A stretch of DNA of 64,000 bases from Mugil cephalus (taxonomy: Eukaryota; Chordata; Actinopteri; Mugiliformes; Mugilidae), in contig NC_061789.1 in NCBI RefSeq assembly GCF_022458985.1, positions 11,624,175 to 11,688,174 of the forward strand, given 5' to 3'. The position numbers were made by a program, and so were the translations under genes. Under the pieces are notes generated by a model, which worked only from the letters and a program-made list of their open reading frames with translations, did not search any database and was not told the origin of the DNA. The first letter of the stretch is position 1; every line of letters starts with the position of its first letter. Below are positions 1 through 64,000 of this stretch, piece by piece.

Positions 1-813
1 TTGGCTCAGGCTGAAACCAGATCAGTGGCTCGGATATCGATCTGCGCAGTGTCAGCAGTTGTCAAAGACACAGACAGGTGCATCCGTGGGGAAGAGCAGG
101 GAGGTTGTTACTGAAAGGGCAGATGCATACACTATATGTTTGAGCTCATTGTCAGGCTGTCAGGTGTTGGGGAAAGGACAGGTTGGCAGACACTGAAGAG
201 GATTTTATTTGTCCTGGTGTCGACTGCAGACAGTGATGATGATCCTCAATCAGGTGCTGCAAGTGACAGATATTGCTCCCAAGCAACCCTATGGTCCACT
301 CAGAGGACGGCCTAATTCAATACAGCAAAAAAAATCCTACTTCTCACACTTCTTGTCTACAAGTAAACCAGATTTCATACTACTACTAATACTTCAACAT
401 CATCTTAAATCTGGGAAAGTTCCCATCCCTAATATGTTAATTTGTGGTCCATAAGACTTGCGTGGTCCATCACCACAAAAGTCTTACACCTCATAGATGT
501 GTTATTCAAACCACAATATATTATAAAACGATGAAATCACGCCAGCTTTTATTCTAAGTGGATAATATCTTTTTCATTGGAATCACAAGATGATTTCATC
601 AAGTTTACTTAAACCGATTATAAAGTGTTGCAGGTCTGTTGAAAATGCTTCTTGTCTTCTATTTCAGGACAGAGCTTGTAGTCACTCCGTCACGTTGACA
701 CCCAGTCACAGCGTTTTAGCAACAACAAGCTGATAAAGCAAACTGGTGCTCAGCTCAACTGTCACTGGTTCAAGTTCTGCCACTCACATGTAACATGTTT
801 ACTCTCTTTCCAG
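1..813. other. Presumed MXRA7 intron, nothing recognised
   Basis: Low-complexity AT-leaning sequence ending at the splice acceptor of the repeat exon. The only open frame of note (209-454, plus) has no recognisable domain and no splice context, and was not called. The Gly/Ser-rich minus-strand frame over 762-1217 is the antisense shadow of the PEPV exon. Confidence 0.5.
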
Positions 814-1567
814 GCTGCCCCAGAACCAGTATCAGCGCCTGTCCCAGAACCTGCATCGGCACCTGTTCCTGAACCGGTTAAAGTACCAGAACTTGTCCCA
901 GAGCAAGTCACAGTACCAGAACTGCTCGCAGAGACAGTATCAGCACCAGAACCTGTCGAAGAACTTGTCCCAGAGCCATTCACAGCACCAGAACTGGTCG
1001 CAGAGCCAGTATCAGCACCAGAACCTGTCCCCGAAGCAGTCCCAGTACCAGTACCAGAACTGGTCGCAAATACACCATTGGTACCAGAACCTGTAGACGC
1101 TCCAGAACCTGCCGCCGAACTAGTAAAAGTATCAGAGACACTATCAGAAGCACCTGTAGGACTCGAAGCTGTCCCAGAGCCAGTCACAGTACCAGAACTA
1201 TTCCCAGAGCCAGTCACAGTACCAGAACTAGTCCCAGAGCCAGTATCAGCACCAGAACCTGTTCCAGAATCAGTTGAAGTACAAGAAGTAGCTGCTGTGC
1301 CACAACCTATCCCAGAGCCTGAATCTGTCCCAGAACCTGTGTCAGAAAGAGTTGTAGTCCCAGAACCAGTTTCGGTACCGGAACCTATTGCAGTGCCTGA
1401 TCTAGAACCTGTCGTTCAGTCTGAACCCCTGTCTGACGTAGTCCAGCCACCCATAACTGAGCCTGAAAAAATCGAAAAAGAGCTGATCCCTGGACCCGTT
1501 GAGCCTGTTGCAGAGGCATCCACCAATCCAGAACCAGAACCTGAACCAGAGTTCCTCCTCAATAATG
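814..1567 (+). repeat. In-frame Pro-Glu-Val minisatellite inside the MXRA7 exon
   Basis: The unit is about 24 bases or a multiple (consensus around ccagagccagtatcagcacc), giving peptide units such as VPEPVSAPEP, VPEPVTVPEL and VPELVAEPVS. Units vary by substitution but stay in frame with no stop across 754 bases. Two near-identical neighbouring units (VPEPVTVPEL / FPEPVTVPEL, about 1,170-1,230) show recent unit duplication. Confidence 0.85.
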
Positions 1568-4500
1568 GTAAGACTGTTGGATGGACTTGCTGTCAGTTTA
1601 CAGTTTTATTCTGCCCTTTCACAACTCATTTGTTTGCTGATGTCCAGTAGCCTCCAGTAGTCTTAGTGGAGTTCCCCATGGTTCTATCCTGGGGCCACTT
1701 AAATGATTGAATGGGTTAAATGATTTTCCTTAATTAGCAGGTGTCCAAGAATTAACACGTGTCTGTCCAATTACTTTTGAACCTTAGGTAAGACATCTAG
1801 ACTGGATTTGTGCATTAGAAGGATTTGCTTTGTTTACAATGAATCTTTGGTTTGAAAATGGCTACTTGTAGCAGATGTGTGTGGCAGACAAATCTCCTTC
1901 AGGTAACAGAGTATATCATCAACAGAATGTACAGACACTGGTTGTTTTTCCATCTGATGACGAATAACACCACTGAAACTTTCAGCTATTATGTCAAACA
2001 GTCCAGGTTCATGTATGTATGAGCATGTCTGAAAGAACAAAACATCTGTCACAGTGTCAGCTTGTGTGTATAGAGGAGGAGCAGCCATCTGCTTTAGAAG
2101 GATCATTCTTAATCTTAAAGAGAGAGACCAAGTAGCTGTACACTGACTGTTTGCCTTATGTCCTCCAACCTGTCACAAAGCGGGTGGAGAAACAGGTGTA
2201 TGTCTTCTGCAGGTGCACAGGACAAATAGACCAATAGTTTGTGAGAATTTATCAAGCTACATATCAACAGAAAATGTGGTGTAAATACTGAAATATTCCC
2301 TGTTTTGATTCTGACATTATATAAAACTGATTTAGCATCAAGTCATACATATGCATATAGGTATAGTAAAGTATGTGTTAGGAAGCATTATACTTTATTA
2401 ATTGTTTGCTCAATTTTTTGTTTTAATATTTACATGCTAATGTGTGTAGCCAATGTGTGTTTTATGCTAACATTTGCAACCACTTGTACATACATTATCC
2501 TCACAGAGGTTGGTGGAGTTCCCCAAGGTTCTTTTCTGGGGGTCCTTCTTTTCCTTTTTGTCTATATCCATGAGTATGTGGGCAAGTGATCATGACTGGT
2601 CTTCCAAGAATTCATGCATTTATATTTGTACTTTTGAATCTTAGTTACTGTGTGAAAGGTGCTGCACAGTTCATCACACTACCCCACTACACTACATTTT
2701 TCATCTAAATATTGTAAAGTAAAAGATGACTCTCTAATGTGAATCATAGCTTGATTTTGAACTTCATACTGTGCAACCACCACCATATTAAATTATATTT
2801 TCTTACATGCTAGCACTTGTAGCAAATATGAAATTAAATAATGTTAAACTTTGTATGGAATTAGGTTTTATCAAGTGGCATTCACTTTGCCTTACTCCTT
2901 TAGGATACCAATTAACCATTTTGCAAACAGAAGTAGTACAATTTTCTGTTTTCTGCATGCACAAGTTTACTATAAGTGTTGTGTGCTCTGTCTGCTGTTT
3001 CAGATGTGGCAGCAGCTGAAGATAAAGTCACGTTCACCCCAGGAAAGAAACAGAGCAAGTTTGAGACCCTGATGACAAAGGAGGAGATCGAGGAGGAGCA
3101 GAGGTCAGTTTAAAGCCCTCTCAGTGGAAATGACATCGCAGCATGCTTGCAACAAACCGCCTTGCTGTCTGCTGTTTACCCCATGTGTTTATTTCATCAT
3201 GAGTGTGAGCTGCATGAGCAGAGCAGCTTGATGCTTTGTGGCTGTTTAAGATTTATGTTTATGTTGTCATGATCACAAAAGGACGATTTTATCTGCGGCA
3301 CACTGCTTCAGTGATGACCATGGGTTAATGCTGTAACACGTTCTGCTGGATTTAAAGCCTGACTGGTTATTTACACAGAGAGCAGGTTCAGTCTCCTCCA
3401 TTTCAACACGTCCTGAGGCCGAAATGAGTGAATACAGCAAGACGTTATATAACCTTCTTACATATGGTCTCCATTTTTATCTCGGTTATGGCAAAGAAGT
3501 GGCCAGAGGAGGAGAATATGGCAGAGTTTACTATGCTGGTTTATTTGTCAGCTCGGGGAGTGGACATCTGCAGCTCTCTGATTGGAGCCTTGTTTTATTT
3601 TAAACTCTAAAAATGCTTCTCTGGCTTGGCAGCCCTACTTTATTGAGTTTTAAGAAGAAGCAGGGAAAGGCTTCTTGCTCATAGCCACTTTTTTTCACTT
3701 AATTTCTCAAATGAATCCAAGTTTCTCCAGCAGAGCGGCCAAGTTTGATTCTGAGCCCCATCCAGGTTTCTCAGTCCATCTCCCCTTGCCCCTGAGATTC
3801 TATCAATTCTGTCTTGTGCTCATGTGAATGTTGTCTTCAGCTGCACATACAACATAATATTACCTTCCCAAACCACGTCGTCCTCTGAGGCTGGGTATCA
3901 ACAGCTTAACAAACTTTTTGTCTGAATCAGGGGGATGCTTATGCCAAAGAGTGTGTCCCTCATTAGATTCTGCAAAAAAAAAAAGAAAAAAAAGAAAAAG
4001 AACTTAAAGAGACACAAAACAACTGCAAAGATACGCAATGTGACAGCAAAGGGACCTGAAACGACTTCAGAGAGAAATAAAATGACTAAAAGGAATGACA
4101 ACTGACCTTTAAAAAGATGTAAAACAACCACAAAGAAATGCAAATCAACTGCAAACAGACACAAACCAAACTCAAAGGTGCATAACAGGACTACAGAGAT
4201 ACAAAATCAACACAGAATGCAAAGTAACTCTGCAAAGAATCAAAATTGACAGCAAAAAGTTCCAAGTTAACCAGAAAGAAATGCCAAGTGGCATCAAACT
4301 GGGGTAAGACAAATGCACACACAACTGAATTGCAAAGAGACACGAAACAACCACATATGCACAAACTGCAGCAAAATAAATTAAGCTGAAAGATACACAA
4401 AGGAACTACAAAGACACACAAAAGAACCACACAGCGTGACTGTATAGGTACATACAAAATGACGGCAGGAAACAAAGCAAATGCAAGTCAAAAAAAAGTG

Positions 4501-7500
4501 ACAGCAAAGACACGAAAGCAGCTGTGACAAAACCCAAAAGTGAGTGCAAAGAGAACCAAAACAACCAATCAGAAGAGAACCAATCACGTTTGCATCAATA
4601 AAATTAGAGATTTATTCCTGTGTGCTCTCTGTTTAATTATTGTTGGTGAGCTTATTAAAGTGATACCCAGCCCAGACCTGAACTTTAATTCACCCATCTG
4701 TGTGTTTATGTTCCTCCTCCGGATGACCAAAGAATAGCGACCATTTCTTTTTCCTTCATTTTTTTTTTTTTTGTGTCTTTCTGGACTGTGTGAGCGAGCG
4801 CCGAGTCCTACTGACACCATCCACCTTTATCTTTTCAGGATAGAGCTCACGTCAGATTTTACCTCTCTGTAATCAACCTCAGCAGTGTGTTAGGAGGCAG
4901 ATGGTAAGGTGATGCTCCTACTGAACGTAATCTACCCCCGATGCCTCCCCCCCACCGCCCCTCCCTCCAATTCCACCCTCTGCCAGACATGCAGCCCCAA
5001 ACCATCCCCAGCTCCCAACACCTGCAGCAAGGACAGACTGATGCTGATCAAAACACTCCGCAGAGACGCCATTAACAACTCAGACATTTGGACACGCTGA
5101 AACACACTTCTCTTTAGTCTTTTATAGCAAAACTGAACACATGGTAGAGTTACTTCCTTCTTAATGAGACCATCAGCTGTGCTGCGTCAAACTAGTCAAG
5201 CTCTAAGCTAGTCAAGCTCTAAGGTGATGAAGGTCAGTCAGTCCAGAACATTTCATCAAATATCTTCACTGATGAAGATGAAGGAGACATCTAGTAGAAG
5301 AAAAGAAATACTTGTTTGATCACAACCTCCACTGTTGACTATCAGAATCAAACTACTGCAAATAAACCACACCACCGTCCCATCATTAGTTCTTCAGCTG
5401 GACCTCCTGAGTTCAGGAGGTCCTGGGTTGGAGCACAGAGTCAACATGACGACCTCCTCCCATCCACAGAAGCTTTAGCTTTAGCTTGGCCTTGATATCT
5501 TCTGTTTGATTCCACACTGTAGATCATAAAAGTCTAACACCGGACATCAGAAGTCGAACATCTGCTGGTAAATATTGATTAGTGGTCAGTCTATCCCTGC
5601 TCATCCGCTCCTCCCTCCCTGGCCCCGTGAACCCCACCCCTCCCTCGTCTTCTGTCCGTTCAGTGCCGATGAATGGGTCGTATGAGTGCGTGTTTACAGC
5701 CAGCTGTTACGCCGATCCAGATGGCAGCTGGTTATCCTCTCACTACTCACCTCCTGTTAACAGGAAGCCAGCCAGCCAGCCTCTTAAACGCCCTCTCACT
5801 ACAAACCAGTTCACACTCTTTGTGGAAAGAAAGGGGAATCTGGTGAGAATGTGGGTCAGGTGTGCTCTGAGGGGATAAGGCATCCATACAAAAGGGAGCT
5901 ACGTGAAGCTTCGTTGGGCTTAAAGAGGAAACAACGGAAGAAATCTTCATGCTCCATATGAACATATGAAACTTAGCAGAGTCACCACAGCTGACACATA
6001 TTTGATGGAGTGGGTGTGGACAGCTGTGATTAGCAGCCTCCTGTTAGACTTCCTGTCAGGTTCTGGCAACACTTGAATATTTTTGTTACCAGGGTTCACC
6101 CATGGAAGACTATTTCAAGCAGCAGATTAAAACTCAGACTTCTGCTTCTTGTACGTGAACACCCCCTCCTGGTCAAACACAGTAACTACACACAGGCAAC
6201 AGCAGAGGACACAAACTGTCAATGCTTAATTTTTCCACTGACTTTTTCATCAGTGGTTACTCTTTTTATGCTTGGAAATTCGTTCAAACTTTATTTACAT
6301 GTCACTTTTCATTCAGGGCGAAGTAAACAGGGAGTCAGGTTAATGCACTCATACAGTAAATACAGTTGCTATATGTATGTATCTGCAAATATCTGCAAAC
6401 ATATGACAATAGAATTACAAAATAAGATGCTGCTGTTAAGCAATCAATAAATAAATAATGTAGGTTTCCACAGAGATGCATTAAATATAGATGCTAGTAG
6501 ATTTCACGTATGTTTCTGTGAGGTTCACATGAGAGGTTAAGAAAACCGAAACAGAGACAGCAGCTGGTTCGCAGCCGCTCGCTTCGTTCATGTCTTTGTA
6601 TCCGGCCTCGACATTTGTGTCAGCTTCTGTCCACCTGTGCTGCTCTCCTGCTAACCCTGCATGCTGCCCGCTAACACCTCAGCTGACGGTGAGTGCTGAC
6701 ACTCACACCTGAGCCTTTGTTTGTTCTCTCAGCTGTGAACTGAAGAGCTTCCAGTGACTCACAAGGTTTAAAATGTGATTGCAGAGCCTGCAGCCTCCCC
6801 TCTGTTCATATTTTACTCACAGCATTGTGACCTTATTTACACATCAAGTCACACACTGTCTTCTGTAATTATAGTTATACGAGATATATTTTCACTTTTC
6901 TGCTCAGTCTCTGTGTAATCTGTGAAATTATAAGATCCCTAAACGTACTAAAGTGTTAAAGTCAGCTGTAGAGTTAGCAAACAACATGTAGTTTGAAACA
7001 ATAATTTGGTTTTACAAGTAATAAATATAAATAAATAAGTTAACCGAATTTCCCACAGGATAAATTAAATTTATTTATTTATCTGTACCATGATCATTTA
7101 TACACGTCTTTCTGTGTTTTACAGTTAACTAATTAATCAGCAATCATAACCTCTTTCTGTGTGAGGAAGATAACACATAATAAAGATAATTTGTCTTCGA
7201 GTCAGATGTAAATTTCATCTTTTAAAGTTGTGTTTTAGATCAGACACGGAAGAGTATTAGGGCCACTCATAGGAAAAACAATTAGAGGAGGTAGATTTTT
7301 TTTTCATCATGCACTTTGAGAAAAATTCTCGAAATTAGATTTCGACTTTTTTTTTCTCAAAGTGCATGATGAAAAAAAAACCTACCTCCTCCAATTTTGT
7401 TTTTTCTCATGGGTGGCCTTAGTACCCACCCGTAAATAAGCGATGCCCTCTCATGTATCTCCCTCCCTCTTCCAGCTGATCTGTGAGGATGAGGAGGAGC

Positions 7501-8998
7501 TCTGACGTGACGAAGATCTGTCGTGTTTCCTCTGACACTGATCACAGATCTGAGTCCTGAGCGGCTGCTGAGCGGAAGACGTCTTCACACCGAAGTGCCT
7601 TAAGGAGTCATACGTTTTATTTTAGCAAAAGAGCAGAAACAGCGTGCAGTTACTCTGATTACCTTAAACTAAGTTCACACACGTATATGCAGCAGTAAAC
7701 TAACGGCGGCCGAAACGTCCCGCAGGCTTCAGTTTGTTTAAATATTAAATATGGAATAAATGTGTGAGAGTATTGATTCTCTTGTTTGTGTGTTTCTTTT
7801 TTTTAATAAAATACATTTGCAGAGCTTTCGTTTAAGGTGGACATTTTTACGGGCAGCAGCACCATCAAGTGGCCATTTAAGAAAACGTCACCGGACCCTA
7901 GTTTATGATTTGCGGATGAAGGCAGTGAGAAGTTTGTAAATGAAGACAATGAAATAAAAATGATGTTTTGTGCGATCTTTGAGTCCTTCGTGTGTGTATC
8001 GCAGCAGTGGCGGCAAATAAAACAGCTAATCAAATCAAAACATTAATCAAAAGTATGGATGTGAAGTCGCGTGTTATGAATTTCACATTCAGTCGGTTAT
8101 GCGTCACCACTATTTCTGACAGAGAGATAATGATAGAACAACAACAATCCATAAAAATAATAGTTATTATTGTGAAAGCAGAATATGTATCTTTAATAAA
8201 TGAGAGAGACAAAATGATAAATGTTCACAATTACTAAACGGAAAAGAGAGAATGCTTAAATATTTCTTTAAAATAGCTAGATTCAGATTTGTAGACATTT
8301 TATAGAATTGTTTTTGGATTATTTTTAGATGAAAAGTTAGTTTTCTACTTCGTTAGTTATTCGAGTTATTTTGGGCTAGTTATTTTAAACTTTGTTTTAC
8401 ACGTGGTTTTGTGGTGGACATAATCTTGGAACATCTTCCATCTCTCCATGTAAACTAATCTGGATCCTGTGTTTAGACTTGACTTTAATTTGGGACTGGT
8501 TTGGAACCTGGATTTATACTTTGTTTCAGACTTAGTTTTGGACTTATTACAGTATATATATTTAGTTTTTCATTGTTTTAGACTTCAGAAATCTTGGAAA
8601 ACTTCTCTGTTCTCCACTGTCCTGTCCTCTGAAACAGGACACTTGACTTTGGACGTTTTATACTCATTTTAAATTTAGTTTTGGACACATTTTGGACTTA
8701 TTTTAGATTGGCTTTTTTGTTTGTTTCAAACTTTTTATTACTTTTATTTCCTTTCTCAGTTTCTCAGTGGAGTTTCGGAGCGTACCAGTTTGTATTGGTT
8801 TGGTTTGCTGCAGAATGAACCTGGGGCGTTGTTGGTGAAGAGTCTAAACATGTAAAGTGTTTGTGTGTGTGTTGACTTCCCAGGGTGCAACAGGAGCAGC
8901 TGGCGGCCATCTTCCTGCTGCTGAGGGAGAACCAGGAGGCGCTGGGGGAGGTAACGGAAGGAGAGATGGAGGAGCAGCTGAAACTCTACTCACTCTAA
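814..8998 (+). CDS. mxra7: MXRA7-like protein, 3' part of gene (three coding exons; 5' exons outside window)
   Basis: Exons 814-1567 (acceptor tttccag, donor gtaaga), 3004-3103 (acceptor tttcag, donor gtcagt) and 8884-8998 (acceptor ttcccag, stop TAA) join in phase (1, then 2). The first exon encodes about 251 residues of degenerate PEPV/APEPV/VPEL repeats. The second encodes a basic-acidic stretch ending MTKEEIEEEQR, and the last begins VQQEQLAAIFLLLREN and ends EEQLKLYSL. The last two blocks match what I know of the C-terminus of vertebrate MXRA7 (matrix-remodelling-associated 7), a small single-pass membrane protein with a Pro/Glu-rich middle and poorly known function. The membrane-anchor exon must lie upstream of the window; I see no exon in 1-813. 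The repeat exon is much longer than the equivalent human region. The last codons lie inside the left arm of the inverted duplication. Identity is confident from the C-terminal exons; the link to the repeat exon rests on phase and position. Confidence 0.85.
1645..2650 (+). repeat. Two diverged direct copies of a LINE-RT-derived repeat in an MXRA7 intron
   Basis: About 1,665-1,790 and 2,510-2,650 share the order: a reverse transcriptase motif (GVPxGSxLG; second copy reads GGVPQGSFLG), then tccaagaatt, then acttttgaa(c/t)cttag. They look like short fragments of the same non-LTR retrotransposon, or of a non-autonomous relative carrying the same RT piece. The frames are not intact, so no active element is present. 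Confidence 0.5.
3985..4580. repeat. Degenerate A/C-rich tandem repeat in an MXRA7 intron
   Basis: Irregular repeats of units like gacacaaaacaac and ctgcaaagagac run for about 600 bases, preceded by an A-rich tract at 3,974-4,001. The Phe/Cys/Leu-rich minus-strand open frames here (3,898-4,587) are by-products of this composition and not genes. Confidence 0.65.
4839..4872 (+). CDS. mxra7: Candidate alternative last coding exon of MXRA7
   Basis: A good acceptor (tttatcttttcag) precedes a reading frame that joins in phase to the 3004-3103 exon (AG|G) and adds R-IELTSDFTSL before a TAA stop at 4870-4872. It would replace the conserved last exon with a ten-residue tail. The downstream 4,885-5,100 would be its 3' UTR. 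Splice site and phase are seen directly. That it is used in transcripts is inference; MXRA7 is known to have C-terminal splice isoforms in mammals. Confidence 0.5.
4873..7256. other. MXRA7 intron; no further gene seen
   Basis: Contains the putative 3' UTR of the alternative last exon (to about 5,110) and mixed single-copy sequence. Open frames (for example 5,582-5,878) are short, lack recognisable domains and were not called. Confidence 0.4.
7261..7418. mobile_element. Foldback MITE
   Basis: Long inverted repeat: the outer ends ggccactcataggaaaaaca and (reverse complement of the right end) ggccacccatgagaaaaaac pair, and the inner arms gaggtag-T-rich-catcatgcactttgaga pair with tctcaaagtgcatgatg-A-rich-cctacctc. 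TTAG flanks both sides (7,257-7,260 and 7,419-7,422), a plausible 4-base target duplication. No coding capacity. The superfamily is not certain. Confidence 0.8.
7419..8883. other. MXRA7 intron before last exon; nothing recognised
   Basis: Mostly AT-rich sequence with long T runs and scattered short frames without homology I recognise. Confidence 0.4.
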
Positions 8999-9596
8999 AC
9001 CAAGGCAGCCTCCATTCATCATCATCATCATCATTATGCTCAGTTACCATGACAACACTGACTCACCCCATCCACAATGTCCATACTGTACAGTGTCTTA
9101 AAGGGTTATTTATTTGCAGTCATGTGACACTGACATTTGTGACATCACTTCCCGGCTCATTTGTGAGGTGTGCTAGCTAATGATGAGCTTAAGAGGAGAG
9201 CTGGTGGATTAGTTACAGTTTTTCAGTGTTCATGCTAAGCTAAGCTAACAGGGTGTGGTTTCTCCGAAGGAGGACCTTCACCCCCAGGTTTTGTTCACAA
9301 TGAACTGTGTGTTTCTGTTTCTCCTCCTCTTTAAAATTCAGAGACAAACTGAACAGCACTGGAGTGACAATAGTACAGCTAATTTAACTTTTAGCATTTG
9401 GCTGTTATGTATAAATACAGTAACAACAACACGAGCTACAGATAGTGACACGTTTGTCATGATGACAGTTGTTTGTTTCTAAACCTTTTATTCTGATAAA
9501 GCTTCATCATTATAATGAGTTACAGGATCAGTTGCATACTTTTGTACTTTCATGTGTTTCTAATAGACATATAGGGCAAAAAAGAAAAAAATCATG

Positions 9597-9602
9597 AATA
9601 AA
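9597..9602 (+). terminator. Probable MXRA7 polyadenylation signal
   Basis: AATAAA about 600 bases after the MXRA7 stop in an AT-rich 3' UTR. It is also present as the reverse complement in the right arm near 42,825, because the 3' UTR is part of the inverted duplication. Confidence 0.45.
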
Positions 9603-10061
9603 GTCCACACATTTTACTTCAAAGAGAAATATTTATTCAAGTAATATTTAAAATATCTAAAAAAAATAATCATTATTATTATCTTACTAATATTGGTGTA
9701 TACACCATATTTTGAAAAGATTTTTTTTTTCTGAAGTTAAATTTAGATTTTTTTTTTTTTTTACTTTGAATCACATGTTCTTTGATAGCTGTTATTTAAT
9801 CACTTATCCTTACGTGTGTTTTGGGGATTTACTCACTGGATTTGTTATCTTAAATGAATTCTTAAATAAATATCTTAAATATTAAATTCTGTAATGTCTT
9901 TTTCATGATAATAAATAAAATAAAAATATTTTGCTGGTGATGTAGGTTTTGGGAATGGACGTGTTTCACTCACTATATATCGACATCTATAGCTCTGTGC
10001 TTTATTTCCTCGCTTCTTAGCTTTTCCTTTGTTAATTTGCAGTAGGGTGCATTTTAACCGT

Positions 10062-11467
10062 CTAAATATCTAATAACTGGCTAAGACGTATTTTCAGTAA
10101 ATGATAAAACTCCACAAGACCACGCTGTAATTTTTTAACAGTAGCTTTGACTGTTTTGTCTTGATTCTTGCTGATTGTCTTTGTCTTCTTGTTCAGTTCA
10201 TTGGTGTAATGTCCCTGTTTCTCAGCCATCTCCTTGATCTTCTTCACTAGCTCGGACACGTTGGGCTCTTCTGTGTTGAAAACAATGCATCCGCCGAATT
10301 TTCCCATGAAGCTCCTCTGTATTATAGCGCAATCTTCCTCAGTTATGATTTCATCACTCATGACAACGCCCAAGAAGAACGCCTTCGAATTTTTATTACC
10401 CTTCAAGATGATTCACAGCGCGCTCTTCCTCTGTAGTAAAAGGCTCCTTCTCCTTCACATACAGGAACACGTGAGGACCAGGAGCAGCACGTAGGATGCA
10501 TTTCAAGAGCTCCTCTGTTAACTTCTCTTTAGTTAAGTCGGTGCGGAGAAGACCAGGAGTATCGATGAAAACCACCGGCTCCTTCTCATACACTCCTTGG
10601 GTCACCTCGCACTCTGAACCACAGTACTCCGCTGTACTCTCCTTCCCAAGGATGGTGTTGATGAGTGAAGTCTTCCCAGCTCCGGCCTTTCCCACCACCA
10701 CAATCCTGAGCTCCTCTGCAGGAGAGGTTCACACAGACATTGTTAATATTATCGATCTTTTCAAACCAGATTTCTGTTTTAATCTCTCAACAGATGTGAA
10801 TTTGCTGTGTAGTTGTCACATCCAGCTCGGCAGCACCTGGTTGTGCTTCACTGTATCTCTGTTTCGTGGGGATTTCCCGTTTTATTTTGAAGCCCCGCCC
10901 TGATGTGTCTCACCTGTGCCTTATTGTTCCCCTTGTATTTAGCCCATGTGTTCCATTCCCACATGGCCGGTCTAACTGTCTTTTTACTTCGTGGCAGAAA
11001 CATACCAGCCTGTTCCAAGTGTAGTTTGTGGTTTTTCCCCTGTTCCTTCAAAACTCCACAAAACAACCACTGCAACCCTTCACATTCACAAGCTCCAGGT
11101 CTAGCTCATTAGACTCTGCCCCTCGTCCCATGCAGAAAGCCACCACCGTCAAAACCCACAGTAATATTTCCTATACTGAGCACAGCTTTACCCTCTCGCA
11201 TTAAAATCACTTTTCTGTTGGGTCTAATAGGGGCTCTGCTTTCACATTTTTCTATTGTGCATGCTATGAAATAAAATCTTAATTGTAAGACCATGTCAAC
11301 TGTACTATATACTGGACACTGGACACCAAATGTTAAGATTGATATAATTCTTTGCTTGTCTTTCTGTTCACGCAGCACAAATATTAACAAGACGTTAAAC
11401 AACACTACTATTCAGACAAAAACAACAAAATGGTGTAGATTAAACAACATGAAATGTCCTTACCCAT
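10062..11467 (-). pseudogene. GIMAP-A, left copy (AIG1-type GTPase, frameshifted)
   Basis: Exon 1 is the ATGG at 11,467-11,464 followed by gtaagg; exon 2 runs 10,715-10,062. It begins EELRIVVVGKAGAGKTSL with an intact G1 P-loop and a DTPG (G3) box, as in the right copy at 41,030-42,411. A net loss of 2 bases near 10,400 (right copy ttgaaaggatttttaaaaa, left ttgaagggtaataaaaa) shifts the frame and gives a TAA immediately after HLEG. The remaining C-terminal half (KAFFLGVVMSDE onward) is open in the other frame to the same stop. It is either a pseudogene or a truncated half-GTPase of about 100 residues. Promoter and exon 1 are intact, so it may still be transcribed. Confidence 0.85.
10716..11463 (-). 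other. GIMAP-A (left) intron 1
   Basis: Phase-1 intron between the tiny first coding exon and the GTPase exon, with acceptor ctctcctgcag and donor gtaagg. The open frames on both strands here are not conserved between arms in length and were not called. Confidence 0.6.
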
Positions 11468-11534
11468 TGTTATGTCTTGCAAAGTCCGTTGGTCTTTGAA
11501 GTCTTCACAGTTGTCTTGACGCTGTGTAACTGAA

Positions 11535-11625
11535 CAGTGCGTTAGCCTTATTTATATTATAAAGCCACTGCGGTTCCCTCCCCTTGAACATGTCACCTAA
11601 CCAGTTTGAGAAACAGTCAGCTTCT
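11535..11625 (-). promoter_or_regulatory. GIMAP-A promoter, left copy
   Basis: On the minus strand: ctcaaactggttaggtgaca, then an aggggagggaaccgcagtgg block and a TATA-like aatataaataagg, then the short 5' UTR. It is the same module as at the right copy (40,875-40,950) and is related to the GIMAP-C promoter. Confidence 0.55.
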
Positions 11626-11879
11626 CACAGATGCAACTGGGAACAGAAAAACAGAGGTTCAAACAACATTGAGACATACATCTCCTCAAGCCTGGACTGT
11701 ACCAGGTCTCGGTTGCTGTAATATGTGACGTTATGTGTTGTAGTCCCCACAGATCAGAAATGTTCCAGTAGTTGGTCAACTACTTTCCCATAGCTAAACA
11801 CCCAACTGTTACAGACAGTACAACATAGGACTTGGTGTTTTGCAAATACCCTGACATAGTAATCTGGAACAGTTGTAGA

Positions 11880-11985
11880 AAATGGTTCAGGTCTTTATGG
11901 CAATGAATGAAAATTTAATGGGGCCCAAAGTACAACCTTGGGGGACACCGCATCTTCCAGAAGCAGGAGCAGAAAAAAGGTTACC
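11880..11985 (-). mobile_element. LINE reverse transcriptase fragment (left arm)
   Basis: The reverse complement reads GRCGVPQGCTLGPIKFSF, a match to the RT motif GVPQGSxLGPxLF of fish non-LTR retrotransposons. It is short and degenerate. Partner copy at about 40,535-40,610 in the right arm. Confidence 0.55.
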
Positions 11986-13836
11986 TATGTCAACAGTCAA
12001 TAATCGATCAAAGACCGAAAATATATATATATGTATACATACACACACATTATAAATATAAACAGAGATGCAGAGAGTGAAGATATATATACATTTGCTT
12101 TTTTTGTGTGGCTTTTTTTCTTTTGCCTCAGTTGTGTGGAGTTGATTTTTTATTCAGTGACTGAGGTAACATGGAGGCTAAGCGGCCAACAATCGGTGAC
12201 TCCTTGATTTGTAAGTGAAATAATGGGCAAAGGCACTGATAGACACGATTTCAGTTGCAATTGTTAAATCAACTTGGAATTTAATGAATTGCTACTACAT
12301 GGACAGTCATTCATGAGTTTTCACATTTAAACATTAAATCATCAAGTTAACATTTGACATGTTTTTGATGTTTTGTGCAGGCTTCCTAGACAATTAGTTT
12401 TGTCTTGAGACAAAAAAAAACTGAGCATTCAGAGGTAAATAAGACTAAAGAAAACTGGAAGTCCTCATATTTTCTATCATGTGTGTAAATGCAACATAAA
12501 AATACTCCCCTCAGCTCTACTATACAGCATTTTGGTGTCTTACAGCTTAGTTTGGGCTGTTTTTTTCAGTATCATTCAGACACGGCTCCAACTGTTTCCA
12601 GACAAACCTTCTGGACTGAAGCTGAAACCATGAAACCAGCAAAATGAAACTGTTTTTTGTGACTTTAGCCAAGGAACCAACAAAGAAAAAAAAGGGGGAT
12701 TGTCAATAATCTCACAAAGTAAAGTTGATTCAGGAGAAATACAGATCAAGCAACAAAAAATACACGTTATCATCAGATCATTTGATCAGAGTGAATAAAG
12801 ATCAAAGCTGTAATGACCTGAACATTTGTTCCACATTTAAACACTTTAACTACAAGAAGTAACCGTCAAACATACTGTTTATGGGGTGTTTTTACTCTTT
12901 ATTTACACAGTAAAAAACAACAACAAAAGAATATAGTCAATTCAGTCACAATAGTCTGGTTTTTAGGCTAAGACATAAAAACAAATAAAGAACAATACAT
13001 TGAAATAACTGAATATATACAGATCTCCTTTAGAAGACATTTGGGGTCAGTTTCAATCCAGATAAAAATTATGCGTAAATGGAAATCCCATTTTTTACTA
13101 TTCAGAATCAGGTAATCTGTCTTAGTTTTTCAGTTACACAATTTTTAAGTTCTTATTTTAAGGGAAAACACAAAAAATATATAACTTTATTATATAATAA
13201 AATTATTACTATTATTTATATTATATATCTTAATTATGACCCCTCATCTGAGCCACAACAAATAAACAAATATACATAAACAAATACATTGTAGATATTT
13301 AAAAAAAAAAAAAAAAAAGTAGTAAAAAGTAGTAAAAATAGTTAACAACATAAAGATAAAGGGTTCTTCTTAACCTGAGGAGGAGCGACCAACATTTTCA
13401 AGATGCATAATAATTATTGAAATGTGTTGGGAGATATTTTATTTTGACTTTACTACACTGAAAGGATTAATTGTTAGCCTATGCCTGCTTTATCTACAAG
13501 TCAAGTGCAAAATATGAATACAAGTATATACACTTAATGATACAAATGTTGTATTTTTTGACCAGTTTATGAGTTTCACTACATTTTTTTCCTGAAATCC
13601 ACCTTGAAATCCTACCCCCTGTTTGTTTTTGGATCAAAGTTATCTAAATCCGGCTGAAACGTTTTGAGGTTTGATCCAGATTAAAACTAGGATTGGATTA
13701 TGTTATCTAATCCGAATTCAGAATCCTTCTTGCCTTTTTGAACAACCCATTTTTTAACTAAAATCTGATGAGATTAATTTTGAACAAACTGGCCCTTGGA
13801 GATAGGAGGACTTTTGACAACTCACTATATGATGCA
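11986..13836. other. Left-arm intergenic DNA between GIMAP-A and GIMAP-B
   Basis: AT-rich, with TA/CA dinucleotide tracts near 12,020-12,100 and A/T runs; conserved with the right arm but with no gene seen. In the right arm the TA tract is where the extra block of about 1 kb begins. Confidence 0.5.
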
Positions 13837-14738
13837 TCACTTCACTAGGTCTCTGATGCATATCCCTAAACGTGCTATTATAAAGGCCAGTATCCCACCC
13901 AATACAGCTCCTAGCAAAGCTGCCATCTTGGACGTCAGCTCACCCTCAGAAATACATTGCCCGATCACAGCTCCAGCAGCTAATCCACCTATAACAGATA
14001 CTTTAAGAGTTTTTAAATCGCCTTCCCTTCTCTGCAGTTTCAGTGCTTTTTCCTCCTGTTTGAGCTGTTGAATACAGTAGAAACTTTCTTTTGAGATCCT
14101 GCTCAGCAGTGGAGGGTTTTTAGGGTCACAATTACCATCGATGTTAAAAAGTGGTATTGCAAACCGTTGTCATCGATTAATTGTTTGAGGTCTATATTTT
14201 TATCTGAATTAATAAAATCTCTGATTTTACTTTCACCCACATCCCCTGTATGGGTGAACAAGATCATAGTGTAGCGCAGAAATTCTTTGCCAAAAGTGCA
14301 CTGTAGAATCTCCAGTGTTTTTTCTTCCTTTTGAAGTCTTCTTTCATCACAGCAGGACCCTTCCTCGGTTGACCAGTGGGACCCAATTTCAGGCTGACAA
14401 CAAGCGCAGCCTGGGGTGTCAACTACAACCACTTTTTTATCACCAATAATCTCTGATTTCTTTTGACACTTTTTTGTGTTGAGCCCATAAGAGGGCAGAT
14501 GTTTTGGGAATGGCTGTGTTCCACTCAGGATGACGTTTCCTGCAGAGGTCTTCCCAGCTCCCAACTTCCCAACCAGGACGACGACGTTGTGGATTCACAG
14601 TAGGCCTATCTGTTGGAGAGGATTAGAATATGAATAAGTGTCCCAGCCATGATCTCCGTGTCTTCAGCACTGACTACACAGTAGTTTTAGGTCTGTGTAT
14701 GTTTTGGTCATTGGATTTTCCGTTTAGAAAAGACATTA

Positions 14739-14739
14739 A

Positions 14740-14770
<31 letters not shown>

Positions 14771-14791
14771 TATAATAATAATAATAATAAT
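14739..14791. repeat. (AAT)n microsatellite (left arm)
   Basis: About 17 ATA/AAT units with one interruption, upstream of GIMAP-B exon 2. The partner tract in the right arm (36,748-36,805) is a longer, uninterrupted ATT run. Confidence 0.9.
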
Positions 14792-15216
14792 AAAATTTAG
14801 TGGTTATTTGATTTTATTTCAGAATTCAAAAATTAAAATTGAAATTTCGTTTTGTTTATCAGAATGGATGAACTGAACTTTAAAAACCTGCCAATCCGAT
14901 TTCCATTTTCTATTTGAAAGGATAAAAAATAAAAGAAAACTCAAAAAAGCAGCCGTTTTTCATACTTTGCAACTGGAAGTTGACGCAAGTGCGCCTATGA
15001 CGCACTGTGTTTATGGCAAGAGCACCCAAATATATGACTTCTACCTGTAGTTTCACTAGCCCTGGCTAAAATGTCCTTGGAACAATTTCCTGATTATATG
15101 TAGTTATTTATTAGCTGAAATATGCAGCTTCTCTGGGAGTCTTTTATTGTTTCGGAAAACAGCGTGGGCCTATTGATGCACGTCCATCAACTTCTGTTAC
15201 ACAGTGCCATCCTTAT

Positions 15217-15256
15217 ACTTGCTCTTACTTTGAAATGACAACTTCAAAGTAAGAGC
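15217..15256. repeat. Short perfect hairpin (left arm)
   Basis: tgctcttactttgaa and ttcaaagtaagagca flank a short loop. The same hairpin is at about 36,280-36,322 in the right arm. It could be the tip of a MITE. No transcription evidence. Confidence 0.6.
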
Positions 15257-17029
15257 ATTGTAAAATATCAATCAACCTTCAAATCCAATAACCAAAATAT
15301 AAATGGACTGTTTTAACACACAAATGTGCCTCAGTGAAACCCGTTTCACTGAAAATGCTGAAAAGCATCCATTCACTGATCTCAAATTACTAATTGGTTC
15401 AATTTTGGTAACTGATTTGATGCTAAAATGGCACAAATGCCCATTACTGCTCAGACAAACACATGACATCAGAGCACACACTTTATAACAACATCTTCAG
15501 CAGCAAGCACTGCTACATCGACGTTATATTGTTATCTAATCTCTCACCTCTGTCTTTTCAGTTTCTTCATCTGTAATCATGATTATTATTTAAATAGTCA
15601 CAGAAAACCCCATAATAAATCAAAGACAAGGGAAAGAAATGCTGCAAATGATTCACCCCAAACTCCCTGGATGTAAAAAGAGAGGTTTAAAAGAGAAGCT
15701 TATATTTCAAGAAATTACCTTGCCTATTACTGCACTCTTCACTTGCCATCTTTGTTTCTCAAAATCAGCACTTCTGAGTGGTGACTGGTCTTGTTGCAGT
15801 CCAGATGTTCTTCTGACTATTTCCACTTCACCACTACATTATAGCCTGCCAGCAGGTCCACCCCAAGAAGGGGGATGTGCAGGAGTACATTCCACAAGTC
15901 TCAAATGTCTCCTTGAGATTTACGCCTTCAAGGCAAATATCTGTTTGCAGCTGTTGTATAGTGTTGTGTTGAAGATAGAGGTAATCGCCACTGACTGAGT
16001 CTTGTCTTGCATTAAAAAGATTTATTTCAAGAGAGGACAATGTCCTGACATCTGGTAAATAACCTTTAACCTTTCAACTTTGTTTACATTTCACAAGACT
16101 ACCGTCAAATCTTAACAATATCCACCAACCAGCACCTGTAAAGCTCAACAATTAACATCTAATTAAACCACTTAACAATAGGAACGTGAATATTATATTG
16201 TATTGATCTAAGTGATTCAAAGTCCCACATCATCAATATCTGAGTAATACTGCACAAGTATCTACCACACACACTGACTTTACACTTATTTTTCCTTAAA
16301 TATGTTATAAATGTACGTCTTTGATCAGGAAGGCAAAAGCAGAGTTCTATTTAACAGAAACCCACAAGAAACTTAAATGATCCAATGAACTTTTGGAAGG
16401 TGGTAAAGTCAACTTCTGGTGCTGCTCAGTAAAATGAGCTCCCTTACCTTTTGGTCAAAGACTTTGCCTTACTGAGTTTGGTGGTGGTGCACTAGCGACC
16501 TCTCTGAATGGAGGGCCACCTCCTGGCGCCCTTCCATTTCCAGTGGAGGCCATATTAGAATGAATTGTGCTTCAGTTCTCAGCTAAATCATTTTCATTCA
16601 ACGCGTGACAAATTCGAACATTCAACATTCTACATAATCAACATAACTTTAGTTGATAAAATCATGTGCACAAAAGGGATGTAAATGAATTGTTTTGCAT
16701 CTATTAACTTTATTTTTGTAGATTCAAAGCCTGTTGTTTCTCAATTTTTCAGTGTGGTGTTTCTCATTTTTTCACTGTAGAGATCACTAAAGGTGTGCCA
16801 CATGGATCAGTCTTGGGGCCTATTTTATTTTTTTATAAATTATCTTTGTGTCAATATGGGCTAATATTGTGTCAGGCTAAAGCTAGGTTTCTACTATAGA
16901 AATCACTAGTGTTTTTTTTCAAGGAGCCCATGCTTGTGTATTCAACTTTTTTCTTTTTTTTTTTTTTTTACCTTTGATCGACTATAGAGGTGTGCTGTAT
17001 ATGTATATGTACGCTCCATCTTAATGATT

Positions 17030-17345
17030 ATCAGCTTTGGACACTGTACATCACAATGCGCCAACCTGAAAATGTCAGAACTTGCATCTTTAAATGACTT
17101 TCGTCGTTTCCTAATGGATCAACAGCGAACATCAATGGGGCATGTTGTCTGGCACCAAGAACCATACCACATTCAAAGTCACTTAAACCCCCTTTCTTCC
17201 CCATTCTGATGCTCGGTTTGAATTTCAGCAAGTTGTCTCGATCATCTCTAAATGATTAAATGCACTGGATTGCAGCCATGTGATTGGCTGATTAGCTATT
17301 TGTGAACAGGTGTACCTAATAAAGTAGCCAGTGAGTGTATATTGG
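17030..17345 (-). mobile_element. Tc1/mariner relic (left arm)
   Basis: The minus strand starts with a terminal sequence (atacactcactggctacttt, then attaggtacacctgttc) and a transposase N-terminus-like peptide (RMGKKGGLSDFECGMVLGAR), then breaks down. No DDE catalytic core is present. Partner copy at 34,030-34,345. Confidence 0.75.
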
Positions 17346-19424
17346 AATATAGAAATACATGCACGTTTGTCTATTCAGTTGACCTTGGCTCAGAAAAGGA
17401 TGATTTACAGTAGTTTCACATCATTATAACAGTTTGAACAAAATGAATATGATTGGTTGGCTACAGGTGGAGAGGAGTCGTGGTTTAGACTTAACTCTCC
17501 CATCGTTGGTGGACGGGTCGATCTGGACCCCTGGCCACTCCAGTCCTCCAATCTGCTGGGACAGAGCTCTAGAAACAAACAGAAAACCCTTCCTATCTGT
17601 CCCTTCCTGAGCTAAGCCTCATATTTCTCTCTCGTGCCTGCTTCCTTGCTTGCTACACAGTGTGTTTACATGCACAGCTTAATGGAGCAATGCCCTAAAT
17701 TCGACTTTCTGAATGCACTCCCTGTCCGAGTTTACATGCAACGGAGAAAATTGAATAACTAACAGGAACATGTCCTCCTCCTCCATACTAGGTGGCGATA
17801 TGTGTCTTGTCAGCAGGTTAATTCAGTGTTGATACGTCCCGCTTTCCGGTTGACCTATTACGTGATATAATACACAACTCATGCGGCAGAACAACAACAG
17901 GACGGATAAAAGTTAATCTCGTAGGTGGTTCTTCTACCAGTTCTGTTTACCTTCTTCTTCTGTGACCACCTTTCTTGGATGTTATCTTTTATTCCAGGGT
18001 TACATGCCAGCAGCGGTTGTGGTGCTGAGTCCAATTGAGTAATGCGTTTAAATGCATTTGGTTGTCCAGTTAGAGTCGGATTAAGGTAAGTAAACTTGAA
18101 CAAGACTATTGCATCTGACCCTGTCAATATCAAAGACTTCATTCTTTATTGATTATATAAGTTTTAGTAATGTAAATGTGATAATATTCACACTTGTAAT
18201 TAAAATCTAAGAAAGCTCTACTAGTTAGCACACATTTAGATGAAAATAATAAAAATTGAACTGGTGAATACATGTCAAAAAAGACTACATTAAATAAAAC
18301 AAATGCATGTCTCACATATTCCTAGGGAGCTGGCAGTAAGTGTCAATGGTAACATGTATGCTAATTTTTATTCTATTTTTTTGTTTGACAGTCTTGCACA
18401 GTGATTTTAGAGCTTAGTGATTAATCCCATCCAAACAACTGTGTGTGTCATTTTGGGCACGTTTATTAATTAAGTTGCCAGAGAATCAGAGTTGGAAAAC
18501 TTTATTCATCCCACAGAAGGCAATTATGTTGTTTATGTCACTGTCGCAGTATAACAACAACAAAAAAAAAACAATAATACATCACTGTCTATAGAGGACA
18601 GATAACACAGCTAAGTAATGACACAATGCAGGAAAGACAATGAAACACCCCCGACTGACCATATTTAACCAAGAAAACAATAATTCCCTCACCTTTGAGC
18701 TTAACCACACACAGAAAAAAAAACAATAACAACACATTATTTAGGCTTTAATTACCAAACTAATGAAGCTAACACCGTGTCCCATCCAATAAAGTAAAAA
18801 TTAAATGTACATGTACAAGGTATTGGTATTAGTAAAGTATAAGCATACAATTATAGTAAAAGGAATAAAAACTTTTTTTTTTTTATTTTAATGTTGCTGG
18901 TCATAAACATTGAGCTCATTTTCAACTTTTTTACATTTGTCCTCCTTGTCTAGTGGCATTATTATACTCAATGCCCAAAATACCTCCAGCTGTCATATTA
19001 GTGTAGTGCAAGTGTCAGAACTTGAGTAGAAGTATACTGGAGTACTTGAGTAAATGTACTCCATTACATTACACTACTAAAACTGCAGTTATGTCAAATT
19101 TTACTGTGTTACTTATGTTACTCAGCAGGAATAAATCTGGTGCTTCATGAAGTACAAAAAATAGAATAAAAGAGAAGCTCCTTGTCTTAAGTCTCTGGCT
19201 CACAGAGTTCAACATAGTTCAAAAGAGTCAAATTTAGTGCCTTTGTGATCCTTAAATTTCAAAATATCAGTTATTAACAGCAAACAATCAGTGCTGACCG
19301 CTGAATGTAAAGATAAAGGCACCGTCTCGGATGTTTTTTAGTATTATGGAATTTTTTCACTGCTTGCGTTTTTTTAGCTACAATAAATGTAAACTGATCA
19401 ACTTTCCTTTTTGAAATTGAAGTT

Positions 19425-19430
19425 TTTATT
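19425..19430 (-). terminator. GIMAP-C (left) polyadenylation signal
   Basis: AATAAA on the minus strand about 85 bases after the stop codon, identical in position to the right copy. Confidence 0.6.
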
Positions 19431-19512
19431 GATCTCACAGCCAGCATGTCATGCAGGTAAAGTTCCTTTTCCCCTGCTTAGCCTCTCTGCGACTACACTA
19501 CTCCATAGTCGC

Positions 19513-21650
19513 TCAAAAGCACTTTTCTACAGCCTTCTCAATACATTTCTCAATGAAATCATAAACATCCTCTCCCAAGAGTTTAGAAAGGACTTCTTTA
19601 GACTCGGCAATAATTATGTCTTGTAAATTTACTTTTGGATCCATTTTTTCGTAAAATTTGTTGGTGTAATGTCCCTTTTTGCCTATCTCCTTGATCTTCT
19701 TCATTATCTCAGACACGTTGGGCTCTCTTTTGTTGAAAACAATGAAACCATTGCCGAAGTCTTTCATGAAGCTCTTGTTTATTTCACGTTCATCATCCTT
19801 GCTTATGGGTCCATTATTCAGGACAACCCCCAAGAAATGAGATTCTGAACCTTTGAGTATGGACAGAAGGGTTTTTACTTCCTTCTGTTCTTCTGTAGTG
19901 AAAGGCTCAGTATCCTTCACATACAGGAACACGTGAGGACCAGGAGCAATACATGCGATGCCCTTGATTACCTCGACGGGGTTTTCTGCTGGGTTGGTGC
20001 TGAGAAGACCAGGTCCCTCTGTGAAAACCACTGGCACCCCGTCATACACTCCCTTGGTCATACCCTCGGTCCCAAGGATCTTGTTGATGAGTTCTCTATT
20101 CTTATTTTCATCCTTTCCCAGGACCACAATCCTCAGCTCCTCTGCAGCTGAAGGTCACACATAAATTGTTAATGTTAAATGACCATTTCTAACAAAAGTT
20201 TTATTTTAATCTCTCGACAGATGTGAGCAAAGAGTTTGTATAGTTGGTGTAACCATGTTGTATGTAAATATGACAGTGTATTGTCTAAAACTCCTCCAGC
20301 GAACCCCCTGGCTCACTGATTCCTGCTGAAAAATCTAGTCCATCCAGTTTTCTGTAGATGCTATAGATATACTGAGCCACTGTTTGCTTTTTCTTGGAAA
20401 CAGATGCTCTATTAATATGATCTGAAAACTAAGAACTCTCATTTACTGACTCTGTGTCTTGACAACAGAAAACTCTGAAGACTGCTGCAAACTACACACT
20501 TGGTGTTTAATTTAGACCAAGTTTTCAACATTTTTCAAGCCAAGGACCTCCAAACTGATGGAGAAATTAGGTAGACTTAGACAGATTTTAATGATCCACA
20601 AGGGAAATTAATGGATCATAGTAGCTTAACTGACACAAAAAGATGAGCTGTTACACAGCTGGACAGAATAAGGAATAAAAGAAGTTCTATAGTGTTCACT
20701 ATGGCTACCTACCCTACCTTCTGTATGTGTTCTACATTAAACTCTATCTCGTTATAACGACAACCTCCAGATTTGTTTTCCATTTGTTTTGGTGCAAAGA
20801 AGAACAAGTAAATTAGGAGAATGTTTACATTTAATTAAGTATCCTTCAAAATAAATAAATTAAAAAAATTAAAATGAAATTTTTTAAGAAAGATAAGTGC
20901 AATTGGGCACATTGCTGTCCTGGGTCTCATTGTTGTGTTCTGTCCACTATTTTGACTAAAACAGAGAACAGATTAGGAGTAGTGGTTATATTCATTGAAA
21001 AATTGCAGTCTTCTATGTAATTTTCACAAATTTGTGTGCAAATTCATACGCCAAGTCATGAGAAAATTCACAGATTCATACTGCGGGCCACATGTTCGAC
21101 ACCCCTGATTTAGAGGAATAGCTGATCAACAGCATAGTTATTTGATGTGCACTAAACATTCCTGCATCAGTGATCCTAAACTTGGCTGCAGATTTTATTT
21201 CTAGTTTTTGTCGTACTTCACTGATCTGAACAGACTTGTTCATGCAAATCTTCCGATACGTTGACGATGCAGCTGTCTCTGTGTTTTAAGCTTTTCAGTT
21301 CAGATGTGTAGATGTAGATATTTGTATGATGACATCATTGTGACAAAGCCACATTAAGAGCATAGATTTGGGTCCTGAGTTAAACACAGATGAACTTACT
21401 TAAACAAATAGGAGATCCACACATTTGAAACGCTTTTGATTTTCTGAGTTAAATGTGCAAAAGTAATTCATATAAACATCAGGGGTTCAGTGGAATCAGT
21501 CTAGTCCTGTCACATCTTGGACAGAAAAATGTTTTATTGTCTTCTACTTTTACAGTTAAAACAGCAGTTGATTAAATAAGTGATATCCATCACACAGACA
21601 GACACTGAATATAAATTATACTTACCAGTCTTTGAGAGTTTGCTGGCCAT
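19513..21650 (-). CDS. GIMAP-C, left copy: AIG1-family protein with degenerate GTP-binding motifs
   Basis: Exon 1 21,650-21,626 (MASKLSKT, donor gtaag) and exon 2 20,141-19,513 join in phase 1 to give a 217-residue protein. The fold is recognised from EELRIVVLGK, LINKILG, VYDGVPVVF, PGLLST, APGPHVFLYVK and EPNVSEIMKKIKE, all shared with GIMAP-A. The P-loop GxxxxGK(S/T) is replaced by GKDENKNR (residues 17-24), DTPG by EGPG (50-53), and about nine residues of the switch I region are missing. GTP binding is therefore unlikely. The C-terminus is acidic/amphipathic with no membrane segment. GIMAPs are known in lymphocyte survival; here a scaffold or dimer-partner role is only inference. TATA box and poly(A) signal are present. 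Confidence 0.85.
20142..21625 (-). other. GIMAP-C (left) intron 1 with repeat fragments
   Basis: A phase-1 intron of about 1.5 kb. It includes sequences typical of dispersed fish repeats: ccaaactgatggaga (about 20,553), gatccacaagggaaatta (about 20,595) and gcgggccacatgttcgacac (about 21,083). No coding exon is seen inside. Confidence 0.6.
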
Positions 21651-21734
21651 CGTTATGTCTTGTGAAAGCAGTCAGTCTTTGAGGTCTTGGCAGTCTTGGT
21701 GTCTTGTAGTGGAAGAGCTTGTTGTGTCACCTTT

Positions 21735-21815
21735 ATATGACAATGTCACCGTGGTTTCCTCCTCTTTGAATGCGTCACCTAACCAGTGTGAGAAAGAGCC
21801 AGATTCTCACAGTTC
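21735..21815 (-). promoter_or_regulatory. GIMAP-C promoter, left copy
   Basis: The minus strand shows tttctcacactggttaggtg, then aaagaggaggaaaccacggt and a TATA-like tcatataaagg about 80 bases before the ATG. The same layout is seen at 29,610-29,690 and, diverged, at GIMAP-A. Confidence 0.6.
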
Positions 21816-21924
21816 TGCTGTCAGTAAAAGGCAGTGACCCAAACTATATGCAAATATGCAAACTGTGGTGCCAAAACATCTCCGACCTCCAGAGGCCTGG
21901 ACTGAACCACATCTCTGAAGGTTG

Positions 21925-23050
21925 CTGCGATATCAGGCATCTTTAGAACTTAGCAGAGCACCCTATTGCAGTTATGACCCACTGCAAACGTGATGCACAG
22001 CCAGACACCAGCTTCTGACTGCATTCCTGGGGAATCTTAGCCCATTCCCCACGAGCAAAGGCCTCCAGCTGACTAATATTCTTGGGTTTGCATACTGCAA
22101 CTGCCCTTTTCAAATCCCACCAGAAATTTCAAAGTGTCGTTCAAATCAGGCGACAGTGATGGCCACTCTAGTATCTTCCAGTGTTTCCTCTGAAACCAAG
22201 CCGTGGTGGACTTTGCTTGGGATCATTGTCCTGTTTGAAGGTCCAGTGATGCCCAAGATTCAGCTCCGTTACAGACAGCATGACATTTTCGTCAGGGATT
22301 TCCCCGATACTTGATTCAATCCAATCTTTGGCTCATTTTTGAGCAAATTAGAGACACCTTTACTTGTGTGCTGTTGGGTCAGCATAGGGACTGAACGACT
22401 TCAGATCTTTTCAAGGCGGTGAAGGTTTGTCAGAAAAAAAAGAAACAAGTAACCACAACAACAATATCAACTAATGGAACACAACAGAACTTGTGATGCA
22501 GATATGTATAGCCTATATAAAATGGCACTGTCAGTAGCATTTAATATTACTTCACAATGTGTCGTAAGATAGGATAATGTAAAAAAAAAGAAAAAAAGTG
22601 GCATTTCTGAAGGTCTAATAACTTTAGACTATAAGTCTTCAATAAGGGGTCCGTGGAGGTGCTTTAAACTTGTAAACAATGCTTCGACCCGTATCTCAGG
22701 GAATGTTGAGTACTTTTACTAGCTTTTTGTATCCTTTTCTTCGTTTGATGATCTCTTCTCTGGCCTTTTTGGACAGTTCTCTTGATTTAGCCTTGTTTCT
22801 AACATGCAATCACCATCACACCGCAACTAATGAAGCCCTTGAATGGTTGTATGTGGTGATGATTTGCAAAAGTACTATTCAGAGGGTTGAATAATATTGA
22901 GACTGCAGTAGTCATTAAAAGTGATATTTTATGTTGGAGAAATCACTGTTTAAATTGTTCTTGTTTGATTTGTTTATTGTAAACAGCTGCTAGTTTGTAC
23001 TTTGCCAATAAACTGATTGGGGTTTGAATTTGATTGCAACTGTAAATATT
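21925..23050 (-). mobile_element. Degenerate Tc1-like transposon (left arm)
   Basis: The minus strand carries a terminal sequence (agttgcaatcaaattcaaac), an N-terminal DNA-binding-like peptide (KKAREEIIKRRKGYKKLVK) and the transposase C-terminal end (FKQDNDPK-like, then WAKIPQECSQKLV). The middle is lost and stops are present. Partner copy at 28,360-29,475. Confidence 0.8.
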
Positions 23051-23123
23051 GCCTGCACACTACATTTTGACTGAATACACTTCAGAAAGCTTCTGTGTTT
23101 TACGTTAATACCATGAGGGAGAC

Positions 23124-23462
23124 TTAATGTCTCTGCTCCCACAACATAGATCCTAACGCATATCCACGTGGACCTGTTTTAACGTGCTTTAGTGGTAACA
23201 GGTTAGTACTTCTCATGGCACACTTTAAGCTCTGCACAATGTTTACAGTCATTAACATGTCTTTCACCAACATGTTTTCAATGAGCTTCTCTGGAAAATT
23301 CCCTGGCAATGTCGATCTCTTATGATTGATAATGTCAGATAACTTCTCAGAAAAGCTCATTACGAAAAACAAAATTAAAACAGAAGGCATCAAACCGTTA
23401 CCTCCTCCTCCTCCTCCGACATACACAGGCATCCACATGCCGACGCTCACACCAATATACAC
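23124..23462 (-). other. Unrecognised 112-codon open frame, open in both arms
   Basis: It encodes a Gly-run, then MSFSEKLSDIINHKRSTLPG and further sequence ending LGSMLWEQRH. The right arm has the same frame (27,955-28,290), one glycine shorter, with several amino-acid changes. I recognise no family. The annotated left end is not an ATG; the first ATG in frame is MWMPVYVGG. It lies beside a dispersed repeat, so it may simply be part of one. Confidence 0.25.
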
Positions 23463-23660
23463 ACTAAAAGTAGGTTAGACATGGTGGGACACTGAGGTTT
23501 GAGGTACCTTTGGGGGGTCCCAGCCCCTTAACCACAGGGACGCCGCAGCAAAGATCACCCCGACCCGAGCAGAGAGGTGGAGTCCACACCTGAGTGCAGA
23601 GCGTCCAACCATCCAGGTTGAAGGGACCTGAGGGACGGCGCCCCCACAGATAGAAAATAA
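23463..23660 (-). repeat. Dispersed repeat segment (left arm)
   Basis: The sequence containing ggggggtcccagccccttaa and accacagggacgccgcagca is shared with the right arm (27,760-27,950). It resembles a common fish interspersed repeat whose class I cannot name with certainty. Confidence 0.4.
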
Positions 23661-24299
23661 ATAAATGAAAATAAAATAAATAAGTTAAAACACCCTTTAC
23701 TCAGTAAGAACAGGTTAGAACAATAATCGATTATTAACCCTCTTCTACATTTTCACTACTTTTTTGCCCATAACCTTTACTGTGTGACATGAAATGGCAT
23801 GATTTCTGGCTAGGATAGAAAGCTGGATTTTATGGAACGTGTCAAAATGTCAGTCTTCTTTCCATGCAGACTGCTCCTACTCCTCCACTTGCACGTATCG
23901 CTAATGAGCCATTTTAAGTGTATTTTCTTCCAAAGAAGAGAGAGAAACAAATGTTTTATAAATGATACTGAGATTTGGTATTGGTTTATTTCAACCAGTT
24001 ACTCTTTTTTAAAACAAATAGTTTGATCTTCCTCTTGCCTCTCACAAATATAGGAGGAGCGACCTACTCTGCCTTTTTCAAGGTTTTTCAAATTTGAATT
24101 TTGGTGCAACACTCGTCAGTGGTCAACATGAAATTCAAAACAATACTGAAAAATATGTAAAGGATAAGCTAAGGGTCATCTTCTAGTTTATGAGGGGAGA
24201 TCTGCTAACACAGTTTAGGTCCACTTTTTCACAACCAATAGCAATAGCAAATTTCATTTTTCATCATTGTTTTTTCTTTCTCTCTGCAGATAAGTGGTG

Positions 24300-25380
24300 A
24301 GAGTTGATTTCATGGCATAAATTGGTGGTTAAGAACTCCACTCCTTTCCATGCTGAACTGTACAGTGAAGCTGTGCGCTCCACAGTAGGAGAACCCTTAG
24401 TCAAAGAACCCAATGTTGAGCAGCTACCAAGATGCAGTGGAAAGGCACTCAGTACGAAAAGGGACTCTTTCTGTGTTTAAACCAAGGTGAGGCACTTGAA
24501 TTCAGACAGACTGAGCGCATGCTTGTGATGCAGGACCAGCATGTATACTTTATTGTTACACCTAATTATGTGTCCTATATGCCAGCATTTGCATTGTATG
24601 AAGTGAAACAAGCAAGACATAGCATGAAATGTTGGAAGCCTGAGCAGAAACTAGATTATTACCCTTTGCCTGTGTACACGCTTTGTGGGACAAGAGTTAT
24701 TTCACTTAAGCATGGCATTGTTGATGGAGTTTGAAAGATTAAAATGTGACAGTGAAAGCAGTAGCAATAGTTCCCCCAACAAGAATATGTTATTCATTTA
24801 GTTCCCATGTATAGTCAGTCTGGTGTGTATTTTCTTTGTAGTGTGTTATGTTGAGATCTCGCAAGCTTGTCTGTCCCAAAGCAACGGTGTCGTCTATAGT
24901 GGGACTCGTGTGACTGCTGTGGTGTTGGAAAAGGCTGGATCTTCTTGCACCTTTATCCTGGTCCTGCCGTTATTAGCTGTTATTATTTAACAACAGCTAA
25001 TGTTATCTGTGTACTCTTCAGGTGGTTACAGCTCAGAAACTGCAACTTCAGCACGGTCAACAAGTAGTTCAAGTATGGACACCACACCTCGTCAACTGTC
25101 TGGATAGAGTATGGATTCATTTCCAGTGAGGTTTGACAAAGTTTCTAATGAGTGTTGTGGATGTATGGTGACTTGACCAGGTTATGGATGCCTTGTATGT
25201 AAATTGGTAACTCAACTATTTATTTATTTTACTTTTTTCTTTCATAACCAGTTCAGTTGAATTTTATTGTTTTTTTTTCTTTCAGAACCAGTCATTTTAA
25301 TTGAATTGATTTTTGAATATTGCTGTAATAATGGTTACCTGCTACGGTTGAATAAAAATAGGGAGAATGGGAAATTGTAG
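24300..25380 (+). pseudogene. Degenerate 3' end of an unrecognised fish multicopy gene (spacer)
   Basis: After an acceptor-like tttctctctgcag, the frame LVVKNSTPFHAELYSEAVRS is open up to about 24,440. It then continues in another frame (24,432-24,734) as YEKGLFLCLNQGEALEF, then HVYFIVTPNYVSYMPAFALY, ending VISLKHGIVDGV. The pattern resembles the C-terminus of uncharacterised proteins that are multicopy in fish genomes. A frameshift near 24,440 argues against a working copy. A poly(A) signal (aataaaaatag, about 25,350) follows. Function unknown. Confidence 0.45.
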
Positions 25381-25405
25381 CTGTTCTTGTTCAGCTTGGT
25401 CTCAT

Positions 25406-26490
25406 TTTTTTTTTTTTTTTTTTTTTTGGACATGTTTTGAAAAGATCAAATTATTGTTGTATACTGTTATATTACATCTAATATAGTCATATACAGCCTT
25501 TTTAAATAATAAAAAAATGCCATAAAAACGAACTAATAAGAGCACATTTCTGTAACTTTAAGCATTATTATTCATATTACAGTGTTAATTTGTCATCATC
25601 ATGAGTAATTTCATTATTTTAAAATGTAAAATGTTTGTAATTAAACGTTAAAAACAACGTAAAACAATTAAATATCCATTTGATGTTTTCTAAAACTAAC
25701 CTTAAATTCTTGCAATCTAACCAAATATCTACCGTATTTTCCGGACTATAAGCCGCTACTTTTTTTCCCACGCTTTGAACCATGCGGCTTATGCAAAGAT
25801 GCGGCTTTTTTTTTTTTTTTTTTTTCATGTAAAAAGCATAATTTTCAGCCAGCTTTACCCCAGGATGACAGTGACACGGAGAGCAACACTGACATAGACT
25901 CAGAAAAGGTATGTGACGAAGCTCTTCAAAGGCTGTTCAACTCCGACACTGAAGAAGATGACTTCAGTGGTTTCAGTGCGCAGGAGGAGGATGAATAAAC
26001 CCGTAACTTTTCTGTTTTGTTTGATCAGCACTTTTATGTTACAGGCACCGTTTGGAAACTGATCAGTTATGCTCAGTTAAACTGGTCAGTTCAGTAGATG
26101 TCAGCGGCTTATAGCCCGGTGCGGCTTATACAGTATGTGTACATTTCCATTTAAAAAAAAAAAAAACTTTGTTGGTGCGGCTTATATTGAGGTGCGCTCG
26201 ACAGTCCGGAAAATACGATAGTTTTGCAACATTTTTTTTTACGTGTTTTGAAAGATGAATCACATTATTTTGTTGCCATAGACTGTTATATTACATCTTA
26301 TATAAAGTAATATACAATGTCTTCCCACAAAATAATGTCATTAAAAGCGATTAATAACAGCACATTTCTGTAAATTTAAGCATCATTATTCGTAATACAT
26401 TTATTTACCATATTTCTAGGTAATTGTTTAAAAACGTGAAAATGTTTCTAATTAAATGTTAAAACAACCTGAAAACATGACAAAATCTTG
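25406..26490 (+). repeat. Diverged direct repeat flanking a pogo-like element
   Basis: About 25,420-25,690 and 26,225-26,490 align along their length (shared blocks ctgttatattacatct, agcacatttctgtaa, tttaagca and taattaaa-gttaaaa). They differ at perhaps a quarter of positions. They lie on either side of the pogo-like element at 25,732-26,218. Confidence 0.65.
25732..26218 (+). mobile_element. Non-autonomous pogo/Tigger-like element
   Basis: Terminal inverted repeats ccgtattttccggactataa and, from the right end in reverse complement, tcgtattttccggactgtcg. TA flanks both sides. Inside is an acidic frame (about 25,863-25,998; LFNSDTEEDDFSGFSAQEED then stop) that looks like the C-terminal tail of a DDE transposase, with the rest deleted. 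It cannot move on its own. Confidence 0.8.
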
Positions 26491-26639
26491 TTAAAATTAC
26501 AAGTACAAACTATTTTTACGAGAAAGCAACAATTACGATTTTTTTACAGTGTGGTATTGTCAATGTGATGTATTTTGCAGAATGCGTGTTTCGACGAATG
26601 TAAGAAATATGCCTGGAAGTGTGTCATTAGTATTGGTAT

Positions 26640-26995
26640 CCTGTTCCCAGTAAATTCTGTTGGAACAGGTCTAGATGTGTGTTAGGATGTACCCTCTGGC
26701 AGCAGAGACATCAGTGTGTCTCACGTTTGTGTAACTGAAGGTTGAAGAAACAACAAGACAGATGTAAAGGTGTTTTTGAAACAACACATTCTTAGTTATC
26801 ATCTCACATCTTCTAGGAGCTTTCTGAAGTGTATTCAGTTGATTGCAATCTGTAGCTAAGTCCCACACACCTCTAAACCAGGGGTCGTCAGCTTTTTTTT
26901 TTTTCAAGCAAAGGACTCCAAACTGATGGAGACCCCTTTGGGGTCGCGGACCCCCTGTTCAAGACCTATGCTCTAAGCAGTTCCCTACAATTAAC
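26640..26995. repeat. Spacer fragments related to arm repeats
   Basis: Around 26,650-26,850 the sequence resembles right-arm 28,210-28,330 (aacaggtc, tgtgttaggat, cagcagagacat and gctttctgaagtgtattcag are shared). 26,895-26,960 has the ccaaactgatggaga and cgcggacccc blocks found elsewhere in the arms. These are diverged members of the same dispersed families. Confidence 0.5.
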
Positions 26996-27119
26996 ATGGT
27001 CCAAGACCATCTCCCCCACTGATTAAAACACCAGGTCCAAATGAAGCTCCTCAACTGGTCGGGCAATCAAGACTTTGTAGAGGCCAAGCTGTAAGATCTT
27101 TCCTCTGCTTAGTTTTATT

Positions 27120-27475
27120 TCACATATCAAAAACATTACAAAGAGGTTTTTACCATCTTAAAAATAGAAATCGCTGCACTGACTCCTCGTACGTTTCAGG
27201 ATCAAATTTAAGGTTCTTCTAGTCGTTTTTAAATGTCTTAACGGTCTTGGGCCTTCTTCTTATTTGTCTGACCTCTGTATCAACCCTTGTGAACCCTGAG
27301 GTGATCCAGTGCCGGTCTTTTAATCATACCACAAGTTAAACCTAAGACACATGGGTAGGCGGCATTTAGTTATTATGGCCCCCGACTAGGGACTAGGAGA
27401 ACCTCAGGGCCGCAGAGACTGTTGATACTTTTAAAAAGTTAAAAATCTTTTTAATCAGACTTTTACATGATTTTA
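27120..27475 (+). mobile_element. LINE 3'-end fragment (non-LTR retrotransposon)
   Basis: The sequence reads as the degenerate C-terminal end of a fish LINE polyprotein. Blocks such as cgtttcaggatcaaatttaa, cttgggccttcttcttattt and actgttgatacttttaaaaa follow the familiar order of that family (end of the RT region). There are many stops and no intact ORF. Confidence 0.65.
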
Positions 27476-27759
27476 GTTCCTATTAACTGTATTTTATCAC
27501 ATATGATGATTTCAACTCATCCTGATTCTACTTTATCACAGATGATTTTTATTTATTTGTGTGTCTTTTTTTTTTAACATGGTTTATGTATTTACATTTA
27601 TAACCTGTTCTTACTGAGTAAAGGGTGTTTTAACTTATTTATTTTATTTTTATTTCTTTCTTTCATCTATTTATTTTCATTTCTTATCACATCTTACTGT
27701 TTTAGTCTTTCAGTTCTCCAGTGTTTCCCTGTGGAGACCTGCCACGCTTGGGGCTGTTC

Positions 27760-28290
27760 CTGTCTATCCGTGGGGGCACCGTCCCTCAGGTCCCTTCAAC
27801 CTGGATGGTTGGACGCTCTGCACTCAGGTGTGGACTCCACCTCTCTGCTCGGGTCGGGGTGATCTTTGCTGCGGCGTCCCTGTGGTTAAGGGGCTGGGAC
27901 CCCCCAAAGGTGCCTCAAGCCTCAGTGTCCCACCATGTCTAACCTACTTTTAGTGTGTATATTGGTGTGAGTGTCGGCATGTGGATGCCTGTGTATGTCG
28001 GAGGAGGAGGAGGTAACGGTTTAAGGCCTTCTGTTTTTATTTTGTTTTTCGTAATGAGCTTTTCTGAGAACTTATCTGACAATATCAATCATAAGAGATC
28101 GACATTGCCAGGGAATTTTCCAGAGAAGCTCATTGAAAACATGTTGGAGAAAGACATGTTAATGCCTGTAAACATTGTGCAAAGTTTAAGGTGTGCCATG
28201 AGAAGTACTAACCTGTTACCACTAAAGCACGTTAAAACAGGTCCACTTGGATATGTGTTAGGATCTATGTTGTGGGAGCAGAGACATTAA
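27760..28290 (+). repeat. Right-arm copy of dispersed repeat and unrecognised 111-codon frame
   Basis: 27,760-27,950 is the same repeat segment as 23,463-23,660. 27,955-28,290 is the right copy of the left-arm 23,124-23,462 open frame, again uninterrupted (SFSENLSDNINHKRSTLPG onward). No recognised domain. Confidence 0.4.
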
Positions 28291-28359
28291 GTCTCCCTCA
28301 TGGTATTAGCTTTCTGAAGTGTATTCAGTCGAAATGTAGTGTGCAGGCAATATTTACAG

Positions 28360-29475
28360 TTGCAATCAAATTCAAACCCCAATCAGTTTATTGGCAAAGT
28401 ACAAACTAGCAGCTGTTTATAATAAACAAATCAAACAAGAACAATTTAAACAGTGATTTCTCCAACATAAAATATCAATTTTAATGACTACTGCAGTCTC
28501 AATATTATTCAACCCTCTGAATAGCACTTTTGCAAATCATCACCACATACAACCATTCAAGGGCTTCATTAGTTGCGGTGTGATGGTGATTGCATGTTAG
28601 AAACAAGGCTAAGTCAAGAGAATTGTCCAAAAGAGCCAGAGAAGAGATCATCAAACAAAGAAAAGGATACAAAAAGCTAGCAAAAGTACTCAACATTCCC
28701 TGAGATACGGGCGAAGCATTGTTTACAAGTTTAAAGCACCTCCGCGGACCCCTTGTTGAAGACTTATGGTCTAAAGTTATTAGACCTTCAGAAATGCCAC
28801 TTTTTTTTTTCTTTTTTTTTTAATCCCACTTACATTATCCTATCTTACGACACATTGTGAAGTAATATTAAATGCTACTGACAGTGCCATTTTATATAGG
28901 CTATACATATCTGCATCACAAGTTCTGTTGTGTTCCATTAGTTGATATTGTTGTTGTGGTTACTTGTTTCTTTTTTTTTCTGACAAACCTTCACCCGGTT
29001 GACTTTAAAAGGTCTGAAGTCGTTCAGTCCCTATGCTGACCCAACAGCACACAAGTAAAGGTGTCTCTAATTTGCTCAAAAATGAGCCAAAGATTGGATT
29101 GAATCAAGTATCAGGAAATCCCTGGAGAAAATGTCATGCTGTCTGTAACGGAGCTGAATCTTGGGCATCACTGGACCTTCAAACAGGACAATGATCCCAA
29201 GCAAAGTCCACCACGGCTTGGTTTCAGAGGAAACACTGGAAGATACTAGAGTGGCCATCACTGTCGCCTGATTTGAACGACACTTTGAAATTTCTGGTGG
29301 GATTTGAAAAGGGCAGTTGCAGTATGCAAACCCAAGAATATAGTCAGCTGGAGGCCTTTGCTCGTGGGGAATGGGCTAAGATTCCCCAGGAATGCAGTCA
29401 GAAGCTGGTGTCTGGCTGTGCATCACGTTTGCAGTGGGTCATAACTGCAATAGGGTGCTCTGCTAAGTTCTAAAG
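28360..29475 (+). mobile_element. Degenerate Tc1-like transposon (right arm)
   Basis: Terminal sequence agttgcaatcaaattcaaac, an N-terminal peptide AREEIIKQRKGYKKLAKVLN followed closely by a stop, and a C-terminal part with WAKIPQECSQKLV near 29,370. The central catalytic region is missing. It shares its lesions with the left copy, so the element was inactive before the arm duplicated. Confidence 0.8.
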
Positions 29476-29609
29476 ATGCCTGATATCGCAGCAACCTTCA
29501 GAGATGTGGTTCAGTCCAGGCCTCTGGAGGTCGGAGATGTTTTGGCACCACAGTTTGCATATTTGCATATAGTTTGGGTCACTGCCTTTTACTGACAGCA
29601 GAACTGTGA

Positions 29610-29690
29610 GAATCTAGCTCTTTCTCACACTGGTTAGGTGACGCATTCAAAGGGGAGGAAACCACGGTGACATTGTCATATAAAGGTGAC
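29610..29690 (+). promoter_or_regulatory. GIMAP-C promoter, right copy
   Basis: tttctcacactggttaggtg, aaaggggaggaaaccacggt and TATAAAGG (29,679-29,686), about 80 bases before the ATG at 29,766. The 5' leader that follows (ctcaaagaccgactgctttc, then acaagacataacg) resembles that of GIMAP-A. Confidence 0.65.
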
Positions 29691-29765
29691 ACAACAAGCT
29701 CTTCCACTACAAGACACCAAGACTGCCAAGACCTCAAAGACCGACTGCTTTCACAAGACATAACG

Positions 29766-31926
29766 ATGGCCAGCAAACCCTTAAAGACTGGTAAGTATAA
29801 TTTATATTCAGTGTCTGTCTGTGTGGTGGATGTCACTTATTTAATCAACTGCTGTTTTTAACTGTAAAGTAGAAGACAATAAAACATTTTTCTGTCCAAG
29901 ATGTGAAAGGACTAGACTGATTCCACTGAACCCCTGATGTTTATATGAATTACTTTTGCACATTTAACTCAGAAAATCAAAAGCATTTCAAATGTGTGGA
30001 TCTCCTATTTGTTTAAGTAAGTTCATCTGTGTTTAACTCAGGACCCAAATCTATGCTCTTAATGTGACTTTGTCACAATGATGTCATCATACAAATATCT
30101 ACATCTACACATCTGAACTGAAAAGCTTAAAACACAGAGAGAGCTGCATCGTCAACGTATCGGAAGATTTGCATGAACAAGTCTGTTCAGATCAGTGAAG
30201 TACGACAAAAACTAGAAATAAAATCTGCAGCCAAGTTTAGGATCACTGATGCAGGAATGTTTAGTGCACATCAAATAACTATGCTGTTGATCAGCTATTC
30301 CTCTAAATCAGGGGTGTCGAACATGTGGCCCGCAGTATGAATCTGTGAATTTTCTCATGACTTGGCGTATGAATTTGCACACAAATTTGTGAAAATTACA
30401 TAGAAGGCTGCAATTTTTCAATGAAAATAACCACTACTCCTAATCTGTTCTCTGTTTTAGTCAAAGTAGCGGACAGAACACAACAATGAGACCCAGGACA
30501 GCAATGTGCCCAATTGCACTTATCTTTCTTAAGAAATTTAATTTTCATTTTTATTTATTTATTTATTTATTTTTTTGAAGGATAGTTTATTAAATGTAAA
30601 CATTCTCCTAATTTACTTGTTCTTCTTTGCACCAAAACAAATGGAAAACAAATCTGGAGGTTGTCGTAAGGTTATAACGAGATAGAGTTTAATGTAGAAC
30701 ACATATAGAAGGTAGGGTAGGTAGCCATAGTGAACACTATAGAACTTCTTTTATTCCTTATTCTATCCAGCTGTATAACAGCTCATCTTTTTGTGTCAGT
30801 TAAGCTACTATGATCAATTAATTTCCCTTGTGGATCATTAAAATCTGTCTAAGTCTAAGTCTACCTAATTTCTCCATCAGTTTGGAGGTCCTTGGCTTGA
30901 AAAATGTTGAAAACTTGGTCTAAATTAAACACCAAGTGTGTAGTTTGCAGCAGTCTTCAGAGTTTTCTGTTGTCAGACAAGACACAGAGTCAGTAAATGA
31001 GAGTTCTTAGTTTTCAGATCATATTAATAGAGCATCTGTTTCCAAGAAAAAGCAAACAGTGGCTCAGTATATCTATAGCATCTACAGAAAACTGGATGGA
31101 CTAGATTTTTCAGCAGGAATCAGTGAGCCAGGGGGTTCGCTGGAGGAGTTTTAGACAATACACTGTCATATTTACATACAACATGGTTACACCAACTATA
31201 CAAACTCTTTGCTCACATCTGTCGAGAGATTAAAATAAAACTTTTGTTAGAAATGGTCATTTAACATTAACAATTTATGTGTGACCTTCAGCTGCAGAGG
31301 AGCTGAGGATTGTGGTCCTGGGAAAGGATGAAAATAAGAATAGAGAACTCATCAACAAGATCCTTGGGACCGAGGGTATGACCAAGGGAGTGTATGACGG
31401 GGTGCCAGTGGTTTTCACAGAGGGACCTGGTCTTCTCAGCACCAACCCAGCAGAAAACCCCGTCAAGGTAATCAAGGGCATCGCATGTATTGCTCCTGGT
31501 CCTCACGTGTTCCTGTATGTGAAGGATACTGAGCCTTTCACTACAGTAGAACAGAAGGAAGTAAAAACCCTTCTGTCCATACTCAAAGGTTCAAAATCTC
31601 ATTTCTTGGGGGTTGTCCTGAACAATGGACCCATAAGCAAGGATGATGAACGTGAAATAAACAACAGCTTCATGAAAGACTTCGGCAATGGTTTCATTGT
31701 TTTCAACAAAAGAGAGCCCAACGTGTCTGAGATAATGAAGAAGATCAAGAAGATAGGCAAAAAGGGACATTACACCAACAAATTTTACGAAAAAATGGAT
31801 CCAAAAGTAAATTTACAAGACATAATTATTGCCGAGTCTAAAGAAGTCCTTTCTAAACTCTTGGGAGAGGATGTTTATGATTTCATTGAGAAATGTATTG
31901 AGAAGGCTGTAGAAAAGTGCTTTTGA
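29766..31926 (+). CDS. GIMAP-C, right copy: AIG1-family protein with degenerate GTP-binding motifs
   Basis: Exons 29,766-29,790 (MASKPLKT, donor gtaagt) and 31,298-31,926 (acceptor cagctgcag) encode 217 residues. As in the left copy, the P-loop is GKDENKNR (residues 17-24), the DTPG box is EGPG, and the switch I stretch is shortened. PGPHVFLYVK and EPNVSEIMKKIK are conserved. It differs from the left copy by two residues in exon 1 and five in exon 2 (E to K three times, E to V, K to N). In my reading of exon 2 I found no silent change. Both copies keep splice sites, promoter and poly(A) signal. Cytosolic, no membrane segment. Likely a pseudo-GTPase; function unknown. Confidence 0.87.
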
Positions 31927-32008
31927 GCGACTATGGAGTAGTGTAGTCGCAGAGAGGCTAAGCAGGGGAAAAGGGACTTTACCTGCATGACATGCTGGCT
32001 GTGAGATC

Positions 32009-32014
32009 AATAAA
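32009..32014 (+). terminator. GIMAP-C (right) polyadenylation signal
   Basis: AATAAA about 85 bases after the stop codon. Confidence 0.6.
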
Positions 32015-34029
32015 AACTTCAATTTCAAAAAGGAAAGTTGATCAGTTTACATTTATTGTAGCTAAAAAAACGCAAGCAGTGAAAAAATTCCATAATACTA
32101 AAAAACATCCGAGACGGTGCCTTTATCTTTACATTCAGCGGTCAGCATTGATTGTTTGCTGTTAATAACTGATATTTTGAAATTTAAGGATCACAGAGCC
32201 ACTAAATTTGACTCTTTTGAACTATTTTGAACTCTGTGAGCCAGAGACTTAAGACAAGGAGCTTCTCTTTTATTCTGTTTTTTGTACTTCATGAAGCACC
32301 AGATTTATTCCAGCTGAGTAACATAAGTAACACAGTAAAATTTGACATAACTGCAGTTTTAGTAGTGTAATGTAATGGAGTACATTTACTCAAGTAGTCC
32401 AGTATACTTCTACTCAAGTTCTGACACTTGCACTACACTAATATGACAGCTGGAGGTATTTTGGGCATTGAGTATAATAATGCCACTAGACAAGGAGGAC
32501 AAATGTAAAAAAGTTGAAAATGAGCTCAATGTTTATGACCAGCAACATTAAAATAAAACATTAGAATAAAAGTTTTTATTCCTTTTACTATAATTGTATG
32601 CTTATACTTTACTAATACCAATACCTTGTACATGTACATTTAATTTTTACTTTATTGGATGGGACACGGTGTTTTCTTCATTAGTTTGGTAATTAAAGTG
32701 TGTGGTTAAGCTCAAAGGTGAGAGAATGATTGTTTTCTTGGTTAAATATGGTCAGTCGGGTGTTTCATTGTCTTTCCTGCTATTGTATCATTACTTAGCT
32801 GTGTTATCTGTCCTCTATAGACAGTGATATATATATATTTTTTTTCTTATACTGCGACTGTAAATATAATAATAAGTTTTCCAACCCTGATTCTCTGACA
32901 ACTTAATTAATAAACGTGACCAAAATGACACACACAATTGTTTGGATGGGATTAATCACTAAGCTCTAAAATCACTGTGCAAGACTGTCAAACAAAAAAA
33001 TAAAATAAAAATTAGCATACATGTTACCATTGAAACTTACTGTCAGCTCCCTAGGAATATGTGAGACATGCATTTGTTTTATTCAATGTAGTCTTTTTTT
33101 TTAATGTATTCACCAGTTCAATTTTTATTATTTTCATCTAAATGTGTGCTAACTAGTAGAGCTTTCTTAGATTTTAATTACAAGTGTGAATATTATCACA
33201 TTTACATTACTAAAACTTATATAATCAATAAAGAATGAAGTCTTTGTTATTGACAGGGTCAGACGCAATAGTCTTGTTCAAGTTTACTTACCTTAATCCG
33301 ACTCTAACTGGACAACCAAATGCATTTAAACACGTCACTCAATTGGACTGAGCACCACAACCAGTGCTGGCATGTAACCCTGGAATAAAAGATAACATTC
33401 AAGAAAGGTGGTCACAGAAGAAGAAGGTAAACAGAACTGGTAGAAGAACCACCTACGAGATTAACTTTTATCCGTCCTGTTGTTGTTCTGCCGCATGAGT
33501 TGTGTATTATATCACGTAATAGGTCAACCGGAAAGCGGGACGTATCAACATTGAATTAACCTGTTGACAAGACACATATCGTCACCTAGTGTGGAGGAGG
33601 AGGACATGTTCCTGTTAGTTATTCAATTTTGTCCGTTGCATGTAAACTCGGACAGGGAGCGCATTCAGAAAGTCGAATTTAGGGCATTGCTCCATTAAGC
33701 TGTGCATGTAAACACACTGTGTAGCAAGCAAGGAAGCAGGCACGAGAGAGAAATATGAGGCTTAGCTCAGGAAGGGACAGATAGGAAGGGTTTTCTGTTT
33801 GTTTCTAGAGCTCTGTCCCAGCAGATTGGAGGACTGGAGTGGCCAGGGGTCCAGATCGACCACCAACGATGGGAGAGTTAAGTCTAAACCACGACTCCTC
33901 CCCACCTGTAGCCAACCAATCATATTCAGTTTGTTCAAACTGTTATAATGATGTGAAACTACTGTAAATCATCCTTTTCTGAGCCAAGGTCAACTGAATA
34001 GACAAACGTGCATGTATTTCTATATTCCA

Positions 34030-34345
34030 ATATACACTCACTGGCTACTTTATTAGGTACACCTGTTCACAAATAGCTAATCAGCCAATCACATGGCTGC
34101 AATCCAGTGCATTTAATCATTTAGAGGTGATCGAGACAACTTGCTGAAATTCAAACCGAGCATCAGAATGGGGAAGAAAGGGGGTTTAAGTGACTTTGAA
34201 TGTGGTATGGTTCTTGGTGCCAGACAACATGCCCCATTGATGTTCGCTGTTGATCCATTAGGAAACGACGAAAGTCATTTAAAGATGCAAGTTCTGACAT
34301 TTTCAGGTTGGCGCATTGTGATGTACAGTGTCCAAAGCTGATAAT
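34030..34345 (+). mobile_element. Tc1/mariner relic (right arm)
   Basis: Terminal sequence atacactcactggctacttt, then an N-terminal transposase-like peptide (RMGKKGGLSDFECGMVLGAR). No catalytic core. Partner of 17,030-17,345. Confidence 0.75.
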
Positions 34346-35747
34346 CATTAAGATGGAGCGTACATATACATATACAGCACATCTCTATAGTCGATCAAAG
34401 GTAAAAAAAAAAAAAAAGAAAAAAAGTTGAATACACAAGCATGGGCTCCTTGAAAAAAAACACTAGTGATTTCTATAGTAGAAACCTAGCTTTAGCCTGA
34501 CACAATATTAGCCCATATTGACACAAAGATAATTTATAAAAAAATAAAATAGGCCCCAAGACTGAGCCATGTGGCACACCTTTAGTGATCTCTACAGTGA
34601 AAAAATTAGAAACACCACACTGAAAAATTGAGAAACAACAGGCTTTGAATCTACAAAAATAAAGTTAATAGATGCAACACAATTCATTTACATTCCTTTT
34701 GTGAACATGATTTTATCAACTAAAGTTATGTTGATTATGTAGAATGTTGAATGTGCGAATTTGTCACGCGTTGAATGAAAATGATTTAGCTGAGAACTGA
34801 AGCACAATTCATTCTAATATGGCCTCCACTGGAAATGGAAGGGCGCCAGGAGGTGGCCCTCCATTCAGAGAGGGCGCTAGTGCACCACCACCAAACTCAG
34901 TAGGGCAAAGTCTTTGACCAAAAGGTAAGGGAGCTCATTTTACTGAGCAGCACCAGAAGTTGACTTTACCACCTTCCAAAAGTTCTTTGGATCATTTAAG
35001 TTTCTTGTGGGTTCCGTTAAATAGAACTCTGCTTTTGCCTTCCTGATCAAAGACGTACATTTATAACATATTTAAGGAAAAATAAGTGTAAAGTCAGTGT
35101 GTGTGGTAGATACTTGTGCAGCACTACTCAGATATTGATGATGTGGGGCTTTGAATCACTTAGATCAATACAATATAATATTCACGTTCCTATTGTTAAG
35201 TGGTTTAATTAGATGTTAATTGTTGAGCTTTACAGGTGCTGGTTGGTGGATATTGTTAAGATTTGACAGTAGTCTTGTGGAATGTAAACAAAGTTGAAAG
35301 GTTAAAGGTTATTTACCAGATGTCAGGAGATAAGTTCTCTCTGTTTTTAAATCGGGGTTCTTGGGGATGAGAACCGTATATGAGGTGACTGCGGGAGCTG
35401 AACGATAGAGGGGATTCGATGATTGCCTAGTAGCTCTCTCAGATTCAGCAAGAGTTTTTGACATTGTCCTCTCTTGAAATAAATCTTTTTAATGCAAGAC
35501 AAGACTCAGTCAGTGGCGATTACCTCTATCTTCAACACACCACTATACAACAACTGCAAACAGATATTTGCCTTGAAGGCGTAAATCTCAAGGAGACATT
35601 TGAGACTTGTGGAATGTACTCCTGCACATCCCCCTTCTTGGGGTGGACCTGCTGGCAGGCTATAATGTAGTGGTGAAGAGGAAATAGTCAGAAGAACATC
35701 TGGACTGCAACAAGACCTCTCAGAAGTGCTGATTTTGAGAAACAAAG

Positions 35748-36746
35748 ATGGCAAGTGAAGGGGACTCAGAGCTTGCAGAGCTTGGTGAGTGTATCTTCGT
35801 AAAGTACTGCAGTGATAGTCGAGATAATTTCTTGAAATATAAGCTTCTCTTTTAAACCTCTCTTTTTACATCCAGGGAGTTTGGGGTGAATCATTTGCAG
35901 CATTTCTTTCCCTTGTCTTTGATTTATTATGGGGTTTTCTGTGACTATTTAAATAATAATCATGATTACAGATGAAGAAACTGAAAAGACAGAGGTGAGA
36001 GATTAGATAACAATATAACGTCGATGTAGCAGTGCTTGCTGCTGAAGATGTTGTTATAAAGTGTGTGCTCTGATGTCATGTGTTTGTCTGAGCAGTAATG
36101 GGCATTTGTGCCATTTTAGCATCAAATCAGTTACCAAAATTGAACCAATTAGTAATTTGAGATCAGTGAATGGATGCTTTTCAGCATTTTCAGTGAAACG
36201 GGCTTCACTGAGGCACATTTGTGTGTTAAAACAGTCCATTTATATTTTGGTTATTGGATTTGAAGGTTGATTGATATTTTACAATGCTCTTACTTTGAAG
36301 TTGTCATTTCAAAGTAAGAGCAAGTATGCGGACGGCGCTGTGTAACAGAAGTTGATGGACGTGCATCAATAGGCCCACGCTGTTTTCCGAAACAATAAAA
36401 GAGTCTCAGAGAAGCTGCATATTTCAGCTAAGAAATAACTACATATAATCAGGAAATTGTTCCAAAGACATTTTAGCTAGGGCTAGTGAAACTACAGGTA
36501 GAAGTCATATATTTGGGTGCTCTTGCCATAAACACAGCGCGTCATAGGCGTACTTGCGGCAACTTCCAGTTGCAAAGTATGAAAAACGGCCGCTTTTTCG
36601 AGTTTTCTTTTATTTTTTATCCTTTCAAATAGAAAATGGAAATCGGATTGGCAGGTTTTTAAAGTTCAGTTCATCCATTCTGATAAACAAAACAAAATTT
36701 CAATTTTAATTTTTGAATTCTGAAACGAAAATCAAATAACCACTAA

Positions 36747-36804
<58 letters not shown>

Positions 36805-37773
36805 TTAATGTCTTTTCTAAACGGAAAATCCAATGACCAAAACATACACGGACCTAAAACTACTGTGTAGTCAGTGCTGAAGACACGGAGATGTATAGGA
36901 TACGGAGGTCACGGACTCATATTCTAATCCTCTCCAACAGATAGGCCTACTGTGAATCCACAACCGGAAGAGCTGAGGATCGTCCTGGTTGGGAAGTTGG
37001 GAGTTGGGAAGACCTCTGCAGGAAACATCATCCTGAGTGGAACACAGCCATTCCCAAAACCTACATCCTCTTATGGGCTCAACACAAAAAAGTGTCAAAA
37101 GAAATCAGAGATGGTTGGTGATAAAAAAGTGGTTGTAGTTGACACCCCAGGCCTGTGCAGCATTGGGTCCCTGTCTGAGGAAGACGCGGTGAAAGAGCTG
37201 AAGAAGTCCGTCAAACTGGTCAAACCGGGTCCTCATGTGTTCCTGCTTGTGATGAGATATGGGAAAGACTTCACAAAAGAGGAAGAAAAAACACTGGAGA
37301 TTCTGCAGTGCACTTTTGGCAAAGAATTTCTGCGCTACACTGTGATCTTGTTCACCCATACAGAGGACGTGGGTGAAAATAAAATCAGTGATTTTATTAA
37401 TTCAGATAAAAATATAGACCTCAAACAATTAATCGATGACAACGGTTTGCAATACCACTTTTTTAACATCAATGTAAATGGTGACCCTAAAAACCCTCCA
37501 CTGCTGAGCAGGATCCCAAAAGAAGGTTTTTACCATATTCAACTGCTCATACAGGCGGAAAATGCACTGAAACTGCAGAGAAGGGAAGGCGATTTAAAAA
37601 CTCTTAAAGTATCTGTTATAGGTGGATTAGCTGCTGGAGCTGTGATCGGGCAATGTATTTCTGAGGGTGAGCTGACGTCCAAGATGGCAGCTTTGCTAGG
37701 AGCTGTATTGGGTGGGATACTGGCCTTTATAATAGCACGTTTAGGGATATGCATCAGAGACCTAGTGAAGTGA
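35748..37773 (+). CDS. GIMAP-B, right copy: intact GTPase of immunity-associated protein (AIG1 family)
   Basis: Exon 1 35,748-35,784 (MASEGDSELAEL, donor gtgagt) and exon 2 36,941-37,773 join in phase 1 to give about 289 residues. The GTPase exon has no ATG before the P-loop; a GTG-based start at 36,952 is an artefact, and the splice acceptor tctccaacag gives the true frame. Motifs: G1 GKLGVGKT (about 30-37), switch threonine in LNTKKCQ (about 61), G3 DTPG (80-83), the GIMAP-typical PGPHVFLLV box (108-116), and G4-like FTHTED (150-155). The C-terminus has two hydrophobic stretches (VIGGLAAGAVIG and MAALLGAVLGGILAFIIARL), suggesting membrane anchoring as in several GIMAPs. GIMAPs regulate lymphocyte survival and vesicle or organelle contacts in vertebrates. 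The left copy is a pseudogene, so this is the only working B gene here. Confidence 0.9.
36748..36805. repeat. (ATT)n microsatellite (right arm)
   Basis: About 19 uninterrupted units in GIMAP-B intron 1. The left-arm partner is shorter and interrupted. Confidence 0.9.
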
Positions 37774-38892
37774 TGCATCATATAGTGAGTTGTCAAAAGT
37801 TCTCCTATCTCCAAGGGCCAGTTTGTTCAAAATTAATCTCATCAGATTTTAGTTATCGAACTGGATCCAATTTTGAAAATGGGTTGTTCAAAAAGGCAAG
37901 AAGGATTCTGAATTCGGATAAGATAACATAATCCAATCCTAGTTTCAATCTGGATCAAACCTCAAAACGTTTCAGCTGGATTTGGATAACTTTGATCCAA
38001 AAACAAACAAGGGGTAGGATTTCAAGGTGGATTTCAGGAAAAAAATGTAGTGAAACTCATAAACTAGTCAAAAAATACAACATTTGTATCATTTAGTGTA
38101 TATACTTGTATTCATATTTTGCACTTGACTTGTAGATAAAGCAGGCATAGGCTAACAATTAATCCTTTCAGTGTAGTAAAGTCAAAATAAAATATCCCCC
38201 AACACGTTTCAATAATAAACAAAAATAATTATTATGCATCTTGAAAATGTCTACTTTTTTTTTTTTTTTTTAAATATCTACAATGTATTTGTTTATGTAT
38301 ATTTGTTTATTTGTTGTGGCTCAGATGAGGGGTCATAAGAGAAATTATAAATAAAGTGGATATTTATGTTATTTTTGTGTTTTCCCTTAAAATAAGAACT
38401 TAAAAAGTGTGTAACTGAAAAACTAAGACGGATTACCTGATTCTGAATAGTAAAAAATGGGATTTCCAGTTACGGACAATTTTGATCTGGATTAAAACTG
38501 ACCCCAAATGTCTTCTAAAGGAGATCTGTATATATTCAGTTATTTCAATGTATTGTTCTTTATTTGTTTTTATGTCTTAGCCTAAAAACCAGACTATTGT
38601 GACTGAATTGACTATATTCTTTTGTTGTTGTTTTTTACTGTGTAAATAAAGAGTAAAAACACCCCATAAATAGTATGTTTGACAGTTACTTCTTGTAGTT
38701 AAAGTGTTTAAATGTGGAACAAATGTTCAGGTCATTACAGCTTTGATCTTTATTCACTCTGATCAAATGATCTGATGATAACGTGTATTTTTGTTGCTTG
38801 ATCTGTATTTCTCCTGAATCAACTTTACTTTGTGAGATTATTAACAAATCTTTTTTTTTTTTTGTTCTTTTTTGGTTCTTTGGCTAAAGTCA

Positions 38893-38928
<36 letters not shown>

Positions 38929-40860
38929 AGTTTCATTTTGCTGGTTTCATTGTTTCAGCTTCAGTCCAGAAGGTTTGTCTGGAAACAGTTGGAGCCGTGT
39001 CTGAATGATACTGAAAAAAAAAACAAAAAACAGATCAAGCTAAAAGTAAGCTGAAAGACGCCAAAATACAAAACAAAACTAATTGTCTAGGAAGCCTGCA
39101 CAAAACATCAAAAACATGTCAAATGTTAACTTGATGATTTAATGTTTAAATGTGAAAAATCATGAATGACTGCCCATGTAGCAGCAATTCATTAAATTCC
39201 AAGTTGATTTAACGATTGCAACTGAAATCCTGTCTATCAGTGCCTTTGCCCATTATTTCACTTACAAATCAAGGAGTCACCGGTTGCTGGCCAGAATAAA
39301 AAAAAAACAACAACACACAACTGAGGCAAAAGAAAAACAGCCACACAAAAAAACAAACATATATATATATACAGTGTGTATATATATATATATATATCTT
39401 CACTATCTGTATCTCTGTTTATAATTATAACTATATACATATTTTAATTATTTAGGTGGATATCCTATAGAGGTTTACCAAATCCAACAAAACCAACAAA
39501 AAGTGGAGTTCTGTGGAGCATACCAAGGGTAAATATATATATACATATATATGTGTGTGTGTGTGTGTGTTGCTTCAAACACGCTACATGTAATTTGTAA
39601 CCCCTAACACAAACTACACTTCAAATATCATAGTTCACTCATTTAACACAAATCATGGCAAGTAATTAGTGAGTGTGTGTGGGTGAGTAGGGAATATGGT
39701 GGATCAGAGGGGATGAACCTGGATTTCTTCTCTCCAGCTCACAGATGTCACTCATTTGTTACCCTTACAGATAGCAAAGACACTGATTAACATATATATG
39801 CACAAACACATATGAACACCCTGTTACTACGATAGGAAAATAGTAGAGAAAGAACAACAGAGAGAGAGAGCATTCACGTAGTATCTGTTGTTCTCATCTG
39901 ATTCCTGGCATTATTTTGATGTCATCTCTGGATAAAGAACAAGGAAATCTCAGTCAGCTGAAGATGAGTCTTAACAGGTCAGAATGGAAGTGTAGACGGG
40001 CTCTCTTCAGAGTGAAATAATTCAAAAGCTTGATACTTGCCATGATCTCAGAAAACCTGTTGCCAGTGAAGCCTGTCAGAGCTGGTCCAGATATCACCGC
40101 GGACGTTACTCCCCGCGTTCGCGTGACAGAAGACAGATGTAAAAGGTGTTGAAAATACGCTCTTGTTTTATTGGCATGTAAAATAACATGAGATTAGATA
40201 AGGCGTAGTTTTTGTAGCAACCATAAATGCAAGTTTGGAAGATGTGTTTATGAAATAACAAGCAACAGTAGCATGTATAAACTTTCTGATTTATGATACG
40301 GAGCTATTAGGCTGAGCAGGGAGTCCCAGACATCCCTCTCCCTAGTGGCACAATCTGGTTCATCATGAGGTCTTTCAAGACAATTCAGATATTTAATCTC
40401 CTCCACAGGGTCTATATATAAATATATAAATATATATATATATATATATATGCACTAATGTGACAATATTTTCAGTCTTTGATCGATTATTGACTGTTGA
40501 CATAGGTAACCATGTTTCTGCTTCTGCTTCTGGAAGATGCGGTGTCCCCCAAGGTTGTACTTTGGGCCCCATTAAATTTTCATTCATTGCCAAAAAGACC
40601 TGAACCATTTTCTACAACTGTTCCAGATTACTATGTCTGGGTATTTGCAAAACACCAAGTCCTATGTTGTACTGCCTGTCACAGTTGGGTGTTTAGCTAT
40701 GGGAAAGTAGTTGACCAACCACTGTAACATTTCTGATCTGTGGGGACTACAACACCTAACGTCACATATTACAGCAACCGAGACCTGGTACAGTCCTGGT
40801 ACCAGGCTTGAGGAGGTGTACGTCTCAATGTTGTTTGAACCTCTGTTTTTCTGTTCCCAG
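37774..40860. other. Right-arm intergenic DNA between GIMAP-B and GIMAP-A
   Basis: Mirror of 11,626-13,836 plus a block of about 1 kb at 39,430-40,440 absent from the left arm. It holds a 34-base poly(A) run (38,894-38,927; only about 6 bases on the left), TA tracts (39,360-39,400, 40,420-40,452) and a GT run (39,553-39,570). The LINE RT fragment lies near 40,535-40,610. No gene seen. Confidence 0.55.
39430..40440. other. Right-arm-only block of about 1 kb
   Basis: The left arm goes straight across a TA/CA tract here (about 12,000-12,080). The right arm has about 1,000 extra bases bounded on both sides by TA repeats. I recognise no coding sequence or terminal repeats. It is either an insertion on the right or a deletion on the left mediated by the TA tracts. 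Confidence 0.6.
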
Positions 40861-40874
40861 TTGCATCTGTGAGA

Positions 40875-40950
40875 AGCTGACTGTTTCTCAAACTGGTTAG
40901 GTGACATGTTCAAGGGGAGGGAACCGCAGTGGCTTTGTAATATAAATAAG
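40875..40950 (+). promoter_or_regulatory. GIMAP-A promoter, right copy
   Basis: tttctcaaactggttaggtg, aaggggagggaaccgcagtg and TATAAATA (40,941-40,948), about 80 bases before the ATG at 41,030. It aligns with the GIMAP-C promoter over about 75 bases. Confidence 0.65.
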
Positions 40951-41029
40951 GCTAACGCACTGTACAGTTACACAACATAAAGACAACTGTGAAGACTTCA
41001 AAGACCAACGGATTTTGCAAGACATAACA

Positions 41030-42411
41030 ATGGGTAAGGACATTTCATATTGTTTAATCTAGAGCATTTTGTTGTTTTTGTCTGAATAGTAGTGTTGTTT
41101 AACGTCTTGTTAATATTTGTGCTGCGTGAACAGAAAGACAAGCAAAGAATTATATCAATCTTAACATTTAAGTGTCTAGTATATAGTACAAATGACATGG
41201 TCTTACAATTAAGATACAACATGCAAAATAGAAAAATGTGAAAGCAGAGACCCAACAGAAAAGTGATTTTAATGCGAGAGGGTAAAGCTGTGCTCAGTAT
41301 AGGAAATATTACTGTGGGTTTTGACGGTGGTGGCTTTCTGCATGGGACGAGGGGCAGAATCTGATGAGCTAGACCTGGAGCTTGTGAATGTGAAGGGTTG
41401 CAGTGGTTGTTTTGTGGAGTTTTGAAGTAACAGGGGAAAAAACACAAACTACACTTGGAACAGGCTGGTATGTTTCTGCCACGAAGTAAAAGACAGTTAG
41501 ACCGGCCATGTGGGAAGGGAACACATGGGCTAAATACAAGGGGAACAATAAGGCACAGGTGAGACACATCAGGGTGGGGCTTCAAAATAAAACGGGAAAT
41601 CCCCACGAAACATAGATACAGTGAAGCACAACCAGATGCTGCCGAGCTGGATGTGACAACTACACAGCAAATTCACATCTGTTGAGAGATTAAAACAGAA
41701 TTTGGTTTGAAAAGATCAATAATATTAACAATGTCTGTGTGAACCTCTCCTGCAGAGGAGCTCAGGATTGTGGTGGTGGGAAAGGTTGGAGCCGGGAAAA
41801 CTTCACTCATCAACACCATCCTTGGGAAGGAGAGTACAGCAGAGTACTGTGGTTCAGAGTGCGAGGTGACCCAAGGAGTGTATGAGAAGGAGCCGGTGGT
41901 TTTCATCGATACTCCTGGTCTTCTCCGCACCGACTTAACTAAAGAGAAGTTAACAGAGGAGCTCTTGAAATGCATCCTACGTGCTGCTCCTGGTCCTCAC
42001 GTGTTCCTGTATGTGAAGGAGAAGGAGCCTTTTACTACAGAGGAAGAGCGCGCTGTGAAGCATCTTGAAAGGATTTTTAAAAATTCGAAGGCGTTCTTCT
42101 TGGGCGTTGTCATGAGTGATGAAATCATAACTGAGGAAGATTGCGCTATAATACAGAGGAGCTTCATGGGAAAATTTGGCGGATGCATTGTTTTCAACAC
42201 AGAAGAGCCCAACGTGTCCGAGCTAGTGAAGAAGATCAAGGAGATGGCTGAGAAACAGGGACATTACACCAATGAACTGAGCAAGAAGACAAAGACAATC
42301 AGCAAGAATCAAGACAAAACAGTCAAAGCTACTGTTAAAAAAATACAGCGTGGTCTTGTGGAGTTTTATCACTCACTGAAAATACATCTTAGCCAGTTAT
42401 TAGATATTTAG
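41030..42411 (+). CDS. GIMAP-A, right copy: intact AIG1-type GTPase
   Basis: Exon 1 is only ATGG (41,030-41,033, donor gtaagg). Exon 2 is 41,756-42,411 (acceptor ctctcctgcag). They join to MEELRIVVVGK, giving 219 residues. Motifs: G1 GKVGAGKT (about 10-17), G3 DTPG (53-56), the GIMAP PGPHVFLYVK box and EPNVSELVKKIKE. The C-terminal third is Lys-rich and amphipathic (KKTKTISKNQDKTVKATVKK), without a clear transmembrane segment. The short size is typical of small fish GIMAPs, and cytosolic GTP binding is expected. A phase-1 intron right after the start is shared with B and C. The four-base coding first exon is inferred from phase and from homology to GIMAP-C exon 1 and leader. Confidence 0.88.
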
Positions 42412-42466
42412 ACGGTTAAAATGCACCCTACTGCAAATTAACCAAGGAAAAGCTAAGAAGCGAGGA

Positions 42467-42472
42467 AATAAA
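42467..42472 (+). terminator. GIMAP-A (right) polyadenylation signal
   Basis: AATAAA about 55 bases after the stop codon. Confidence 0.6.
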
Positions 42473-42829
42473 GCACAGAGCTATAGATGTCGATATATAG
42501 TGAGTGAAACGCGTCCATTCCCAAAACCTACGTCCCCTTTTGGACTCAAAACAAAGACTTGGATTTGATTAATAATAAGAATTCCAGTGAATAAATCCCC
42601 AAAACACACGTAAGGATAAGTGATTAAATAACAGCTATCAAAGAACATGTGATTCAAAGTAAAAAAAAAAAAAAAGAAAGAAAAAATCTAAATTTAACTT
42701 CAGAAAAAAAATCTTTTCAAAATATGGTGAATACACCAATATTAGTAGGATAATAATATTTTCAATATTACTTGAATAAATATTAATATCAAAGTTGTAA
42801 TTCTTTGAAATAAAATGCGTGGACTTTAT

Positions 42830-43427
42830 TCTTGATTTTTTTTTTCTTTTTTGCCCTATATGTCTTTTAGAAACACATGGAAGTACAAAAGTATGCAACT
42901 AATCCTGTAACTCATTATAATGATGACGCCTTCTCAAAATAAAGTTTTAGAAACAAACAACTGTCACCGTGACAAACCTGTCACTATCTGTAGCTCGTGT
43001 TGTTGTTTACTGTATTTATACATAACAGCCAAATGCTTAATTATAAATTAGCTGTACTATTGTCACTCCAGTGCTGTTCAGTTTGTTTCTGCCTGTTAAA
43101 GAGGAGGAGAACCAGAAACACACGAAACCTGGGTCCTCCTTAAGAGAAACCACATCCTATTAGCTTAGCTTAGCATGAACACTGAAAAAATGTAGCTAAT
43201 CCACCAGCTCTCCTCTTTAGCTCATCATTAGCTAGCACACCTCAAAAATGAGCCAGGGAGTGATGTCACAGCTGTCAGGGTCACATGACTGGAAATAAAC
43301 AACCCTTTAAGACACTCTACAGTATGGACGTTGAGGATGAAGTGAGTCAGTGTTGTCATGGTAACTGTCACTGAGCATGATGATGATGATGATGATGAAC
43401 GGAGGCTGCCTTGGTTTAGAGTGAGTA
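42830..43427 (-). pseudogene. Orphan copy of MXRA7 stop codon and 3' UTR
   Basis: The reverse complement matches 8,986 to about 9,600: the last codons (TACTCACTCTAA), the atcatcatc run and the 3' UTR through the AATAAA signal. No upstream MXRA7 exon sequence follows beyond 43,427. It is the outer end of the right arm. Confidence 0.88.
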
Positions 43428-43841
43428 CCCACTTAACATTAGACGTCTGATGGACGTGCAGATCACGTCTATATCGCGTCCATTGGTCCACGACCATTTG
43501 GACGTAGAACTGGGTCACTCTTTTGGAGGATATTTAGACGTCTAGAATAGGTGCAGTTTTTTTTATATATCAAAATTGTTACCAATATGAATAATAAGAA
43601 TATAAATTATGTGAGATTAAACACCATTTTGTTATTTAGTTATTTATTGAGTAGGCCTACATGTTATTATTTTTTGTTTGTTTTCATGTTTATGTTTTCC
43701 CTCTGTCTTAATGGAATCGGGCCGCTAGGCTAACATTAGCTCTGCACCACAGCCAAACCATAACAAATTATCACACTCATCATCATGTTTGTATTTTGTA
43801 TTGACGTTTACTTATTTGGTGTCATCGTGATTGTCCAGGCA
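43428..43841. other. Sequence just outside the right arm
   Basis: 43,440-43,545 is rich in gacgt motifs (agacgtctgatggacgtg and similar), resembling a known style of fish dispersed repeat. No gene is seen before the small ORF. Confidence 0.35.
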
Positions 43842-43997
43842 ATGCAAGCCCGCATCAGAGAGCTCTTTGAGCGGCTTGAAAACAGAGACCGCCACAGCAG
43901 AGCCTCTCAGCGCATGACGAAGGATGCGTTCAAGCTCATTCTGCTGGGACTGGGTGTATTCTGCGTCGGGCTTTTCGTGGCTTTTATCTTCGCCTGA
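43842..43997 (+). CDS. Small ORF, possible tail-anchored membrane peptide (51 residues)
   Basis: ATG at 43,842 (purine at -3) to TGA at 43,997 encodes a charged N-terminus (MQARIRELFERLENRDRHSR), then FKLILLGLGVFCVGLFVAFI, a clear single membrane span, ending at FA. The N-terminal half looks helical and amphipathic. A splice-acceptor-like tgattgtccag lies just before it, so it may be the last exon of a gene whose 5' exon is elsewhere. AATAAA follows near 44,263. I do not recognise the family; size and layout resemble small single-pass peptides such as regulins, but that is not an identification. Confidence 0.5.
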   Translation: MQARIRELFERLENRDRHSRASQRMTKDAFKLILLGLGVFCVGLFVAFIFA

Positions 43998-44689
43998 AGC
44001 TGCAATCTCTGCAACTCTGCAACGATGCAGCAGCGAAACACACGGTGTTGTGCGACTACACCGGCACACAGCGCCATCTACAGGCTTCTCTACTCTGTCA
44101 ACTCTTTAGCAACTTTTCAACCTCCAGAGCTCTGGTTCTGAAACATTGAATCACTGTCCTTTCAGTTCAGTTAAGTTTCTTTTAATTTTGTTTCTTTCAA
44201 TTTAATTTTGACCCTAGAATTATACTTGACATTATGGGGTCAAACTAATTTAAAATATTCAATAAAAATAATGATATAAAATAATAAATATTTCTTCGTT
44301 CATTCTGTTTCACTAATAAACTTCACATATGCACAAAGAAAATAAAAAGTCCTTTCTCGCACCAGCTGTTACATGAACATTTAAGTCATCATCAGTATAA
44401 TTACTTTTACATTGGAGAGCATTCCAACAAGAATACGTTTTTTTTGAAAAAATGTATTTATTATACAGTTATTTTTTAATTTGTACTTTCAACATATTAA
44501 AATCATTAATTATTACAGTGTTAGGTGTGAAAAAATGCTGTAAACGGTAACAGCAATAGTTTCTGTTGCTACCCTTTGCCTTCAGACCAATATCAATTCT
44601 TATTGGTACATTTGTTCAAAGTCAGGGATTTTACAGGATTGTAGTCAGGTGCATGATCAACTATCTTCAGTGTAAATAAGAACAAGTGA

Positions 44690-44770
44690 TGGCATGGCCC
44701 CCACAGAGCCCTGATCTCAACATCATGAAGTGTGTCCAGGGTTACATGAGGAGACAGAAGTCTGTATGCT
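44690..44770 (+). mobile_element. Tc1-like transposase C-terminal fragment
   Basis: The frame MAWPPQSPDLNIMKCVQGYM matches the WPxQSPDLNPIE region of Tc1 transposases. It is a short isolated relic. Confidence 0.6.
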
Positions 44771-45618
44771 GAAGATAGTTCTTAATGACCCTGTGATAAA
44801 AATAAACAAACATTATTCATATTTTTGAAGGCATTTTTAGCATTTTCAGGCATTGACATGTAGGTGTCGCTGACCTGCCTAATGTGCCGTCTATCGTCAG
44901 CCACATCCTGAGCATACCAGGATGTGAGCACACCTACTGGATATGCGGAAAGTACATTTTCCAGAGTGGCAGGAACTGTGTTTTTTCTATTTCTTTTTTT
45001 TTTTCTGTTTGTATGGTTCACAAAGCGCCCCCACAACAGTTATGCGCTTTAAAAATTACATTAAGCTCTTAATTTATTTAGTTTACAATTTAAAAGTTCA
45101 TTTTAAGTGTGATTAATTACTTTCTTGATCACCCTTTACTAAAAACGCTTGCAGAAAATGAAACGGCTGCAGGCGCCCCACCCCACGAGTCCTCTGGCTG
45201 TGGTGGGCATCACATCTTTGTTTCTCAAAGGTGGCAACCCTACTTGTAGTATGTTTTTGTTTGAAATAAAATAAATATAGTGATGTCAATTGTCAAATAA
45301 AAAATTTACTGACTTTTTTTTTTTTTACCTACCATGAGGTTCTTTATGAACTTTGTGAACTCTATGCATATTATGGACAAAATTAGCTTTTTCCTATGGC
45401 TTCAAAAGTAGAAAGGTGATTTGTTTTGTGCCACACAATGACTCTAAATATCTTTTTTTTTTTAAGTCAGAGCGCACTGTGTTATGTAATGCACCTGTAC
45501 TTTTTCATTTTATGTTTTATTTCTGCTAATACTGTGCTAGCCCTCATCTGTCTTGTGTCTGTTCAAAAATAATAAAAAAAAAAGTATAAAAAACAAGTTT
45601 ATCGACCAGTTGAGCTTT

Positions 45619-45885
45619 ATGGTTGAGCTCCAGAAGATGGCGGCAGATAGACGCGAGCTTCCTGAAACTTTAACAACGAAGAAGAACTTCTCTACCCACA
45701 ATCCCTTGGCCCTTCCGGTTCCAGCCATTCGACTTCTAAGATGGCGGACCGGCGGAGAAGGAGGAGGCGCGCGTCCCAGGACAGCGAGGACGACGACGAG
45801 TCTGGTTCGGGTTCCGACAGCGGGAGGTCGGGTTCCCCCGCCACCAAGACCCGAGGACGAGAAGCCGACCCGGTGGAGGTGGTAG
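45619..45885 (+). other. Upstream ORF overlapping the CASC3 start
   Basis: ATGs at 45,619 and 45,637 (caga-agATGGCGGC) are in the same frame and open to 45,885, running past the CASC3 ATG at 45,741 in a different frame. If the transcript starts before 45,637, ribosomes using it would bypass the main start. Confidence 0.4.
45630..45750 (+). promoter_or_regulatory. CASC3 core promoter/5' UTR with two YY1-like sites
   Basis: gaagatggcggcag (about 45,633-45,646) matches the YY1 consensus AANATGGCGGC that sits just downstream of the start site in many housekeeping genes. A second aagatggcgga covers the CASC3 ATG. An ETS-like ccttccggttcc lies at about 45,711. There is no TATA box. Motifs are seen; use is inference. 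Confidence 0.5.
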
Positions 45886-46576
45886 CGAGCCGGGTGGAGG
45901 CGAAGAGCGACGTGGAGTCCGAATGTGTGAGTAGCTAGCCGTCTGGTAGCTAACGCTAGCTCGCCGAGCTCAGCTCTCCGTCTCCCGGTCGGGAACGTGA
46001 CACATATCCCTGCCTTCCATTAAAACTTATACTACGATACTACTCCGAGTGTTAACGTTAAATTTAGACGTGAACACATCTGATTTATTGGTGTAAATCG
46101 CTTAATGTTCCGCGTTAGGGTGAAGGAAATGAGTTTCGATGAACAAGTCAGCAGTTTAACCGTCAGTAAGCTCGATTCTGTCTGATATAGAGACTTTTGA
46201 AAATAAATACTTTTTCAGAAGTTGTGTCGGATTTGAATATTTTACTTTACTGTTTGGTTCTCCGCTGGGAAACGAAAAGGCGCCACTTGGAACAAGTCTA
46301 GATGGTCAGCAAATGTGGCAGCGCTCCGGCTCCGGTTCTCGGAAGTGACTTTACGCAGATGCCCCGATCAGGCATAACATTATGACCACTCACAGGAGTA
46401 GAAAATAACATTGTGAACACACCTTGTGACATTACAATGCTCTGCTGGTAAACTTTTGGACCTGACATTCGTGCGGATGTTACTTAGGCATGTGCCACCC
46501 ATCTGGACCAGACTCCCACACCCCGTAGCAGTGACAACCCATGATGGCAGTAGCCACCCCCAGCAGGATGTAGCCT

Positions 46577-46610
<34 letters not shown>

Positions 46611-49600
46611 GTTTAGGAACAAACTCAGAAAAATAAACAGGAAGAACAGCATAAAGTGGCTTCCAAATTCACTAGATCCCAAACAGATCAAGTATCTGAG
46701 GGATGATCAACGGAGGCCTCTTCCCTCAACCCATAGGACCCAAAGGCCCCCCACTAACAAGAGACACCACAGGACGCCCTCAGAAGGTCCATGTCTATTC
46801 TCTGATGAGACGGAGACCTACACAATATTAGAAAGGTGGTCACAATGTTATGCCTGTGTATATCACACCTGTTCTGGTTGTTGTGTTGTTCTGCGCTTAT
46901 TTTAAAGCCCGGATTTGTATCTCGACGTGTTTCCATCACTGTGTGCATGTAAATACACTCGATGGCTGCCGAGTGAATGAAATATCATGTAAACTGTCCG
47001 AGGAGAAACTACAGTATTCACTCGGCTCAGATGTTACACCTGAGTCTTATTTCTTGTCTTTTTTGATCCCTTTTTATTTGGAAATATGTTTCTTTCTAAC
47101 ACTTTGAAATAAACAAACCACGGCTCTCGTGTGATTACATCTAATTGACTCAAAACTGCAAATAGACTGAAAGTGAGACTTCAGATTCATTTGTCTTCGG
47201 CTGATGTTTCGTGATTCTTATCTCAATCGGCGTAACTCACAGTTATTTGGAGACTGTTGGGTTACATCTGTGTTGGTTTTGTTTTCTTCACTACCCAGAT
47301 CGACTTAAACTCCTCTCAGAAACGCCCTGAATGTTTGCCGCACGCTTAGAGCTCGGTCCACATATAAATCGATTTTTTTGTCACCCGTCACTTTTTCGGC
47401 TGACACTTTGTCTCCAGTAGCTGTTCCCGGCTCTTGTTGCCTAGGTAACGCTCTTGTATGTGTGCGGGTGCATGGACAGAGCTCGTGCTTCTTTTTGTCA
47501 TCGCTCTCTGTTTGTAAGGAAAATGCAGTCGGCGATGCTGCTGCTGCTGCTCCATCTGTGTTCACCCGGGGCTCCATCCTGGCTGTCGGCACCGTGAATG
47601 TGGTGGTAGGAGCCAGGGCTGGGTTTCACTGCTCAGTTCCTGAAGCTGCTAGATCCCGACTCAAAGGGTCTGACATCGAATGGGCAGACAGATAGAACAA
47701 TTTTAATTGAAGCTAACATTGTCATTTGGTTCCAGATATTTGTGGCCACCTGGTTGTGCTCTTCTGTCATATTTTGGGTCTCCCTCACATGTGGAATAAT
47801 CTTGTTTCTTGGGAACGTGAGAACTGTTGTGCAAAGCCAGTCTCAAATCAAGATCAATGTTTGTAAACCCTGGTTCTAGTAGGAACAGGTAAACGTTAAA
47901 GGGAACTCTTTGTTTCGAATATATGTCAATCAGCTCTATCTGTTGCTGACATCGGTTGAGTTACTTCTGCTCACTCACTTCAGGTCCACAGGGTTTTTGC
48001 TTTTTGACTGCGACTCTCATCATTCATGGCCTCTGGTCGACACGGCTCGTCTGTTAACGTTCATGTTTTGATGTCGTCTCTGATTGTTTTGTTTTTTCTG
48101 TCGTGTTTTTGCAGGAGAGTGAAGATGAGGTTGGAGAAGGTAAGGGCATTTTTCAATTCATTACTCTCCCAGATGTGTTTGTAGCTCTCCCGTCATCGCG
48201 TTGGGAACCCACAGAGACACAACAGACCCATTAATGTTCTCACCACCTTTCTGTGTGTTTCATTCAGCTGTCCTCTCTGACTACGACAGTGCAGATCCAG
48301 AAGAAAATGGCTCTCACTCAGAGGTAAACACGGAGTTTAGTTCATATCCTTAAGTGTTGCTGGTAGTGTGCAGAATGGGTGAATAGTTTGGAATAAAACA
48401 AGTCTGAAATCAGCGAGTGTTTCTAAAGCTTTTTCATGGAACCATTTTACAAGCGGAAGATTATGTCTCCGTGTTCGTTCAGGGAGTGGAGGAGGAAGAG
48501 GAGGCGGAGCGGTTCAGCGACGAAGAAGCTCCAGCAGCAGCCAGCGAGCCCAAACCCCCCGCCGCTGACGTCCCACCTCAGGGAGAGGAGGAGGAGGAGG
48601 AGGAGGAAGTGGTGGCAGAGGTCGGAGAAGAGGAGGCTGAGGGAGAGGGAGGAGGACGGAGTAAAGAGGAGAGCAAAGCAGAGGAGAAAGCAAACCTAGC
48701 AGGAGAGAGGCAGAGCGGTGACGGACAGGTGAGACAGTTGGGTCTGAGCGACTGTTGTTTTGGGTTTAAATGTTTATTGATCTGCCACATAAAGTCAAGA
48801 AAGTCAGCCCTAACAAATCTACATCTCCTTCTATCATCATTTAATTTTGCCTTAAAATCACCCAATCAGTGTTTTTATTGAATTCTGTGTGGTCATTTAT
48901 TTAAAGATAAAAACGATCATGTCTCTTGTATCTCGACTCAGGAGTCAACAGACGACCCCGAGACGAAGGCCGGAGGAAAACCCGGCCAGCAGCTCGATGA
49001 TGACGAGGACCGAAAGAACCCGGCCTACATCCCCAGGAAGGGTTTGTTCTTCGAGCACGACGTCAGAGGACACACTCAGGAGGAGGAGAGGTACCCACAG
49101 CACATTCTGACTTTGGGCACATTTCTGAGTTTGTGAAGGAATGTTTGGCTGAGTTAGTTTAAAGTAGCCGATTTTATTTTTTGGCTCTGAACAAATTAAT
49201 AATTAATAGTTTATTTTCTGTTAATATCTTTAATATTTACAAATTCAACAAAATGCAGCTCAAACCTCTTTGGGGGAAAAAAAATAAAGAAATTGTTCCT
49301 TTAACTGCATCACGTCTCCTCCGTCAGACCCAAAGGGCGAAACAGGAAGCTGTGGAAGGACGAGGGCCGCTGGGAGCACGACAGGTTCAGGGAGGAGGAG
49401 CAGGCGCCGAAGAGCCGCGAGGAGCTCATCGCCATCTACGGCTACGACATTCGAAACGGCGGCGGCCCCGGAGACAGAACGTACAGGCAGCGCAGGTCAA
49501 GGTCAGTAAAACAGCACCCGCTTATTTTAGTGCTGTGGAAAAGAAAAAAAAAGGAATGGAACAAGCTGTAATTAACAATTCTTACACCAGAGGGCAGCAT

Positions 49601-52221
49601 AGGTTGCTAAGGAACCTGCTGTAACTCTGCAGGCTGCTGACTGGTGAACCAGTAGAGCAAGATGGCTGTTGGACAGAGGGTTATTCTGAAGTAATTACAG
49701 CTGTCACATAAATCAGTTCCCGTTCACTCTGATATTATCCCCATGCGGAGATCTTTTATGTAGAGAATGACATGTGCAAGTTATTATCATTTTCAACCAT
49801 TTAATCTTCACACACGTGTCTCCCTGCAGACAAAGTTCGTCTCCCAGCAGAGACAAGCGGTGGAGAGACGGAGGAGGAGATCGACCGGCCCGATCCTGGC
49901 AGAGCGGCGGAGGAGGAGGAGGTCAGAATCGAGGGGGTCCTCCTCCACATTCCTCCATCCACTCATCTTCATCCCCTTCTTCCATGCCTCCCTCGTCCGC
50001 TCCGCGTAGCAGCAACCCTTCCAGGCCGCCTCCCTCCCGTAGCAGAACGTCGCACCACAATCAAATGCACCTCCCACCTCAGTCTCAGTACAGGAATAAC
50101 GAAACCAACGCTCCCCAGACGCATCCCAGAGAGCGACAGGGCCCTAAAGCTCCGTCGGACTCTGCGGGAGACAGGGGTGTGGCCAGTAAGGGGGGGCGAG
50201 GCGGCGGCGGGGGTAGAGGTGTTTCCACTGTGGTCATTGAGAACAGTACAATCAGCCAAGGAAGCGCTGCAGAACAGGACCAGAGCTTCGGCGCCGTGAC
50301 GACGGCGGCATCGACACAACCCAGCGGTTACCAGTCTGCGTCGCCGAGGAGGCAGCAGCAGGAACAAGGAGGAGGCGCAGACAGATCGGTGTCTGGACTG
50401 GCCGCTTCCTCCTCCACCTCTGACCCCTCCCTGCAGTCGTCGGTAGCAGCGGCGACCAATCGGGAATCGTCTCCTCCCGCCGAGAGGCCGGTGGAGAGGA
50501 AATCTTACTCGCTAGCTCGCAGGACTCGTTCTCGGCCTGCGGACCTGGGCAGCAAACAGGCGTCCATGGAGGAGTCCGGGGCCGGAGGGAACGCCTCCTC
50601 CCCCAGCAGCGTGGGAGGAAAGAGCTGGGCGGCAGCGGCGGGCGACGGGCCGAGCCAGACGGCAGCGGGGGGACTGGGAGACCTGGAGCAGGACGTGGCC
50701 AGACTCAATCTGGCCAGACAGAGCTGGAGTCAGGGCTCTACGTCGTACATCCGGTCTGAGATGAGAGGTGAGTCCTGGTCTCAGGTTTTTTTTTTTTTTG
50801 TCCCGGTATTATCTGTGAATCTCTACAGCACAGGTGGAGAGCGTAAGCTTAGCATGACCCGTAGACGACACACAGCTGGCTGAAATAATCTGGAACATTA
50901 TTTTAAACCTGCTGGGGTCATGCAGCACTAAGTCTGTCAGAGTCTTTACAGACAGTTAATCAAACTGCTTCAGCAAAAGCAGGGAAATAAAATCTGAAAT
51001 AATTTTATCTCTCCGTCTCGCGTGAGTCACAATGAGAGGATTAATTAGAGCTGAGGTATGTAGAGTGAACCGCCTGTAATGCCAGACTGACTCATTGGCT
51101 CGTTTTATGTCCGCAGGCCTTCCAAACCCAATGCACATCCCAGGAGCCCCGCCTCAGTTTTCCGGCATCGAGGAAATGGGCGTCAGCTCCAACCGGGTCA
51201 AGCGCTACTCCTCCCAACGCCAGAGAGCCGTGCCTGAGCCAGCACCACCCCTTCATCTGGGAGTGATGGAGGGACACTACTACGAGCCCAGTAAGATAAT
51301 GACAAAACTACCTTTCATTGTAAAAAAGGAGGAAAAACTGAAAAGAGACGCTTCATCTATAAATTAGGAGACCACTGTCAGAGTGGTTTCACTCAGTGCT
51401 GCAGTTCCTCCTGCTCACCAGCAGAGTTCAGTAACGGTCAACGATTTCTGTGTTACATAAATCTTTTAAACATCTGACTGTCCTCTGCTGGGTGCTTCCA
51501 TTTTTTTTTGCCCTGGGTTAAGTTAATTTACTTAATGAATTCATTGAGTAAAACATTACTCCAGTGAGTAGAGCAGTATTCTCCTCTGAGACGTGGTCAT
51601 TTTCACTTTTTAACCTCTTTTCCTTCACACAGTGCCATTCCAGGGACCAATCTATACTCATGGAGAAAGCCCCGCCCCCATACCGCCGCAAGGCATGCTG
51701 GTCCAGCCCGAGATGCACATCCCACACCCCGGTCAGTGAAGTTTGCGCCACTCTCTGGTTTTTGAAGCTTTGTTTGTTCTGTTTCCGAGTCAGACGCTCA
51801 TCATCATTTTGTCCCTCCAGGTCTCCATCCCCACCAGTCAGGTGCCCCCATCGCTAACCCCACCCTCTACGGAGGCCCGCCCGTTTCCCTCTCGCCGGGG
51901 CAGCCGCAGCAACTGCTGCCGCCTTTCTACCCTCCACCGGGAGTCATGCCCTTCCCCTACACCACCATGTACCCGAACCCACAGGTACCGCGTCTCCACT
52001 CTCTGCACTGCGCTGGAGTTTGTCAGTGAAACTGATGAACTGCTGAAGTCTGATCTCTTCTGCCGTGTTTTTTGACTCAGACCCAGGTGACCTACGGAGG
52101 TGTTACGTACTACGACACGATGCAGCAGCAGGCTCAGCCCAAGCCCTCGCCCCCCCGCCGCACGTCCCAGCCCGTCACCGTCAAGCCCCCCCCTCCGGAG
52201 GTGCCCTACGCCTCAGAGTGA
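45741..52221 (+). CDS. casc3: CASC3 (MLN51/Barentsz), exon junction complex subunit
   Basis: Eleven coding exons: 45,741-45,926; 48,115-48,139; 48,268-48,323; 48,483-48,728; 48,942-49,090; 49,328-49,501; 49,830-50,767; 51,117-51,290; 51,633-51,731; 51,821-51,984; 52,081-52,221. All junctions are GT/AG and in phase, about 783 residues (human 703). The N-terminus MADRRRRRR, Ser/Asp/Glu-rich, includes VLSDYDSADPEENGSHSE. Exons 5-6 encode the SELOR domain (about 172-279): DRKNPAYIPRKGLFFEHD, RKLWKDEGRWEHDRF and SREELIAIYGYDIR, which bind eIF4A3 and RNA. The C-terminal part keeps LEQDVARLNLA, EEMGV, KRYSSQRQRAVPEP, GPIYTHGESPAP and KPSPPRR. CASC3 joins eIF4A3-MAGOH-RBM8A complexes, acting in mRNA localisation, translation and nonsense-mediated decay. 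Exon 4 has an expanded Glu run. The neighbour RAPGEFL1 is the same as in human. Confidence 0.97.
46369..46856. mobile_element. Non-autonomous Tc1/mariner-type element in CASC3 intron 1
   Basis: Ends are caggcataacattatgacca and, in reverse complement, caggcataacattgtgacca. It is 488 bases with no intact transposase. It contains a (CA)n microsatellite at about 46,577-46,607. Its ends match a family very common in fish. Confidence 0.8.
46577..46607. repeat. (CA)n microsatellite
   Basis: About 15 CA units inside the intron 1 mobile element. Confidence 0.9.
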
Positions 52222-53800
52222 CCCCGCCCCTCACCTCTCCCCGCCACCCAGTCTCAGCCTCACTCTGATCTGAAAACTACAGGTGAGCTCACTGCCTCTT
52301 TACTGGTTTTGCTTGGTCTTTAAGTGTCTGAATAAAACAGAGAGAGGAGCTACAGAAACACTGTCCTCTGTCTCTGTCTGTCCTCTGTAATTAGCCGTTT
52401 TCCCCTTTACTCACATCTAAACAATGAATCTTCGTCTGTGTAGGAGCGGGGTGGGAGGGTCGGTGAGGAGCCGCGGTCCCCAACAGCAACCGTCCGTGCT
52501 AACGAGGGAGGGCGGGACGGACAGGTGGACGTGGACACAGACTCTACAGATGACCCACAGCATCACTGGTGGAATAAGACTTCATTTCTTCCCTTTTTTT
52601 GTTTTCGTTTTCAACCCCGTAGCAGCCAGGCGGGTTGTCTGTGTCGTCGTAGTCAGGCTGTTCTGTAACCCTGCAGTCGTCGGTTTGATCCTGCCAACGT
52701 GTCTTTGAGCAACAAAAAAACAAACAAAACTGAACATGTAAAAAAAAAAAAAATTACAACCGGTGGGACGGACCACTTTGGTGCATTTAAAGTCACGAGG
52801 AGACGGACGTACGTACGGAGCAGAAGTCAGAGCTGTCGGTGCTTTCAGAGTCCGGTGTTTTTGTTTTTCCCTTTTTCACAGTGAAGCAGTGGGACTGAAC
52901 CCTGGAGCCGTCAGTTCACAGGCAGTATGAACGGTTTCAGATTTCACTGTGCGTCAACTGTTACTTTTGTGTGAACAACAGCGTCGATGTGTCATCGTCC
53001 ATCCAGCGTTCTCGCCATCACAGAAAAGTTTACAAGAAATAAGCTGAAACTAATTAAAACAGTTAATGTGCTCTCGGCCTCACGTTCGTTAGCGTCACAG
53101 GTTTGATCGTCGCCGCTCTTTTATTTTTCCCTTTCCGTCATTACAAACACATCCGCTCAGTGTTGATTAGTTAACTGGAAACTTACACCGCTGCATGTCC
53201 AGGACTCGTCTTTACTCTGATTCATTTTAATCCATATATAAAAGTTATAGAGATGGTTTATAACTCTTTATAATGTAGATACAAGTCACGTTGACACTTG
53301 GTGGATGTAGATATTGAAGGTGTGATGATATAAAATCCAAATTTCACATAAATAAAACATAAAGGTGACCATGTTTGAGTTCAGGACTTCCACCCCAGCT
53401 GTGGTATTATTTCCTTGAAAGAAATAGTAAAATATTTGTGCGCGCTGTACTGATTCGTCGCCAAGTATAAGTTCAAGAAGATACATTGCAGCCTGCACTT
53501 TCCTTTCTTTACTACAACCATGAGTGACTTTAACATATAAAATGAGCGGCGTGTCCCTTTAAAGGTCCGTTACCAGCCCGTCTGAACGTACGTTTGTTTC
53601 CCGAACACCGCTTTTCTTTTTTCTTTCTTTCTTTTTTTTTTGTTTTCCCTGACGAGCAAATTTATCGACACACAAGTTGCACAGAAACGCGTTGCCTGTT
53701 TGAGAGAAGCGTTAAATGTTGCTGTACATAAAATATCTAAATGTGTATATAGAAGCCTGAACAGATAAAAATAGAGCCGTAAAACATATTCTAATAAAAC
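52222..53800 (+). other. casc3: CASC3 3' UTR with an intron
   Basis: A donor AG|gtgagc at 52,283 lies 61 bases after the stop codon. A matching acceptor (cgtctgtgtag) is at 52,441-52,443, and the UTR resumes at 52,444. Candidate poly(A) signals are AATAAA at 53,351 and 53,793. Several minus-strand open frames in 53,280-54,400 are composition artefacts. Confidence 0.6.
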
Positions 53801-54534
53801 TACTAGCGCTGCAGAACAGATTCTGATTAAACGCATCGGCAGGGACCTCGAATGTTAACGGTGGATGGATATAATTTAGAGAAATGTAGCGACAACGAAG
53901 GAGCTGTGTGGCTTTAGCTTCGATTTGTTTTGTATTTTTTTTTTTTCCTCTTTCTGAGACGTCATTATGTTTAATTTTAATATAGTTTCTTTTTTTTATT
54001 ATTATTATTAGTAGTAGTAGTAAAGGCAGGAACGACGTGATGTTTCTCTTCTCACGTGTTAAAGGCCCGGAGAGGCTCAGAGGAGGCAGAAACGTTATCA
54101 TTTGTTTGTTCTGCGGGAATCTCGACAAAAATACTGTTTGAATTGAAGGTTTCCAGACATGTTTGTTCACAGTTGGTTTCTTCTTTCTGTTTTATGTTGA
54201 AGTTTAAGAATGGAGCACTCATGGTTTGAATTAAAGTGTTTCTCCTTCTGTCATTAACGTCACCGAGTGATTTGTCTTGAGCCGCTGGGACTAAACGGGC
54301 CATCTCCAGAAACAGCTCAAAATCAAATTTACCATCTCGGGAAAAGGGACGTTCCACTCTAATCCATATTTCCTTAACGACACAGTTGCTACAACACAAG
54401 AACTGAATCTAATCTCAATCTAAGACAGCTCACACATCAGGTCCATAAAAGCTCATAAAAAACTTAGCTGTAAATTACAGGTGAGCACAGGCAAGAAACG
54501 CTGACTTTGTCTCTAGTTGTGCCGCAGTATTTAA

Positions 54535-55082
54535 CCTCCTGAGACTCAAGCTTTTGTTTGCTATGTATTTTCAATTTCTTAAAGGTATTTGGGATCAGTA
54601 GGACCTAGGAAGTATAAAAACTAAGCATCATCTTTCAATAGGAAGTAGTAGTTTTTGAGAAGAAAACAAACCTGTCCTCATATGTGGACACTGGGATTAT
54701 TTCATTAGATTAAAGTCACCAGCGTGCAACAAAATATAAAACTCTTCATTTTAATACCTGAACATGGCTGAGCAAAACCAGATTTGCGGTCAGTGAAGTG
54801 AAACGAGTACTGGCTAATTAGCGAGGTTGTAACTCGTTTCTGTTGATAAAATTGGTTACATTTGCGCGTCATATACCGTTAAAAATGTTAAGAATAAATA
54901 AGTTCCAACCGTAGAATTTGACGGGGGTTTGTTCCGCATCCACTTTTGTCCTGTGATCGTCTGTAGGATGAACCTGATGAAACGTCCGCTATCATGTTAC
55001 TACTGACTAACATACTGACCATTTGCTACCACTAGATGACAGACTAATGTGTCCACTAACGAGGACAACGGGTCTCTGGAGG
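54535..55082. mobile_element. piggyBac-like MITE
   Basis: TTAA (54,531-54,534) then cctcctgagactc at the left. The right end in reverse complement is cctccagagacccg, followed by ttat, one base off a TTAA duplication. Subterminal cctcatatgtggac and gtccactaacgagg also pair loosely. No ORF. The TTAA target and CCT ends fit piggyBac. Confidence 0.6.
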
Positions 55083-57945
55083 TTATAGGGTGAACCTTCC
55101 TTCATAAAACTTCTTATATCCAAATGTATCTATAAGTGAAATCAACCAGAGTAAATATTCCCCAAGTCACCAGAACAACATGTCTGCCCGCGTGTCTTTC
55201 ACAGTTGTGACTCGTCGGCCATCTTTATTTGCGGCCTGTGGTATCGTTTTGTTCTGCCCGTGTCTGAATCAACATTCCACCGTCTCCTGCCAGTTTCCCT
55301 CCGATCAGCAATAACCAGTATTAAAACCCGGAGCAGCTGCTTCGTTTGACTTCGGGTTTTTCTTTTAAACTTTCCTGTCGGAATTTTAGCTTGCCACTTA
55401 GTTGAGATGAAAGATGGACATGGTGAGGAAATGGGCCTCCTGACAGGCTGATCCATCCAGCTTTAATGGAGGGCGTAGTCCCTCTGTTCCAGTTATGAAT
55501 CAGATTCAAATGTTCCTAATTTCTAAGTCTTTTTTTATTAAGTTGAAAGTGAGACGTCTCAGGCGTGTTCTGACTGTTCCTTCATTTATGATTTGACTCC
55601 GTTTGTATGTGGAAAGCATTATTGTCCACGCAGAGGCTCAATAAATAACATACCAATAAAACTGTGTGATGGCTGCCATGTTTTCTGAATTCACTCTTGA
55701 GAAACAGAACTCCCAGGGATCAAGATGCTGAGGTTTTTCTCTTGGACAGACATCAGTCCAGTAGACGACATTTTGAAAGTGATATACACTGTAAAACATG
55801 ACTGTGGTGAAATCAATTCAATAACAAGATAGGCCAGTGTAAAAACCTTCTGTTGTTTGTTCCCTTTACACTCATTCACTCTTTGAACCATTAATTCATC
55901 CCTACACAGAGACACACCTGCTGTTTCTTTGGCCGTTAACATGAATATTAAAAACCTGCGAGGGGGCGGAGCCTCTTATATAAAAAGTGATTGACAGGGT
56001 GTGAGAGCCAATCAGGCGGTGCCGTCTCTCTCCTCATGAATATGCAGCAGCAGCTGAACACAAAGGAGGTTGAGCTCCTTTCACCCTGTGACTGTTTCAC
56101 ACACAAAACTTTTATTCATCGCACACGCCCCGCTCTTTACGCTTGGAGGAAAGTTGGAAAGGAAAAACGGGAGAAGCTGGTTAAAGGGGTAAAAGAGGTT
56201 TATTCCGTCCAACGTTTCCCTGTCGCCGTTCTCACGTGCTGTGATGTAACCACGGTGACAGGATTGACGGCTGAGCGTGGATGATGCCATCCATTCATTA
56301 TTTCTGTCACTCTGTCTATATTTCTCTTACTTTTATGTTCTTTCCTCTGTTTCTTAACTTTTGTTTCCAATTTGTTTAGGTAGTTTTGTCTTTCTTAAAT
56401 CTTTTTTTTTATTATTGTGTACTCCCTGCTTCTTCTTCTTCTTCTTCTGCTTCTTCTGCTTCTTCTTCTTCTTCTTCTTCTTCTTCTTCCAGGAAGTGAA
56501 CAGTTTCCTGATCGGTTGGAAGTCGTTTCTCATTATCTTAGTTTAGCATAAAGACCGGGAAACAGCTGGCCTTTTCCATTTTTTAGTTTTCAAATCCCCC
56601 CTCTGAAACTCAAAGTCCAACTCATGTCATTTAATGATAAGTCAAAAACCAAACGTTTTAATTGGACAATGAATCCGAAATGAAAAGCCGGACAGCCGAC
56701 GGGAGAACTCAGATAATTTTGTATGACGAAGGAAGAAACACAACTCACTGCAAAGCAGCCGGTATTAAAGTGTTTGGATAATGAACAGAAACTCTCTGCA
56801 GTGACTTCTGCTCTCGATTAGCGCTCAGCGGGGAAACCCAACAACCTCGGAGCTCTCAGAGCGTCATTAACTCAGTTTTAATCACTGCATGAATAAACTG
56901 TTTGAACGGGGCTCAGTCCAGATTGTGTTGCAGCTTTACTCGCGTTCAGCACCGAGCGTGTGCAGGAGCCTCTGATGTGGCACTTGTGTTGGACGCATGA
57001 GCTTTGAATGACTGAGTTTTCTGCCCATCTCAGTTTCTGCTGAGAAAGAATTTCCCCTCATCTATGATAAAAAAAAAAAAAAACAATGGGACACTGACTG
57101 AAGTTCTTCTTATCTGTTTCTTTACCTTAGTTTCTTTTCAGATTTCCATTTTTTTTAGGATGTTTTGGCTTCTTCCATCATTTTCTTTTGCTTTGTAGAC
57201 CATGTTGTTTCTTCTTCTTCTTCTTCTTCTTCTTCTTCATGTATGAAGCATTGACTAGATTTTCCCCTTTTCCTCACAATCTGATCTGAAACTGGCCAAA
57301 CCAGAAAGATAACAGCATAACAATCTATAAGCAACTATTTTTTCCCCATTTATTTTTAGTGCAAAGAAAAACAAGTAAATTATTACTTGTTTTTGTAAAT
57401 TAATTAATTATTGTAAATTATTGTGCAGTCTTCTGTGTAATCTGAGCACTTTGTAAATTCATGCTGCGGGCCTGATTAGACCAGTTACAGACTCAGTGAC
57501 AGTTTATCAATAAAATCACCTGGTAATTGTAAATGAAGGCATGAAGTGAGTTTTATTTATTTATTTATTTATTTATTTTTAGAGGTTGAGGCCTCTCCTC
57601 TGTTTCAGGTGATGGAGTTGGTGTCACTTTCCAGGGACACACTCCAGGAGGAGGAGGAGGAGGAGGAGGAGGAGGAGGCTCGCTGTGTCCAGTTACAGTT
57701 TGCGGCTCGGCTGATTGTCGCGGTTATGAAACTGTGACGAGACATGATCGGGTTACAACACACAGATCAATGAAGGCTCATGTGACCCCGGTGGGAATCA
57801 ATAGTGAGCAGATGTTGGGGCTGAAACGAGCTCCGAACTCTGAACCCTGAAGATGTCTGACAGCTGTAAACTGACGAGACTGACAAGACCATTTATTTAC
57901 ACCGCAGTCTCCGGTGCCATTGAAACACGTGAAATTGTGATGTAG
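55083..57945. other. CASC3-RAPGEFL1 intergenic DNA
   Basis: No gene recognised. It holds (CTT)n tracts at 56,429-56,489 and 57,209-57,238, a (TTTA)n run at 57,551-57,580 and a (GGA)n run at 57,647-57,678. The open frame 57,546-57,737 is made by the last two repeats. Confidence 0.55.
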
Positions 57946-57949
57946 TGGG

Positions 57950-58417
57950 ATCTAGCGCGTGTGTGTGTGCTCCGATGCTTCAGCGAGCCAACGCAGTAAT
58001 GAGCGAAATCTCGCGGTGTTTCTTTCACGCCGGCTGTGCTGATGAACGCTCCCGCTCTCTGTCGTCAGGGATATTTCCATTTCCATCAATTTTACACCAC
58101 TGGAAGTAAATGTGCCTGCGCGCGCGCCCGGTCCTGTCCGCGTGTCGGGAGCGCGCAACTGCAGCAGATCATAGCGGGGAGGGCGGGGGTTGGGGGGGGG
58201 GAGGAGGAGGAGGAGGAGGGGGGCGTCAGTGTTCCCAGTCACTTCTCATCCCACTAATTTAGCAGAAGGGGAGGAGAGAGAGAGAGAGAGAGAGGTGGAG
58301 AGAGCCTGGCGGTGTGTTGTGTTGGGGAACCGGGGGGACCGAGAGGCAGCGGACTGTCGGAGCTTCTGCTGCATCTGACCTGGAAAAACGTAAAACCGCC
58401 GCCACCACCACCACCGC

Positions 58418-58455
<38 letters not shown>

Positions 58456-59133
58456 AGAAAACCTACAGCACCCAAACGCACCGGGTCGGGCGGGTTTTCC
58501 CTCCTCCAGGTGTGTGAGCAGGAAAAAAAACCGTCGATCATTGATCCACCGGAGATCTACGGAGAGGCAGCCGCAGCTGGTTAACTGCGCGTACGGAGCC
58601 ACCGCCGGAGACAGACGCAGAGACGCAGGGCGGAGAGGGTCGGTTCCACTTGGGCGATATATTCTAGTTATTTTTTTTTTCTGCCCTCGGTGCCGGAGCT
58701 CGGTGTTTACGCGGCGGCTGCAGGAGGAGGAGGAGGAGGAGGACGCGCTGAATCCGCGGAGGATCGGCCACACGGAGCAGGTCAGAGGGAGATTTTTTTT
58801 TTTTTTTTTTTTTTTAGTGTCGGTGTTGCGGAAAGATCCGAGAGAGGAGTAGAGAGAAAGAGAGAGAGAGAGGTGACAGGGAGGACTATCTACCACCGCC
58901 CACCTCCACCAATGGGTTAGGACCGAGCTGTTCTCTCAGAGCAGCAGTGCAGAGCCTCGGTCCGTCCGCTCACACCTGCGCGCACCTGCTCTCCCCGACC
59001 TGCAGGGGTGTATGATGTAGGAGCCCGCTGCCCACCACCAGCACCTCTGCATCCCGTAAACCACCCCCACCACCACCCGCCTCCACCCACCAGCGTCTCT
59101 CTGCCTCCCCCCTCCCCAACCCAGACTCCCACC
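57950..59133 (+). promoter_or_regulatory. rapgefl1: GC-rich promoter and 5' UTR region of RAPGEFL1
   Basis: GC- and CpG-rich, unlike its surroundings. It has a G-rich box (gagggcgggggttggggggg, about 58,176), (GA)n at 58,274-58,293, (CTG)n at 58,416-58,455, (GGA)n near 58,723-58,742 and a T run at 58,795-58,815. It leads into a GC-rich exon 1, the typical layout of a CpG-island promoter. The transcription start is not placed. Confidence 0.6.
58416..58455 (+). repeat. (CTG)n trinucleotide repeat
   Basis: About 13 CTG units in a row preceded by CCGCCG, in the putative RAPGEFL1 5' leader. Frames through it encode Leu, Ala, Cys or, on the minus strand, Gln/Ser runs and are not genes. Confidence 0.9.
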
Positions 59134-60102
59134 ATGCCGGCGGGGATGAAGCCGCTGGAGAAGTTCCTGAAGAAGCAGACCACGGCGCTGACCCGGGCCG
59201 GGGGCTTCGTCGGTGGGGTGGCGGACAAGGCCAGCGGGGGAACCGGGGCATCCCGCCGGAGAGCCAGCTTGTCCCGGGTCGTACCTTTCTTCAGGGAAAC
59301 GTCGCCGGAGAGCGGCCAGGCTCGCGAGGTGTTCAGGTGAGACGTGTGCGTGGAAGTGAAGTCCTGAATCCGAGCTGAGCAGGGCCGGAGCAGGCAGCTG
59401 GGGGGGCCGTGGGCTGAGGGGGACCCCCTAGTCACATTTTCACGGTTTAGATAAAGATGCATTCGTGGTCAGATTGTTCTTTCAGTTACTGTCAAGCAGA
59501 CCACAGCAGTGTTCATATACTTAGTGTTTAACTTAATGTTCCCGTCGTGTACTACAGCTACTGGATAAAGAAAAAGTCTATTTATTTATGGTCATTCTGA
59601 CCTGCAGGAGTGTGATTTAAGTTACCTACTGCACCGATTGCATCCACAGTCTGTGCATCTAAAATGTATTTAAGTTGAACACTCAATTTTTAATATGTGC
59701 GTCCATGTGTGTACTCCTAGAGGTCAGGTTTGCCCGATTTTTTTGGCTCGCTGCATATGCGCTCCTTAGTTTAACGTACAACTTCTGATCTTTGACACTT
59801 GGCCGCCTGTAGCCCCGACAGTGAGGACCCCCCGTCGTGGCCCTCGGCCGCAGGGACCGGTCTGGTCACGGCGCCCAGCAGTGCCAACGGTTCCTGCTCC
59901 GGTTCCGGTTCTGGAGGAGGGGACGTCCGCAGCCCGTCCCTGTCCAGCGACGAGCAGAGCTCCGAGGCCAGCCTGATAACAGACAGCGGAGGAGGAGGAG
60001 GAGGAGGAGGAGGAGGGACACCTCTTCATCCCGACACACCAGATAACTTGACGCTCGCCGTGCTGGACAGCGTGGCAGGAAGACGTTTGGGACACTGCAC
60101 AG
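59134..60102 (+). CDS. rapgefl1: RAPGEFL1 (Rap guanine nucleotide exchange factor-like 1), first two coding exons
   Basis: Exon 59,134-59,336 (donor gtgaga) and exon 59,813-60,102 (acceptor cgcctgtag, donor gtaaga) join in phase 2 and end in phase 1, about 164 residues. MPAGMKPLEKFLKKQT matches the MKPLEKFLKKQTS start of vertebrate RAPGEFL1. The first ATG has the better Kozak context (ccaccATG), and human starts at the second one. The following Arg/Ser and Gly-rich disordered part has RRRASLSRVVPFFRE and RSPSLSSDEQSSEASL, both with human counterparts. The RasGEF domains lie in later exons beyond the window. Family role: a Ras-superfamily GEF-like protein, mainly in the nervous system and epidermis in mammals, with unclear catalytic activity. 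Adjacent to CASC3 as in human 17q21. Confidence 0.9.
59990..60016 (+). repeat. (GGA)n coding repeat
   Basis: About nine GGA units within exon 2 of RAPGEFL1, giving a run of glycines between LITDS and TPLHPD. Confidence 0.9.
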
Positions 60103-63100
60103 GTAAGATGAAACACCGGGTAAAGATCTTGCACTAAGAGTTTTCTCAGTTTCTTTCGCTCTATTGATGAAATCAGGTTTCCAGCACTGTGATCGGCTGA
60201 GTTTATAAATTAATACATTACATACTATATAACGGATGGATTGACTGAGTTTGAGAACAGAAAACAAGAATGAGGCAATAGTTTTAAAGTTTGGACACAT
60301 CAAACTGACACAGAAGAAACACTGAAGGCTGAGTGTGAAGGCGCCACATGTTTTTTCTGCGTCTGCGTCACAAAGTTGCAATTAAACACAACCCAAAAGA
60401 CGACAGCTACTGGCTGCTGTTGTGTCCCTGCGTGAAAGGAGATAACTCTTCATACCAGCAGTAGGGACAGTTGTGGAAACGGAAAAAGCTGCACCAGAGC
60501 TGGTATCTATCTCCTGAAATGTGTTTGTCTACAGTTTATTCGTTTTGGATGAATCACGGTTCTGCGAGACTCTCGGTTCACCGGTTCTGTCTGTGGTCGA
60601 CTGGTGCAGAAAATAGTTGCGGGACAGAGTCACAGACGCTCACCAACGGGCGGACGCTGGCTAACAGCCGACCGTCATCACAGCTTTTAGCCTGCATTTC
60701 AAAGTGTGTGTACATATATATATATAAACATTTAAATAGAAATCCCATATATGTATAAAATACGTGCGCTAACACAAGACACGTTACGTTTCAGCCTACT
60801 GTTCTCAGACTTGTGGACGCCTCTCATAGAGACTAACAGACAAACAAATGAGTGATTCACTGTGAAAATACTCCGTCGACTATTTTTATCGTCTCTAATG
60901 AAAACCACCGTTGATGCACTTGCTCATGTCACGTTCAGAACCTCGACTGTAGAACGAGCGGCTGCTGCAGCGTTCAGCTTCAGATTCGGCGTCCGGAGCA
61001 GACGCTCTTCACGTTCAGCCCGTTTCCTGCCGGAGGATTTTCATTTTACAGTTCATATCGCGCAGACTGCAGCCTCAGCTGTGTGTGTATGTGTGTGTGT
61101 GTATGCGTATGTGTGCGGTTACATAATCTCCGCCGTCCTCTTTCTGAAACGCAGCCTGCTTATTACAGCTGAAGTGGGTGTGCATGCATGCGAATGTGCT
61201 CCTGCAGGAATGTTTGCCTTTGTGTGTTTTTGTGTGCAGCAGAGAGCGGGGTGCTGCGTGATCGCTGGGAAACGTAGAAAATTGCACTGAGAAATCTCAT
61301 GAAAACAAAATGTTGCATCAATTGCGCTGTGAATTCTGCCTCTGCTACACAGATCTATTTTTATAATCTTGAAGAGAAAAGAAATAAGAATAAAGGCCTA
61401 CTGAAATAACCTAAAATAGTGAAATACAATGAAATAGAATTTTAGAAAAAAACGAGAAAAATCGAATTCTGATGAAATTTGAGTTGTTGACTAAACAAAT
61501 ATTAACATTTTCTTAAAAAATAAGCAATATTTATATTCAAAATATTTTCATTCAAAATTCAGAAGCAATAATTTATCATTTTGTTCTCAGTAACGTCAGT
61601 AACAGCTCTCTGTGTCTCAGGCCTTGCCGTCTGTTGCGTTACTGATCGATCGACAAAACTGAGTCCAGTTTGTCCTGCACAGCGACGAAGAAACGAGGGA
61701 CAGAAAGACCAGCACTTTAATTTCTGCACTTTGCCACCGTCGTGAATAATCTGCCGCGTCCTGCTGCTTCGACAAACTCTCACAAAGACGCGTGTTCATC
61801 AGAGGATTGTGTGGCTGTGGGTCTGGCTGTTATGCAACTCGTCTGTGTTAATAAGCAGCGAACAGTTTGTCTCCGAGAAGCTGCAGAGCCGTGAAGTGAT
61901 GAGTTTTATTCTTGTCTGCGGCCGAATCATTTGTTCAGAATTCACTTGAGAACGGTCTTTGTTGAGTGACGTGTTGTTTGCACACACACAGACTTTCTGT
62001 TGATCCTGTAAAGGATCTCATTACATATTTAAAAATTTCTCCTTTTCAAGTTCCAGCAATTTGAAATCTTTTTAGAATTCAAATCAGATAAATTCCAAAT
62101 GCAATCACTTTGTTTTACGTGCAATCACATAAAACAAAGTATTTTGAAAAATCTATAACAATAAGAGTAAAATTAAAACATTTGTAGTGTCAAAAATTGT
62201 AAAAAAAAAAAAAAAAGAAAGAAAAAATACATATTAAATTGCATAAAGAAAATATATTTTTAATAAAATATAAAATATAAAAATATAAGAAGTAAATCAT
62301 TTCAAAACCCCTAAATTCAAAATAAATCCATAATATTTAATACATTATTTCAAATAAAAAAAAAAAAAAAAAAAAAAAAAACATTTTCTGCAAATTCAGC
62401 TTGTTCTTGGGCCAGTGGAGTCTCTCAGCCCGTCCCTGTCGCTTGAATGAAGCTCCTTTTCAAGGTGATCAGAGTTGCACGGTCTGAAAAAAACCCCAAA
62501 CTGTTGGAGCTCTGCCACAGAAACAAAGCTGACGGTGACGTGACCCGGTGAAGCCTCTGATTCGCCTCAGTTCGTGTGGCAGGTAATAAAGCGGCCGCTG
62601 TCGTCATCGTGCTGCAGAGAGCAAAATGTCCAGTTCTTCACAGCATGAATCAGAGCTGATAAATTATGGATTAAGTTAACATCGGCTGCGTTTGCTGCTT
62701 CACGCTCCAAACAGAAGAGGAGCGTTGTTATAATACACGTCTCTCTGGTGGAAGCGACTCTGTCCAATGAATTCTGGGTTTAAGTGTAAATTGACAAGAT
62801 TTCCAGTCAGTTCGGTTACACCTGTAGTTGGTGTTGACTTAACTCTAGAGTCAAAGATCTCAGCAAAACAAACTGTTGTTTTAATAAGGAAGTGAGACGA
62901 TAATTCTCAGTGAACAGCTGGTTAACGTGCCTGAGAGCTGCTGCTCTTCACCTAATAGCTCGCTGTAGCTGCTCCCTCTTCCTTCACACCCTGGAAACTT
63001 TCAAAGAAAACGAGTAAAATAAGCAGTAAACCGATTTCACAATGTCACTTATTTTATTTTTTTCCAGCTAAAGCCTTTAATGTGAATCTACAGCAGCAGG

Positions 63101-64000
63101 AAGTTCCCAGTTAGTATAAGCTGCCATCTCTAAACCAATAAAAGTATATCAGCTTGAAACCAATAAAGCACTAACAGGAATGTATCCACAGACGTTCGTA
63201 ATAATAAAATATATACACGTATTTTCATCAAGTCGCCTTCGTGTCTGTGCATGACACAATAAAAAAAAGATTAAAAATACAATAATGTATAAGTAAAAGA
63301 AACCCCATATTCAATTTTTCTCTTAAATACCCAAAGAAAATAAAGTGTAAAGTAGTTAATAATAAGTAAATAATAAAACATTGCAGTGCTTATCATGGAC
63401 CGTGGAGGCTGCTGTGTGAACACGTGAATGAACGTCAGCGTAGTAAAGTTCATGTTGGTTTCAGAATCATAGAACAGAGAGCGGCAGAAATGTGTGAAAT
63501 GAAAGTTTATCGAAGAAGAAAGAGTTAACACTGCTGCTGTTTTTTCTTGTTGCATCCAAACATAATCCCTGGTCTGTGAGTGTGCAGCTCCGCAACGGAC
63601 TACAAACGTGGAGCGTCCGCAATTTATGGACTACAAATGCCCGCTAGAAACGGCAGATGTTTACTGAGTTTTCCTTTCTCCGTCTGTGCGGCTGTTTCCT
63701 TCTGCACTCAGCTGTGGACGTGTTTATTTATATGTTGCTTCATTTAAAGTGCGCGTAAATAAACACTTCTGGGAATTGGTTCTCGCCGGACAGATGTTAT
63801 TTCTTAATCACGTATAAATGGTTTGGGGCCGATGACAAAAAAGAGAAGTTTAAAGTTGCACGCGAAGCGACGTCGTCCGTCTCTTGGCAGAGGCTGGTTT
63901 GGCTCTAGTGGACGTACCACGCACCGGTTGCCTAGGTAACCCTCTTGGGTATTTCTCACCTCAGATGTTTCCCAGTGAAACGACGAGAACTTAATTATGC
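60103..64000 (+). other. rapgefl1: RAPGEFL1 intron to the end of the window
   Basis: No further exon recognised. It contains GT-rich tracts (61,080-61,120), A runs (62,197-62,216, 62,358-62,381) and TA tracts. Open frames on both strands are short and without domains. Confidence 0.5.

Follow-up and report, generated by a model that had tools for sequence, protein, structure and literature searches.

The closest described systems to the locus reported here are human inverted duplications with single-copy spacers, whose median length across 21 sequenced junctions is 3,428 bp (PMC3907307). At the inner joins of this series, 13 of 21 show 2-8 bp of microhomology and 3 more show repeat homology of ~300 bp (PMC3907307). 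According to a different model, palindromes form first and erode later (PMC10766186). GIMAP genes, for their part, are described as expanded in teleosts (PMC9245644), and in Asian seabass caskin2, jmjd6, an EP-like gene, mettl23, gimap7, casc3 and rapgefl1 are placed on one scaffold, among the 36 genes of a robustness QTL region (pathogen-rich environment; PMC10413685).

Here we describe a GIMAP cluster of Mugil cephalus that is present twice in inverted orientation. The window, i.e. the whole stretch of 64,000 nucleotides that was analyzed, corresponds to C20:11624175-11688174, and the genome searched comprised 24 contigs (635 Mb).

Results

Arms and spacer

The first-pass annotation had described a head-to-head inverted duplication with arms of 14.7 and 15.8 kb around a 3.9 kb spacer, in which three GIMAP genes, repeats and microsatellites occur in mirrored order. 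Self-BLAST bore this out with coordinates that agree with these lengths. Four collinear inverted blocks pair 8987-12024 with 43427-40466, 12083-12407 with 39368-39069, 12560-16044 with 39020-35460 and 16030-23654 with 35342-27763, and the pairing picks up again at 23655-23720/27598-27663 (66 nt, 94%). The three AIG1 genes, the (AAT)n/(TTA)n microsatellites and the 23-bp repeats are mirrored in both arms. The inverted copy (arm B, 27598-43427, minus strand) adjoins its original (arm A, 8987-23717, plus strand), the two being separated by a spacer of 3.88 kb (23718-27597) that is present once in the 134 kb examined. When the inner arm (15000-23700) was searched against the genome, it returned itself, arm B and rows of at most ~400 bp at 68-90% identity, with no other near-identical copy among the 40 of 9,360 candidates scored.

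Gaps of at least 40 bp are found on both sides of the alignment. Arm B alone holds stretches of 913, 99, 97, 133 and 45 bp, the largest of which (39553-40465, plus strand) had no dispersed copies except of its AT-rich edges among the 40 of 267 candidates scored. As no such copies were found, we favor loss of this ~0.9 kb in arm A over an insertion in arm B. Stretches of 120, 70 and 49 bp are, conversely, confined to arm A. The 99-bp stretch (27664-27762, plus strand) is part of an old repeat and is missing from arm A. Scans of the window for tRNAs and Rfam families gave no matches, and neither did a PDB search with 48408-48881.

Joins

Dispersed repeats are truncated at both joins. The spacer repeat (23718-26552, plus strand) is cut off at the inner join, 23718. 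A search starting from this point gave at least 67 match rows, self included (40 of 721 candidates scored), and seven further copies were fetched (L002-L008), five of which reach the position equivalent to 23718. All five continue beyond it with ~180-800 bp of common sequence, which is the reason for regarding the repeat as cut. For the same reason we rejected the possibility that the spacer repeat is an inserted element whose genuine terminus coincides with the edge of the arm. The repeat contains a nested element (25729-26221) with 19-bp inverted ends, which is absent from the same site in copies L006 and L008.

On the other side of the spacer, an old repeat (27107-27900, plus strand), ~70-80% identical to its copies, continues without interruption from the spacer into arm B. 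The sequence between the two repeats (26553-27106) had no other match among the 40 of 636 candidates scored, which, given that proportion, is weak evidence. The repeat at the outer join (43428-43776, plus strand) is cut off at 43428; it gave at least 61 match rows, and all three copies fetched run past this point, so that the proposal that arm B ends at a true terminus of this repeat was likewise dropped. In the copies compared, the sides of either join share 0 bp, and the missing ends of the repeats were not found elsewhere in the 134 kb searched around the locus, beyond a 20-21 bp overlap at 23718.

Flanking genes and polarity

The terminal helical domain of MXRA7 (PF25473, E 6.4e-15) was detected at ~8882-8992, the match extending as far as the query does (8992), and the outer edge of arm A consists of the last three MXRA7 codons and the 3'UTR. 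A search with 8200-9800 matched just itself and arm B, the latter only from 8987 inward. The part of MXRA7 that lies outside the arm thus has no second copy, and arm A therefore occupies the ancestral position, arm B being its inverted copy. The spacer could have been flipped by later recombination between the arms, and the outer polarity is therefore firmer than the assignment of the inner cut to one arm.

To the right lies CASC3, identified by its match to PDB chains (best E 3e-25). An open reading frame at 58921-59340, which gave no hit in a Pfam scan, we take to be RAPGEFL1-like, and a sequence further left of MXRA7 is presumably JMJD6-like. MXRA7 itself seems to hold a long proline/glutamate/valine repeat (window 682-1650), which may perhaps correspond to the seabass 'EP-like' gene beside jmjd6.

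GIMAP genes in the arms and an older pair

Each arm contains three GIMAP exons: G1A (10065-10728), G2A (13840-14622) and G3A (19513-20154) on the minus strand in arm A, and G3B (31285-31926), G2B (36928-37773) and G1B (41743-42411) on the plus strand in arm B. The AIG1 domain (PF04548) scored above the gathering score in all five exons scanned (G2A, G3A, G3B, G2B and G1B), and G1A aligned to G1B by tblastn at 96-98% identity in two frames. The arms are not equivalent: the reading frames of G1 and G2 are open in arm B and disrupted in arm A. G1A carries a 2-bp deletion with clustered changes and G2A has deletions clustered in the GTPase region, while the open frames of G2B and G1B encode 281 and 222 aa. 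The P-loop motif is GxxxxGK[ST]; it is present in G1 and G2, including the open G2B and G1B, and missing from both G3 exons, in which the Pfam match does not begin until profile position 38. A comparison of G3A with G3B over 213 codons shows five amino-acid replacements and a single silent change. In both arms the AIG1 frame of G3 has stayed open despite the missing P-loop, as if a non-GTP-binding GIMAP might have been retained. The open genes are presumably expressed.

An older pair of GIMAP genes with open frames lies to the left of MXRA7: G1' (window ~ -24937 to -24245; L041, from C20:11599243) and G2' (window ~ -19485 to -18589; L042, C20:11604716-11605564). The P-loop of G1' is altered (GKAGARKT), its frame being otherwise open. 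Stretches at 21230-21924, 29492-30186, 11464-11630, 40867-41033 and -27026 to -25277 (L041) share ~71-76% identity; they lie upstream of G1, G3 and G1' and are possibly common promoter or first-exon modules left by older tandem copying.

The older pair served as an outgroup for the lesions, with gapped columns left out and flanking non-coding columns included. With G2', 50 of the sites that differ between the arms match B, 11 match A and 12 are unresolved. With G1', 14 sites changed in A and 11 in B (12 unresolved), numbers too close to give a clear arm bias for G1. The coding-part deletions of G2A are missing from G2', and at the 2-bp deletion of G1A arm B and G1' agree. By this comparison, arm A is where most G2 lesions arose. 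Conversion of G2A from a third paralogue was also considered as a source of its divergence but found no support at the DNA level, where a search turned up three candidates, G2A itself, G2B and G2'. The G2B protein gave 137 exon-level matches in the genome, several per gene. Two blocks on another contig (C8:525525-528766 and C8:1097069-1100319), ~571.5 kb apart, each hold four GIMAP-like matches with equal spacing and near-equal scores, which suggests another large GIMAP duplication.

Divergence between the arms

A divergence of about 1%, as earlier given for many stretches, did not hold as a general value: we measured 2.6-3.2% of aligned bases. Among ungapped columns, 457 of 14,267 differ (3.2%); once the 1,120 columns lying no more than 8 bp from a gap are set aside with their 121 differences, the figure is 336 of 13,147 (2.56%; 198 transitions, 138 transversions). 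Identity in 500-bp blocks wholly within the arms ranges from 89.2% to 99.8%; the two end blocks, which overrun the arms, gave 79.2% (first) and 87.8% (last). Along arm A, divergence is 8.6% at 8987-9400, 7.0% at 9400-9885, 2.5% at 9885-12024, 3.7% at 12083-15000, 1.9% at 15000-19000 and 1.7% at 19000-23717.

The variance-to-mean ratio over 500 columns was 5.41 versus a null maximum of 2.35 (0 of 5,000 shuffles as high). It was 5.34 without exons (0 of 5,000) and 2.51 when the outer 1.2 kb was removed as well (1 of 5,000). The inner half without exons gave a weaker signal of 1.85 at 500 columns (142 of 5,000) and 2.36 at 250 columns (1 of 5,000). The longest identical run, which begins at 19975 and overlaps the G3 exon, measures 485 bp, and the next, beginning at 15340, measures 378 bp; both lie above the 95% null value of 247 for the longest run, the null maximum being 382. 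This pattern of uneven divergence and long identical runs fits the arm-to-arm gene conversion that the first-pass annotation had considered. The unevenness exceeds chance and suggests that the inner arms have been partly homogenized by patchy conversion.

Discussion

Inverted geometry, repeats truncated at both joins, the polarity given by MXRA7, heterogeneous divergence and the origin of most G2 lesions in arm A are established from the sequence of this locus. We read them, with a probability of about 0.72, as a genuine germline inverted segmental duplication made in a single two-jump event and followed by partial conversion and by decay of G1 and G2 in arm A. That the duplication is real is very probable, and it probably arose through one slip of DNA copying. 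Synthesis across the MXRA7-GIMAP-CASC3 region would have broken or stalled at a point x (23717) and restarted on the opposite strand ~3.9 kb beyond it, at a point y within an older dispersed repeat. Copying would then have run backward through the spacer and the whole cluster as far as the last codons of MXRA7, before jumping forward to another repeat, at 43428, and proceeding to CASC3. The two jumps would belong to one event, either template switching or fold-back plus end joining, and would account together for the opposed arms, the single-copy spacer and the truncation of both repeats. Gene conversion would afterwards have partly homogenized the inner arms, with G1 and G2 meanwhile decaying in arm A. 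Several observations sit less easily with this account. Neither join shows microhomology, unlike most of the human cases (PMC3907307), and multi-step routes would yield similar joins (PMC10766186); moreover, arm A holds stretches absent from arm B, the differences in G1 show no bias toward arm A, and the signal for conversion weakens in the inner half once exons are removed.

An assembly error joining two haplotypes of one locus head to head, an alternative raised when the locus was first annotated, is disfavored by the sequence evidence, and we consider it very unlikely. The clustered indels in G2A could resemble consensus noise, but the 134 kb contain 0 N, and no sequence common to the sides of either join is available for an overlap. 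In addition, neither the end of MXRA7, outside the arm, nor CASC3 has a second copy in the 134 kb; with these single sequences on either side, the error would need two false joins. The usual heterozygosity is lower than the divergence between the arms, and 2.6%, rising to 7-9% toward the outside and joined by the 0.9-kb difference, is high for alleles. Somewhat less improbable, although still unlikely, is an origin as a longer symmetric palindrome or inverted triplication, made asymmetric by later deletions at the center and outer end and by repeat insertions. Erosion is the fate proposed for palindromes (PMC10766186), and arm A is indeed missing, near the center, 99 bp spanned by further copies of the old repeat. 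Such a history nevertheless takes more steps (a palindrome, a repeat insertion, and a deletion cutting both the repeat and arm A), and the 134 kb searched showed no trace of the lost repeat ends, though none is strictly required.

Weighing the homogenization step separately, the uneven divergence might instead reflect regional mutation rate or constraint without any exchange between arms, which we regard as doubtful but the most credible of the alternatives. It draws on the mild overdispersion of the inner half without exons, where the signal for conversion is weaker, and on the overlap of the 485-bp run with the G3 exon. Against it, overdispersion stays after removal of the exons and of the outer 1.2 kb, and both the 485- and 378-bp runs exceed the 95% null value. 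We think it quite improbable that the decaying arm A and the open arm B form an active conversion pair exchanging GIMAP sequence; if they did, the broken and P-loop-less copies would be a reservoir diversifying or rescuing an immune GTPase cluster.

With the single two-jump duplication as our preferred reading, the rearrangement is real but ordinary, each element being of known kind. It offers a readable example of a vertebrate immune GTPase cluster gaining copies by a single inverted duplication, for which the two joins, the direction and the after-effects (partial homogenization and gene decay in one arm) can be reconstructed. Since the seabass robustness QTL lies in the same neighborhood (PMC10413685), copy number here may merit scoring. 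No report of an inverted GIMAP duplication was found in the literature searched, where palindrome and teleost papers were judged by title among the matches listed.

The locus resembles the human disomic-spacer inverted duplications, for which a fold-back model is given, in its adjoining inverted copy, single-copy spacer of a few kb and joins that in some cases fall in repeats (PMC3907307). Unlike them, it is interstitial, ~15 kb long, without terminal deletion and present in a reference assembly, and its joins lack the microhomology or hybrid repeat that is usual, though not universal, in the human series (PMC3907307). We therefore claim only that the locus may work like the fold-back/template-switch class. 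With the gene palindromes of mammalian sex chromosomes (PMC8981503, PMC3723533) it shares large inverted arms and signs of arm-to-arm conversion, near-identical tracts being found beyond chance. Unlike in those palindromes, arm identity is ~97%, with edges at 91-93%, rather than > 99%, and two genes have decayed in one arm (PMC8981503, PMC3723533). The neighborhood is like that of the Asian seabass scaffold (PMC10413685) in CASC3, which we tested, and presumably in JMJD6 and RAPGEFL1; the table of that paper lists a single gimap7 without gene order and says nothing on duplication. As in the GIMAP expansions of other teleosts, GIMAP genes have been multiplied here too, but unlike in those expansions as described (PMC9245644), the copying step, its two joins and its polarity are readable at this locus.
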